From Procambarus clarkii (lineage: Eukaryota; Arthropoda; Malacostraca; Decapoda; Cambaridae), in the NCBI RefSeq assembly GCF_040958095.1, contig NC_091227.1, positions 14,630,262 to 14,694,261 of the forward strand: a DNA stretch of 64,000 nucleotides, given 5' to 3'. Numbering within the stretch: the first letter of the stretch is position 1; every line of letters starts with the position of its first letter. The notes beneath the pieces were generated by a model that saw only the letters and a program-made list of their open reading frames with translations, was not told the DNA's origin and ran no database searches. The position numbers and the translations under genes were made by a program. Of the stretch, positions 1 to 64,000 are shown piece after piece.

Positions 1-416
1 AACATAATGTATATTTGGCCTAGATTATAGGTCAGATGCCTGTGGCTAGCCTCATTAAACTCAAAAGAGTGGCTGGAGGGAGTGTGGGAGACAATTATAA
101 GGAGGTCGGGTTTTCCACACTCCGTATCTAAAGGGTTCCGTCGCTACCATACCATTAACGAAGTCAGTGGAAGTGAAATGTTCGATGCCGAATCCATAGA
201 ATTTTAAGATTACTTCATACGATTACAGAATTCTGATACTGACATTCATTTTTGATATTAGATTATCATTCTTGGGGCACTGGGTTGATCCGGACATCAA
301 CTAATGCATATTCGGGCATTTCCTGGCCGAAACGCTGCACGTACTAGTGGTTTTACAACATTGTAAATACCATGCTATGTATCCTCACAAACCCAATGTA
401 TATAATGTATATATAA

Positions 417-422
417 TATAAT

Positions 423-508
<86 letters not shown>
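417..508. repeat. (TA)n microsatellite
   Basis: About 90 bases of TA dinucleotide directly abutting the palindromic element at 509-865. Confidence 0.98.
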
Positions 509-862
509 GTCGTACCTAGTAGCCAGAACGCACTTCTCGGCCTACTATGCAAGGCCCGATTTGCCTAATAAGCCAAGTTTTCATGAATTAATGTTTTTTT
601 TCGACTACCTAACCTAACTTTTTCTGCTACCTAACCTAACCTATAAAGATAGGTTAGGTAGGGTTGGTTAGGTTCGGTCATATATCTCCGTTAATTTTAA
701 CTCCATTAAAAAAAAATTGACCTCATACATAATGAAATGGGTAGCTTTATCATTTCATAAGAAAAAAATTAGAGAAAATATATTAATTCATGAAAACTTG
801 GCTTATTAGGCAAATCGGGCCTTGCATATTAGGCTGAGAAGTGCGTTCTGGCTACTAGGTAC

Positions 863-865
<3 letters not shown>
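509..865 (+). mobile_element. PAL-TA element, copy 1
   Basis: Palindromic element with arms of about 85 bp beginning GTCGTACCTAGTAGCCAGAA and ending in its reverse complement. The interior holds CCTAACCTAA/TTAGGTTAGG motifs and an AT-rich asymmetric core (GACCTCATACATAATG). (TA)n lies on both sides. No open reading frame, so non-autonomous. Same orientation as the copy at 26429. Confidence 0.85.

Positions 866-943
<78 letters not shown>
866..943. repeat. (TA)n microsatellite
   Basis: TA dinucleotide tract between PAL-TA copy 1 and the hairpin element at 944. The open frames of Ile-Tyr repeats here are artefacts of the dinucleotide. Confidence 0.98.
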
Positions 944-944
<1 letters not shown>

Positions 945-1116
945 GTTAAATATGACCGAAAAAGTAAGATTAATAATTCTAACACGAATTTTCTCAAAAT
1001 ATCTTGTTTCTTTTCACTGTCGATTTTTACACCATCGACAATGAAAAGAAACATAAGAAATATTGAGAAAATTCGTGTTAGAATTATTAATCTTACCTTT
1101 TCGGTCATATTTAACA
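944..1116. mobile_element. Short foldback element (MITE-like)
   Basis: Inverted repeat with ~75-bp arms: TGTTAAATATGACCGAAAA at the left, its complement at the right, and a small loop near 1030. It directly follows a (TA)n tract. No coding capacity. Confidence 0.75.
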
Positions 1117-1647
1117 ACATATGTTTACAAGAAAGACTGCTACCAAAATATACCAATATATATATATATATTATATACATATATATTATACATATATATT
1201 ATACACGCCTGCCAAAAAATTTGTACCTCAATGAAGAAATAATTATGTATATTGCTTAGCATTCAGTTTTCTATTCTCACATCCCTTGAGAATACTTTCT
1301 CCTGACCAACAGTGGAAACTGTAGCTGCGAAAATCACAAAGCCTTCGGATTTTGCGTGACTAAGATCCTTGCAGCATTGTATCAAAAGCTTTTAAGCAAT
1401 CTTGGAAAATGCTGCATGCACATCCTTCCCTCTGGCCTGCCTACATATCACCTCCCAACAGGATTTAGAGGTCTTGGTAAACATTGGTTCAAATTTACGG
1501 TGAGATGAATATCCTGTTTGTAAAGCAAGAGTGAGAATGATGCAACATGGGGTTTTAATTTTACTGGCAGAAAAACACAATTGGTACTTGGATTCTTGAC
1601 GAGCAAGAGTAGATCTGTCGTAATATAATTACATAGGATACCCGGCT
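1117..1647. other. Unique-looking sequence, no gene supported
   Basis: An imperfect TA/ATAT patch lies at 1159-1203. The minus strand from about 1580 to 1270 has a modest open region, but no splice or family evidence supports a gene. Confidence 0.5.
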
Positions 1648-2300
1648 GTGCCCGGGTTTCTTTTCCCCCAATTCCCTATTCTTTCACTCTCCTCCTCCTC
1701 TCTTGCTTATTTCCCTCATCTAGTGTCCCCTCATCCCCATTTCCAACTTTCTCCTCGAAGATCCACACACCATCCTCCACTCTACCAATCTACTCTCCCT
1801 CTACTACTCTCTTCATCTTCACCTCCTCTCTCCCAATATTCTCGCTCTCCCCCCCCCCTCTCTCACCACTCCCCCCTCCTCTCTCACCACTCCCCCCTCC
1901 TCTCTCACCTCTCCCCCCTCTCCCACCTCTCCCCCCCCTCTCCACTTCCCTCCCTCTCAGTCTGTCTTCTCTGTCCCTCCTTTCCCCTCTCCCAGCATCC
2001 CCATCTCCTTCCCTCTATTCCCTCCTACCCCCCCCCTCCCACTTCGTTCCTCACTATCTTTCCCTGTCTCGGAAAATGTAATACTGAATTCGCGTTCATC
2101 ATTTTCCAGTCATGTCTGCGCCCGGGTCTATCCTCCCCCCTCCCCCCTGTCTTCCAATCTTTCCCCCTCTCTCATCTCTCCCTATTCCATTCTCTTTCCC
2201 TCTACCCCCATCTCCCCCCCTTCTTTAATCCTCCCTCCTTCCTTCTTCCTCAACATCGCCTCTCTTTCCTTCTCCTTCCCTCTATACTTCATCTACTTCC
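1648..2300. repeat. Pyrimidine-rich C/T tract
   Basis: About 650 bases of C/T-rich sequence with short degenerate tandem units (CTCTCTCACCACTCCCCC at 1857-1925). The open frame across it is low-complexity Ser/Pro/Leu and is judged non-coding. Confidence 0.8.
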
Positions 2301-2511
2301 CTCTCAGGAAATTTAGTGCCAAATTCACATACGTTGTTTCTAGGGAAGAAAACTATGGACTGGGAGGTCCACCTTTCGCTGATCAAGTGAGGGGGTGATG
2401 GGTTGACAAATGGGCCTGTCTTAATAATACTCATAATAATAGCGGGCCCTGTATTAGTAATACTAATAGGACTGCTGTTGTTCTCGTTTATCTAAAAATG
2501 TTCTCATTTTT

Positions 2512-2600
2512 AGATTCAGCTACTGGGAACAAAGAGTTCCAAGTAGCACGGGATATGGTGAGCCCGTAGAGGACTTACCTGGCACAAGAGCCGGGCAGTT
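2512..2600 (+). repeat. Dispersed repeat, single copy related to the 57-bp minisatellite
   Basis: Contains AGATTCAGCTACTGGGAACA, then CAAGTAGCACGGGATATGGT, GAGCCCGTAGAGGACTTACC and TGGCACAAGAGCCGGGC. These match, nearly base for base, the start and the unit of the tandem array at 57270-57893. Confidence 0.75.
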
Positions 2601-5220
2601 TTTTTTTTAATAGGACCGACCTTGACCAGTCTATATATCTGTCCCGTACCCCAGACCAATCATCCTGCAAAGTTGGGTGAGGCTAGCACTAAGCGCCTTA
2701 CCTACAACCTTCCATACACGGACAATAAATGATAATGAACGAGTAATCGCTCATTTATACTCATCAATATGTATGAACGAGTCTGGTTGGTAGTTTGATG
2801 ATCTCACTTCGTGCAGTGTAGGCGTTCTCCGATGGTCAACTTTTCATCCCAGCTCCTTTGCTCTTGCTACTCTGAATTACCACGTTTGTGGTAGAAAATA
2901 ATAATAATAAAAACTCTGAATTACCGATTATGACTTACGTGTTTTTATTAGATAGAGAGTTCTAGCTGCTTTGTCTCTTGTCCATTAGTCGAATGGTGTA
3001 ATGAATCATTACTGCGTTCCACTTTTGTAGAGTCTTTTAATATTTGTCTAGTTCACTAAGGTGTGTTAAATTGTCTATCGCTTAAGTTTACATCTAAAAA
3101 TTTTGTTTGTTTGTCTACATTGTTAATGTTCTCAAAATATATTACAAAAACACACATGTCCCGTAGACTCATAATCCTGGTCTTACATATGTATTTTGAT
3201 CATACATATGTATGATAGTATTTTCAAGAGTTCTTAGTTGGTGTTTATGAAGACCTCACTGACGTCACTATTGTATAGATAGACCTCGGGGAATTGACTC
3301 GGGTGTAGCATCAATTCCTTGGACCTGTGTTCCATCCGGATCCGGAAACTAAGTCCCCCTCTATTGGAACAGGACCACAGGTTATGTCTTTATCTCCTCA
3401 AGACGTTGCATTTGATGGGGCTAAACTACAATAGCCACTTATGCAGTGTTGTAGTTTGTTTTCCTCTTGGAGCCTACTGTAGGGCATAATGTCATTGGTT
3501 TTGCATCATTCGCCATGATCGAAATGAAGGATTCTGCCTCACAAAGGCGGGTCATTCACGAACATAAAGCTTAGAACAGAGAACTGATCCCAGAGAGACT
3601 CCTCGGATTAAGTCCCTCCGTCTTAACATATTACCCTCTTGGTACACCACTGGAGTACTTTTCCCTGGTACACCACTGGAGTACTTTCCCATCAACCATA
3701 ATCCCCCCCCCCCCCCACACACACACCCAACCCCCTCCTCTTCACCCTCTAACCCCCGCCCCCTCCTCAACTTCTCACTTATTCATCGCATGAATACATA
3801 TATGAATGACCCACATCGTCATCCAAGCAATAAGTAGATAAATGAATGAAATAAAATTCCATCAGATTAACATAAACAGTTTTATTGAGAAACTTAACAT
3901 TGTATACAAAAATCACAACAAACAGCCAATCTTTTCTCATAATTTATTCAAACCTCGCACTCAAAAAAAATTACAATGGATCTATTCTAACATAAATAAT
4001 GTGTATATACAAAATACAATAATTAATAAATATTAAATATGTGATAACAATTAACAATAATAAATAATAGTTCTACAACAATACAGCAGCGTTATCGAAT
4101 AAAGAAAAAGACTGATAGGCTCTGGATTTAACTAGCGATTGTTAAATACGAAAGAGGCGAACGAAATATATTTACAAATACATAGCAGACACTGTACCGG
4201 ATATTGCTTGTTATTAAAAATACAGTAAAGAGTCAATGCTGTCAAAAACACATCTGAAGTTAGCTATTGTAAGTTAACATTTGACTGAATTTAACACGAC
4301 TCAGCTGGGCTAAATTCGTGTATTACGTGATGTAATTAATGACGTAATTAACTTCCCTTCAAAAGGTCTTCTCTCACGCACGTGGCAAAGCCGCCACGTA
4401 AGCAGTTCTGACAGCACGCGTGTAGACACCTAGCAAAAAAAATCCACACCCCAGCAATGGGTGAACAGTGGTAAAAGTGTGATGGGTAGAGATGGAAGAG
4501 GAGCGTGATGGAGACGGAGGGGAAAGGGAGTGTAAGAGACTCGTTAAGCAATCTCTTAAGAAGCATTCCAGCCCCTCCTAACTGCTGTTTGCTGTTTTCC
4601 GACTCCCACCATGGACTTTCTTTGTTTACAAGCACACTATGTAGGGTACAGGGATGGGGCTAGAGTGATGGTGAGATGCTTGGTGATGGGATTTATGGTA
4701 ATGGGGTGAGGGTAGACTCAGGGAACGTAGTTGGGTGATGGGGTGAGATAAGGCTGAAGAGCCGAAGATAGTCGAAATAGGACAGTGTTAGATTATTGAG
4801 GAGAGATTATTCAGCAATGGGGAGTACTGAGGTGGTTGGGGTTGGGGAGGAGCGTGTGGTTGGGGGGAGTGTGTGGTTGGGGGGGAGTGTGTGGTTGGGG
4901 GGAGTAGCTCAGCAGGGGAGACCTATGTGTCTAGGAGCATATAGAAGAACATAACCGGTATAACAGACGAGAATGGAAAAGAAGGAAGGAAACAGAACCA
5001 CAGTTGAAGGAAAAGGATGGATAGCGGAGAAGAGAGAGGTCGAGATGGGAAAGACAAAATGATGGATGGAAGGGAAGACGAGTGTGAAGGAATGAGCATA
5101 ATACAGGGGCCCCTCCCATTAAAAAGCCATTAGAATCATTAGGAGGGTGCCTGTGTCCTCGTATGGAATACCTTAAAAAAATCTTAAATAACCTGAAGAA
5201 AAAAATGAATCGCAAATATA
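2601..5220. other. Intergenic sequence without a supported gene
   Basis: No tRNA-like head, long inverted repeat or plausible exon seen. A short duplicated phrase (GGTACACCACTGGAGTACTT, twice at 3641-3690) is followed by a C-rich and CA-rich patch (3703-3727). AT-rich sequence lies at 3840-4300, and GTGTGGTTGGGGGGAG repeats occur at 4850-4910. Confidence 0.5.
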
Positions 5221-5418
5221 CCTAAAATGCATGTGTTATGTATCATGAGCTCACAATGTATGTGTATGTATCATGAGCTCACAATGTATGTGTATGTATC
5301 ATAAACCAACGCCATGTGCACGCAAGGCAACACCAATAGCATGCAAATGAATCCCCGCCCTGATAACGCAATGGAAATGTTGCGTCAAATTAAGACGAGA
5401 TGAACGCTGAATACCCAG

Positions 5419-5567
<149 letters not shown>

Positions 5568-5689
5568 CGTGTGAATAAAACAGGAGTTTAGGAATTTTTC
5601 CCAAAGTAATTCCGTGAAATAATTTTCGTGCAACGATGAAGGGGTAAATAAACACACGAGCATTCTGTGTACATAACTTCCACCACACC

Positions 5690-5830
5690 CTTTTCCGCCC
5701 TGCCTCACCCCGCCCTGCCTCACCCAGTCCTGATTCATCCAGCCCTGCTTCACGCAGCTTTGCTTCACCCAGCTCTGCTTCCCTCTAGCCTATAACATCC
5801 AGTCCCAATGTCACCCAGCGATGCTTGACA
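5690..5830. repeat. Degenerate short tandem repeat (TGCTTCACCCAGC type)
   Basis: Repeats of a ~13-20 bp unit resembling CCTGCTTCACCCAGC, degenerate. Confidence 0.55.
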
Positions 5831-6383
5831 CAGCTACGACCTCACCCGGGCCATTGAACCTCAACTCATCACGCCCATCATGCGCCCAACCTCCTCAACA
5901 GATGAGTTACAAGTCGCCTCTCCAAACCCCAGTTTACCTCATCTACCACCAGCCTGGCCAAACCTCACTTCAACTGGCGCTAGTTTCTGCTAGACGTTAG
6001 AAGAAGCCACGTTCAGCCTTTTCCTTGTCAGCTAGGAGGAAAAATTTCACATTTTCAATGTCAAATTCATTTAACCTTCCTGCTGATGATTATTTTTTTT
6101 TTCACGTGACCCCTTTATAGGCAAATTATTTTACTCATAAAAGAGTTATACAAAATTAATTAAAATACATTTATAATATGCCGGACTTATAGCTTACGTT
6201 GGATAAATATATTCCATTTTGAATATCGGCATTGGGTTTGATCAAATTAAATGTTTATATCAATATTTGCTGATTCGTATTTTGACGACTATAGTAAGTG
6301 GTTTTTGAGGTAAGTTAATGCCAATTTTTTTCACAAAAGTAATTTTTTATCATAATTCGAGATACTGAGCTTGGCTGCCACCA

Positions 6384-6649
6384 AGCTCAGCATCTGATGC
6401 ATACTGTATCCAGGCTCAGCATCTGATGCATACTGTATCCAGGCTCAGCATCTGATGCATACTGTATCCAGGCTCAGCATCTGATGCATACTGTATCCAG
6501 GCTCAGCATCTGATGCATACTGTATCCAGGCTCAGCATCTGATGCATACTGTATCCAGGCTCAGCATCTGATGCATACTGTATCCAGGCTCAGCATCTGA
6601 TGCATACTGTATCCAGGCTCAGCATCTGATGCATACTGTATCCAGGCTA
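6384..6649. repeat. 29-bp minisatellite, ~9 copies
   Basis: Near-perfect tandem copies of a 29-bp unit containing GCTCAGCATCTGATGCATAC and TGTATCCAG. Copies are almost identical, so the expansion is recent. Confidence 0.97.
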
Positions 6650-6888
6650 ATCCTTCATATATGCTTCAGCCCCACTCATGTAATGCCACAATCTGCCTCA
6701 GCATCACCAGTCATCATCGCTAAATACTCGTTTAAATCATGAAATTATTTAAGGTTGATAGGCCTACTAAAAGCTTTCAAAGCACAACTAAATATACATT
6801 TCAAAGTGCAACACGCTTTGCAAGCCTCTCCTCTAAGGCAAGAGATAACAGATGTTGAAATGAGACCATTTTAGACAATACCTTAAGG

Positions 6889-6962
6889 ATACTTGAGGTG
6901 CTTCCGGGGCTTAGCGTCCCCGCGGTCCGGTCGTCGACCAGGCCTCCTGGTTGCTGGACTGT
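6889..6962 (-). mobile_element. SINE-A, 3' fragment
   Basis: Matches the 3' part of SINE-A on the minus strand (GGGGCTTAGCGTCCCCGCGG and CCAGGCCTCCTGG). Nearly identical to the fragment at 28157, including the same left end CTTGAGGTGCTTCCGGGG. Confidence 0.8.
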
Positions 6963-7581
6963 TAAGGTTAATTTTAACTGTAAGTTAGGGCAAGGTACTA
7001 TAATGATAAAAGTAACAACTGGGTGTTATTGTTCTGTCAGTAGTTTAGAGCGAGAAGCTTGTGCTGCCCTTATTGACATGAAAAGTTTCAACGTTTAAAG
7101 AACTGTAAGAAGCACTATGATGATAAACGGTGACAAAATACGCCATAAAATAAATTTTGATGCTAAATACTTTTCTCAGTGTCTTGAAGATTCGATGAGC
7201 TAGTCCTGAAGATTATACATAAAGAACGTTATTAAATGCACGTCCTTAACAGCAGAAACTTGACACACACACATATTTACACCCAAAAAGTTAACAAAAG
7301 GAGATGGTAAGAATAGCATCACCAGAGACCTGAAAGAGCTAATCAGGGAACACGGGATGGGAGGCTACTTTATCTCACGGAACTTGAGACACAAGGTAAT
7401 TGAATTTCGGTTAACTTCTCACGCAAGAATTTTTTTTTTTACAGACCTGCCACTTATCTAAAGAATTAATGGGTTTGTAAAGTGTGTTTCCCGCTGCTAA
7501 TGTCACATAAATATTCCTGAATAGTAGGAAGCAATGTACGATAAAAGTACTTATAATGCACACTTTTCTAATTGTTCCCTG

Positions 7582-9060
7582 TTAGTTTCCTTCGGGATCC
7601 AGATATCGTCCAATGAAGAGCAATAGTCCAGTTGGATTGTGTCTGACGGCGTAAAGGAATGCTCGGTCGAACGCCAGTGTTCCAACGTCGCTTTGTCGGT
7701 AGAAGGCTCCACCAGAGGGCCTCTTTGTGTCGTCACTGGCCGCAGGTAGTCCCATGCGGTCGATCCTATAGTCTTCAGACCCAAGATATACACTGCTTTT
7801 CTCAAAGTCGTTTTTGTAATACTGGTATTTGGGAGAGGCAGGTAAGATGTTTTCACTTTCCATCTGCGTCTTCGTTGTCTTCTGTGAAGTTAAGTTTTTC
7901 TGCTGAGGGAAGTTGTTTGGTGAGGTAGCATGCTGAGTGGAGTTATGTATAGATGTTGTCTGTTGTGAGGATTTTTGTTTTGTAGTGTTAGCAGGCGTTG
8001 TTTGCTGTGCAGAACTGTCTTTATGCGATGTGTGTTGTGGGAGGCTGCTATTTGAGGATTTCTGCTGCAATGGAGAAGTTAACGTAAAAGTCTCCTGTGT
8101 GGAATTGTCTTTCGAGGGAGTCAGCTGTGGAGAGTTGTCTGTCTGAGATGTCTTCTCTGTGAGGTTTTTCTTCGTTGAAGATAACTCCTGTGAGTTATCT
8201 GTCGAATACGTCTGCTGTGAGCTCTTTGTCGAGACCGCCTGCTGTGAGCTCTCTGTCGAGACCGCCTGCTGTGAGCTCTCTGTCGAGACTGCCTGCTGTG
8301 AGCTCTCTGTCGAGACTGCCTGCTGTGAGCTCTCTGTCGAGACAGCCTGCTGTGAGCTCTCTGTTGAGACAGCCTGCTGTGAACTCTCTGTCGAGACCCC
8401 CTGCTGTGAGCTCTCTGTCGAGACCGCCTGCTGTAAGCTCTCTGTCGAGGACGTGTGATGTGAGCTCTCTGTCGAGGACGTGTGATGTGAAGGCTTGTCT
8501 GTCGATGATGCCTGTTGTGGGAGATGATTCTCCGGAATTGTCTCTTGGGGGGAGACTAACAGGGAGGCCTCCTGCTGGAAATTGTTTCCCGTTGACCCCT
8601 GGTGTTGAGAGTTGCCCGTCGACGAGATCTGTTGAGTTTTAATACCTGTGGAGGGCGCCTTGCGCTTCGAAGTGTCTGTTGAAGACGCTTGTGTCAGAGA
8701 GCTTTTTGTTGGAGAGACTTGCCGTGGAAAATACTTACTGAAGATCTCGTCATAGTGGCCTCCTTCAGGATCCATGCGGGTGAGCTTCATCTTGTCCAGC
8801 TGCAGGTATTCTACCATGGGAAAGCCGTAGATATAAGTCGGTTGGTATAGAGTCCTGGAGTCTTCGGCTTCTTCTTCTTCGTCAGAATCACTTTCTTCTT
8901 CGTCAGAATCACTTTCTTCTGAAGGCGACCTCCTCGACCTGATGGCTCTCGATAGAGGAGGGCTCTCCACTTGGCATGATTGGAACTCAGTAAGCTGGAC
9001 GACATCACTAAGATGAAGATTTTTGACGTGGTTGATTCCTGAGAAGTCAGCTTTGCCTTC
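7582..9060 (-). CDS. Giant serpin gene, last exon (giant reactive-loop insertion and C-terminus)
   Basis: Acceptor TTAATTACACAG, then 492 codons and a TAA stop at 7584-7582. Exon residues 1-22 read EGKADFSGINHVKNLHLSDV, the serpin ADFSGI...L-x-[VI]-S-x-[VA] segment. Instead of the usual H-K-A-x-x-E-V-N-E-E-G-T-E-A hinge, the sequence goes to FQSCQVESPPLS, a candidate furin-type site RSRR (residues 41-44), and a Ser/Asp/Glu block (SDSDEEE twice). Later comes a long Ser/Thr/Gln region with about ten 9-residue repeats of the type QQAVSTESS. The ordinary serpin C-terminus returns at residues 464-492: FDRAFLYAVRHNPTGLLLFI then GRYLDPEGN, matching F-x-A-D-R-P-F-x-F-x-I-R-x-x-x-T-G-x-x-L-F-x-G-R. 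The gap between these two serpin blocks is about 440 residues, against about 40 in ordinary serpins. Confidence 0.93.
   Translation of the reverse strand, partial: EGKADFSGINHVKNLHLSDVVQLTEFQSCQVESPPLSRAIRSRRSPSEESDSDEEESDSDEEEEAEDSRTLYQPTYIYGFPMVEYLQLDKMKLTRMDPEGGHYDEIFSKYFPRQVSPTKSSLTQASSTDTSKRKAPSTGIKTQQISSTGNSQHQGSTGNNFQQEASLLVSPQETIPENHLPQQASSTDKPSHHTSSTESSHHTSSTESLQQAVSTESSQQGVSTESSQQAVSTESSQQAVSTESSQQAVSTESSQQAVSTESSQQAVSTESSQQAVSTKSSQQTYSTDNSQELSSTKKNLTEKTSQTDNSPQLTPSKDNSTQETFTLTSPLQQKSSNSSLPQHTSHKDSSAQQTTPANTTKQKSSQQTTSIHNSTQHATSPNNFPQQKNLTSQKTTKTQMESENILPASPKYQYYKNDFEKSSVYLGSEDYRIDRMGLPAASDDTKRPSGGAFYRQSDVGTLAFDRAFLYAVRHNPTGLLLFIGRYLDPEGN
8200..8500 (-). repeat. Coding minisatellite, 27-bp unit in the last serpin exon
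   Basis: Tandem 27-bp units (plus-strand core GAGCTCTCTGTCGAGAC followed by a GCCTGCTGT-like part) encode about ten 9-residue repeats QQAVSTESS with variants HHTSSTESS and QQGVSTESS. The unit is a multiple of three, so copy changes keep the frame. The array lies within the reactive-loop insertion. Confidence 0.9.
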
Positions 9061-9262
9061 CTGTGTAATTAAAAGGAAGAAAATTAAACGGGATATTGGA
9101 TTTGCGAAGGCACTGTGCCTGGCTCGTGAGAACGATTTTAATCAAGATTTCGTGAGTGGTTTGCAAGTGATGTGCTTCAGTATCAGATTTCTAGCACTGA
9201 ATATATTAGTGAAATCATGCTCTAGTTCTTGAACTAGAGCACGACTCTATGAACTCCCTGTG

Positions 9263-9421
9263 TTGACCAGACCACACACTAGAAGTTCAAGGGACGACGA
9301 CGTTTCGGTCCGTCCTGGACCATTCTCAAGTCGATTGTCATTCTCACAATCGACTTGAGAATGGTCCAGGACGGACCGAAACGTCGTCGTCCCTTCAACT
9401 TCTAGTGTGTGGTCTGGTCAA
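9263..9421. repeat. Near-perfect 159-bp palindrome (dispersed repeat arm)
   Basis: The left arm starts TTGACCAGACCACACACTAG and runs to CAAGTCGATTGT; the right arm is its complement around a short centre (TCATTC). Half-copies of the same arm (GACGACGACGTTTCGGTCCG) occur at 32014-32091 and 62162-62212. Confidence 0.92.
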
Positions 9422-9450
9422 CATACTTCAGCCACGTTATTGTGACTCAT
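9422..9450 (-). repeat. Dispersed repeat tag next to the palindrome
   Basis: ACTTCAGCCACGTTATTGTG next to the palindrome is the complement of the tag preceding the half-copy at 31990-32013 and of the one at 62030-62055, so the tag and arm form one repeat family. Confidence 0.7.
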
Positions 9451-9704
9451 CGCCTGCAACTCCCTGTGTTATTTTTTTCAGCAACGTTATTGTGACTTAT
9501 TTCATGCATAAGAACTCTCTCTACCTATCTGTTTATTAAAAAATAGTTTTAATTATCTACCTCTTACTCTTTAACTGTCTACTTGTTTGTTTTGTTTCCC
9601 TTTATCTCACCCAACACACCAATTCTTCGCTTCTCTTACTATTCATATTTCATTGCTTCATGCTTCCTTAACCCCATATTTGCTTCTCTCCCCCCCCCCC
9701 CCCT

Positions 9705-9895
9705 CGCCCAACCACTTGGGCTGGACGGTAGAGCGAAGGTCTCGCTTCAAGCAGATCGGCGTTCAATCCCCGACCGTCCATGTGATTGGACACCATTCCT
9801 CCCCCCCCCTCCCCCCACCGTCCCATCCCAAATCCTTATCCTGACCCCTTCCCAGTGATATATAGTCGTAATGGCTTGGCGTTTTCCATTGATAA
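9705..9895 (+). mobile_element. SINE-E, tRNA-like head
   Basis: The head GGGCTGGACGGTAGAGCGAA has a box A-like part and GCGTTCAATCCCCGACCGTC a box B-like part. It is followed by C-rich sequence and the phrase GATATATAGTCGTAATGGCT. A diverged relative of the head lies at 29105-29170. Confidence 0.7.
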
Positions 9896-10190
9896 TTCCC
9901 TCCCTTCTCCCCCCCCCCGTCCCCCTCCCTACTTTCTTCCCTACCTTTCCTCCCTCCCTACCTCCCTACCTTTCCTCTCTCCCTCCCTCCCTCCCTCCCT
10001 ACCTTTCCTCCCTCCCTCCCTACCTCCTACCTTTCCCCCCTCCCTCCCTCCCTCCTACCTTTCCTCCCTCCCTCCCTCCCTCCTACCTTTCCCCCCTCCC
10101 TCCCTCCCTCCCTCCCTCCTACCTTTCCCCCCTCCCTCCCTCCCTCCCTCCCTCCCTCCCTCCCTACCTTCCCTCCCTCCGTCCATCTCA
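9896..10190. repeat. (CCCT)n-rich pyrimidine tract
   Basis: About 290 bases of CCTCCCTCCCTACC-type repeats. Pro/Ser-rich open frames here are non-coding artefacts. Confidence 0.95.
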
Positions 10191-10583
10191 CCTGGAAAAG
10201 TTGACCAAGCCCCAGGCCTCCGAGGATGCTGGAGAAGTTATGGAAGGCTCTGTGACGAAACACTGGCATCTTTAACTGGACGGTATTGGGGAGCATTGAC
10301 CTCAATACCTGGCTCCATTTCTCCGGGTTCAGCGTTGACTCCAGCTGTAGGGTAATTGAGTGGTCAGTAGGTGGTGCTTGATGATGCATTAGGTGTAATT
10401 AACGACGTGATTGATGTACTTGATGTAATTGAGTAGGTGTAATTCTAGACTTGGTAGGTGTAAATAATAATTGGGTTTAATTCGAGAGTTGGTAGGTATA
10501 CGGGATGACTAGGGGAAAATTATTAGCCCCTAGTCACCTAATGGCTAGGTCACTATGGGCTCCGTTTTTCACGGAATCCCTAC
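10191..10583. other. Intronic sequence with short degenerate repeats
   Basis: Intron 8 of the serpin gene. Repeats of GATGTAATTGAGTAGGTGTAATT type occur at 10380-10500. No exon recognised. Confidence 0.5.
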
Positions 10584-10779
10584 CCGCCAAACACACACCG
10601 AAACTACGACGTTGGTACAACGTTCGAACAAGTTTTAACACCTAACCAGTTATAACAACCAATATAGCAAGTTGTAACAACGTTCTAATATGTCATAAAC
10701 ACGTTAAGCCAAGATGTAACAACTTTATTACAAGTTCTAACAAGCGGAAAATAGACAGTTTCGGTTTGTGTTTCCAGGG
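10584..10779 (+). mobile_element. MITE-1, copy 1
   Basis: About 195 bp. Terminal inverted repeats: left CCGCCAAACACACACCGAAA, right end TTTCGGTTTGTGTTTCC. The interior is rich in GTTGTAACAACGTT-type motifs. It shares over 90% of its sequence with the copies at 16859 and 42917. No open frame, so non-autonomous. Confidence 0.88.
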
Positions 10780-12154
10780 TAGTGACTTCTAGGGGAGCCC
10801 CTAGAGACTTCTTGTGGAACACCTAGAGGCCTCTCGTGGAGCCTTTAGGTTCCAGGAAACCTGGTTGAGAAACAGTGATCTGGTAGATGATTGAGTCGAT
10901 GGGATTGTCATTATGGGGAAAAGTATCATTCTACATCAAAATATAATTTTCATGAGAGTTTTACGGTTAGGAAAAACATGGAATTGGGAGGAAAACAAAC
11001 CAGTGTTTTACGTTGGTTTAACATATTCCATGAATAAAGAAGTTCCAACCCACAAAAATACATAGTAAAAAATCTTAGTTTCTTAATTTTGTGGCAAATC
11101 TACGCACGGGAATTTCAATCTATATGTAAATATGTGTTATGTAGTTTGTCTATCTCTATTAATGCATATACACTGTACATAGAAACCGCTCAGATTATTA
11201 TAGCATTATCATTAAAGCATTCGTAAGATCAGTTTATGAATATTTAAGGAAATAGATCCAAATACTTAACGTTTTGATTTAAATACGCGAAAAACTTTAA
11301 ACTTGTTAATGTAGTTTTTGTTGAAAATAATTTTTGACAGCTCTAAAATTTATTTATATTTTGTCCCATACGCCAAAAAAGTCCAAATTCATACAGGTAT
11401 TATTATTGATTCATTTGACATCATATAGTTTCCAGTTCTCTATATATATGGAAATTCTATTATTCCTTAATTATTGTCTACCCAATTGTTCAGTTGTTAA
11501 AAAGAAAACACTTTTAATATTCATTTAAGTACAAAGTTATCACCGATTAAAATCATTCAACAATTCCATTTGATACTGAGATTTAATCCTAATAGGCCGA
11601 ATGGGTGAGCCGAATAATTTTAATAATTTAAGGCATAATATGAAAAATTGGTGAGGTTTAAGACTGAAGAGACTTTTTTCTAGACTTAAGACTAGAGATG
11701 TCGAAGACTGGAGACTAGCTGACAGCAATGGAGGTTGTTGGAATTGGATCTATTTCCTTAAATAATCATAAACTGATCTTAAGAATGCTTTAAAGATAAT
11801 GCTAATTCTCAAAGATGTGACTGTTAGAATGGTTCTTAACGACATCAGGGAAAAGTTTCGTCGTGTTCTAAGTGTTCTCTTGACCTCTCTGGTGCGTCTA
11901 ACTTGGTATTTCTCCTCCACGACAACTCACCGCGGCCTTTATTCCTCTCTTCCGCTCTCCTCCATTATAAGTTTCCTCGCACATTCTTCTCTTATTGAGA
12001 GGAGGTATTCGTAGGTCTGGTGCTGGGCTCTCCATATCTCTGCACGCGCGTGTGTGGGGGGCCACAATCTATTATAGTTCCCCCCACACGCAATTCCCCC
12101 CAGCCCCCCTCCCCAATCCATTATCCCCGTCAGACTTATTTCAAGGTATTCTGC

Positions 12155-12157
<3 letters not shown>
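10780..12157. other. Intronic AT-rich sequence
   Basis: No exon, SINE head or long repeat seen. Short duplicate phrases such as CCTAGAGACTTC/CCTAGAGGCCTC lie near 10800-10840. Confidence 0.5.

Positions 12158-12203
<46 letters not shown>
12158..12203. repeat. (TA)n microsatellite
   Basis: TA tract bounding the left side of the SINE-B array. Confidence 0.97.
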
Positions 12204-12205
<2 letters not shown>

Positions 12206-12780
12206 CTGAAAACTCACACCCCAGAAGTGACTCGAACCCATACTCCCACAACTGGTATGTACAGGGACGCCTTAATCCGCTTGACCATCACGACCGGACA
12301 TAAGGAAGTGATAGCCGAGGCTATATGAACCACTTCCCCGCCGGCACTCGGATGGTAATCTTGGGCATAGCATTTTATCAAATCACCTCATTCTTTGGGG
12401 CACACGTGAGGAACACAAATGCAAACAAGCCTGAATGGTCCCCAGGACTATATACAACTGAAAACTCACACCCCAGAAGTGACTCGAACCCATACTCCCA
12501 CAACTGGTATGTACAGGGACGCCTTAATCCGCTTGACCATCACGACCGGACATAAGGAAGTGATAGCCGAGGCTATATGAACCACTTCCCCGCCGGCACT
12601 CGGATGGTAATCTTGGGCATAGCATTTTATCAAATCACCTCATTCTTTGGGGCACACGTGAGGAACACAAATGCAAACAAGCCTGAATGGTCCCCAGGAC
12701 TATATACAACTGAAAACTCACACCCCAGAAGTGACTCGAACCCATACTCCCACAACTGGTATGTACAGGGACGCCTTAAT
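12204..12780 (-). repeat. SINE-B tandem array, left arm (2.3 units of 252 bp)
   Basis: Units begin AACTGAAAACTCACACCCCA at 12204, 12456 and 12708 (252-bp spacing). The third is cut at 12780. On the minus strand each holds a tRNA-like box A (GGTCAAGCGGATTAAGG) and box B (GGGTTCGAGTC). The 76-residue open frames in the units are repeats of this non-coding element. Confidence 0.93.
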
Positions 12781-13372
12781 CATACCAGTTGTGGGAGTAT
12801 GGGTTCGAGTCACTTCTGGGGTGTGAGTTTTCAGTTGTATATAGTCCTGGGGACCATTCAGGCTTGTTTGCATTTGTGTTCCTCACGTGTGCCCCAAAGA
12901 ATGAGGTGATTTGATAAAATGCTATGCCCAAGATTACCATCCGAGTGCCGGCGGGGAAGTGGTTCATATAGCCTCGGCTATCACTTCCTTATGTCCGGTC
13001 GTGATGGTCAAGCGGATTAAGGCGTCCCTGTACATACCAGTTGTGGGAGTATGGGTTCGAGTCACTTCTGGGGTGTGAGTTTTCAGTTGTATATAGTCCT
13101 GGGGACCATTCAGGCTTGTTTGCATTTGTGTTCCTCACGTGTGCCCCAAAGAATGAGGTGATTTGATAAAATGCTATGCCCAAGATTACCATCCGAGTGC
13201 CGGCGGGGAAGTGGTTCATATAGCCTCGGCTATCACTTCCTTATGTCCGGTCGTGATGGTCAAGCGGATTAAGGCGTCCCTGTACATATCAGTTGTGGGA
13301 GTATGGGTTCGAGTCACTTCTGGGGTGTGAGTTTTCAGTTGTATATAGTCCTGGGGACCATTCAGGCTTGTT

Positions 13373-13374
<2 letters not shown>
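12781..13374 (+). repeat. SINE-B tandem array, right arm (inverted, ~2.4 units)
   Basis: From 12781 the same unit runs in the opposite orientation, with unit ends at 12836, 13088 and 13340 (again 252 bp). Together with the left arm it forms a palindrome of almost 1.2 kb centred on 12780/12781. Confidence 0.93.

Positions 13375-13405
<31 letters not shown>
13375..13405. repeat. (TA)n microsatellite
   Basis: TA tract bounding the right side of the SINE-B array. Confidence 0.95.
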
Positions 13406-13407
<2 letters not shown>

Positions 13408-14360
13408 CACAGGAACGTTTAGACCTAGGACAGTTTAGGATTGGTTTATGATTAGTTCGTGTTTCTGTTCTATAATTCCAAAAAAATACAAAACAGCTTT
13501 TTCTTATAATAAGTACAACAGCTCATATTTCGAACATTACATTCATGCTATCTGTTTTATTTGGAGAATCTTATATATTACCATTTTTTTTGTATGTTTA
13601 AATATTTTTTTATATATTATTAAATAGGGCACTTCAGCAGTGTTGAAGCAAGTGGCTTGTTATAATTTAAATATGGCTTTTGTATAAAATGTCAATTTAA
13701 ATGTAAATTTTTTTAGGAGCACATTTATGCCTGTTTCTGTTTAGATACTTTTAAGAGTATTTTTAATACATTTTAGTATTTTTATTTTTTTAATTTTAAG
13801 TATTTTTAATTTTTTAATTTTAAGTATTTTTAATTTATACTGATTTTTGAGTTAACTGATGTTGTTCTCACAGTCCTTTTCTCACCATCGTGTTCTTCCC
13901 AATTTTCAATAAGAGATATCTATTTATTCCTGAAATATATATCATAAATGCAAAATATATGGCATGTCTTGTATGTTCTTCCTTAATATGTAGCATTATA
14001 TTCGTAAAATTTGTAATGTAAAGCATTATGTATGTGTAATATGATGTATTATGTATGAGTAATATGTAGCGTTTTCATATATCTAGTGTCCGGATGATTT
14101 GTGTGCATATGTGATTTTTCTAAAAATACTTAATTGCAACTTTTATTAAATCTGGAAAGTGCCCTTAGGTAAATGAACATATTGTAAATATTGGAAATAT
14201 GTATGTAAAAGGTTTAATGAGATAATGAAAACATTTGGATGAGCTCATTCAGTAAAATTACATTGTGAATTTTGATGGTTTACTACTACAATAAAAATTC
14301 CGTCCGGAAATATAATATAATCAAGCTTTCCAACTCTTGATTCTGTATTTATCACAAGGT
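13406..14360. other. Intronic AT-rich sequence
   Basis: T-rich sequence with no exon recognised. A direct 10-bp duplication ATCACAAGGT occurs twice at 14351-14370, just before the SINE-A copy. Confidence 0.5.
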
Positions 14361-14370
14361 ATCACAAGGT

Positions 14371-14625
14371 AGGGGCCTCGTAGCCTGATGGATAGCGCGC
14401 AGGACTCGTAATTCTGTGGCGCGGGTTCGATTCCCGCACGAGGCAGAAACAAATGGGCAAAGTTTCTTTCACCCTGAATGCCCCTGTTACCTAGCAGTAA
14501 ATAGGTACCTGGGTGTTAGTTAGCTGTCACGGGCTGCTTCCTGGGGGTGGAGGCCTGGTCGAGGACCGGGCCGCGGGGACACTAAAGCCCCGAAATCATC
14601 TCAAGATAACCTCAAGATAAGATGT
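14371..14625 (+). mobile_element. SINE-A, full-length copy with intact tRNA-Thr-like head
   Basis: The head at 14375-14444 folds as a tRNA: acceptor GCCTCGT pairs with ACGAGGC, the anticodon stem CAGGA/TTCTG closes loop CTCGTAA (anticodon CGT, a Thr type), and the T arm is GCGGGTTCGATTCCCGC. The body continues with AAATAGGTACCTGGG, GGGCTGCTTCCTGG and CCGGGCCGCGGGGACACTAA, and ends in AAGATAACCTCAAGATAA. A tRNA gene is the alternative reading, but the shared 3' body in many copies shows a SINE. Confidence 0.93.
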
Positions 14626-14759
14626 ATACATAATAAAAAAAATTATCGAGTTTCAGGTTCATATCATTAAGAGAGATTGATATTTAATTTCTCGTGTAAA
14701 TTAATGTGTAAATACGAAGGTTAATTTACATTTATTTATTGAGTAGAATTTATTAATTT

Positions 14760-15110
14760 ATTTGGTTGAGTAGTAGTATATTATGGTGAGGGAGGGGGGG
14801 TAGTTGTATGGTTGGTGGGTATTTAATGAGTAGTTGAATAGTGAGATGGTGGTTGGTGTGAGTGAATGGCGTCAGTGTTGATGCTCTCATGGTTGTTGAT
14901 GCTGGTGTGGTTGATGGTGTTATGGTTAATGTGGTTCTTGATTGTTGTCTGGTAGTTGCGATGCGCTTGTTGATGATGCTGGTGTAATTGTTGTTGTGGT
15001 TGCTAATGTCGGTGATATTGTTAATATGTGTTGGTTGTGATTGTAGTTGATGGTATGTTTGTGTGGTTGATGAAGTTGATGGTGTGTGGTGGCTTGATCA
15101 TTTGTATTTT
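14760..15110. other. GT/TG-rich degenerate repeat region (intronic)
   Basis: Degenerate repeats of TGGTTGATGGTGTT/GTTGATGCT type. No coding signal. Confidence 0.6.
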
Positions 15111-16430
15111 GTATTCCTGTTGTTGTTTTATCAGAGTCTAGTTTAATTCGTCTGTTAAAACTTTACTGCTCCAAACTGGCATTTTGCTGAGGCCGGGATT
15201 GTTAACAAAACATTTGATCATCATTAATTATGACGCTCAAATTGCACACATATATGAAAGGCAACTCTGGTTAAACATTACCGTGGCCTAACTACACCAA
15301 ATTATCAACGAATTTGTTCCCAAACATATCACTCATTTAAATTACAAAAAAATAGATTGGTTAATAATTTTTTTTACTTTTCAATTTTACCACAAAAAAC
15401 GTTGAATTCCTCTTGATTGTAAAAGTATCAAAAATGGTAGTTTTACTAATTTGCTTCCGTGAAGGTTATGGTATATTGTTTTTTCATTTTGAAATCTTGG
15501 TGTACAACTAACGTGAATTTCTGCTTAAAATTTAAAGCCAGGTTTTGAAGGTGTTAGATTCATACTTTGAATATTTTAAATCCATACTTTGAATATTTTA
15601 GATCCATACTTTGAATGTCTTATGTCAGTGGTTTCCAAACCAATTTACGCAGCTAACGACCCAATCAACTAACTTTTCAATCCCATCAACTAACTATTCC
15701 GTCAGCCAATTAACTGACAATTCAGTCAACCAAAGTCTGTAAATAGCCCAACCATCCAGACAGTCAGCCAGCTAATTAGGCTATCTCGAGACAGCCCAGC
15801 GTATTCTCCTAAGGCTTCTCAACGTCAAGAAAACAGCCCAATATAAAGTGTCATCAACTAACCTACCAGAGGACCCAAAACAAAAAACGGGACAGTTCGT
15901 CACTTTCGCCAGCCGCTTCCATTTTCTAGTACAGCAATTTTTAGCCTTATGTAACGCATACGATCGAAATGCTACGTTCTTTGTAGGAGGACAGGTTGGA
16001 CAGCCAGCCAACTAGCCCGGCTCCCCCCCCCCCCTAGACAGCCAGCCAGCCAACTAGCCTGGCTACCCCCAGACAGCCAGCCATGTCGCCCAGGTAACCA
16101 GCCATACAACCTACCAGTCACTGAGCCAGTTAGTCCACCGAGAAAGCCAGCAAATCACACTTGGGCAGCTCTTCAAGCTCCCCCTGTCTCATTCCTCTTT
16201 GAGGTGCTGCAAAGCACGAATAGTCAATTTACGTTTGACAATGCATGACTTGACCGTAGCGTTCTGGCGTGTTATTTGCCCCAAGTTCCGCCAACATTTG
16301 CTGCCAAACGGGGTCAATCGTGGGGTTCTATTGTGTGGAACTGCTGCTGCTTCACAATCTCTCTCTACAATCCGTTTAAAGGATAATAGGTTATTACACA
16401 CAGAAATCACAATTGCGTGATGCATCAAAT
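15111..16430. other. Intronic sequence, no exon supported
   Basis: A duplicated phrase CATACTTTGAATATTTTA(A/G)ATC occurs three times at 15567-15625. AGCCAGCCAACTAGCC repeats occur at 16005-16090. A minus-strand open frame at 16011-15781 has Cys residues but no recognised domain or splice support. Confidence 0.5.
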
Positions 16431-16434
16431 GAAC

Positions 16435-16645
16435 AAATCCACGAGGGCCGTGACTAGGTTTCGAACCTGCGTCCGAGAGCATCCCAGACGCTGCCTTAAT
16501 CGACTGAGCTACGACATGGTCAAAAGGAGTTGAAACCGAATTTCTACTGAACTTACTGGATCCTGCAGTCTCTCCGAGGCACAATCCAGGGTTTTACACA
16601 TCTCCCCCTTCAAAACAAGGTTCGAATCCTCGTCACGGCCCTTGC
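16435..16645 (-). mobile_element. SINE-C, tRNA-like head
   Basis: The minus strand reads CATGTCGTAGCTCAGTCGAT (box A-like), TTAAGGCAGCGTCTGGGATG, then GCAGGTTCGAAACC (box B). A close relative is at 34363-34460 with the same flank AATGAACAAATCCACNAGGG. Confidence 0.8.
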
Positions 16646-16858
16646 GGATTTGTTCATAATAGGTTATTGTGTAGTGTTTATTGTTCGTGTAAAAAATTTT
16701 ACACGTGTAAAAAGTTTTTACAAGTGTAAAAAGTTTTTTTTTTTAATCTTATTCATCGTTTCTGGCCTTTTTATGCTTTTATGTTTTTGTATCTGTTTTT
16801 ATCTTATTCGTTTTGGTCTCTTTTTTTTCGTGTCTTCTGCCTGTATTTCCTGAGGCAG

Positions 16859-17056
16859 CCCGCCAAACACACACCGAAACTACAACGTTGGCACAACGTT
16901 CGAACAAGTTTTAACACCTCCTAACCAGTTATAACAACCAATATAGCAAGTTGTAACAACGTTCTAATACGTCATAAACACGTTAAGCCAAGATGTAACA
17001 ACTTTATTACAAGTTGTAACAAGCGGAAAATAGAGACAGTTTCGGTTTGTGTTTCC
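16859..17056 (+). mobile_element. MITE-1, copy 2, with candidate 8-bp target duplication
   Basis: Same terminal inverted repeats and interior as copy 1. TGAGGCAG lies immediately before the left end (16851-16858) and immediately after the right end (17057-17064), a perfect 8-bp direct repeat. An 8-bp duplication is typical of hAT-superfamily insertion (family knowledge). Confidence 0.88.
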
Positions 17057-17317
17057 TGAGGCAGGTCTTTCGTGTTGCAGATCGCCATCTGCAACACGCA
17101 TAATAGGCAGGTCCTCGATCGTCTCTATCGCTTCGACGGCGTCGAACTTAACTTGTGATTGGTTAACACAAACACAGCCAGAAAAAGCGTTTGATATGAA
17201 AAATTAATGTCATTATAAACAGGTATGAATCTTATCACTATCATTCCGTACTCTAATTAGTACAACTCATTGGTGTATTTGCTGATATTGTCTTATGACA
17301 AATGCAGATTGTGCATG

Positions 17318-17562
17318 TCATGGGATGGTTATGTAGCCCCCATGGGATGGTTATGTAGCCCCCATGGGATGGTTATGTAGCCCCCATGGGATGGTTATGT
17401 AGCCCCATGGGATGGTTATGTAGCCCCCATGGGATGGTTATGTAGCCCCCATGGGATGGTTATGTAGCCCCCATGGGATGGTTATGTAGCCCCCATGGGA
17501 TGGTTATGTAGCACCATGGGATGGTTATGTAGCCCCCATGGGATGGTTATGTAGCCCCATGT
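17318..17562. repeat. 23-bp minisatellite, ~10 copies
   Basis: Unit CATGGGATGGTTATGTAGCC with a run of 2-3 further C. Length varies by the C run (21-23 bp). Confidence 0.96.
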
Positions 17563-18350
17563 TAATAGGATTCAATTCCGGGGTCACTATTTCCATCATA
17601 GTCACTACTATCTTTCTCATCGTGTATAGTAATCTCGGGAACACGTTGAGCATCTTACCTGCGCCAGGCCATTAGCGATGAAGTTCTTCTGTTCGCCAGG
17701 CATCGCCAGCACAAGCGATAATTCGCCAGACGTTGAGTACAGAGGTATCTGAAGTGAGAATATAACGGTGAGTGAGGCGGCAGTAGGAAGGGGGCATTCG
17801 ATATGAGGTGAGGAGGAAAGAGTGTGCGTGTGTGAGAGAGGAGAAAGTATGAGGGAGGAAGAATGAGGCTTGGAATAGAGTGAGGAAAGGTATGTGAAGG
17901 TGTCGAGGTTGATAAGTTAAAGAAGATGGGAAATGAGGAGATGAGAGAAGAAGAGATTGGAGGTATCTAGGTAGGATATGAGAGAAGGAGAGATTGGAGG
18001 TACCTAGGTAGAATATGAGAGAGGAGAGAAGGTAGGGAGTGGGGCGAGGGGTATTAAAGCAGATACAACTGCGGAGACAAGTAAAATAAATTTCAGAGCC
18101 ATACAAAATATACATAATAATAAAACATAGTTCCGACTCTTGAAATAAATTAAGTCAAAGCTCTAGAGTATTGTTAGATCTCTTTCACACAGTAGAGAAA
18201 TATTTAAATTGAAATTCAAAAACATTATTCATAAATTGTTGTACATTTTGCGCCGTAATATGAATGCAAATGCAAATTCCTAATGTTAATACACACGATA
18301 TATATATATTTAAAATGCGAGATATATTCTCAGAGAAGCTGATTTAATAA
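17563..18350. other. Intronic sequence, GA-rich in part
   Basis: At 17800-18060 the plus strand is purine-rich, with a duplicated phrase (GAGAGAAG.AGAGATTGGAGG at 17943-18000). No exon recognised. Confidence 0.5.
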
Positions 18351-18363
18351 TATATATATATAT

Positions 18364-18748
18364 GTCGTACCTAGTAGCCAGAACTCACTTTTCGGCCTAC
18401 TATTCAAGGCCCGATTTGCCTAATAAGCCAAGTTTTCCTGAATTAATATATTTTTTCTAATTTTTTTCTGATGAAATGATAAAGCTACCCATTTCATTAT
18501 GTATGAGGTCATTTTTTTTTATTGGAGTTAAAATTAACGTAGATATATGACCGAACCTAACCAACCCTACCTAACCTAACCTAACCTATCTTTATAGGTT
18601 AGGTTTGGTTAGGTAGCCGAAAAAGTTAGGTTAGGTTAGGTTAGGTAGGTTAGGTAGTCGAAAAACAATTAATTCATGAAAACTTGGCTTATTAGGCAAA
18701 TCGGGCCTTGCATAGTAGGCTGACAAGTGCGTTCTGGCTACTAGGTAC

Positions 18749-18751
<3 letters not shown>
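18364..18751 (-). mobile_element. PAL-TA element, copy 2
   Basis: 388-bp palindromic element, GTCGTACCTAGTAGCCAGAA to its complement, with CCTAACCTAACCTAACC and TTAGGTTAGGTTAGG inside. Orientation opposite to copies 1 and 4. (TA)n on both sides. Confidence 0.87.

Positions 18752-18839
<88 letters not shown>
18752..18839. repeat. (TA)n microsatellite between two PAL-TA copies
   Basis: 88 bases of TA joining PAL-TA copies 2 and 3 head to tail. Confidence 0.98.
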
Positions 18840-19445
<606 letters not shown>

Positions 19446-19766
19446 ATTATGCATTATGAGTTGCATTTTCAGTTGCATATTGTCCTGGGGACCATTCAGG
19501 CTTGTTCGCATTTGTGTTCCTCACGTGTGCCCCAAAGAATGAGGTGATTTGGTAAAATGCTATGCCCAAGATTACTATCCGAGTGCCGGCGGTGGGGTGG
19601 TTCAAATAGCCTCGGCTATCACCTCATTATGTCCGGTCGTGATGGTCAAGTGGATTAAGGCGTCTTGTACATACCAGTTGCGTGGCTCCTGGGAGTATGG
19701 GTTCGAGTCACTTCTGGGGTGTGAGTTTTCAGTTGCATATTGTCCTGGGGACCATTCAGGCTTGTT

Positions 19767-19769
<3 letters not shown>
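19446..19769 (+). mobile_element. SINE-B, inverted full copy
   Basis: The same element in inverted orientation, ending GGCTTGTTCGCA at a (TA)n tract (19770-19802). Forms an inverted pair with 19330-19445. Confidence 0.87.

Positions 19770-19802
<33 letters not shown>
19770..19802. repeat. (TA)n microsatellite
   Basis: Short TA tract bounding the SINE-B pair. Confidence 0.95.
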
Positions 19803-19806
<4 letters not shown>

Positions 19807-20295
19807 GCTTATGTGTTGTGGCGGTGGAATATAAGCGAAATACACGAGATGGAAGTCTTCCATTTCCAACACCTCCACACAGCCATACGGAAGATCGTGG
19901 TAACATGGAATATAGTTTAAGTGGAGCACCTAAATTCCCTTTCCCCACTCTCACTTTTACAGTCTCTTGAACCACTGAGTGCTTATCCCTGGTAGGAGGT
20001 TTATGATGGTGCATTCTGCTTTTTGGGAATAAAGAAGTGGCAGCGTATTCCCTTGCATTAAAGTGTCACTTTTGTAGCACACCGCCACTAGACTCTCTCT
20101 TTTTAACCTCCAGAGATTGTTTAGGAGGGCGTCTAAAGGCCTGCCTCATGTTTTGTTCAGGTTTAAAATGGACATTTTACAACTTCCTGGTCGTTTACTA
20201 CTTCATGTTCCTGGAGATAACCAAAATGTTTTGACTAGTAAGCATATTCCGCTGATTTTATATTGTTAACATGTGCCTCTGGTGATATGCCTTCA

Positions 20296-20830
20296 GTGAC
20301 AGTGGAGTGACACACATGCCTCCAGTGACACTGAAGTGACACATATGCCTCCAGTGACACTGAAGTGACACACATGCCTCCAGTGACACTGAAGTGACAC
20401 ATATGCCTCCAGTGACACTGAAGTGACACACATGCCTCCAGTGACACTGAAGTGACACATATGCCTCCAGTGACACTGAAGTGACACATATGCCTCCAGT
20501 GACACTGAAGTGACACACATGCCTCCAGTGACACTGAAGTGACACATATTCCTCCAGTGACACTGAAGTGACACACATGCCTCCAGTGACACTGAAGTGA
20601 CACACATGCCTCCAGTGACACTGAAGTGACACACATGCCTCCAGTGACACTGAAGTGACACACATGCCTCCAGTGACACTGAAGTGACACACATGCCTCC
20701 AGTGACACTGAAGTGACACACATGCCTCCAGTAACACTGAAGTGACACATATGCCTCCAGTGACACTGGCGTGACACACATGCCTCCAGTGACACTGGCG
20801 TGACACACATGCCTCCAGTGACACACACAC
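20296..20830. repeat. 29-bp minisatellite, ~18 copies
   Basis: Unit CCAGTGACACTGAAGTGACA plus CACATGCCT. Because 29 is not a multiple of three, all three minus frames stay open with rotated versions of the same peptide. That, and the absence of splice sites, marks these open frames as artefacts. Confidence 0.97.
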
Positions 20831-21369
20831 ACAGGCGGAGGACCAGACCAGACCTCCAGGACACACGACCCTAACTACCAAACTACGCGTGAATAATATA
20901 CAGCATAAACTGTCCAAACGATGCCAGTCTGCCAGAAAAAGTTAACGGTAAAACTCTAATGTTTCAGTTAAACGTGCAAAATTTATATTTATAATTTTGA
21001 TAGCGAACAAACGAAAACATTTGGAAAAGTTTGAGGATTGACAATGGTAGGTTAGTGTTATTAAGGTAATAATATCCATGTATATGGATATATGTATACA
21101 TAGAAAGGTAGACCCCGATTCTCGGTATACATACAGTGAGAGTTAATCCTGGACTAAAGTATACTAGATGGTTGGCCAGGAAGCAGCTAACTTACTGGCC
21201 AACTTTTTGATAGACCTGAAGTCCAACACCAAATGAGTTTATTTTGAATATTAAGCAGAATGTACTAATTCTTAGCTAATCTTCTGTTGTGCTTTGTGTA
21301 TTCGTTCCTTTTTTGATTACATTGTGATTTACTTCTGTTCAGGTTATATTCCAAGCTCTAAAAATGATT

Positions 21370-21490
21370 CGCAGTTCGTTACACTCGAAACAATATTCGA
21401 CTTTTGCTATGCTCGAAACATTATTCGGCTTTTGTTATGCTCGAAACAATATTCGACTTTTACTATGCTGCAAACATTATTCGGGTTATG
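21370..21490. repeat. 33-bp degenerate tandem repeat, ~4 copies
   Basis: CTCGAAACAATATTCGACTT followed by TTGCTATG, repeated about four times with substitutions. Confidence 0.8.
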
Positions 21491-21654
21491 CTGTTTATGC
21501 AGTTTAATTAATCATGCATGTTTAATTAAACACTTACCAAATTTCAGCCCGTCCTCATCAACAAAGTCCAAGTCCAAATGTTTATTCCATAAAACCGCTA
21601 CCCTCCCCTCTTCCCATGTCTGTGAATGAAAACACTTTAAGCAATGCGATTCTA

Positions 21655-21985
21655 ACGCGTCCTCGATTCGAGTCCATTCCATCCAGCGGTCGACCCCACA
21701 GACACATTCATAATTTTTAACATGCTGTTCATTCAAAACGGGAATTTTCTCAAACATAAACTAATATTATAATATATTAATAGTCGCCAATTAGGTCTGT
21801 TGGCGATTATATAAATAATCGCCAACAGAACCTAACCACCTAACCTAATCTAGCTTACGCCTAAATATGCACAAGATGCTAATGAATAATAACATTAATT
21901 TATATATGAGAACATTCATCTTGTGAATAAACAGCATGTTAAAATTGGTGACTGCATCTTCGGGGTCGGCCGCAGAATGGAATGA
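21655..21985. mobile_element. Foldback element with imperfect ~150-bp arms
   Basis: The left part CCATTCCATCCAGCGGTCGA, CATGCTGTTCATTCA and GGCGATTAT reappear inverted at right (ATAATCGCC, GAATAAACAGCATG, TCGGCCGCAGAATGGAATG). A related, longer foldback lies at 31130-31945. The right arm contains CCTAACCACCTAACC. The left arm overlaps a Cys-containing minus-strand open frame that I do not consider coding. Confidence 0.78.
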
Positions 21986-22695
21986 ACATAGCCTGAGGAT
22001 GGGTCAGAATTCACTCCCTCAGCAAGACAATTTTTCCTATTTACAAAAAAAAAAAATGTATTCGTATTTTCTGGTAATAAAGACATGTATTTCCTTGAAC
22101 ATTTGGACTGGGAACTCTGACTTTTATCAAATGCAGAAAGCTGATTTTCTGGGAGAAAATTTTTTTATTTATGTGTGTGTGTTATGTATACGCGGTGCAT
22201 AACGATACGCTATGAGGACCTTTGACAAACCACCGGCTTCCTGTCACCGTGGAGGCCACCACAGAAAGTAGCCTTTAAGTAATTCATAGATAAAGTGAAA
22301 AAAAAATAATAATGCCAGTCTACGCTCCAAGTTCCACAGATACAGAAAACGGCTGCGGTGTTCATTACACGAGATAGTGAAATATAGCGTCGTTTTTTTT
22401 CCTAGGGCAACTTCGCTGAAGATTAGAAACCTAATTGGGCAGTTTGGGGGCAATGTGGAGCAGTGGAGTACACGTATAAGAGCAATTGATCACCACTGCA
22501 ACGAGAGGCTGCACCGGACTAGGGGCATTTAGAGTCGTATAATTGGGTTCAGATTGCTGCTTCTTCATCTGAATTTTCTGTAATTTTTTCTTTTATCAAA
22601 ATTTGTGCGTGTGGACGCCCATCCGCGAAGCGGAATAAGTACATATTTCTTACTCAAATTTTAATTATGTTTAACTCGAAGTGGTGATTGCGTGA
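21986..22695. other. Intronic sequence, no exon supported
   Basis: Inside serpin intron 8. Contains poly(A) runs and no recognised repeat head or exon. Confidence 0.5.
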
Positions 22696-22962
22696 TATCT
22701 TCTTGCGTTATCTTGTGATGATTTCGGGGCTTATCGTCCCCACGGCCCCGGTCCTCGACCAGGCCTCCTTTTTGTTAATCATCCCCAGGAAACAGCCCGT
22801 AGCAGCTTTCTAATTCCCAGGTACCTAGTTACTGCTAAGTGAACAGATGCATCAGGATGAAAGAAACTCTGCCCAATTGTTTCAGCCTCCACCGGAGATC
22901 GAACCCGGAATCTTAGGACTACGAATTCCGAGCGCTGTCTACTCAGCTATCAGGCCCCTTCT
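22696..22962 (-). mobile_element. SINE-A copy
   Basis: Minus orientation: tRNA-like head near 22962-22890, box B GGTTCGATCTCCGG, body CAGGTACCTAGTTACTGCTA on the plus strand, 3' end GATGATTTCGGGGCTTATCG. The head is of the CTGAGTAGACAGCGCTCGG subtype. Confidence 0.85.
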
Positions 22963-23079
22963 AAGGTTACAGTCTGAAATTACGTGAAATGTTTACATGA
23001 AAAACAAAATTTATTTATGTAACTTAATTCATAAACATGAGAGGGGAAAGGAAATGTTTCGGATGTTTTTCTCGCTTTC

Positions 23080-23267
23080 TTTCTTTCTTTCATTTTCTTT
23101 CACCTCATTTCTTTTACTCTCAAGCTTTTACATTGCCGTGTAATTTCTATGACTCTTTTCTATTTCGTTCTATCCCTTCATTTTTGTTATCTTTTATTTC
23201 TATTTCACTGTATTGGTTTTTTTATTTTGGTTAATTTGTTTTATTATCTACTACTATCTACTTATCG

Positions 23268-23320
<53 letters not shown>

Positions 23321-23330
23321 TCCCCTCCCT
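23080..23330. repeat. Pyrimidine-rich region with (CT)n
   Basis: T/C-rich, with a perfect (CT)n tract at about 23272-23316. Confidence 0.9.
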
Positions 23331-23562
23331 TTATCTTTTCCATTCTCTTTTAATCTTCGTAAATGTTTTTTTGTTTACAATTTCAGAACAGCCAATAAAG
23401 AAGGATTTTCTTCACCAAAGAGCAAGTGGAACTTGTGCTCATAAACTGCTTCCCTGAAACATTTTACTACGTAATTCGTGGGTCTTATATGCTGTTTTGA
23501 ATAAAACCCTGTGTTATTAAAGTAAGGATTCGTGTAGTTTGTCTTTAAGAGCACAGAGGTGA

Positions 23563-23564
23563 AT

Positions 23565-23642
<78 letters not shown>
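23563..23642. repeat. (TA)n microsatellite
   Basis: About 80 bases of TA. Confidence 0.97.
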
Positions 23643-23645
<3 letters not shown>

Positions 23646-23915
23646 GTATTAGAGTCATCGTGTTTTGAATAATTTTGTATAGTGATATCTAGTGTTATAT
23701 TTAAGCTATGTGGCCTCTTGCAATAGCAATATTTTGCCCACAGCTGTGACTTCTCCTCGGAATTGTCGTCTCTCCTGATGTCACATCCCTTGACTCACCT
23801 CTTTTGATGTCACGTAGGCTGTACGACAGTTCGCACGATGTCTCAATGGATAAAACTCATAATACATTTCAACACCCTGTTTTAAAACATCTGTCTCATA
23901 ATATCAGCCTTGTTC

Positions 23916-23919
<4 letters not shown>

Positions 23920-23998
<79 letters not shown>
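23920..23998. repeat. (CA)n microsatellite
   Basis: About 78 bases of CA in the intron just 3' of serpin exon 8. Confidence 0.97.
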
Positions 23999-24002
<4 letters not shown>

Positions 24003-24073
24003 ACACAGAAACATTCCGGTTGAATATTTTTATCACCAACTCCTGTCACATGATGTCACAGCCTCGAACTCAC

Positions 24074-24232
24074 CTCAGCGGACGTCACTCCAGCCGCTCT
24101 GGAAAACCCGGCGTTTAGCGTCATCTTTTTCCGGAGTCCCACTGTCCGGATGAGACGGCGCTCAGCCGTCGGGAACCGGATAAAGTGCATATCTACCAGT
24201 TCCTGCTGAAGAACCGGCAGACTCCAGCGAGC
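24074..24232 (-). CDS. Giant serpin gene, exon 8 (serpin core, helix H to strand 6A region)
   Basis: 53 codons, phase 0 to 0, acceptor CGTCTCCTCCCACAG, donor GAG|GTGAGT. It was found by reading splice sites because the open frame is short. It reads ARWSLPVLQQELVDMHFIRF, then PTAERRLIRTVGLRKKMTLN and ends AAGVTSAE. MHFIRFP corresponds to the serpin pattern V-x-[LI]-P-[KR]-F and the following L-x-x-x-[LV]-x-x-x-G/M-x-x-x-F to the segment before strand 1C. It joins in frame to EGKADFSGI of the last exon, as expected for the family ADFSGI motif. Against family spacing, about 80-95 residues are missing between exon 7 and this one. Confidence 0.83.
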
Positions 24233-24812
24233 CTGTGGGAGGAGACGGTTGTGAGTGTGTGGGTCTGGTAGCTGGTGAGAGCGAAGATACAGGGGGAGGA
24301 TAGGGAAGGATGAGGTGTTAGGATAGATGAGGATGATAGAGGATAGAAGAGTGGTAAAGCGTCAATTGTGAAGCGGTTATAGCTGACCACAAACGTACGA
24401 ATCTAGGCAGTCCACAAAACTTGTCAAAGTCGATTCTTATTAGCTCGAGTAAACGTCAGTATTACGTTGCTATTAAGTGTTATTAAAACTTTGGACTTTT
24501 AACGTGTGAATCTATATGTATTGTGTAAACAAATAGTCCGAAATGCAAACCTATAGTATGTACAATTACAAAAAAAAAAAGAAAAAAAATTAATCTAGGA
24601 TGAACAACAACGTTCATTTAACTGTAAACAAAACAGAAATTATCTTAGAATAATGCACGGAAGCGATTCAAAGACTTTTATTATTAGACTTATATTAGAC
24701 TTTTATTATTTGTATAATGAACACCAAGTTTCTCAGAAATGTTAGGCCATATCTGAAAAAACTTCGTGTCGATGGTCCCTGATAAAAGAGCTTGGACTTG
24801 AGCCAAAAAAAA

Positions 24813-24815
<3 letters not shown>

Positions 24816-24846
<31 letters not shown>
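24816..24846. repeat. (TA)n microsatellite
   Basis: Short TA tract inside the intron between serpin exons 7 and 8. Confidence 0.93.
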
Positions 24847-24851
<5 letters not shown>

Positions 24852-25139
24852 GCACCATATTTTGGCTCCAGCTGAAGATTTTTTTACAATTTTTAATATA
24901 AGATAATTATTTAAACCCTTTAGAATTACCTCTTTTCAAAAAAGGAGACTTCCTTGTTACCTTAAATTTATGTAAATGGATAGAGGGTGGGGGAGGGGGG
25001 TGGTAGGCAAGAGGTAGGTAAGGGAGAACACATGGGAGTAAATACCCAACTAATTTAGTGGGTTCTTTATTATAGCGAGCTTCATTATGCTCAGCGAAAT
25101 TAAAGGCAAATTAATTTAATGAAGCAATTCTTGCTCAGG

Positions 25140-25300
25140 AAGGCCTCGCGGTGCTCTGTCTCCGAGTCCATCGACCCCAGGAGAGCAGTATAGCACCATC
25201 TGCTCCTCCACCAACCAGGAACCACCACCTCCACCGGAGATTCGAACTCGGGCTTCAAAAGTACGAGACCATTATCGGAACAACCAGGCCATGGATGTTA
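25140..25300 (-). mobile_element. Diverged SINE with tRNA-like head
   Basis: The minus strand reads CATGGCCTGGTTGTTCCGAT, then AGCCCGAGTTCGAATCTCCG (box B-like) and GGAGGTGGTGGTTCCTGG. The head resembles SINE-A but is diverged. Confidence 0.6.
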
Positions 25301-25373
25301 GTGTGGGAAGATCTCAGATAATACAAGTGACAGTTAGGTACAATTTCCTCGTACTTTTGAGGCCCGTGTTCAA

Positions 25374-25855
25374 GGGGACTGTGGGAGACACTTGGGGACT
25401 GTGGGAGACACTTGGGGACTGTGGGAGACACTTGGGGACTGTGGGAGACACTTGGGGACTGTGGGAGACACTTGGGGACTGTGGGAGACACTTGGGGACT
25501 GTGGGAGACACTTGGGGACTGTGGGAGACACTTGGGGACTGTGGGAGACACTTGGGGACTGTGGGAGACACTTGGGGACTGTGGGAGACACCTGGGGACT
25601 GTGGGAGACACTTGGGGACTGTGGGAGACACTTGGGGACTGTGGGAGACACTTGGGGACTGTGGGAGACACCTGGGAACTGTGGGAGACACTTGGGGACT
25701 GTGGGAGACACTTGGGGACTGTGGGAGACACTTGGGGACTGTGGGAGACACCTGGGGACTGTGGGAGACACTTGGGGACTGTGGGAGACACTTGGGGAGT
25801 GTGGGAGAAACTTGGTAACTTCGAGAGACACTTGGGGATTGTAGAAGACACTTGA
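25374..25855. repeat. 20-bp minisatellite, ~24 copies
   Basis: Unit GGGGACTGTGGGAGACACTT, nearly perfect for ~20 copies and degenerate at the right end. Unit length 20 keeps all frames open with a 60-base period, so the open frames on both strands are artefacts. Confidence 0.97.
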
Positions 25856-26349
25856 GGACTTTAGAAGAAGCTCATATGAAATATTTTGACTACAATGCAC
25901 TTGAAAAAACCCTCCTTTCAACTCACACTCAGACCTTTTACGTCAGATATTTCACGAAATCGAAGCAGTTTTTTTTCTCCAACGAAAACACCTAACCTTG
26001 GCCTATGTATGAAGTCATAATATACGAAATTAATATATGAATTCTACCAATATTGGTAATTAACTATGATTAATTATATTATCTGCATGGGAGTAATATT
26101 AATCAAACTTCATACAATATAAATACATAATAAATCAACATTTTTCTCCTGTTAAGAAACCTCCATCGCCATACTCCGCTAAATTAAGTTTGACTAATTA
26201 GGGGTAGTTAAATTAGGATTGGTTAGATTAGGTTAAGGGATTTTTCATGACTTACTCATATCCTTCATTAACCTTAAATATCTTTACCTGAAACAAATTT
26301 GTCCAGAATCTTTAGAAAAACGTAAGTAGCTGTAAGGAGCAAGTTAGAA

Positions 26350-26353
26350 TGTC

Positions 26354-26428
<75 letters not shown>
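26350..26428. repeat. (TA)n microsatellite
   Basis: TA tract abutting PAL-TA copy 4. Confidence 0.97.
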
Positions 26429-26431
<3 letters not shown>

Positions 26432-26811
26432 TACCTAGTAGCCAGAATGCACTTCTCAGCCTACTATGCAAGGCCCGATTTGCCTAATAAGCCAAGTTTT
26501 CATGAATTAATGTTTTTTCGACTACCTAACCTACCTAACCTAACCTAACTTTTTCTGCTACCTAACCTAACCTAACCTATAAAGATAGGTTAGGTTAGGT
26601 TAGGTAGGGTTGGTTAGGTTCAGTCATATATCTACGTTAATTTTAACTCCAATTAAAAAAAATTGACCTCATACATAAAGAAATGGGTAGCTTTATTATT
26701 TCATAAGAAAAAAATTAGAGAAAATATATTAATTCAGGAAAACTTGGCTTATTAGGCAAATCGGGCCTTGCACAGTAGGCTGAGAAGTGCGTTCTGGCTA
26801 CTAGGTACGAC
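26429..26811 (+). mobile_element. PAL-TA element, copy 4
   Basis: 383 bp, same orientation as copy 1. The interior has three or four consecutive CCTAA motifs on each side. A short (TA)n follows at 26812-26824. Confidence 0.87.
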
Positions 26812-26824
26812 ATATATATATATA

Positions 26825-27535
26825 ATATAAATGTTTGGAGCGTTATTTCTGGAATACAAAACGCAATGCATAAATATATAATCTCTTGGAAGCCAGTTTA
26901 ATGCTAACATATTTTCGAATATTATTTTACTTTTTATACATGCATGTTGTAGGTCGAGTAATTATCAAAAGAATGCACTTATTCGAGTGTAGTAATTCAA
27001 GTTTATCACTCATAAGAGCGTGGACTTGAAATTACTACGTAAATCACCAGGACGAGTAATCAACCCTTTCCGAACAAGCCATCCAGTGTGTCAGATCGAA
27101 TCGTCCAAAGTTATACAGACGAAGTTCAGGAATAACTCGAGACATGAAATGTCTTGAATCTCCCCTTCGAAGATGTCACAACTCCTTGTGAGTTATATTC
27201 CAGGTCTTCCCCGCAGAGGTTTAATTACTGGAAATGGACTCGGCTATCATTAGCAGAGAACAACGTTTACTCTCCAGAGAAACTTCTCATTTAACTGGTT
27301 AATTCAATCGTGAACTAGAGACTGTCATTCTCCTGGAGATGAAGATAGGGATTAGGGAGGTGAAGGAAATGGAGACGAGAAAGATGAGAAATATGAAAGA
27401 CTTGAGAAGGGAACTAAGAATTAGGTAAAGATTAGGGTAAGTGAGTGGCAGGAGTCCGACAGAGAATAAGTTCAATCTCTCAGGGCATTTAACATGATAA
27501 TCTTGGAGCTCCACCGCAATATTGGCTGGTACCAA
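26825..27535. other. Intronic sequence between serpin exons 7 and 8
   Basis: Phase and family spacing predict one or more missing serpin exons in 24233-28456. A pyrimidine-rich acceptor-like stretch (minus strand, ends near 27335) and an open frame at 27535-27299 were examined, but neither shows serpin motifs and the downstream frames close quickly. Confidence 0.45.
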
Positions 27536-27554
27536 AAGATCCCATCTACATCTA

Positions 27555-27800
27555 CCCCCCCCCCTTCACTCTCATATCTCGTTTAAATCCATCATTTCTC
27601 ACTCGTATGACGTTTAAACTCGCCATCTTTTACTCGTATCCCGTTTAAATCCACCACCTGTCACTTATTTACCGTTTAAATCCATCTCCTCTCATTCATA
27701 TCCCGTTAAATGCCCCCTTTCACTCACATCTCGTTAAAATCCACCCCATTTTACTCGCATCCAGTTTAAATCCATCCCCTCTCATCCATATACCGATCCA
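27555..27800. repeat. ~40-bp degenerate tandem repeat
   Basis: Repeats of CCGTTTAAATCCATC..CTCTCACTCATAT type, about six degenerate copies. Confidence 0.75.
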
Positions 27801-27969
27801 ATATTTTCTTATATCATATTACACTCTTTATCTTAACAATTCCAGCTGGCAGCCTGTTTCACTGATAATTAAACTTCTCTAATTCTAAAGTAGTACTAAC
27901 CTAAATCCAACCTTAAGCAAAATTTCTCCAGCTTAGATCTATTGTTTTGCGTTTTCAGGACAGTTTCCA

Positions 27970-27995
27970 ATTAGGTTAGGTTAGGTTAGGTTAGG
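27970..27995. repeat. Interstitial TTAGG repeat
   Basis: Four to five tandem TTAGG copies, flanked by an inverted pair (TCCAATTAGG at left, CCTAATTGGAAA at right, 28010-28023), so it sits at the tip of a small foldback. Confidence 0.85.
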
Positions 27996-28156
27996 GCTCT
28001 GACGCCCCTAACCTAATTGGAAATCGCGATTACATCCATCTTTGTATTACGACTTTCTAACAAGTTCAGACGGAGACATATTTGTGTCTTATTCTATATA
28101 CGATTATATGTTCTGCGCTCCTTATATCTTCACTGATAATATAATCAATGACCTAC

Positions 28157-28232
28157 CTTGAGGTGCTTCCGGGGCTTAGTGTCCCCGCGGCCCGGTCGTC
28201 GACCAGGCCTCCTGGTTGCCGGACTGATCAAC
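28157..28232 (-). mobile_element. SINE-A, 3' fragment
   Basis: Same truncated form as at 6889: CTTGAGGTGCTTCCGGGGCT, CCAGGCCTCCTGGTTG. The shared truncation suggests a subfamily or a common short element. Confidence 0.8.
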
Positions 28233-28456
28233 CATGACGGGGCTGGCAGCTTCCTCATGGTTTTAATAATGGTTTCATCTGTTAATTGGCCTGAATGTTT
28301 GTATTTTTCTCATTACTTTCTCTAATTGGTCAAAAAAATTAATATTCTCGAGTATTGTTAGGAGTACAAATCTCATCGGTGCCCTGCTGTAGTTTGACAG
28401 TTAACAGCGTCATGATTCACTCCATGGAAATGGCATACAAATCTTGTATCACTCAC

Positions 28457-28681
28457 GTGGAAGAAGCTGGTGGCGACGGCGGTGAGGGGCGGGGTGAGGA
28501 ACAAGGGTTCATTCTCCAGCAGGAATTCGTCTACCCTGCCTTTGGTCCTGTTCCTAATGAGGTCGTTGACTCGCTGGCGGACCGTGGCGTCCAGATCGGC
28601 CGGATCCGCATCCTCAATCACGGCATCGTAAAACACTTTGATGGTCCGGGCGAAGAAGTCGGTGGAGTAGGGGTTCCTCTC
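28457..28681 (-). CDS. Giant serpin gene, coding exon 7 (serpin core, helices E-F and strand 3A)
   Basis: 75 codons, phase 0, acceptor CACTCCTTCAG, donor CAC|GTGAGT. It reads ERNPYSTDFFARTIKVFYDA, later VRQRVNDLIRNRTKGRVDEF and TPPLTAVATSFFH. This follows the serpin pattern of a Y-x-A segment, then [IV]-N-x-W-[IV]-x-x-x-T-x-G-[KR]-[IV], and then the strand 3A pattern in which N-A-[IV]-Y-F is replaced by A-T-S-F-F. The Trp usual in INxWV is Leu here, and the Asn of NAIYF is Thr, so the core is divergent. After FFH the family normally continues with G-x-W-x-x-x-F, which is not in this exon or in the next one found. Confidence 0.92.
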
Positions 28682-28960
28682 CTGAAGGAGTGACAGAACG
28701 ATGACAGGAAGGAATGGAGTAATTTGGGTCACTTTTTTAATAAGAGAGAAGGCAAGGGGAACTAATCGGAGCATTAAGCATGTCTTTCTTTACCGGAGGA
28801 GGTGAAGGGGAAAATAAGAGACCTGACAGCAAAGGCTAAGTTACTGAAGAAATAAGAAAGGCAAAGGTGAGGTGAGAAAGGAGGTCAATAGTGAGAAATG
28901 AAGCAGCAGTTTCTGACCGTAAGTGGAAAGATTCAATTTAAAGTCCGCGGAATAGCCTGC

Positions 28961-29099
<139 letters not shown>

Positions 29100-29104
29100 G
29101 ACAC

Positions 29105-29170
29105 GGATGCGAGAGCGACAGAGACAGTCTCGCTTCATGCACTTCGCTGTTCAATCCTCGACAATGCAAT
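29105..29170 (+). mobile_element. SINE-E head remnant
   Basis: GTCTCGCTTCATGCACTTCG and CTGTTCAATCCTCGACAATG parallel the SINE-E head at 9705. Confidence 0.5.
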
Positions 29171-30110
29171 TTTTATCGAGGTTGATATTGAACTATCTTT
29201 CCTATCACTGTTGAGGTTCATGAACGGAGAAACTTTAACATAACTGAACACATGTACTAAATTTACTTAAAGAACTCCAAATTAGCATTGCTGGTATTAT
29301 ATATTTCCTAGAAAACCCGTTGCCAATATATATGAGAGAGAATGACTGTCCAAGGTTGGAGGACAGATGCATGGAGCAAGCTTTACCCAACCTTCACAAC
29401 ATGAAGCATGTGGGGTAGGGGAGTGTCATAGGCCAGCCGGGGTCGGCTTCAGTGCCACACTTTTAAGAAATATCGGCATCAACAAAAAAAAAATACTGCG
29501 ATTTCCATGAAGTCTGAATTATTGGTAGTGTTATCTGTAGACTTGTTTATCCATCTCAAATCTTAATATAATTTTTCTGAGAGAAAGAGGAGAGGGAGAG
29601 GAGGGGAAGGCTTCATTTATATTTACCATTTATATTTAACCATTTATATATACTTATTTTGCCTGCATGGTCGCTGTTAGCTCCTGGTCCCACATCTTTC
29701 TAACCGTCGATTATCAACTGAATTGACTCCAGAAGTATTTTTCCTCTATTGTCCAAAATTTGCTTGTCCATTTTAAAGAATGAAGAACAATTTCTATTTA
29801 TACTCTAAGCTGCATCACTTATGAACCCATCCCTGCCCTTGTGTGGCAGTGCACAATAGAAAGTTGTTTTCACATATCCACACATTAAAACATTGATTGT
29901 AACCATGATATATATGTGCTTCAGCCTACAGTTTAGACCTATTGTCTTATGTATGACCCTCTGTCCTGCGTGACAGTGAATACTAGCATTAACCTCAATT
30001 TAATAAGACTATCAAAATCCTCAGATTAGGCAAAATTGTAATTAATTTTGTCAATAAAGATGTTAATAATAATAATGTATCTAAAATATATATATTTCTC
30101 TAACACATAC
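29171..30110. other. Intronic sequence between serpin exons 6 and 7
   Basis: No repeat head, exon or long tandem array recognised. Confidence 0.5.
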
Positions 30111-30114
30111 ATCT

Positions 30115-30285
30115 CCAGGATGCACGCGAAGTAACAGTCTAACTATCAGGTACATATTTACTACTACGTGCACAAGAGCATCAGATGAAAGAAACTCTGT
30201 CCATTTGCTTCTGCCTTAGCCGGGATTCGAACCTGCGCCTCAAGGGACTACGATCCTCAAGCGCTGTCCACTCGGCCTCTATATG
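30115..30285 (-). mobile_element. SINE-A, 5' part
   Basis: Minus-strand head with box B GGTTCGAATCCCGG and the CAGGTACATATTTACTACTA body on the plus strand. Confidence 0.75.
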
Positions 30286-30286
30286 T

Positions 30287-30500
30287 GTACTCACCTAATT
30301 GTGCTTGCGGGGGTTGAGCGTTGGCTCTTTGGTCCCGCCTCTCAACTGTCAATCAACAGGTGTACAGATTTCTGAGCCTACTAGGCTCTATCATATCTAC
30401 ATTTGAAACTGTGTATGGAGTCAGCCTCCACCACATCACTGCCTAATGCATTCCATCCGTTAACTACTCTGACACTGAAAAAGTTCCTTCTATTCTTTCC
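30287..30500 (+). repeat. Dispersed repeat (GTACTCACCTAATTGTGCTT family)
   Basis: Starts GTACTCACCTAATTGTGCTT, then GGGGTTGAGC and CTCAACTGTCAATCAACAGG. Partial relatives lie at 42420-42495 (same strand) and 59455-59530 (opposite strand), each close to a SINE-A copy. Confidence 0.8.
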
Positions 30501-30660
30501 TTCTTCTGGAAGTTCCTTTTGAAAAGTTCCTTCTGTGTGTGTGTGTTTGTGCTTGTGAGTGGGTGCGTGCGCGAGCGATGACAGGCTGTATAGATTACAT
30601 TTTTCCCTCTTACATACAAGTCATGTACTCAAAAAAAATAGTAGACACGACCTGGCTGAC

Positions 30661-30912
30661 CTTCTCCACGAGGAACTGACTGAGAAGAGCAACGTCGTGG
30701 ATGTCCTCCATCTCCTGCACCGCCTGAGTTACATTCTTGAGAATGAGGTGGGGGTTGAAGGTGTAGAACTTATCCATCTGCAGCAGGTCACTGAGGGCAC
30801 CCGAGGAAGAGCCGCGAGCCCCAAGGAGTAGCATCCCGAGGGTGGAAATAAGACTCAAGGGTGACATGACAAAGTTCCTTCGCTTGTGCTGGCTAGCGGC
30901 CTGCTTGTACAC
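30661..30912 (-). CDS. Giant serpin gene, coding exon 6 (serpin core, helices A-D region)
   Basis: 84 codons, phase 0, acceptor CTACTTTCGCAG. It reads VYKQAASQHKRRNFVMSPLS, then LISTLGMLLLGARGSSSGAL. This is the serpin signature of strand 6B/helix B (N-[VF]-x-x-SP-x-S-[IL]-x-x-x-L-x-M-x-x-x-GA-[RK]-G). The rest (HDVALLSQFLVEK) corresponds to the family's A-x-x-L-F-V-Q-K. Donor choice: AAG|GTCAGC at 30661/30660 fits best and gives a good serpin alignment across the junction. A second in-frame donor, CAG|GTCGTG at 30652, would add Val-Ser-Gln. One sequon (NVT) is present. Confidence 0.92.
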
Positions 30913-31129
30913 CTGCGAAAGTAGGAGCAAAGTTAATATTTTGTTATCATTTCGCATTGTGTAAGGATAACATGATGATAATAATAATGATAACATTGTG
31001 TTATCATTTCGCAAGGAGCCTATAGGGAGGAAAAAGAAAATTTGATAAGTAAAGAGTATAGTGTCACGGGATGAGGTAGCAGGGATCACCAGGCCTACAG
31101 GCGTGGTATTTTTGGTACACGCAACCCGT

Positions 31130-31945
31130 TCTCCAAGTCCATTCCATCCAGAGGTCGACCCCAAAGACGCATTCATCAATTTTAACATTCTGCTCATTCA
31201 AAATAGGAATTTTCTCAAATATACATTAATATTATTATATAATGTGTATATTTAGGTACTGGTTAGGTTAGGTTAGGTTAGGTTAGGTTAGGTTAGGTTA
31301 GGTTAGGTGTTTTAGGTTCTGTTGGCGATTATTTTTATTACGTGGGTGAAGCATTTACAGCGTTGTGGTTCGAACAAAAGTCGTCAACGAAGCACTTGTT
31401 CCAGAAGTGTTCGGACGTCATCAGTTGTGAGTCGCTTGTAAACAGTTTTTCATTTAAAAACAAGTGGGGGGGTTGGCGGGTGCATAGAATGAACTTTGGC
31501 CTTTGTTTATGAAGACGGGCTGGTACACGACGGTGTAGGGAGAAACCAGTGACTGAACAACCCGTCAACGACTCCATTACATCCAGTGGTCCAGCCCGTC
31601 CTCCAAACAAAGACCCAAAAGTGATTCCATGTACCCGCCAAACACCCTGTTTATGAATGAAAAACGGTTTACACACGACTCACAGCTGATTTCATTTGAA
31701 CACTTACGGAACAAGTGCTTCACTCACGAATTCTGTTCGAACCACAACGGTGTAAATGCTTCACCCACGTACTACAAATACAAATAATCGCCAACGGAAC
31801 CTGAACACCTAACCTATGCCTATATATGCACAAAATGCTAATATATTATAATAATAATTTATATTTGATTAAATTCCTGTTTAGAATGAACAACATGCAA
31901 AAGTGTGTGAATGCGTCTGTGGGGTCGACCGCTGCATGTAATGAA
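31130..31945. mobile_element. Large foldback element (~815 bp) with TTAGG array
   Basis: Outer arms: CCATCCAGAGGTCGACCCCA, GACGCATTCATCA and GGCGATTA at left match the complement of ATAATCGCC, GAATGCGTCTG and GGGGTCGACCGCTGCATG at right. Nested inner arms: CGTGGGTGAAGCATTTACAG and TGTGGTTCGAAC at left match GTTCGAACCACAACGGTGTA at right. The centre is near 31540. No transposase frame seen. It belongs with the foldback at 21655. Confidence 0.82.
31262..31308. repeat. Interstitial (TTAGG)n array
   Basis: Nine to ten tandem GGTTA/TTAGG units, the arthropod telomere motif, on one arm of the foldback. Confidence 0.95.
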
Positions 31946-31984
31946 CTTGGAGACGGATTGGTATATAAAGGCTACAGCTGATGC

Positions 31985-32091
31985 AGGCGATGAGTCACAA
32001 TAACGTGGCTGAAGTATGTTGACCAGACCACACACTAGAAATTGAAGGGACGACGACGTTTCGGTCCGTCCTGGACCATTCTCAAGTCGAT
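31985..32091 (+). repeat. Half-copy of the 9.3-kb palindrome arm
   Basis: GATGAGTCACAATAACGTGG, TTGACCAGACCACACACTAG, GACGACGACGTTTCGGTCCG and CCATTCTCAAGTCGAT occur in order, without the inverted partner. Confidence 0.85.
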
Positions 32092-32189
32092 AAAGCTACA
32101 GCTGATGATCGAGGTCAACAATTACATTAATATACAAGAATAATATACATTTACTCGATCGACGACGTTTCGATCCCTCCTGGACTATC

Positions 32190-32435
32190 TTCTTGAGATG
32201 ATTTCGGGGCTTTTTTTTAGTGTCCCCGCGGCCCGGTCCTCGACCAGGCCTCCACCCCCAGGAAGCAGCCCGTGACAGCTGACTAACTCCCAGGTACCTA
32301 TTTTTCTGCTAGGTAACAGGGGCATAGGGTGAAAGAAGCTCTGCCCATTTTTTTCTCGCCGGCGCCCAGGATCGAACCCGGGACCACAGGATCACAAGTC
32401 CAGTGTGCTGTCCGCTCGGCCGACCGGCTCCCCTA
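32190..32435 (-). mobile_element. SINE-A copy
   Basis: Full minus-strand copy: 3' end TTGAGATGATTTCGGGGCTT, body CAGGTACCTATTTTTCTGCT, box B complement GGATCGAACCCGGGA, then a tRNA-like head. Confidence 0.88.
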
Positions 32436-33360
32436 TCCTCCCCTATAGTCGTGTTAGACTACACGACTATAACACACGACTTGATAATTCGGTCCAAAAC
32501 AGACCGAAACGTCGTCGTTTCTTCATCTTCTGATGTGTAGTTTGGTCATTATACCTCCAGAGGTTGAAAGGCCTTAAACTTAACACTAAACCAAGTAGTT
32601 TATAGGACAGACAGATATATATATATATACGCTTACTGGTGATCCCCGCATATTGATACTTAATTCTTTGTAAATATAAAATTGAAAATGCATGTAATAA
32701 TACAATTTTAATTTATATTAGGAAATTTTCCTTTTGAAATATTGTTTGAAAAGAATATACATTATTAGCGAGATTTATATTTGGAAGAAAGGAGTAAAAT
32801 TCTCTCGTGTTCACCACCTCGGGGGCTTGAAGAATGTAATTTAATTTTGCTGTGTTGGTCAGCGAGTGGAGGAAGGGAATTGGATTCCTCTTGACGGAGT
32901 AGGAAAACAATGTTAACTATACAAAGGACAATTTGTTGTGTCGATGACTTAACTGGATTCAGTCGTGCAAATTGTGTCGTCTATACATACTTGGTGATAA
33001 CTACTTCTCTATTCTAGTACCTATACAGCTTAACTAGAAATACAGATTTTAGACCATAGTAAATTATTTATCTAACGTCGTTCTGATGCCCAGAAGGTAA
33101 TTACACGTATTTTGTACTTATCCTTTGTATTCATTTCTACATTACTTTTCGTTCTTTGTAAATGGTTTCATAATACAAAATTTTTATCCCTCATCAGAAT
33201 CTTTCATCACATGGTATTTTCGGTGAGAATGAAAGTAATTGTTTTTAAACTCTTGGGACGTAAATTGGTTCAAATTAAAAATACAGGCTTATGATAATTG
33301 TAAAGATCTTTCCAAACAGTAAATCTCTTGTTCACGAATATGTAGAATACGTTTATTAAA
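32436..33360. other. Intronic AT-rich sequence between serpin exons 5 and 6
   Basis: A diverged piece of the 9.3-kb repeat (AGACCGAAACGTCGTCGTTT) lies at 32502-32550. Otherwise no recognised structure. Confidence 0.5.
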
Positions 33361-33426
33361 AGGAGTAATACCGGAGATCCTCCCCCCCCCCCCTACCTTC
33401 ACCAAGAGGAAGGGTAGCCTCCTACC

Positions 33427-33481
<55 letters not shown>

Positions 33482-33482
33482 T
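33427..33482. repeat. (TTTA)n microsatellite
   Basis: 14 tandem ATTT units, followed by TTCAAGAAGGTACATGGGGT. A related tag (AGAAGATACATTGGGGGTTA) follows the (TA)n at 61165. Confidence 0.96.
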
Positions 33483-33587
33483 ATTCAAGAAGGTACATGG
33501 GGTTTGTGAGAATACATAGCATAGTATTTACAATCTTGTAAAGCCACTAGTACGCGCAGCGTTTCGGGCAGAAAGTGATATCGTTAC

Positions 33588-33887
33588 CTTGAAAGTAATA
33601 TCGTTCATGACATTTACGAACTCCCTAACATCGGGATGAAGGCCTTCGACGGAGGCCTCCAAGCCCGGGTTGTCTTCGGGAGCTTTCAGGAGTGTGGCTG
33701 TGGGCTCTGGAGGTCCCCCATGGTCCCCGTGGTCCCCGTGGTGGTGGTGGTGGTGGTCGTCATGGTGGTGGTCGTCATGGTGGTGGTCGTGGTAGGGACT
33801 CGTGGCGTTGGGTCCCGGGAAGTCCAGTTTATCCGTGCTATTCAGGGTGGGTCGCTTTTCTTGCATCACGTCGTAGTTGTAATAGTC
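33588..33887 (-). CDS. Giant serpin gene, coding exon 5 (His-rich tract, start of serpin core)
   Basis: 100 codons, phase 0 at both ends, acceptor TTTCCCATCAG, donor AAG|GTAACG. It opens with DYYNYDVMQEKR, continuing the acidic tyrosine-rich stretch of exon 4. Codons 33-60 are almost only His, Asp and Gly (HDHHHDDHHHDDHHHHHH then GDHGDHGG), a likely divalent-metal-binding tract. The last ~25 residues (HPDVREFVNVMNDITFK) match the pattern of serpin helix A, which runs straight into VYKQ of exon 6 (compare the family pattern F-x-x-x-L-Y-K-x-L). Two sequons (NST, NAT) are present. The tandem codons CAC/GAC create a purine/pyrimidine-biased stretch that gives opposite-strand open frames; these are shadows. 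Confidence 0.9.
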
Positions 33888-34362
33888 CTGATGGGAAAGG
33901 GATTAATAAGATTCTCATTGTTAAGAGGTACAATGATAAAGATTGATAGATACATAGAGATAAAGAGTGAAAGGTAGTCAAGCAGACATTGGAAATGGAA
34001 GCAAGCAGATAGAGAAAGATACACGTACTCATCTGAACTGTCTGCTTTTGTCTGTTAATAAAATTTGCAAGTCTACTGCTAAATTTTACGGTCTCTGAAG
34101 CTAATAAAATGGTCTTTAAAAAATACAAACCATAAAAAAAATAATTCAAGAACCAGGCTGATTAAAATATTCACGAGTACAATTTACTGTGTCTGGAAAA
34201 ATAATGAAAATATACTGAAACACTGACATCTTTTTTGGATGAATTTAAAAGATGATAGCTGGAATTTATTCTATTTCCTCTTTTATAATTGATTACTTTT
34301 TTTAGTGTCGTTATTTCACACAAATAAAGTCGCTCGTTATTTCAAAAGTATTGCATATTTAA

Positions 34363-34460
34363 ATGAACAAATCCACAAGGGCCGTGACGAGGATTCAAAC
34401 CTACGTCCGAGAGCATCCCAGACGCTGCATTAATCGACTGAGCTACGACATGGTATAACA
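34363..34460 (-). mobile_element. SINE-C, tRNA-like head
   Basis: The minus strand reads ACCATGTCGTAGCTCAGTCG, AGCGTCTGGGATGCTCTCGG and GTAGGTTTGAATCC. Relative of the copy at 16435. Confidence 0.78.
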
Positions 34461-34548
34461 ATTGCAACCAGAAATTCTACTGAATTTACTTGGATTTTCT
34501 GTGTGTATTGCATATTGTCTTCTGACCTAGAATGATCTACACCCTTAC

Positions 34549-36639
34549 CTCGGGAATGTTATCGAGGTAGACAGGTGAACCATAGTAATCATAGAAGTTG
34601 TCCCCTTCTGTCAGGTTCCCGTTGTTGACCTCTAGCGCCTCCAAATCAATCCGGTCTTGATAACCGCTATCAGCCAGCTGCGATGGTGGGAGGACGTTGG
34701 AGTCGCTGGCGCTACTGTCTATGTAGTTGGTGTCTGAGGAGTTTGGTAATGGTGCCGGTCGTGGTAGGTCTTGGTCAGCCAGTGAGGGTCGTGGTCTTAG
34801 TGGTGTGAAAGAAGTAATTGATGGGTATCGTGTGGCTGCAGGTGGTTGTGTCGAGTCCTGTGTGTTTGGCTCATTAGTGAAGTCAAATTGCGCTGTAATT
34901 CCTAAGATTGGTGGTTGTTGTTTGGTGGAGTCATCCAAAGAAGGCTCTTGGGTGGTAGTCAAATCCTGAGTAAGTGTATTTCTAATACCGAGGACATTAT
35001 TTACAAGATTTTGTGTTTGGGTAGAAAGCAAGGAGGGTGTTGGTTGTGGAATTCCATCTTCAGTCAGGTTCCTAAGAGCCTCTTGGATCGATAAAGAAAA
35101 CTCATTCTGAGGGCTATCAGGAGAGTTGGGTTCCGGACGGACCTCGAGAAACGATCCAGGGCCTTCATATGGACGTAAGGGCCGGTCTTGCTGGCTTGCA
35201 GTCAAAGAATTTGGCGCTTGAGTGCTGCTTGCGGGTACTTGCCCTTCAACTGGGATAATATCATAGGGACTGTCTGGTGAAGAGGGATTGCGAAGGTCAA
35301 TGGATAGAACATTGTCATTGTCGAGGGAAATGGTTGTCCTGCTGGGTGCATTAGTTGCTGGTGTCAAGTTGTTATAATCGGGCTGTGTAAGTGCCATTGG
35401 ACCTTCAGGGGTATTGATTCTATGTGAGGCTGAGGGTAACGTGGTGGCTCGTAAATGCTGTTTTAAAGTAGGTATTTTTTGAGTTGTTTCATCTATCGTG
35501 GGAATTTCAGTTGCTCTCTCTGTTGCAGAATAGACTGATGCAACAAATGGCGGAGGTTGAGTTCTAATAGAAGAGGTGGTCTGAGTGTCTTTCAGAGTTT
35601 CTGTAATTGGTGGCTCTGACATATGAGTGGTTTCAGAATCCTCGAGGAAGATATTTGTGGCAAAATCCATGAAAGCCGACTGGAATGGCGAGAGGGTTGA
35701 GGCATTAGTCTCTACTCTGTGTTGTATCGCAGTAGCCTCTCGAACTGGGCCATTGACCGTCGTTGTTAGACTCGTAGGCTGTGGAGACTCGTCGCTACTG
35801 TAGGACTGTGCATACAGGTCTGTGAGAGTTAAGAGCAGTGGGTCTCCTCTGTCGAGTTTGGTCGTTAGCAGGTTACTATTTTCCTCAGTTGTGATGGTAA
35901 CTTGAAGTGGGTTGTTGGTCGTGAACGCTGAGACGGTCGAGGAGTCCTCCTCAACCTCTCCAGCACTGAGTGTTGTCATTCCACTCGAGTCCTGAGCATC
36001 ACCTGAAGCGTTACCTATGTAATTCCACACATTTAGACTGTTAGAAGTGACATCATTTGGAATGACAGTCTCAGACAGTCCACCTGGCCTGGAATGATAA
36101 TCATCAGTGAGATATAGATCATGCCGAGTACTCGACTCTCCTTCCTCGACTTCCAGAGATTGCTCGTTCCATCCAGGAAAACGACTGTTCCATCTGTTGT
36201 TATTCGGCCGATTAGTGGTCTGGTCGACACCATCTGGTGCCTCGGTGACGAAAACTTCCCTCGTAATTATATCTTGGAGAGTAGTAGAAGCCTCGGGGGT
36301 AATGGTGGTAGTAATTGTTGTAGCAGTGGTGGTTGTAGCAGACTGGTTCCTAGGAGACCCTGTGGTGGAAGCCTGAGTGAAGGCTGACGGGAAGACGGTG
36401 GTGACAGGCTGGTCTCTGGGAGACCCGGTGTATGCAGTCTGGGGAAGAGTGGACGGGACGTCGGTGACAGGAGTGACGGTCGAGGGAGACGGCCACGGGG
36501 TCGTGAGATGATGTGGGAAGCTGAGAAGGTTCTGCAGGATTGCCTCTGGGATCTCCATGGACTCCCCGGAGGGCTGGGTGAGGTCTGCTGGAAAGTTGGT
36601 CGGCTGTTGGTGATTCTGGGCGACCTCGGACGACACGAC
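34549..36639 (-). CDS. Giant serpin gene, coding exon 4 (mucin-like Thr/Ser/Pro region)
   Basis: A single 2,091-base exon of 697 codons, phase 0 to phase 0, acceptor TTCTGGCAG, donor GAG|GTAAGG. It begins VVSSEVAQNHQQ. Composition is dominated by Thr, Ser, Pro, Asn, Gln, Asp and Glu, with Thr runs near codons 100-120 and no cysteine. Several N-glycosylation sequons are visible (NQS, NAS, NLT, NSS). This is the composition of a mucin-like, O-glycosylated, extended segment; no folded domain is recognised. The last ~35 residues are different: acidic and tyrosine-rich (NFYDYYGSPVYLDNIPE), continuing into the next exon. In the reconstructed protein it covers about residues 154-850, before the serpin core. 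The long open frame, the single long exon and matching phases argue strongly against chance. Opposite-strand open frames here are shadows. Confidence 0.88.
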
Positions 36640-36858
36640 CTGCCAGAACCGATTCACATCTTAGATTTCAATATTTGATTTACTATTTTTTGTTTAAATC
36701 TTGGTATGAAAGTTAATCTATAAATTTGAAATTATGAAATTAAATGAAATTAAACCTATAATTTTGAAATTATGAAATTAAATTAAATTAAATCTATAAA
36801 CATGAAATAAAATTAAATCTATAAACATTCCAACAATTAAATTTTTCTAATCAGCGAC

Positions 36859-36860
<2 letters not shown>

Positions 36861-36933
<73 letters not shown>
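36861..36933. repeat. (CA)n microsatellite
   Basis: CA tract directly abutting the 5' end of a SINE-A copy. Confidence 0.97.
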
Positions 36934-36935
<2 letters not shown>

Positions 36936-37115
36936 GGGCCTCGAGGCTGAGTAGACAGCGCTCGGGGGTCGTAGTCCTAAGGGCCCGAGGATCGATTCCC
37001 GGCCGAGGCGGAAACAAATGAGCAGAGTTTCATTTACCCTGATGTGCCTGTTCAATTAGCAGTAAATAGGTACCTGGGAACTAAACAGCTGCCACGGGCT
37101 GCTTCCTGGGCATAT
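36934..37115 (+). mobile_element. SINE-A copy, 3' truncated
   Basis: The head GGCCTCGAGGCTGAGTAGAC and CGAGGATCGATTCCCGG is followed by GAAACAAATGAGCAGAGTTT and AGCAGTAAATAGGTACCTGG, ending near GGGCTGCTTCCTGGG in GT repeats. Confidence 0.87.
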
Positions 37116-37396
37116 GTGTGTGTGTCTGTGTGTCTGTGTTAGTAATAATTGTAGTAGATATAATAGAAGAAAAATAGATTGGTTAGGAAGAAAGGGTCCA
37201 TGAGCTAATAGCTCGATTCGCAGACACAAATAGTAAACACACACATTCACACACAGGAAGAGGATAAAACAAACACAAAGATTTTTCTCGATTTTTTTTC
37301 GTAAATGCTGTTTTGCTTCTTTTTTCGAACTTTTTTCTTTCGAAAACAAGAGGATAAACGGTCCAAAGCATCCAACAGAAGCAAGCCGAGACTCAC

Positions 37397-37555
37397 CTGT
37401 TGAACGGTAGAGATGACGCCCTGGATGCTGTCCTCAGGACGGGATGGGAGGGAAGGTCGAGGTTGGCTGATGGGGGTCAACTCTCCCCCTGTCTGAAATT
37501 GAAAGTTGACGCACGCACTTCCTTCTCCGAGAGGCCCAAGCTCGAACAGAAGATC
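37397..37555 (-). CDS. Giant serpin gene, coding exon 3
   Basis: 53 codons in phase 0 at both ends, donor CAG|GTGAGT, acceptor CGCAG. The sequence begins DLLFELGPLGEGSACVNF and ends IQGVISTVQQ. It carries one of only two cysteines found in the recovered protein (the other is in the last exon). The polypyrimidine tract of the acceptor is itself a perfect (CT)n microsatellite (37561-37589 read on the minus strand), so tract length may vary between alleles. No domain is recognised. The residues PRPSLPSRPEDS are proline-rich and lead into the mucin-like exon. Confidence 0.8.
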
Positions 37556-37556
37556 C

Positions 37557-37558
<2 letters not shown>

Positions 37559-37589
<31 letters not shown>
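37559..37589. repeat. (GA)n microsatellite forming an acceptor polypyrimidine tract
   Basis: Read on the minus strand it is (CT)14 directly before CGCAG of serpin exon 3. Confidence 0.9.
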
Positions 37590-37591
<2 letters not shown>

Positions 37592-37660
37592 GAAGTGGAC
37601 AATAAAGAATAGGGAATTGCAGGAAGAGGAAAGAAGAGAAAGGGGGAGATGGCAAAAGGA

Positions 37661-37662
<2 letters not shown>

Positions 37663-37731
<69 letters not shown>
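37663..37731. repeat. (GA)n microsatellite
   Basis: About 69 bases of GA, in the intron before serpin exon 3. Confidence 0.97.
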
Positions 37732-37732
<1 letters not shown>

Positions 37733-37739
37733 AGTGTTA

Positions 37740-38320
37740 TTGGCATGGTAGCGAAAAATAAAATTTACACAATAGCTACAGAATCCAAGAAGGCTCAATG
37801 CCAGTTCAATGTTGAATTTACAATGTTTTTGTGTTGAATTCGTGTTGTTGTTAGCTATTGAAGCCACTTGGATATATGTACCAGGTGACGGATAATGTCA
37901 GCAAACTTATGTGTTTTATATATATTTTGGTACATTATAAATTAAAAAAAAATCTCCATTACACATTACTTGTAACACAACATATTAATAGCTAGCATAA
38001 TTGTACAATCAATATTGCGCAATCAATTAGATTGCAAAACATTGCTTATAATATTCTATAAGCAGTTATTGCTTATATTATATTCTATAATATAAGCATT
38101 AACTTATATTAACGTTATGCTAACATTAACATAACCACATTAACATTATTCTTAATAATAAAGCAAAAATGGGTTATAATTAAAAATAATAATAATTAAA
38201 TTCTAGTTCTTTATATAATTTACAAACGCATCAAAACGGAGATAGATTTGTATTAACCTAACCTAGCAGTCATCCCCAACTGCAGCAACCCGAGTTTTGT
38301 CCATTCATATTGTCCAGTAC
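37740..38320. other. Intronic AT-rich sequence
   Basis: Repeated short words such as TAATATAAGCATTAACTTATA and AACATTAACATAACCACATT. No exon. Confidence 0.5.
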
Positions 38321-38560
38321 CCTGATTCCTTAGGGGATTATCACCCTACACCCTGATTCCTTAGGATAATCCACAAACCCTGATATATTAGTATTATAGA
38401 CCAACACCCTGATGCATTACCCAACACCCTGATTAGGTAGGGCTTAAAACCCGAAACCCTTCGATTCATTAGGGCAATAACCCTACCCCTCTGATAAGGT
38501 AGGGTTTTATCCTAACACCCCTGATTCATTAGGGAAATAACCCTACACCCCTGCCACTTT
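38320..38560. repeat. Degenerate ~30-bp tandem repeat
   Basis: Recurring CCCTGATTCATTAGGG and AATAACCCTACACC words with indels, directly 3' of serpin exon 2. Confidence 0.75.
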
Positions 38561-38574
38561 CCTCCCCACCACAC

Positions 38575-38758
38575 CTGTATTTCCTGGAGAGAGATCCACT
38601 TCTGAACCAGCTGTCTGTCCACACCATACACATAGAACTGGAATCTCTTGAGACCATCTGGGATAACTGGACGCTCTGGATGCTCTGAACGCAGGCGGTC
38701 TGGAAGCTGTTGCTCCGGTAACGAGGACGCTTCGAGCGGTTGCCTAGGCGACGCCCAC
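38575..38758 (-). CDS. Giant serpin gene, coding exon 2
   Basis: Acceptor CTCCCTCCCAG at 38759-38760, donor CAG|GTGTGG at 38575/38574. The exon enters in the phase left by exon 1 and leaves in phase 0, giving 61 codons with no stop. The sequence starts WASPRQPLEASS and includes RFQFYVYGVDRQLVQKW and ISLQEIQ. It is richer in hydrophobic and aromatic residues than the following mucin-like exon, so it may be a small folded N-terminal segment. I recognise no known domain. The donor is acceptable but not optimal (G at +3 instead of A). Confidence rests on phase agreement with both neighbours and on the open frame. Confidence 0.7.
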
Positions 38759-38924
38759 CTGGGAGGGAGGGGGAGACGGAAAGGGAACGATAAGGGTATT
38801 AGCGGTGCAATTAAACTTTGGAGTTTGAGGTGGAAAGGAAGGTTTTGAAGCGGCGGTGTGAGGCCTGTGAGAGATTATAAAGTGTTGTTTTGGTAGTAAT
38901 TTTGAGCCCCTGACGCTCCCCATG

Positions 38925-39425
38925 GCGTATAGGAACTTTTTTACCCCCCTTATGAAGTCCAGGATAATCTTACATTCCCCCTATGAAGTATAGGATAATC
39001 TTACCTTCTTTCTATGGAATACAGGATAATCTTACCCTCGCTCTATGGAATACAGGGTAATTTTACCCTCTCCCTATGGAGTACAGGATAATCTTACCTT
39101 CGCTCTATGGAGTACAGGATAATCTTACCCTCGCCCTATGGAGTACAGGGTAATTTTACCCTCGTCCTATGGAATACAGGATAATCTTACCCTACATCCG
39201 GTTTACAGGATAATCTTACCCTACATCCGGTTTACAGGATAATCTTACCCTACATCCGGTTTACATGATAAACTTTCCTTCATATGACGTACAGGATCAT
39301 TTAAAACCTTTCTGTAACATACATAATAATCTCAGTCTCCCTTTTATATACAAGATCCCCTTAATCTTCCTATGATGCAAGGGATCATCTCGACCTCCTT
39401 TTGGTGTACAGGATCCTTTTAACGT
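38925..39425. repeat. Degenerate ~31-bp minisatellite
   Basis: Units around ACAGGATAATCTTACCCTCG plus CCTATGGAGT, with a 28-bp variant (CATCCGGTTTACAGGATAAT) three times at 39196-39260. About 15 diverged copies. Confidence 0.85.
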
Positions 39426-39529
39426 CCTTCGTATGTTGATGAACCCACCTCGTGAGCCATTTAAAAATGTTCAAACATCCAAGCTGTTGTTGTCTTAGTA
39501 TGATATCAACTGATTTGGCCTACTCCATG

Positions 39530-39725
39530 CTGGCGCAATGGCAAAACTTAACCCAGAGCTTCGAGAGCGATTTCGGATGGGTTCGTGTCCTGACTCGGAG
39601 ATAATTTGTCCGCCATTCCTTAACTGTTTGCATCTGTTCACCCAGCAATATTTAGGTACCTGTTTTTTTTTTAGCCGATTCGAGCGTCGTGTTCCAGGGA
39701 AAACTAGGATAAGGCTTATCATAAG
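39530..39725 (+). mobile_element. Diverged SINE-D-like element
   Basis: Box A-like TGGCGCAATGGCAAAACTTA, box B-like GGGTTCGTGTCCTG, later CCATTCCTTAACTGTTTGCA and GTCGTGTTCCAGGG, parallel to the SINE-D at 47741. Confidence 0.65.
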
Positions 39726-39796
39726 CTATGGGAAGGGAGAGCGCTCAGTATCCTAATAGGATTCAGAAGTCGTCTGTTCATGTATCCACCTCTGGG

Positions 39797-40062
39797 CCTG
39801 GAGGCTGAGTAGACAGCGCTCGGGATTCGTAGTCATAAGGTTCCGAGTTCGATCCCCGGTGAAGGCTGAAACAAATACGCAGAGTTTCTTTCACCCTGAG
39901 GGCCCCTGTTCACCTAGCAGTAAATAGATACCTGGGAGATACACAGCTGCTACGAGCTGCTTCCTGGGGGATGTGTAACAAAAAGAAGGCCTGGTCGAGG
40001 ACCGGGCCGCGGGGACGCTAAACCCCGAAATCATCGCAAGATAACCTCAAGATAACCCGTGA
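39797..40062 (+). mobile_element. SINE-A, full-length copy
   Basis: Head GGCCTGGAGGCTGAGTAGAC, box B GAGTTCGATCCCCGG, body AGTAAATAGATACCTGGGAG, GGACCGGGCCGCGGGGACGC, end AAGATAACCTCAAGATAA. Confidence 0.92.
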
Positions 40063-40990
40063 AAAAACAGAAAAGGCGCGTAGGTGTTATGCAAGAAACG
40101 CAATTATACGCCATTAATGGCTATTACCATCGCCTGAACACAGTTTGAATCCAGATCAATTACAGAAATGAAGTTGCCTCATATCTTGAGGTTATCTTGA
40201 GGTTATCATATGGTGTGTTATGGTAATCAGTAAATGTAGATAAGTTGAGTCTTGAGGAGCACATTATTCTCTCCAAGGGAGCTTAAAATGCAATCTATGG
40301 GCACCATCACTATGGGCTTTTTTCTTACTCAAGTAGCGTTAAAAAAGAGGTAATTATGTTCTAATGGAAAATTTGTATTGTACAACTAGCTGAGGAATTC
40401 AGTCTTTCCCGTGTGAAGAACGCGGGTTCATATCTTCACTACACAAAATTTCCTTCATTGCAGCATCTTGACAACTAAGGTCTGCTAGCTCTCCCAAGTC
40501 TAGAATCCACAGAGCACTGGTCTACTTCGGAGAGTTCCGTTATTATAATTCTTATTTGCAAAATTTTAATCCAATATTTCTACTATTAATTTTTTTATAT
40601 AATTTGTTAATGTACTTTGACTAATAATATTAATATGAATTAAAAAGTTATGAAAACAAATCGTGTATTAAACTTGATTATTTGTTGAATATTTTATTGT
40701 CTGCGTCGAGGAAAAGGAATGAAGACTCAAATTGAATGACGGATAAGCTGGAGAGAGAGACTCAAGAATTTATTACATAGATGACTGAAATCCTTGAGAG
40801 AAACCACTGTGGTGAGGGCTGTGGGCCTCCCAGCTCTTCTCTCAATATTTTTACTTAATTTTCTATTCGGATTCCAGCCTCATATTAGAGATACATCGAG
40901 AGGTATTGCATTGAATTTTAAAAAGCAATGCAGTAAGGGAAATAAAATGCAATAAAAATAAAACATTTTACTTTTCTGGTCTCGTTTTCA
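40063..40990. other. Intron 1 sequence of the serpin gene
   Basis: A short SINE-A 3' end echo (TTGAGGTTATCTTGAGGTTA) occurs at 40187-40207. No exon recognised. Confidence 0.5.
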
Positions 40991-40992
40991 TT

Positions 40993-41268
<276 letters not shown>

Positions 41269-41499
41269 CAATATCGCGTCTAATACGAATGTTATTTCGG
41301 AAGCTATTTAACACAAAATAGACGAGATTCACTTTAAAAAATGTCTGTTTTATAATCTTACTGCTGAGCTTAAAACTGCAAGGTGCTGGACATTTATTGA
41401 TACCTTAGAAAATTGATGAGTTAGTTTATCTTCTGTAGTATATCAAAGTGTTGCACTTTATCTCCATTCGACAGACATTTTATCATCTTATATATCAGA

Positions 41500-41502
<3 letters not shown>

Positions 41503-41587
<85 letters not shown>
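41503..41587. repeat. (TA)n microsatellite
   Basis: TA tract abutting PAL-TA copy 5. Confidence 0.97.
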
Positions 41588-41590
<3 letters not shown>

Positions 41591-41976
41591 GTACCTAGTA
41601 GCCAGAACGCACTTCTCAGCCTACTATGCAAGGCCCGATTTGCCTAATAAGACAAGTTTTCCTGAATTAATATATTTTCTCTAATTTTTTTCTTAAGAAA
41701 TGATAAAGCTACCCATTTCATTATGTATGAGGTCAATTTTTTTGTATTGGAGTTAAAATTAATGTAGATATATGACCGAACCTAACCAACCCTACCTAAC
41801 CTAACCTAGCCTATCTTTATAGGTAAGGTTAGGTTAGGTAGCCGAAAAAGTTAGGTTAGGTTAGGTTAGGTAGGTTAGGTAGTCAAAAAAACAATATTTC
41901 ATGAAAACTTGGCTTATTAGGCAAATCGGGCCTTGCATAGTAGGCTGAGAAGTGCGTTCTGGCTACTAGGTACGAC
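41588..41976 (-). mobile_element. PAL-TA element, copy 5
   Basis: 389 bp, orientation as in copies 2 and 3. TTAGGTTAGGTTAGGTAGG inside. A short (TA)n follows at 41977-41990. Confidence 0.87.
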
Positions 41977-42235
41977 ATATATATATATATAAATATGGAA
42001 AATGGAAATGAAAAAGAATTGTTGTGGTTTCGGCTTATGGAATGTCGTAAATATGGAAACACCAGTGATGTTTTTTTTCATCAGTTAAAATAAATTTGAC
42101 CAAAGTTATGACTAAGTTAGCGCTCTTGGTTTGCAAACGTAGAAGTTATATTAGATTATAACTTCATGAAGGCATTTGCAGTTTTTGTTTGCCTTTTAGA
42201 ATTAACAGTTTTTGTAACGGAGTTTGAAAAATTAA

Positions 42236-42239
<4 letters not shown>

Positions 42240-42304
<65 letters not shown>

Positions 42305-42330
42305 TATATATTATATATATAATATATATG
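42240..42330. repeat. (TA)n with ATATTATA variants
   Basis: TA tract with variant right end, not associated with a PAL-TA copy. Confidence 0.95.
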
Positions 42331-42417
42331 AGGGCTTAATTACATATATATATGAGTGATACTGGCATTATAATGGCATCCATTGGAGGAGACAATGTAC
42401 TTTTAACTTTTTGTGTG

Positions 42418-42500
42418 TGTGTATTCACCTAGTTGTGCTTGTGGGGGTTGAGTTCTGCTCTTTCGGGCCCGCTCTCAACTGTCAATCAATCAATTGTTAC
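42418..42500 (+). repeat. Dispersed repeat (GTACTCACCTAATTGTGCTT family), partial
   Basis: GTATTCACCTAGTTGTGCTT, GGGGGTTGAGTTCTGCTC, CTCAACTGTCAATCAATC; relative of 30287. Confidence 0.75.
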
Positions 42501-42539
42501 TAACTACTAACTTTTTTTCCTCCTCATACACACACACAC

Positions 42540-42715
42540 GCCTAGGAAGCAGCCCGTAACAGCTATCCAACTCCCAGGTACCTATATACTGCTAGGTAAC
42601 AGGGACATCGGGGTTGAAAGAAACTCTGCCCATTTTGTTTCTGCCATCACTGGGGGATCGAACCTTGACCTTAGGATTACGAGTCCAGAGCACTGCCCAT
42701 TCAGCTATCAGGGCC
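42540..42715 (-). mobile_element. SINE-A, 5' part
   Basis: Minus orientation: GGAAGCAGCCCGTAACAGCT, CAGGTACCTATATACTGCTA, GGGGATCGAACC, then the tRNA-like head. Confidence 0.82.
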
Positions 42716-42916
42716 TCCTTGTACATGTGTATATGCACACAATGTATATGTGTTTAAGCCACACATACGTCTGTGTGTATGTGTCTTTATGTATTTCATC
42801 ACTAATCATCTAATATAACAGGGTATTATTATCCTCTCTATTTACTCGTATCTACATTAGCTTCAGTTTCCTTCAGTATCAGGAGCTCCACTTTAAGATG
42901 ATTGGCTTCAGCAGCC

Positions 42917-43126
42917 ACCCTGGAAACACAAACCGAAACTGTCTCTATTTTCCGCTTGTTACAACTTGAAATAAAGTTGTTACATCTTGGCTTAACGTGT
43001 TTATGACGTATTAGAACGTTGTTATAACTTGCTATATTGGTTGTTATAACTGGTTAGGTGTTGTTAAAACTTGCTCGAACGTTGTACCAACGTCGTAGTT
43101 TCGGTGTGTGTTTGGTGGGCATCTGG
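42917..43126 (-). mobile_element. MITE-1, copy 3
   Basis: Ends CCTGGAAACACAAACCGAAA and GGTGTGTGTTTGGTGGG, interior in the opposite orientation to copies 1 and 2. No target duplication obvious. Confidence 0.87.
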
Positions 43127-43670
43127 TCCTGCGTTCTTTTAATTAATACCGACATATTTTCAACGCCTCTTGATGGTATAGATTTTTAATTTCGTTTTAA
43201 TTGAAATGACATAAAAATCAGGTTTACTTTTTTTAAAATTCGTCACTTTTTTTTTACCATTGTCATAGTTTTTTTTTAGCTTATTTCTATATTTTTTTAA
43301 CTTCATTATTATCCATCGTTTGCACCATTGTCATAGGTTTTTTAGCTTATTTCTATATTTTTTTAACTTTATTATTATCCATCGTTTTTGTCGTGCACAT
43401 CTAGTACACGACAAAGAAAATCGTCTTTACAAACGACAAGTTCTGTATCGTTTGCGTTTGAGGATATCACTGCTATCATGTGTAATATAGAATGTACAAT
43501 ATATGGTAAATTGTGATCAAGGATTGTGATCAATGTCATCAATGATTCCAATTTTTTTTCAAGTCGACATGAGATGACAGAAAGAATAATGTCAAGGTAT
43601 TAATTCTCAATGGAAAAGTTGATTAAAATTACATTCAAACATCATCATCGATCTGAAGCCAATTGATTAA
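43127..43670. other. Intron 1 sequence, T-rich
   Basis: A ~60-bp segment is duplicated (TTTTTTTAGCTTATTTCTAT and ATTATTATCCATCGTTT at 43265-43325 and 43335-43388). Confidence 0.65.
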
Positions 43671-43673
43671 TTT

Positions 43674-44338
43674 TGGAACACTCTTACTGAAGGTAAACCG
43701 CCGTCTGCTCTCCCTGGAACACTCTTACTGAAGGTAAACCCCCGTCTGTTCTCCCTGGAACACTTTACTGAAGGTAAACCGCCGTCTGCTCTCCCTGGAA
43801 CACTTTACTGAAGGTAAACCACCGTCTGTTCTCCCTGGAACACTTTACTGAAGGTAAACCCCCGTCTGTTCTCCCTGGAACACTTTACTGAAGGTAAACC
43901 ACCGTCTGTTCCCCCTGGAACACTTTACTGAAGGTAAACCCCCGTCTGTTCTCCCTGGAACACTTTACTGAAGGTAAACCGCCGTCTGCTCTCCCCGGAA
44001 CACTTTACTGAAGGTAAACCACCGTCTGTTCTCCCTGGAACACTTTACTGAAGGTAAACCCCCGTCTGTTCTCCCTGGAACACTTTACTGAAGGTAAACC
44101 CTTGTCTGTTCTCCCTGGAACACTTTACTGAAGGTAAACCGCCGTCTGTTCTCCCTGGAACACTTTACTGAAGGTAAACCACCGCCTGTTCTCCCTGGAA
44201 CACTTTACTGAAGGTAAACCACCGTCTGTTCTCCCTGGAACACTTTACTGAAAGTAAACCCCCGTCTGTTCTCCCTGGAACACTTTACTGAAGGTAAACC
44301 GCCATCTGTTCTCCCTGGAACACTTTACTGAACATAAA
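43674..44338. repeat. 40-bp minisatellite, ~16 copies
   Basis: Unit GGAACACTTTACTGAAGGTA plus AACCCCCGTCTGTTCTCCCT. Variants (ACCGCC, ACCACC, ACCCCC) alternate along the array. Confidence 0.97.
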
Positions 44339-44546
44339 TCGAATCTTTCCACCATGGAACATTTTATTGAAGTGTACCGAGGATTATTAAAGCAACAACA
44401 AATCCCTACAAACCCAAAAGCAAGTATACTTTAGTCCTGAACATGGTCCTGTATAAAGTAAACTCTCAGTGAATATACACTGATAAACGTGGTAGATTTC
44501 TACGTGTATATATATCCCAGTGTAAAGGTAACGGGTCAATATCCCT

Positions 44547-44806
44547 GGGGCCAGATTCACGAAGCAGTTACGCAAGCACTTACGAACGTGTACATCTTTT
44601 CTCAATCTTTGACGGATTTGGTTACATTTATTTAACAGTTTACAAGCATGAAAACTTCCCAATCAACTGTTGGTATTGTTATAAACAGCCTCCTGGTGCT
44701 TCGGGGTTCATTAACTGTTTAATAATTGTAAACAAAGCCGCCTAAGATTGAGAAAAGATGTAAAGGTTCGTAAGTGATTGCGTAACTGCTTCGTGAATCT
44801 GGCCCC
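44547..44806 (+). mobile_element. MITE-2, copy 1
   Basis: 260 bp. Terminal inverted repeats of ~45 bp starting GGGGCCAGATTCACGAAGCA and ending in TGCTTCGTGAATCTGGCCCC. The interior holds AACAGCCTCCTGGTGCTTCG. The copy at 53783 matches throughout. Confidence 0.9.
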
Positions 44807-45472
44807 TGGTGTCCGGTTTTTCGTGTGTTTCCAAGGAAACTCAATCTCCCTTCTACAGCGTCCTGATGGGTATATCGCACGCTCTGATCAGCCGTGTTGA
44901 GATCGGCCCGCATAATCTTCCCGTTTCCATCAGATACAATGAGGTAACACAAATTTATTTTTTTCAGCGTTCCTCATCTTTTACCGAAAGGCTGGTTTAG
45001 GCAGAGCGCGGAGCTGCGCGCAGGACAGATTCCGTTACCATACACACCGCAAATTGGAATTCGATGAAGGAGACGCCAAACTGGTTCATGTGTTTGCCAC
45101 GAAGCTGGTCGTCTGGAAGTCTATCACTCATAAATTCCGTTTCTTCGCCGTCATGAGGAGGGAGCCAACGGTCTGCTGCTTCTCCTCCTCCTCCCTCATG
45201 TCTCCAGAAAGCCAGAAGGATCGTTTATCATATCCAATGCTCCTAAATCACATCTTTAGTAAACCTTGCCATAATAAATCTACCTTTTATCTTATAACAA
45301 TAACTTCGCCAAGGGTAAACAAAAAATATTAAAGACTACCGTTACAAATCTCTCCAATGACCAACTAGTCAGCAGAAACTAAATTTACAGAGAAATAAAG
45401 CCTACATTGTAGTCCTTTGTCGGGGCTCTGGACCCCTTTCAACGCGTCCAATTCAACTCCGGCGACACTTAC
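44807..45472. other. Intron 1 sequence near exon 1, no exon supported
   Basis: Open frames on both strands at 44809-45332 are moderately coding-like, but no start, splice or family motif supports them. TCTCCTCCTCCTCC runs explain part of the openness. Confidence 0.45.
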
Positions 45473-45588
45473 CCCAGAACAGCAGAAGGGTTGGAGTGGC
45501 TGGAGTCTGCCAGGGATGCTGGACTTCCTAGCATCGTCAGGAGAGCAAATAACACCTGATGAAACGACTGTTGCATCCTGAAGGCCAT
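45473..45588 (-). CDS. Giant serpin gene, coding exon 1 (signal peptide)
   Basis: Start codon at 45588-45586 on the minus strand. The 38 complete codons begin MAFRMQQSFHQVLFALL and continue to a small-residue cleavage region (GSPASLADSS), a good secretory signal peptide with a predicted cut near ALA/SLA-D. The donor is GG|GTAAGT with the exon ending at 45473 in phase 2. A pyrimidine-rich acceptor (CTCTCTCTCTCCACAG) lies 3 bases upstream of GGAATGG, so at least one untranslated 5' exon should exist further upstream (above 45,600); I did not find it. The split glycine codon joins cleanly to the exon at 38758. The role is inferred: it sends the serpin product into the secretory pathway. The next Met is at codon 5, so the true start could be either. 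Confidence 0.75.
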
Positions 45589-45589
45589 T

Positions 45590-46090
45590 CCCTGTGGAGA
45601 GAGAGAGAGCGCGAGAGTAAGGACAAGCTGAACAAGTGACTTCGTGATGAATTATTCAGTAAGAGTTAATTGGGCTAAGAGTAATTAGTTAATGAGCAAG
45701 TGGAGAAGCTGACGGAATGAGTAATTAAAGATCTCGTCTGAAAAAGAGGTGGAAATGATGATGGGGGCGAGGTGAGAGAGAGACCTGAGTGATATGTTAC
45801 AGTTTTAAGTTTATAAGTCATTTAAGAGAGCCCAAGCATGTGGAAGTTGAGCTAGTCTTTGTTAGTTACGATATTTTATGTCAATTAACAATGTTTTCCT
45901 TCATTTTAAGTTGTGTCAGTTGCGTTATCTTAGAATCTCTCAAAATGTCTAGCGATTTAAGAAGTACGTTTTATATGCGACTTATTTGTTTGAAAGTGCG
46001 GCTTAATTTGAAATAGAACATTACACCAAAATTTGATTCCATGTCTGAGGAGGAACGAGGTCACACAACTAGTATGTAGTAATGTGCATC
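45590..46090. other. Sequence upstream of serpin exon 1
   Basis: A (GA)n-like run at 45597-45615 supplies the acceptor pyrimidine tract for exon 1. The 5' UTR exon and promoter were not identified here. Confidence 0.5.
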
Positions 46091-46094
46091 TACT

Positions 46095-46240
46095 TACACT
46101 ACCCTTCGCCTACCCTTCATCACCATCTGTATTCTGCACCTTCCCTACCCTTCATCACCATCTGTAATCATCACCTTCCCTACCTTTCATTACCTTAAGT
46201 ATTCCTCACTTTCCTTAAAATTCATATTACCTATCTTTAT
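46095..46240. repeat. Degenerate ~40-bp tandem repeat
   Basis: CTACCCTTCATCACCATCTG and TATTCTGCACCTTCC-type words repeated about three times; the same words continue beyond the SINE at 46505-46560, which interrupts the array. Confidence 0.75.
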
Positions 46241-46243
46241 CTT

Positions 46244-46504
46244 CATGAGGTTATCTTGAGGTGATTTTGGGGCTTAGTGTCCCCGCGGCCCGGTCCTCGA
46301 CCAGGCCTCCTTTTGATACACACCCCCCTGGAAGCAGCCCGTAACGGCTGTCTAACTCCTAGGTACCTATTTACTGCTACGTGAGCAGGGGGGCATCAGG
46401 GTGAAAGAAAATCTGCCAATTTGTTTCCGACTCCACCGGGGATCGAACCCGGAACCTTAGGACTACGAATCTCGAGTGCTCTCCACTCAGCTGTCAGGCC
46501 TCCC
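46244..46504 (-). mobile_element. SINE-A, full copy inserted in a tandem repeat
   Basis: 3' end ATGAGGTTATCTTGAGGTGA, GGGGCTTAGTGTCCCCGCGG, CCTATTTACTGCTACGTGAG, box B complement GGGGATCGAACCCGG, then the tRNA-like head ending TGTCAGGCC. Confidence 0.92.
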
Positions 46505-46559
46505 CCTTCACCACATTCCCTACCCTTCACCACATTCTCAACCCTTCCCTACTTTTAAT

Positions 46560-47735
46560 CATCTTCCTTAAAGACTATCATCATCAATAAACAAACTTTT
46601 TCCCTCTTCCCACCCTCATCCACTCCTCTTCCCCTCTTCTATCCCTCTTATATAACCCCCCCTCATCTTTCCCCTTGGTTCCCTCACACTCTTCCCCCAT
46701 CCTCCCTACCCTCTCAGAAAATTTATTATTACGAAGCACTGTAACTGCTCAACAAATCTATGGAAAACTCAACAAATATTTCAGGCTTGATGAAAATCGC
46801 ACGCCCATGACACGTCCCTACCCAACCTTGAAAAAAAAATCTTAGATACAGATAACGCAATTCTCTCCACATCCCCCATAGGTATCTAAAAGTGCAGAAT
46901 TTCTTCTGACTTGGCTAACTTACAATTTTGTGGGGGTCACCAATGGAGCCGATTCCCTTTTAATGGACGCAATGGGGGACGACCTTGACCTACCTATGTC
47001 AGCCCCCCCCCCCCACATTACCAGCCATCATGCAAAGCGTGGCCACCAATGTCGGAAAACTCGACACCATTTACTGATATTAAATACAATATGCAGATAA
47101 TATTGCTGCTGTTGTGTAAATAACAAATTAACCTTAGAAATAGTGTTTATTCATACTGAAAATGAAGCACAGTGGAAATTTCCGTCAATAGAAAATGGGA
47201 TATGATTGCCACATGTCGCTAATAATTCACTAGCTAATTCTGTCGAGAACATTCTTAATATAGCAGCATTTGGACTGTAATCATCATAAGAATATCTTAC
47301 TTCAATCAACTTAATTATTATTACCAAAATAGAGTAAATGTGACCTTCCTACCTCTTAATTAATAAATTAAATAAAAAAAGGGGGCATTATCTTCAAATT
47401 TGGCCAAAATATGCATTAAGGGGGCATTTCCCTCCTGGACAAAAAGTTGTTCAATGTCAACCAATATTTTTTGACTATTTGTACATGAAAAGGGCTGCAA
47501 TTGTCCCAAGTTTCAGTACTGCAGCGAAAATAGAAGGGGAGATTTTTTGTTTTTTTGTTTTTTTTTCAACGAAGTTTACACATTTTCAAAATTTATTGAC
47601 ATCTGGACAAGAGTCAGGGTGTGGGTGGAGGAGAGCGGCCAGTAATTGTTAGACCAGAGTCGCGGGAGCAGAACAGTTCCAATAATATTCCATTGGACGA
47701 AGTGTTATGGAGACTAAATTAGTACTTCCATCAAC
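46560..47735. other. Intergenic sequence, no gene supported
   Basis: C/T-rich at 46590-46720. Nothing recognised as coding or as a repeat head. Confidence 0.5.
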
Positions 47736-47740
47736 GAGTT

Positions 47741-47998
47741 TCCGTGGTGTAGTGGTAAGACACTCACCTGGCGTTCCGCAAGCGCTTTGTCATGGGTTCG
47801 TATCCTGGCCGGGGAGGATTTACTGGGTGCAAATCCTTAACTGTATCCTCTGTTTAACTAAACAGTAAAATGTGTACTTGGTTGTAAAAACGATTCTTCG
47901 TGGGGGTCGTATTCCAGGGACCTGCCCGAATCGCTAAGCGTTCTAGTGGCCGTACAAGAATGTAACAACTCTTGTATATATCTCAAAAAAAAAAAAAA
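47741..47998 (+). mobile_element. SINE-D, tRNA-derived with poly(A) end
   Basis: The head TCCGTGGTGTAGTGGTAAGA has a box A-like TGTAGTGGTAAGA, and box B is GGGTTCGTATCC, in a tRNA-like arrangement. The body includes GGTCGTATTCCAGGGACCTG and ends in a run of about 16 A. Confidence 0.85.
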
Positions 47999-47999
47999 A

Positions 48000-50900
48000 A
48001 TGCAGTCATCATCTAAACAGGGAAATGTCTTTCCGAAATCTTATCGAGTCATTCATGGCCAGTAATGTTAGGTAGATAAAATTATTTTCAGGTTAGAACA
48101 CGCGACAGCGACATAACCCAGGCAATTATTCCTTGGTCTTTATCTTATAATTAATTACCAATATATAGGCTCATATAGCTGTCATATATATAGGATTACT
48201 GCTATTATTGCAAGTGCCATTCGACAGGTTTAGCAGAAGAGGAACAAGAATTAATCCTAGAACTACAGTACATTAGTTGGAGGCCAGCCACACCCACAAA
48301 TTGGATCGTCTGGCTTATTCATCCGTGTTCCTACTGGTTGACTAGGCACACTACCATACAATAAGATATTTTTATTACACCCTATTTTTAATTACTAATA
48401 TATGTAGTCTAACACTGTAGTGAATGTCTGCTAATCAATAGTTTTGATTAACTACATATAAACAATATAAATCCCCATAATGTGTAAGGTGACCGATGTG
48501 TAAAGATATTTTAGAAATACAGTCCACTAAACATCACACAATTTGCTATCGAAATATATAAACCTAAAATATAAATTCTATATAAATTCATATAAATTAA
48601 ATCAATATAAATCTCACAGGTCGGTTCCCCACAACCAATCTCAAATGGACAGAAGCAGCCAATGCTATGCGAATTTTAGAGCTTAAACTCAATTATCGGG
48701 ACAGTGAGTAACTAACTTTTTCAATCTATAGATGGCAGTTCACCATCCCCCATGAGTCAAAATTATTCCCCATGGAGGAAATAATATGTTTAAGAAGTTT
48801 GTGTCTCACGAGTCTTGATGCATTCTTGTCGCACTAAATTATATTCTTGTTGCAAATTGAACATTGTTGCAATATTAGCAACATATGCGGGACGGTAATG
48901 TATTATTTTGAGGTTTAAGAGATGAAACTTAAAGGGGGTTAAAGAAGGTTTAGAGTGAACCAGAGAGGAATCTTCAGGGCGTTAACCGGGGTTCAGAATG
49001 ATTTAAAGGGAATCTTAGAGCATGAACAGAGGTTCCGAGTGAGCCAGAAGAGGATCTTAATTGATCCATGAAAATGAGGCGTCAGTGGATAAATGGATCT
49101 TAAAGATCACTGTATGGGTAAAAGTGTTGAGTCTGTGATTGAAAGGCGTTATATCCTTTAGTGGATGGATGGAAGTTACGGATAAAGGATAGAAGCCATT
49201 ATCTGATTATTGGATACATGAAATATGGTTAGTCAGTGGACGAAACTGTGAAATCACTAGAAGGATAAAACTATTAAGCCAGTGGACAAAAGTAACTATT
49301 TGGCCAGTGGATAAATGGAACAGGTTATGTCGATGGTTGTAGGAAACCTGTTGTGCCAGTGGGTGGATGGGTGGAACTGTTACTGTCATTTAAATATTAT
49401 ATATTTTAGGCTGAGTCGTAACTCTGATGCCTTAATAATGCCTCTAAATCTCACGCATGTCACTCAAAGAACCGGCTACAAGAATAGAGAAATGTATAGA
49501 AGAGAACACGAGGAAAGTAAGGCAAATAGTCCAGACAGACGAGGTAGTTTGGTGGAAAGTGAGGAAGTACGCAATGAAAACTACCCCTTTAAATTCTACT
49601 CGCAACTATCCACATAAGGCACAGTTATCTCCTAAGCTAAGATAATGGGTCTTTATAAGAGAAGGCAACAGAAAATGGAGACGCAGCCTTAAGGAGTTCA
49701 GGGATAACTAACCTAGAAATGGATTAAGTGCCTTGCGCCACCGAAATGATGACAGAGAAATTGCTATCCGGCTCTGATAATTCTTCGGGAGTTGATCGGA
49801 AATGGGAGAGAAAATTGGGTTTGTGGTAATGGATCAGTGCTCGGTGCATGAGGGAGGAAGAGAAGACTGGGATAGGAGTTTGGAAAGTAGAATCAAAGGA
49901 ATAGGGGACAAGCAGAGACACGAACCATGAGAGGATAAAAAAAGATAAGAAACGGTTATTGGAGAGGGTGGAAAGGTTAGCGATGTAAAGTTAAAGCTGG
50001 AGTAAGAGAGAGGGAAGAAGACGTCGTGAAGGAAATCTATGATGTAAGACAATGGATGAGATAGAGGGAGTTAATAATAACTGCAAGAAGTTACCAAGGG
50101 CTTTAGAAATTCATACCATACACTCTGAACTGTGTGATCTGTCCGGCTTGGGGTTGGGGGCCTTCTTTTGATAATTACTGCCTCGTCCCGCCCTGACTCG
50201 CCTTATGTCTTCCTATTTCTCTATCCGTCACTACACATCTTAACAGAAACTTTGCATCGAAAAAGGATTTAGAACATTCAAACAAACTCGTGTTGTTTCT
50301 TGCATCCCATTAAAAACCAATCATGTATCCAGATATTTCAATTCACAACATACCAAACATTGACTACCAGCAAAAGTAGCAACTCTGCCAACTACTCCCA
50401 TTACCGAAATGCATGAGTTGTCAAACATCGACCAGCAGCAGCTGGTCTAACAACCACTCCTAGGACAACCCTACCAACATCTCCCATTACAGAAATGCAT
50501 GACTTTTCTCCCATACCGTTACAGTGCTCTTTTTACATTAATCATTTGTTCATTCTGCAGCATATGATACAAGGCTAAATTATCCAGTGGGTCCAGTTTT
50601 ATATCTTCATGTTCATAAGTAAATAATTTTAATCCTCCTTTTTTATGGGACATTTACAATCACAAGTATCATACAGTTTTGTGAAGATGAACAAGACGTT
50701 TTAGGTCGGTATATAACGATCACTCTGACCAATCCAGCTCCTCGAAATGTTGTCACCTGTGCGGAGAGTGGACTTACGCGACTACGTTAAGAATGCGTTA
50801 TAAATCTACGTTGATCTTCATCTTCCCAGCTGACTAAGACCCAGCCCCTTAGAACATGTAGCTTTCTCTAAGTGACATTCGAGTAAAAAGGTCTAAGGAC

Positions 50901-51098
50901 CTTCAAACTCTCGCGCCAAGGGAATTTCATTTTAATAAACTCAAACATGAATAGAAACGGTATTCATGGAGAAATAAATTAAAATACAGCCAATAATGCA
51001 CAATACAGCAGTTAATATGAGCAAAAATATTAACACCTTTTTTCAAATTATTGGCGTTAGCTTAAGAGGCTGAAATACGCACAGTGAGCTTACGAACT

Positions 51099-51100
<2 letters not shown>
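48000..51100. other. Intergenic sequence, no gene supported
   Basis: About 3.1 kb without a recognised repeat head, long array or coding signal. Short repeated phrases include GTTAAAGAAGGTTTAGAGTG-type words at 48930-49040 and GCCAGTGGATAAATGGA-type words at 49230-49380. Confidence 0.5.

Positions 51101-51102
<2 letters not shown>

Positions 51103-51186
<84 letters not shown>
51103..51186. repeat. (CA)n microsatellite
   Basis: About 84 bases of CA. Confidence 0.97.
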
Positions 51187-51187
<1 letters not shown>

Positions 51188-51414
51188 ATAATGTGAGCCT
51201 GATCAAGATAAAGTTTACACTACACTCCGCAATGTCCCATTAAATACCGGCCTTGCCAGCACGAGGGCCGATGCACGAGCCGCAATACGAGTTAATTTCC
51301 TATCCCACGGGGCTCAGCCCTCCGCCATCCGGCTTTTATGACGAGTTAATTACCAATTACTGGACAAAGTATTGGCGAGGAGAGAAATATGCGGGGGTGA
51401 AAGATTGAGCGCAA

Positions 51415-51418
<4 letters not shown>

Positions 51419-51488
<70 letters not shown>
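51419..51488. repeat. (GT)n microsatellite
   Basis: About 70 bases of GT; with the (CA)n at 51103 it forms an inverted pair about 230 bp apart. Confidence 0.97.
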
Positions 51489-51493
<5 letters not shown>

Positions 51494-51639
51494 TCAAATA
51501 GTTATAGTTTTCTTATTATTGTTGAAAACCCTTCGCACACCTGACAAGAGCTGAGTTACGATGTTTCAATCCGTTCTAGACCATTATCAAGTCCAGGACA
51601 CACCTGGATAGACGGATGGACCAAAACGTTATCACTATT

Positions 51640-51840
51640 TTCAGGTGTGTGGGTTGGGTATCTAATTTTCAGATGTGTGGGTTGGGTTTCTAATTTTCAG
51701 ATGTGTGGGTTGGGTGTCTAATTTTCAGATATGTGGGTTGGGTGTCTAATTTTCAGATATGTGGGTTGGGTGTCTAATTTTCAGATATGTGGGTTGGGTG
51801 TCTAATTTTCAGATATGTGGGTTGGGTGTCTAATTTTCAG
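51640..51840. repeat. 28-bp minisatellite, ~7 copies
   Basis: Unit TTTTCAGATATGTGGGTTGG plus GTGTCTAA. It starts immediately after a diverged piece of the 9.3-kb repeat (GACGGATGGACCAAAACGTT at 51611) and shares its CAGGTGTGTGGGTTGGGT continuation. Confidence 0.94.
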
Positions 51841-51959
51841 TCACATTATTGTGAATTATTTTCTGCTTATGACGTAATTTTTTTAGTTTCTTTTGATGCT
51901 TATAGTAGACAGGAGGGCTGTGTAGGCCTACCTGTTCCTTTGTCACGCTGCACGCCAAA

Positions 51960-52095
51960 ACAGTTGATTGTCTCCCGGGCATCTATATGGCGCTAGGAGA
52001 ACAGAGGCACCAGGTGAATGGAAACTTTGCATTATGGGTGTTCTGCCTCGGGAATCGAACCCTAAACATTTCAGCTCTGAATCGAAGTGCGTGTG
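51960..52095 (-). mobile_element. Diverged SINE with tRNA-like head
   Basis: TCTCCCGGGCATCTATATGG, CAGAGGCACCAGGTGAATGG, GGGAATCGAACCCTAAAC on the plus strand parallel a minus-strand SINE-A-like layout. Confidence 0.6.
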
Positions 52096-52364
52096 AATTC
52101 GAACATATAGTACATTAACGTATGTATTTTTATCATGTATATATGTGTGTCTGCTTGTCAGTGTATACATTTTTTTGTGAATGTGTATGTTCTGTATGAA
52201 TCGTTGTGTTCTTGTGTGTGTACGTATGTTATCCTGAGTATGTGTTTTTATGCCTTTTGTGTATCGCTGTCATTGTCTCGCAGTAACTATGTTCATCTTT
52301 GCCTATTTGTCTGAGTCTCTCTAAGTGTTCGTCTCTGTGTCCACCATCTCAATATTTTAACCAT

Positions 52365-53090
52365 TTCCTCCACTCCAACACGGGAACTAACAAATCCCCT
52401 CCACTCCAACACGGGAACTAACAAATCCCCTCCACTCCAACACGGAAAACTAACAAATCCCCTCCACTCCAACACGGGAAACTAACAAATCCCCTCCACT
52501 CCAACACGGGAAACTAACAAATCCCCTCCACTCCAACACGGGAAACTAACAAATCCCCTCCACTCCAACACGGGAAACTAACAAATCCCCTCCACTCCAA
52601 CACGGGAACTAACAAATCCCCTCCACTCCAACACGGGAAACTAACAAATCCCCTCCACTCCAACACGGGAACTAACAAATCCCCTCCACTCCAACACGAG
52701 AACTAACAAATCCCCTCCACTCCAACACGAGAACTAACAAATCCCCTCCACTCCAACACGAGAACTAACAAATCCCCTCCACTCCAACACGAGAACTAAC
52801 AAATCCCCTCCACTCCAACACGGGAACTAACAAATCCCCTCCACTCCAGCATGGAAACTAACAAATCCCCTCCACTCCAACACGGGAACTAACAAATCCC
52901 CTCCACTCCAACACGGGAAACTAACAAATCCCCTCCACTCCAACACGGGAACTAACAAATCCCCTCCACTCCAACATGGGAAACTAACAAATCCCCTCCA
53001 CTCCAACACGGGAAACTAACAAATCCCCTCCACTCCAACACGGGAAACTAACAAATCCCCTCCACTCCAACACGGGAACTAACAAATCCT
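52365..53090. repeat. 31/32-bp minisatellite, ~23 copies
   Basis: Unit CCTCCACTCCAACACGGGAA plus ACTAACAAATCC, with units of 31 or 32 bp depending on one A. Confidence 0.97.
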
Positions 53091-53780
53091 TACACTCCAT
53101 CACTATAACCAATGTCTCCACTTAGAACCTGTCACCAATCCCCTCTACACGCTGGTACAAGCCTCAAATCCTCTCCCCACGCCTCCGCAAGCTCAACTGA
53201 GTCCAATTAGGTGAACAGCAGCGCTACCTTTCCTCCAGCACTGCATGTTTGGTTGTGTGAATTCACTCCAAAACAGATGATAACCAAAATTAAAATTAAT
53301 CCAATAATTAAAAAAACTGACTTTTACCAATACTAAAGCTATGATAGCAAACGGTGCCTTCTGTAATATATTAAAATTTATAGGAAGCCGTGTTTTTGTT
53401 GCAAATTGATATTAATGGAAAATGTGTTTGCTAAATATTTTCGAATAGTGTATACCTTCTCTTTTACCTGTTGGTAAATATAATTATTTGTGTATATGAA
53501 AACACAAGCGGGTAATGCTTGACTGAGAGGCAAGAAATATGAGATGAAATAAAAGAGCTCTTGCAAGGATGTTGCAGTCAACTCGTGTAAGGTAATTCCT
53601 CGACTCTGTTGCAAGCTCTCCTTAACAAGGGACTCTCGCTTTTTGACATGAGAGAAGAAAAGCTCTGTTAAGAGGATTGCAAGAAAGTGGAAGAGAAGAT
53701 GTTGCGGTCATAAGGTGCGTGTACTCAACTCACCTGTAACTCGGAGGAATGAACGAAAAGCATGAGTAGAGGTTAATAGC
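53091..53780. other. Intergenic sequence, no gene supported
   Basis: No repeat head or coding signal beyond short low-quality open frames. Confidence 0.5.
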
Positions 53781-53782
53781 CT

Positions 53783-54039
53783 GGGACCAGATTCACGAAG
53801 CAGTTACGCTAGTACTTACGAACGTGTACATCTTTCCTCAATCTTTGACGGCTTTGTTTACATTTATTAAACAGTTTACAAGCATGACAACTTCCCAATC
53901 AACTGGTTTTATAGTTATAAACAGCCTCCTGGTGCTTCGGAGTTCATTAACTGTTAATAATTGTAAACAAAGCCGCCAAAGACTGAGAAAAAATGTGCAG
54001 GTTCGTAAGTTCTTGCGTAATTGCTTTGTGAATCTGGCC
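53783..54039 (+). mobile_element. MITE-2, copy 2
   Basis: 257 bp, about 85-90% like copy 1 by eye, ends GGGACCAGATTCACGAAGCA and GCTTTGTGAATCTGGCC. The terminal repeats have diverged more than in copy 1, so this copy is probably older. Confidence 0.88.
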
Positions 54040-54848
54040 GATAGGACAAGACGATGGGTCCCTAGTGCGTCTTGATCGCCGGAGTGGAGATTGGTAATGA
54101 TGCGTGAGCATTATTGGAATTAGATTGTGTCCGTGTTTGGGTGATTGTGTGTGATGATTTTGCAATACAGAGAGAGAGGAGTTTGGATTAATGAGGCGAG
54201 GTTCACTAGACACTTTGAAAAGGATGTTGATAGAAACACTGAATATTTGCATTCCTGTAAATTGCATTGTGAGAGAGAGTGTCCTTGTTTCGTGTCCAAA
54301 AATGAGTCAATTAGTTTTATGGGTAATGATTTTGTTCACAAAATAACGAAACCAGATTGCCCATATAGTATGTAGGGTTGGGTATAGCGAGAAATAGGTA
54401 GATGGATTAGGTGGTATGGGTGTTAAGGAAAAGTGGGGCATTTGGAGAAATAGGGAGATAAAGAGTACTTGGAATAGGAAGTTTGAGAGAATCATTGAGG
54501 AAATTGGACGAAGTGTGAGTAAGTTCACAGCTGATCTGGTGACGGAAAATATCATAATGGATGAGTCTGAGTACAGATCACCTGGTTTGTAATACTGATT
54601 GGTTATAGCTATAAAGCACATACAAGTAGTAAATACACCAGCATAAATCTCCACAACTCCTCAAGGAACACAGACACACATCAGGGCCAAAGGAAATTAA
54701 TAACAAAGGAAGCCAGAAGAATTATGTAGCTAAAATACACCAGAAAAATACCACACAAAGATCGGCCGACGATACTTTAAGGCGAAAACGACGTTGCTAA
54801 GATTACGATCTTATAATTAGTAAGTCGATATTATTGTAGATAACTCAG

Positions 54849-54850
<2 letters not shown>
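54040..54850. other. Intergenic sequence, no gene supported
   Basis: Open frames on both strands at 54145-54375 and 54307-54654 lack recognisable motifs. Confidence 0.45.

Positions 54851-54851
<1 letters not shown>

Positions 54852-54922
<71 letters not shown>
54852..54922. repeat. (TA)n microsatellite
   Basis: TA tract. Confidence 0.97.
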
Positions 54923-54926
<4 letters not shown>

Positions 54927-55214
54927 GTGTGTGTGTTTGTGTGATTTTTTTATTATTAGTTGTCATGAATCAAAATATATGTATATGATGAGGACTGCAA
55001 TTACATTTTCCTTTCCTCATTATTGGATAGGCCGTTGGTAATTAAGAGTTAATGACTTCTGTGGCGAGTGATATAATCCCCCCACGCAGATATTTTTGTA
55101 CCTGGCGGCTTAATTATCGTCGACAACAGGAAATGTCCAATTTAAGGCTGGACAACAAATCATTTTGCTAACAACCGTGTACATAAATGTGTTTTATCGC
55201 TGTGTGTGTGCTTG

Positions 55215-55218
<4 letters not shown>

Positions 55219-55282
<64 letters not shown>
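55219..55282. repeat. (TA)n microsatellite
   Basis: TA tract. Confidence 0.97.
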
Positions 55283-55285
<3 letters not shown>

Positions 55286-56074
55286 GTGGTACTCTTAAAC
55301 CGAGACATTGACTCTCCTGGTACAAAACAACACATCTGGATGTGTTTTAGGTCGTAGGGAAGAGAGAAAGTAATATTATGGTCTGTAATATCACAGACAA
55401 AAACCGAAGATATAGGTGACTCTGAGAGCCCTTGGTGTTATTGGAGAACACTGGAACACTGCCAGCAGAGGGAGCAGAACCCTCCCTTTACATCCTCGAC
55501 AATGTTTACTGTTATATCCACCTCTTCGTAAATTTTATAACTTCTTCATAAGAGTCGCTGGAAAAGTAACTAGGAGACATTTTTTTTTAATTAAGGCGAG
55601 GTATTCTTGGATGTTTTAAGTTATTATTAGATTTTAAGAATGTGTTTTTAAGGTTTTAGCTTCTCAAGGCTTCAGCAAGGCAGTTAAATATCATAGGAAT
55701 GTTTTGAAGCTTAGTTAATGTTTACTATGAGCTAACTTAGTTAAATGTTAACTATGAGCTTGCGAGGGTAATTCAGCATTGTTGTGATGTCAGTCCACAC
55801 TGTTGGAAAGACTTTTGACAACTCTAGTAATGTTCACTAGATATGTGAAATATTGACTATTCCCATTGGATCCTCCACTTGGAATGGAAGATGAAGCAAC
55901 GGCCTCGTCTCTTACAGGGATATCGTTCGATCCTTGAAGGTTCAAGCTGCTGGGAACAGTTCCTGGATTCCATCCACATATTCCATCATCTTGTCTCCAA
56001 ATGCTTTATTGAGCCTGTATCTGAGAACATGTCTGTGATATGCATACACATTAGCATTAGCATTTACAAACATA

Positions 56075-56078
<4 letters not shown>
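55283..56078. other. Intergenic sequence, no gene supported
   Basis: Short duplication of TTAATGTTTACTATGAGCT and TTAAATGTTAACTATGAGCT near 55713-55762. No coding signal. Confidence 0.5.

Positions 56079-56162
<84 letters not shown>
56079..56162. repeat. (TA)n microsatellite
   Basis: TA tract. Confidence 0.97.
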
Positions 56163-56166
<4 letters not shown>

Positions 56167-56804
56167 CAACTACCCGGTTATATTACTCTAACGTCAAGCT
56201 GGAGCAGTCAGTGTCGTCTATTGAGAGAAAAATTATCATTCTAGTGATTGCGAATCAGAGACTATAGTGTACCGTGAGAACAGGAACATTAAAATTATCC
56301 CGTTTCCACATTCATAGGATGCGATGGCGTGAGCTTGGAGATGAGAGGTAAAAAATGAATGTGAAAGGTTATAAATACTAGAAATATATGTATTGTCTTC
56401 CACTCGTTATATCATGCGCACAATATATTATCATGGCTGAACAAACACACACACACACACACTCTAGCAGTTGTCCACGGAAGCATCCAGCCATTTCGTA
56501 AGAGTTATGATTTACAGTTCTCGTAAATTTTCATGTGTAGTATATGTAAATATACCCCTTCACTCCTTACTTATAAACCATATTAATCCATCCTTTTCAA
56601 TGACAGTTTCCCATGGATATTTCTTTTACTCTTTCCCCACCTATTAACTCTCTACCTATTAACACATTCACCCTCTGCCCTCACCTTCCCGGCTTCCCTT
56701 TCCTCTATTTCCTATATAATATACTCGAGGACATACTCTTCGCCACTCTACCTTCATCGATTCGTTTAAAACGTACCCAAACAATTGATATACTCTCTCC
56801 TCAT

Positions 56805-57000
56805 TGTCTCCCTGACGTTTAACGTTGTCTCCATGACGTTTAACGTTGTCTCCATGACGTTTAACGTTGTCTCCTTGACGTTTAACGTTGTCTCCATGAC
56901 GTTTAACGTTGTCTCCATGACGTTTAACGTTGTCTCCATGACGTTTAACGTTGTCTCCATGACGTTTAACGTTGTCTCCATGACGTTTAACGTTCTCTTA
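56805..57000. repeat. 21-bp minisatellite, ~9 copies
   Basis: Unit CATGACGTTTAACGTTGTCT plus C. 21 is a multiple of three, so one reading phase stays open on each strand; no gene context supports translation. Confidence 0.97.
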
Positions 57001-57269
57001 ACACCACACAAGCTTCTAGAAATTGTCTATATCTTGTGCTCTATCTTAGTTTTGTTTTTGTTTACATTTATGCCATACATAAATGTAAACAAATGCACTA
57101 TATCTCACTCCTTCATACAGCCTTCTTTCATCTACTTCCATTTCGTATTTTCTTTCACTACGACTTTCACTGCAGCATTCACTTTGATTCTGAGGTATTT
57201 TGGGTCGTATCACATACCCCAAAGATTCCCCTCCCCCAGGGATTCCCAGGAGGATTATTTGTTGTTATA

Positions 57270-57893
57270 GATTCAGCTACTCGGAACAAGTTCCAAGTAG
57301 CACGGGCTATGGTGAGCCCGTAACTTACCTGGCACAGGAGCGGGGCAAGTAGCACGGGCTATGGTGAGCCTGTAGTGGACTTAACTGGCACAGGAGCGGG
57401 ACAAGTAGCACGGGCTATGGTGAGCCCGTAGTGGACTTACCTGGCACAGGAGCGGGGCAAGTAGCACGGGCTATGGTGAGCCTGTAGTGGACTTAACTGG
57501 CACAGGAGCGGGGCAAGTAGCACGGGCTATGGTGAGCCCGTAGTGGACTTACCTGGCACAGGAGCGGGGCAAGTAGCACGGGCTATGGTGAGCCCGTAGT
57601 GGACTTACCTGGCACAGGAGCGGGGCAAGTAGCACGGGCTATGGTGAGCCCGTAGTGGACTTACCTGGCACAGGAGCGGGGCAAGTAGCACGGGCTATGG
57701 TGAGCCCGTAGTGGACTTACCTGGCACAGGAGCGGGGCAAGTAGCACGGGCTATGGTGAGCCTGTAGTGGACTTAACTGGCACAGGAGCGGGGCAAGTAG
57801 CACGGGCTATGGTGAGCCCGTAGTGGACTTACCTGGCACAGGAGCGGGGCAAGTAGCACGGGCTATGGTGAGCCCGTAGTGGGTCCCAGAGGA
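57270..57893. repeat. 57-bp minisatellite, ~10 copies
   Basis: Starts with GATTCAGCTACTCGGAACAA and then repeats CAAGTAGCACGGGCTATGGT, GAGCCCGTAGTGGACTTACC and TGGCACAGGAGCGGGG. Copies come in two alternating forms (GAGCCCGTAG...TTACC versus GAGCCTGTAG...TTAAC). Confidence 0.96.
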
Positions 57894-58673
57894 GGAGAAC
57901 GACCCCGTGACCTGGAACATACCATCGTCCATCTCCGCCCGACCAGCCGGGACTTCGTTTCCCAGGACAAAATAATTGAATTCCGAAGGTGATAATGAGT
58001 TCGAGGTCCCTAGGCACTGCTCCTCCTCCTCCTGTTTCTTCTTTCTTGTTACACTAAAAATGTTTGGTTTCTATAATCCATCTTTTCCCAAAAAGTTTTA
58101 TAAGAGAATTGCTGTATCTTATGAAAAAAAAACGTCTAGAAAAATATTTTTTAGGTGTATATGGAGGTCTTATACGGCCAAATGTTATATTTTCAGAATT
58201 AGACCATACAATTATTTTTTGGGGGGGTACAGATATTGTCGTAATTGATTTACGATGTGATTGAATTGAACTTTTGAAAATATACCTTAGACAGTGGACT
58301 TTACATTGATCTTATTTTGCTAGGCCTATTGTATGTCATTGGACTTCTAAACGCCTTGTAACGTCTTGTTAAGTCTAGTTAATTATTTTCTTGTAAAATA
58401 ACTGCTAATTTTGTGATGTGCAGATTTATTTTTATAAATATTACAAGTTCTGCCAATTTGGCAAACCGGTTTCTGCTAATGATTCTCTTAACAATGTTAC
58501 ATAACAGGAAAACACGTACCAGGAAGAAAATTCCTGTAACATTCACACTATTTCCTAATGAGGACTACAAACAACGTAGTTTTGATCCACACAATTAAAA
58601 CCGTCAGTCACTATTTTTCTGTCACTGTTTTTCTGTGACTTGGACAAGCAGCCCATACGAAACTTTTTTTTAT

Positions 58674-58916
58674 GAGTTATCTTGAGATGATTTCGGGGCT
58701 TAGTGTCCCCGCGGCCCGGTCCTCGACCAGGCCTCCACCCCCCCAGGAAGCAGCCCGTAGCAGCTGTCTAACTCCCAGGTACCTACTTACTGCTAGGTTA
58801 CAGGGGCATTTGGGTGAAAGAAACATTTTGCCCGTTTGTCTCCGCCTCCACCGGGGATCGAACCCCGAACCTCAGGACTACGAATCCGAAGCGCTGTCCA
58901 CCTAGCTGTCAGGCGC
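58674..58916 (-). mobile_element. SINE-A, full copy
   Basis: GAGTTATCTTGAGATGATTT, GGGGCTTAGTGTCCCCGCGG, CAGGTACCTACTTACTGCTA, box B complement GGGGATCGAACCCC, head ending TGTCAGGCGCC. Confidence 0.92.
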
Positions 58917-59240
58917 CCAGTGTATGAACTTACCAGAAAAAATTTCCGGTGCCCTCAGTATTCGACGTGATATTCGACACATGCTACAGTAATGCCTTTA
59001 CTCTCCCGTCTGCTCCACATGACCCAAAAATATATATCATACCAGGCACACACTCGGGTAATGGAATTTATTACACGAGCGAATCACAATAACGTGATAT
59101 ATGTAGGAGAACATTGTGGTAGCAGGACGGGGGAGTACCCAGGACGCTGGTTCGATGCCCGTTCTGCCTCAATGGTTTTCTCATTCACAATGGATTTGAT
59201 ATATAATTTCAATACACACACACACACACACACAGCCTTT

Positions 59241-59420
59241 GGGGGCCCTCGTAGCCTGGTGGATAGCGCGCAGGACTCGTAATTCTGTGGCGCGGATTCG
59301 ATTCCCGCACGAGGCAGAATCAAATGGGCAAAGTTTCTTTCACCCTGAATGCCCCTGTTACCTAGCAGTAAATAGGTACCTGGGAGTTAGTCAGCTGTCT
59401 CGGGCTGCTTCCTGGGGTGT
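59241..59420 (+). mobile_element. SINE-A copy (tRNA-Thr-like head), 3' truncated
   Basis: Head CCTCGTAGCCTGGTGGATAG ... GCGGATTCGATTCCCGCACG as in the 14371 copy, preceded by (CA)n at 59214-59233. The body ends at GGGCTGCTTCCTGGGG and then GT-rich sequence. Confidence 0.9.
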
Positions 59421-59454
59421 GCGTGTGTGGGTGTGAAAAAAAAATATTAGTAAC

Positions 59455-59530
59455 AGTTGATTGACAGTTGAGAGGCGGGCCATAAGAGCAGAGCTCAACC
59501 CCCGCCAACACAACTAGGTGAATACAACTA
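59455..59530 (-). repeat. Dispersed repeat (GTACTCACCTAATTGTGCTT family), partial
   Basis: TTGATTGACAGTTGAGAGGC and CAACCCCCGCCAACACAACT, then AGGTGAATAC twice: the complement of the 30287 repeat. Confidence 0.75.
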
Positions 59531-59571
59531 GGTGAATGCACTCACTCACACACACACACACACACATATAC

Positions 59572-59576
<5 letters not shown>

Positions 59577-59649
<73 letters not shown>

Positions 59650-59655
59650 TATATA
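59577..59655. repeat. (TA)n microsatellite
   Basis: TA tract preceded by (CA)n at 59548-59565. Confidence 0.96.
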
Positions 59656-59744
59656 ATCTCACACTCAAATTAATTTATCCTTGGAATGAAAACCTACATC
59701 CCCAAATTGATTCCCCTTCTCCCCTACCTCTCTCTTCCCATCCC

Positions 59745-59962
59745 TTCGCCCTCTACTCTCCTCCCCCTCCCTTCGCCCTCTACTCTCGTCCCCCTCCCTT
59801 CGCCCTCTACTCTCCTCCCCCTCCCTTCGCCCTCTACTCTCCTCCCCCTCCCTTCGCCCTCTACTCTCCTCCCCCTCCCTTCGCCCTCTACTCTCCTCCC
59901 CCTCCCTTCGCCCTCTACTCTCCTCCCCCTCCCTTCGCCCTCTACTCTCCTCCCCCTCCGTC
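59745..59962. repeat. 27-bp minisatellite, ~8 copies
   Basis: Unit CCTTCGCCCTCTACTCTCCT plus CCCCCTC, nearly perfect. Unit length a multiple of three keeps frames open on both strands; low-complexity Ser/Pro/Leu and Arg/Glu/Gly peptides are judged artefacts. Confidence 0.95.
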
Positions 59963-60062
59963 TCCTCCTCCTCCTGTTCTTCTTGCACACTGTAAAGGTT
60001 CTGGGATTAGCCAGAGAGCTCCAGCACTCGTAGCTACTTCAGCTTCATTTCCAAATTACAAG

Positions 60063-60561
60063 AACTGACCTGAGCGTAGTTTCGAGGATGATACTGAGAA
60101 CAATTACTAAATATTTATATTTTGCTCTTTATCAGATATTTACTAGATTTATTTACCAGAAGGTATAATGGGTTATCAAAGATATATTTATATTTTTTGT
60201 ATTTTAAATATAAATTTTAGTGTAAATTTTATTGTAAATTATTTACAATACGATAAAGGACATTTCACGATTTGTGGTGTTTGTAGCTCATTGGATTTTG
60301 TATTAATTTTCACAAATATACACAAACGCGAATAGCATAAAAATCAATGCGAAAGTTAAACATAACAACGTGGCTGTAATTTACAGGGAAATTACTTGAG
60401 AGTAAAATTTCATAAAACGATAAACCGTAATTAGAAAACGATTCTAATTCATTAAAAAACAACGTCGACATTTATATATAATATTCAGATGCAATAAAAT
60501 GTAACAGCTTGATTTCGTAAGAAAGTAACAGTCAGATGTTATAAAGTAATAATTATATAAT

Positions 60562-60565
<4 letters not shown>
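60063..60565. other. Intergenic AT-rich sequence
   Basis: No recognised feature. Confidence 0.5.
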
Positions 60566-60566
<1 letters not shown>

Positions 60567-60629
<63 letters not shown>

Positions 60630-60632
60630 ATA

Positions 60633-60722
<90 letters not shown>
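60567..60722. repeat. (TA)n microsatellite with ATTATA interruptions
   Basis: About 155 bases, abutting a perfect palindrome. Confidence 0.97.
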
Positions 60723-60726
<4 letters not shown>

Positions 60727-60826
60727 CACAACTCTCCTAAACACGAGAGTGAAGTATAGAACTTTAGAACAAACTTTTGTTCTAAAGTTCTATACTTCAC
60801 TCTCGTGTTTAGGAGAGTTGTGCCTT
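60723..60826. repeat. Perfect ~104-bp palindrome
   Basis: AAGGCACAACTCTCCTAAAC at left, complement at right, centre TTAGAACAAACTTTTGTTCTAA near 60774. A fragment (GTTCTAAAGTTCTATA) recurs at 61067-61082, again at a (TA)n edge. Confidence 0.93.
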
Positions 60827-60966
60827 AAGCATAGACACTGTGTCTTCCCATATTAACAGGGACTTGATGAAATTAACGTCTAAATGACCCCTCACTTGCT
60901 CTAGTGCTCTTGGGAGGTGGTGATCTTTGGTGTATTTAAATACTCCGAAATTACCATCTCTTTTAA

Positions 60967-61066
60967 GGGTCTGAGCGGGTGGTGGAGCGGGTTAAGGCGT
61001 ACCTGTTATGCCAGTTGCTGGAAGGCTTCTGTGCTGGCTAGGGTTCGAGTCTCCTGGTGGGAAAGT
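60967..61066 (+). mobile_element. tRNA-like SINE head
   Basis: GGTCTGAGCGGGTGGTGGAG, GCGGGTTAAGGCGTACCTGT and CTAGGGTTCGAGTCTCCTGG: box A-like and box B parts in tRNA spacing, ending at the palindrome fragment and (TA)n. Confidence 0.7.
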
Positions 61067-61075
61067 GTTCTAAAG

Positions 61076-61079
<4 letters not shown>

Positions 61080-61155
<76 letters not shown>
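61080..61155. repeat. (TA)n microsatellite
   Basis: TA tract. Confidence 0.97.
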
Positions 61156-61158
<3 letters not shown>

Positions 61159-61434
61159 GTACACATATATACAAGAAGATACATTGGGGGTTAACAGAGA
61201 ACATAGAGTTTAAGTTAAAATTACATTCTTGTAAAGCCACTAGCTTTAGTACCGTAAAATATTTAGATAAAGATATTTATAAAGATAAAGATATTTACCG
61301 TAAAGATAAAATTTACATATCGTAAGGAAGTATCAGTCGGATCATCACAAGGAAGTAATATTAACATATAAGAAAAGAAAATTAGTGCTCAATGAAAACA
61401 TCTATCTTGATAGCCAACAATAGGGCCAGATATC

Positions 61435-61735
61435 TTAGATAGCCAGACAACCTGAAAAACAGATAACTTAGCAGACATATAGGCAGGCAGCCAGATAACT
61501 TGACAGACCAATCTGATTACCAGATAACTTGACAGACCAATCTGATTACCAGATAACTTGACAAATCATCAGATAGCCAAACAACTTGATAGACATCATG
61601 ATAGCCAAACAACTTGACAACAATATAGTGAAACAAACTGATAGATAACGTAGTAGACCGCTAGAAAGCCAGGCAGCTAGACCACCTGATGGCCAAACAG
61701 ACGGGCAATCAGATAGCCAATCGGATAACCAGATT
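61435..61735. repeat. Degenerate ~22-30 bp tandem repeat
   Basis: AGATAACTTGACAGACCAAT and CTGATTACC-type words with GATAGCCAAACAACTTGAC variants. Confidence 0.8.
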
Positions 61736-62027
61736 TAGACATAAAGAACCGTTGGTTGAGGCGCAAAAAAATACATTTTTAAGTGACACTGAAAATTGTC
61801 TATTTTCGGCTTCGATTGCTGTTAGGTAACGGTACCACGCCCTAAGGGGTAATTGTTTGGATTGCCCAGTGTGGGTAGGAAGGTAAACAGTGGGTTTTAG
61901 TGTGGGTTTTGATGGGTAGATAGTGGGGAGGATAATAGGCAGGAGAGAAATGTAAGTGAAAAGGAGGAAAGTAGGCAGTAGGTTTGGGTAAAAAAAAAAG
62001 TAATGAATAGTTAAGTAGATACAAATG

Positions 62028-62215
62028 CAGATGAGTCACAATAACGTGGCTGAAAAATAGCCAATAGGTGACACAATCGACTTAATAAAACTAATAAATA
62101 ATCTAAAATCGACTTAATAAAACTAATAAATAATCTAAAATAATAAAAAATCGACTTAATAAAACGGACCGAAACGTCGTTGTCTCTTCAGTTTCTAGTG
62201 TGTGGCTTGGTTAAC
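62028..62215. repeat. Broken copy of the 9.3-kb dispersed repeat
   Basis: GATGAGTCACAATAACGTGG at 62028 and GGACCGAAACGTCGTTGTCT at 62164, separated by a small triplicated stretch (AATCGACTTAATAAAACTAA). Confidence 0.75.
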
Positions 62216-63615
62216 AGTCAAGTAATTTCCCCTGTAAATTAATGTAAATATAATCTCTAAAATTGAAAATCATTTAAAGAAAAATAAATATAACATTTAG
62301 GGGTTTAAAGTTCATGTTCTGTGATAATGAACACTTGTTTACTGAAAATTATATTACTGTATATGTAATATAGTATTGCCTTGTAAAATTTATGTATATA
62401 TGATTTATATTGAATTTATTTAATAAAGATAAAAAAAAAACAGATTATTAGGATGAATAGGGGCGAGGTGTTGAAGAAAAGTTATTATGAATGAAATTTG
62501 TCTCCACTTCCTTCTTTAACTTTACAGTGTAAGTAGGTTTTGAATCTGGAACACATGTGAGATCTGAACTAGGTTGTGGGTTCTAGGTTCCCAGTCGTTC
62601 TTTCCTACCACCGGAACACCACTTAACCTCAGTTCGAAATCCCTTTAATACCTTTATTTCATATGTTAGCTTCACATTATTTTGAACATCACAGTTAAAG
62701 GATCGTGACGAGTTGCATCGTTTTATAGGCTATAGTTCCCGAGTGTCTTGTGGAGTTGGTAGACAATGGATTAATTAATCCATTAATTAATCCCAATTGG
62801 GTTGGGATGTCATTTATATCCCATGTAGTTATTTAGCTCTAACTCTGATCAACCTACTTATTGTAGAGGTTATCATGCAGGTATATTATAAACTTCGGTC
62901 TCAGTTTGAATCCTACTACTGCAGGTTCTCTTAATTTCTCGATAAATGCATTTCAAAGTAATGTATATTACGAGATTTTTTGCCAAATATACACAGCAAT
63001 TTTTAACTCTATATATCAGGTGCGGACCTTTCTTATTACTGGTATATTATTATATATATATTATTACTGGTATTATATTGCTGGTATATTACTTATATAT
63101 ATAGTATAGAGTATAAATTACACAACCTTTGTTTTTTAGATTCACCTGTACATGCAATACTTAATTAACATATATATAAACAAATCTGACACTTCGTTAG
63201 AATTAGAATGATTGCCAGTTAGTTAACAAGAATTATCGTATACACAGGTACAAATTTGTTATTCAACATATCCCTAAAAACGAAATATTATCGTGTTCAA
63301 AAGATTCATAAATCGTATGCTGAAGTTCGTGTACAATGTAAATATATTTCGGAATTATGTCAAGATTCTCTTAAACTGACTTTGACAAGATATATGGACA
63401 TCAGCCTCACAGCATGCCTCTAATTTGACGTCATGCATTATCATGAAATTCGTTCTGTTGTAATGTATTGCATGACAGACCTCCGGACATTTATTAGAAT
63501 TAAAAAAAAAATGGCTGTTTATTTAGTTCAATAGTACTGCAGTTCGAGCTTGTTCGAAAGTGTTTACATATAATTTCTGTTTTACAAATGTATTCTGCAT
63601 TTGACAAGATCACTG

Positions 63616-63616
<1 letters not shown>
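62216..63616. other. Intergenic AT-rich sequence
   Basis: No gene, SINE head or long array recognised. Confidence 0.5.

Positions 63617-63694
<78 letters not shown>
63617..63694. repeat. (TA)n microsatellite
   Basis: TA tract near the window end; the remaining ~300 bases show nothing recognised. Confidence 0.97.
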
Positions 63695-63701
<7 letters not shown>

Positions 63702-64000
63702 TGAAAGCTAAGTACTTAGTAAAATACACTGATACTGTTATTCCGTGTTATATTCTTGCTTCTGTTCCTTTTCAAAGTATCTCCATTCTTTTCCTATTTT
63801 AATTTATTTCCTAAATATTTGATCTTAAGATTTTTGTCTTTAATTTGGTTGTTATGTTGATAGGAAGGAATAATTCATACAGTGAAAATTACAAGTAAAA
63901 TATCAGCGTCAATTATTTATGCTAAATAGTGGGTAGCCTTCATCTCATTCAATGAAGCAGTTTATTCCTCAAAAGTAATCAATGTTAATGACTAGATTGA

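Follow-up and report, generated by a model that had tools for sequence, protein, structure and literature searches.

A decapod-conserved serpin-fold protein with an expanded reactive-centre loop and a putative convertase site in Procambarus clarkii

The minus strand of the window analysed here (the whole stretch of 64,000 nucleotides from P. clarkii) carries a gene for a protein in which a long Thr/Ser/Pro-enriched arm precedes a serpin core, and in which the reactive-centre loop is itself expanded, from about 25 to over 400 residues. We read this protein as a decapod-conserved, secreted-type, non-inhibitory serpin-fold scaffold with two disordered arms, probably processed by a proprotein convertase, and give this reading a probability of about 0.5; the lineage is, on the best reading, ancient. 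A preliminary description of the same DNA had overlooked three features, namely that the hinge is lost, that the loop is giant and that a furin-type site is present; with them a non-inhibitory scaffold becomes likelier than an inhibitor.

The gene is real. All 1735 residues of P0001, an NCBI-predicted P. clarkii protein automatically named "mucin-4", can be placed on the window with zero mismatch, in 11 coding exons on the minus strand separated by ten introns, all of them GT-AG. The start codon lies at 45,588 and the stop at 7,582, exactly the limits drawn in the preliminary description. The exons, with the evidence for each, are as follows.

45,473-45,588, minus strand: coding exon 1, start codon and signal-peptide-like N-terminus, residues 1-39 (exact P0001 match, GT donor, hydrophobic stretch)
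38,575-38,758, minus strand: coding exon 2, residues 39/40-100, most of the conserved N-terminal block (P0001 mapping, ortholog comparison)
37,397-37,555, minus strand: coding exon 3, residues 101-153 (P0001 mapping)
34,549-36,639, minus strand: coding exon 4, residues 154-850, Thr/Ser/Pro-enriched cysteine-free arm (P0001 mapping, composition)
33,588-33,887, minus strand: coding exon 5, residues 851-950, conserved LDFPGPNATSPYH, then the His-rich tract, then the start of the serpin core (P0001 mapping, orthologs)
30,661-30,912, minus strand: coding exon 6, residues 951-1034, serpin core, NFVMSPLSLISTLGMLLLGARG (Pfam, P0001 mapping)
28,457-28,681, minus strand: coding exon 7, residues 1035-1109, serpin core (Pfam, P0001 mapping)
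24,074-24,232, minus strand: coding exon 8, residues 1110-1162, serpin core (P0001 mapping)
17,659-17,748, minus strand: coding exon 9, residues 1163-1192, serpin core (P0001 mapping)
10,192-10,344, minus strand: coding exon 10, residues 1193-1243, serpin core (P0001 mapping)
7,582-9,060, minus strand: coding exon 11, residues 1244-1735 and stop, from ADFSGI to s5A, the expanded reactive-centre loop and s1C-s4B-s5B (P0001 mapping)

Nine exons joining in frame had been described. The single frame and the canonical splice sites stand, but the count is 11, as the core needs three small exons (24,232-24,074; 17,748-17,659; 10,344-10,192). An exon joining made by eye, which lacked exons 8-10 and had a doubtful exon 3-4 junction, was superseded by the P0001 mapping. 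The NCBI model starts exon 4 at 36,639, and the open frame that precedes it (DVNRFWQ) is therefore intronic. A promoter and terminator scan ahead of exon 1 gave no excess over shuffles, the patterns being bacterial and uninformative for this host.

The same layout is seen in 9/9 full-length decapod proteins (P. clarkii and eight others, from shrimps, prawns, lobsters and crayfish), which the databases call "mucin-4", "mucin-17-like" or "uncharacterized". A two-gene mis-join is therefore unlikely, and where it had been supposed that exons 1-5 might belong to a separate gene, the predicted gene models of nine species show the opposite and join them. That the protein is an artefact of some kind, through two mis-joined genes or a loop that is a translated unspliced intron, can be argued from P0001 being an automatic prediction, known here from gene models alone, and from an apparent retained-intron segment near the N-terminus of P0006. 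We consider this extremely unlikely given the same join in nine species, an exon 5 that by itself spans the first serpin helix as well as the His-rich tract (P0001 mapping) and so holds parts of arm and core, and a loop that is an open frame of about 430 codons with motifs conserved in 11/11 sequences of differing length.

These 11 sequences comprise three Penaeus, two palaemonids, three astacideans, Halocaridina (P0009) and one pair (P0010, P0011); because of their kinship the ortholog counts given here are not independent of one another, and most of the ortholog models were predicted automatically. A protein search at E up to 0.01 returned only the nine decapods. When proteins of 500-1590 residues were searched at E up to 0.001, with candidates capped at 7987, the 12 matches listed were six of the decapod orthologs, the partial P0010 and P0011, and four generic serpins (P0012-P0015), with no insect name among them. 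No brachyuran crab was named among the matches listed either, possibly owing to the length of the models or to what the database contains. A strict search at 1e-20 returned P0010 alone and carries little weight. Conservation is uneven along the protein: compared with P0001, the eight orthologs are 64-87% identical in the serpin core and 88-100% in s1C-s5B, 22-48% in the variable arm and 14-48% in the loop repeats.

The arm extends for about 920 residues before the serpin domain. Its N-terminus is hydrophobic in 9/9 full-length orthologs, which agrees with the signal peptide proposed earlier. Elsewhere hydrophobicity peaks in the serpin helix NFVMSPLSLIST (19-residue mean 1.78-1.90), and hence nothing points to a membrane anchor. 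A conserved block at residues 69-108 (IPDGxxxFQFYxYGxxxQLVQxWxSLQEIQDLL) is 48-72% identical to P0001 in the eight orthologs. The preliminary description also spoke of about 700 cysteine-free residues in one exon and of more than 900 residues before the core; exon 4 (36,639-34,549) indeed encodes 697 residues with no cysteine, and the Pfam match begins at residue 944. The arm also includes a histidine tract.

33,723-33,797, minus strand: His-rich tract, about residues 881-905, with 11-26 His per 60 residues in 9/9 full-length orthologs

Whether this arm makes the protein a mucin is a separate matter. The earlier term "mucin-serpin fusion" is right in that one secreted-type protein joins a very long Ser/Thr-rich arm to a serpin core, but "mucin" is loose, as Pfam gave no domain beyond serpin in three proteins, Ser and Thr are moderate and no strong repeat period is shared by the arms of six species. 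The variable arm of P. clarkii (residues 192-810) is 15% Thr, 12% Ser and 11% Pro, giving 27% Ser+Thr, with a maximum of 38% in any 100-residue arm window, and no strong repeat period was common to the arms of the six species tested. Mucin-associated domains include VWD, SEA and the cysteine knot. A Pfam scan at E up to 1, run on 3/9 proteins (P0001, P0004, P0009), found PF00079 alone and no mucin-associated domain.

It is conceivable, if unlikely, that the protein is an extracellular mucin-like structural protein in which a long O-glycosylated arm does the work, with the serpin domain left as a relic or serving as an anchor and with no specific processing of the loop. The Ser/Thr/Pro-enriched arm of about 620 residues and the second S/T/Q-rich region fit such a protein, as do the automatic names mucin-4 and mucin-17-like, the 9-21 N-glycosylation sequons per full-length protein, and the arm windows reaching 40% Ser+Thr in Palaemon (43 windows) and Homarus (5). 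However, by our own threshold (Ser+Thr at least 40% and Pro at least 5% over 100 residues) windows pass in only 3/9 orthologs and nowhere in the P. clarkii arm; P. clarkii reaches 40% Ser+Thr only in the loop, and the Macrobrachium peak is 31%. The Pfam scan of three proteins gave serpin as the only domain, conservation ranks among the highest in the serpin body and last strands, which is unlike a relic, and the furin-type site is left unexplained.

The serpin motifs quoted earlier are present in the translated window. PF00079 scores 142.6, 160.8 and 158 bits in P0001, P0004 and P0009 (the 3/9 scanned), against a gathering cut-off of 27, and is precomputed in 9/9 full-length proteins, which assigns the predicted protein to the serpin superfamily; NCBIfam gave nothing above a cut-off. 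In P0001 the first Pfam stretch covers residues 944-1267 and profile positions 3 to 313 of 370; a second stretch is reported, its position not given. Among solved structures, PAI-2 aligned over 12-322 at 90.6 bits, with its C-terminus (357-382) at only 1.5 bits, and for many PAI-1 chains the last strands of the crayfish protein were the best-scoring stretch. Serpin body and C-terminal strands thus flank the reactive loop on both sides. The features from the hinge to the C-terminus are listed below.

8,974-8,976, minus strand: Cys1272 at the hinge, invariant in 11/11 sequences
7,684-8,973, minus strand: expanded reactive-centre loop, residues 1273-1702 (end of the Pfam stretch, loop lengths)
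8,929-8,940, minus strand: furin-type site R-S-R-R, residues 1284-1287, at the former P1 position, last Arg at C+15
8,806-8,838, minus strand: conserved loop motif TYIYGFPMVEY, residues 1318-1328 (62-100% identity over residues 1317-1329 in eight orthologs)
8,188-8,519, minus strand: coding minisatellite inside the loop, 27-bp unit, STESSQQAV-like nonapeptide
7,585-7,683, minus strand: C-terminal serpin strands s1C-s4B-s5B, residues 1703-1735 (88-100% identity in eight orthologs)

The inhibitory hinge pattern, widened by adding V to [ET] so that P0015 (EKGTVAAAAT) could count, is found in 0/11 orthologs, compared with 4/4 ordinary serpins. In the alignment, acidic, Pro and bulky residues stand at the hinge where small ones are needed. 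From the invariant cysteine to strand s1C the loop measures 160-431 residues in 11/11 sequences, compared with 21-22 in four ordinary serpins by the same measure. An ordinary reactive loop has 20-28 residues across 78 annotated UniProt entries, as given in an excerpt of the source (PMC13215094). In P. clarkii the loop includes a second low-complexity region of about 430 residues in exon 11, which the preliminary description did not mention. Judged from the sequences, neither the hinge nor the ordinary loop length of an inhibitory serpin is present. The equivalent of Cys1272 is the sole cysteine in 3/9 full-length orthologs; P. clarkii has one more, Cys115. Further cysteines occur in 6/9 full-length proteins, including one within the core in Palaemon and in Macrobrachium, and in these proteins the cysteines could pair internally.

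The candidate processing site lies where the P1 residue formerly stood. The strict motif R-X-[KR]-R is found in 8/11 sequences, its final Arg lying at C+15 to C+18, and R-X-X-R at C+12 to C+20 in 10/11, within a range picked after the sites had been seen. Outside that range, 14,791 positions yield a single strict motif. None of 5000 local shuffles matched 8/11, in a shuffle that ignores the kinship of the orthologs. Halocaridina (P0009) lacks R-X-X-R at this place, so cleavage here would not occur in every species. This conserved site marks the protein as a putative proprotein-convertase substrate.

The same motif could be a bait. Drosophila Spn42Da and human SERPINB8 have an R-X-[KR]-R-type sequence in the P1 region, and about 8 residues separate the P1 Arg from s1C in ordinary serpins. 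An active serpin that inhibits furin-like convertases or some other protease specific for Arg, using R-X-[KR]-R like these two, would explain the motif at P1 distance in 8/11 sequences, and both serpins are described as inhibiting furin in an excerpt of the source (PMC13215094). We find this very unlikely, as the hinge pattern is in 0/11 sequences, acidic, Pro and bulky residues replace the required small ones, and 145-416 residues separate the final Arg of the site from s1C.

Angiotensinogen is a serpin carrying a peptide, and the crayfish protein might likewise be a bioactive-peptide precursor from whose loop convertases release a peptide around TYIYGLPMxEY, with the serpin as carrier. The conserved motif does lie downstream of the conserved furin-type site. 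Yet no consistent second basic cleavage site follows it, by eye, in the ortholog sequences, and what comes after is long and variable, which makes such a precursor distinctly unlikely.

Under the preferred reading of a processed, non-inhibitory scaffold, a proprotein convertase would cut the loop during secretion. The N-chain would then hold the arm and serpin body, and the C-chain an acidic or Ser/Thr/Gln-rich tail ending in s1C-s4B-s5B; the two would remain associated, as these strands form part of the fold itself. In this arrangement the serpin body may act as a clamp displaying two long, probably glycosylated, charged disordered arms in the extracellular matrix or hemolymph. The invariant cysteine possibly links to a partner or a second copy, and the His tract may bind metal or a surface. 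As to origin, we tentatively suggest that a bait became a maturation site: an Arg-P1 inhibitor ancestor would have lost its hinge and kept the scissile bond as a convertase site, while the P' side of the loop lengthened, in part through independent minisatellite expansion, and became a second functional domain, leaving a two-chain clamp that holds two disordered arms and is cross-linked by the invariant cysteine.

Searches of open-access papers gave none on three locus names, and within these searches the earlier statement that no serpin with this layout has been described still holds. The protein resembles the serpin superfamily in its body and C-terminal strands, and differs from it in the absent hinge, the loop of 160-431 residues and the N-terminal arm of about 900. 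C1 inhibitor (SERPING1) likewise carries a mucin-like N-terminal domain, of 112 residues, ahead of the serpin, but it inhibits actively and has both an Arg P1 and a hinge, according to the part of the source available (PMC9361472); the crayfish arm has about 900 residues and the hinge is missing. Necrotic (Spn43Ac), an arthropod serpin listed as inhibitory, has a poorly conserved N-terminal extension of 69-145 residues in the excerpt available (PMC2770083), far shorter than the crayfish arm. Iripin-8, also an arthropod serpin, has an unusually long reactive loop with P1 Arg and is an active inhibitor, but the available text describes a long, rigid loop (PMC8431025) rather than an insertion of hundreds of residues as in the crayfish. 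Spn42Da and SERPINB8 share the R-X-[KR]-R-type P1 region but inhibit furin; the crayfish protein lacks the hinge. Drosophila Spn100A, in the portion of its description available, has 653 residues with a 294-residue insertion after the first 44 residues of serpin homology and keeps some hinge residues; in the crayfish the body is unbroken and the insertion lies in the reactive loop. That the protein is an ortholog of Spn100A seems unlikely on this description, as a body insertion after about 44 residues does not match an unbroken Pfam stretch from 3 to 313.

Serpins are usually regarded as a fixed fold of about 350-450 residues, with function set by a short loop. A conserved branch whose giant loop lacks the hinge and still holds a processing site where the bait once lay would illustrate how a fold that has lost inhibition is put to other use. 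If true, this would be a new use of the serpin fold that shrimps, prawns, lobsters and crayfish all retain. The protein is easily overlooked under the labels "mucin-4", "mucin-17-like" and "uncharacterized". It also offers crustacean biologists a target whose predicted features are well defined: two chains, a cysteine that is free or bridging, and metal binding.

Searched against 5942 candidates with an E limit of 0.01, the exon-joined model matched nine decapod proteins, of which the best was P0001, an NCBI protein of Procambarus clarkii of 1735 residues with the automatic name mucin-4. P0001 can be placed in full (1735/1735 residues) on the minus strand in 11 exons, and 10/10 introns are GT...AG in this mapping, with some donors and acceptors seen more directly. 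Coding runs from a first base at 45,588 to a stop codon ending at 7,582, exactly the gene limits given by the preliminary description, but its nine exons were too few. The by-eye model of the present analysis also fell short: it lacked three short serpin-core exons spread across large repeat-rich introns, and has been replaced. P0001 very probably stems from this same genome and so does not prove the splicing independently; independent support comes from orthologs in eight other species (Cherax, Homarus, three Penaeus, Palaemon, Macrobrachium and Halocaridina), each of 1513-1590 residues with its parts in the same order. Repeats and tRNA-like elements in the window include:

14375-14445 and 59246-59316, plus strand: two tRNA-Thr(cgt)-like genes
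12197-13377, intron 9: two adjoining tandem arrays, 252-bp period, consensus units apparently mutually reverse-complementary
18350-19317, intron 8: tandem duplication, 478-bp unit, 95% matches
31261-31308, intron 5: (GGTTA)n, the arthropod telomere-type repeat
17319-17558, 20287-20824, 25374-25860, 39175-39275 and 43674-44332: very regular intronic minisatellites, periods 20 to 40 bp, 94-97% matches

Both copies of the tRNA-like pair sit on recurring sequence with nearly identical minus-strand translations, which favours a tRNA-derived interspersed repeat over two tRNA genes.

Pfam PF00079 matches P0001 at residues 944-1267 (profile 3-313 of 370), confirming that more than 900 residues precede the serpin core; a second stretch is also reported, without coordinates. 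Among the best 60 of 168 solved-structure profile matches the first is PAI-2 (E 1.1e-25, its residues 12-322). C-terminal residues 357-382 of PAI-2 score only 1.5 bits against the last strands, but for many PAI-1 chains among these 60 the same C-terminal stretch is the top-scoring part. As the body and last strands align to solved serpins, the part without a counterpart is the reactive-centre loop. Identity to P0001 in the eight orthologs is 64-87% for the serpin body and 88-100% for the last 33 residues. Exon 5 encodes both the His-rich tract of the N-terminal arm and the first serpin helix, so a gene boundary placed between it and exon 6 would break up the serpin domain. With this bridging exon and the shared part order, the gene models bear out the claim that arm and serpin belong together, and indicate a single gene, not two.

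The strand ahead of the hinge reads FQSCQ in all 11 sequences (nine full-length proteins and the partial contigs P0010 and P0011), and its cysteine lies 160 to 431 residues from strand s1C in every one, compared with 21-22 residues between the same alignment columns in four ordinary serpins and 20 to 28 in annotated serpin loops, according to PMC13215094. In P. clarkii the loop contains a coding minisatellite (27 bp unit, about 12 copies) with period 9 in the protein, and the period is 10 in Cherax and 12 in Homarus. Since the periods differ at the same place, this suggests separate expansion in three related lineages. No loop period with a match fraction >0.16 was found in P0004, P0007 or P0009, the other three of the six full-length proteins run. 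Conserved islands are TYIYGLPMxEY near the loop start and, towards its end, RMG-like and YYRQ-like motifs.

The hinge was searched with the drosophilid consensus published in PMC2770083, with V allowed at one position. This pattern occurs in 4/4 ordinary serpins (3/4 without the added V) and 0/11 orthologs, the ordinary serpins being distant homolog matches, prokaryotic by look, that control for the pattern and not for arthropod descent. The aligned orthologs carry Pro, acidic and bulky residues at the hinge position. Lacking the pattern throughout, the protein is, as judged by the hinge rule, not an inhibitor.

A furin-type site lies within the loop. R-X-[KR]-R, with its last Arg 15 to 18 residues after the invariant Cys1272 (C+15 to C+18), is found in 8/11 sequences, and R-X-X-R at C+12 to C+20, a window chosen with the sites already in view, in 10/11; Halocaridina has neither there. 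Outside this window there is a single strict motif in 14,791 positions, within a retained-intron-like segment of P0006, and R-X-X-R occurs 24 times. Local shuffles from the cysteine to the TYIYG motif reached 8/11 in 0/5000 (mean 0.1, maximum 3). The residues vary between lineages (RSRR, RRSR, RQSR, RVRR, RARR, RTKR, RRKR) while the place stays, which favours selection acting on the site; kinship reduces the independent cases to three lineages (Astacidea, Penaeus and Palaemonidae) and the P0010/P0011 pair. An ordinary P1 would be expected at C+15 to C+17, as the alignment puts the cysteine at P16, or at P18 when no gap is placed. A further 145-416 residues separate the last Arg from s1C, and thus the loop has grown on the P' side.

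Cys1272 is invariant (11/11), and is the sole cysteine in 3/9 full-length proteins (P0003, P0004, P0005). In the remaining six there are one to three further cysteines, mostly near the N-terminus, but in Palaemon and Macrobrachium one of them lies in the serpin core. A lone cysteine in a secreted protein would be unpaired, which suggests that Cys1272, where alone, may form a disulfide to another molecule.

Identity of the arm to P0001 in the eight orthologs is 48-72% at residues 69-108, 52-73% at 140-191, 22-48% across the variable stretch 192-810 and 57-83% at 811-905, which contain LDFPGPNATSPYH and a His tract (11-26 histidines per 60 residues, 9/9 proteins). The Penaeus indicus model P0006 has an extra ~36-residue segment at about residues 93-128, missing from the other eight full-length orthologs and probably a retained intron. 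The variable arm is 15% T, 12% S and 11% P, an enrichment that agrees loosely with the earlier label 'mucin-like', but S+T peaks at 38% in the P. clarkii arm (100-residue windows). In the three of nine proteins scanned (P0001, P0004, P0009), Pfam found no domain other than the serpin at E up to 1. Windows of 40% S+T with 5% P are present in 3/9 orthologs: 30 in P. clarkii, all in the loop; 75 in Homarus (70 loop, 5 arm); and 43 in Palaemon, all in the arm. 'Mucin-like' is therefore a description, not membership. In the Palaemon arm (P0007) a repeat with a period near 24 also stands out among the six species tested.

Homolog searches needing shared words and bounded in length found no further relatives beyond decapods among the candidates examined, and 'decapod-restricted' means only that. 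The sequences are already public as predicted proteins under misleading or empty names; the novelty is the reading. The nearest analogues are C1 inhibitor through its mucin-like arm, Spn100A through its insertion, Necrotic through its extension, Iripin-8 through its loop, and furin-directed serpins. To our knowledge and in the passages compared, none of these unites such features. The crayfish sequence shows, in one gene model, a secreted-type N-terminus, a serpin body without the hinge, a giant loop, a conserved furin-type site and an invariant cysteine. The passages compared were from PMC2770083, PMC3348937, PMC3654919, PMC8233489, PMC13215094, PMC8431025, PMC3494705, PMC9361472 and PMC7430823. 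No published description of such a layout was found in the open-access searches, within which the earlier statement to that effect stands.

We put the probability that this protein is a convertase-processed non-inhibitory scaffold at roughly one half. The loop would be cleaved, and the two chains would be kept together by the serpin fold. The arms may be glycosylated, and disulfide bridging and metal binding may contribute. Such a protein would have a role in the extracellular matrix or hemolymph.
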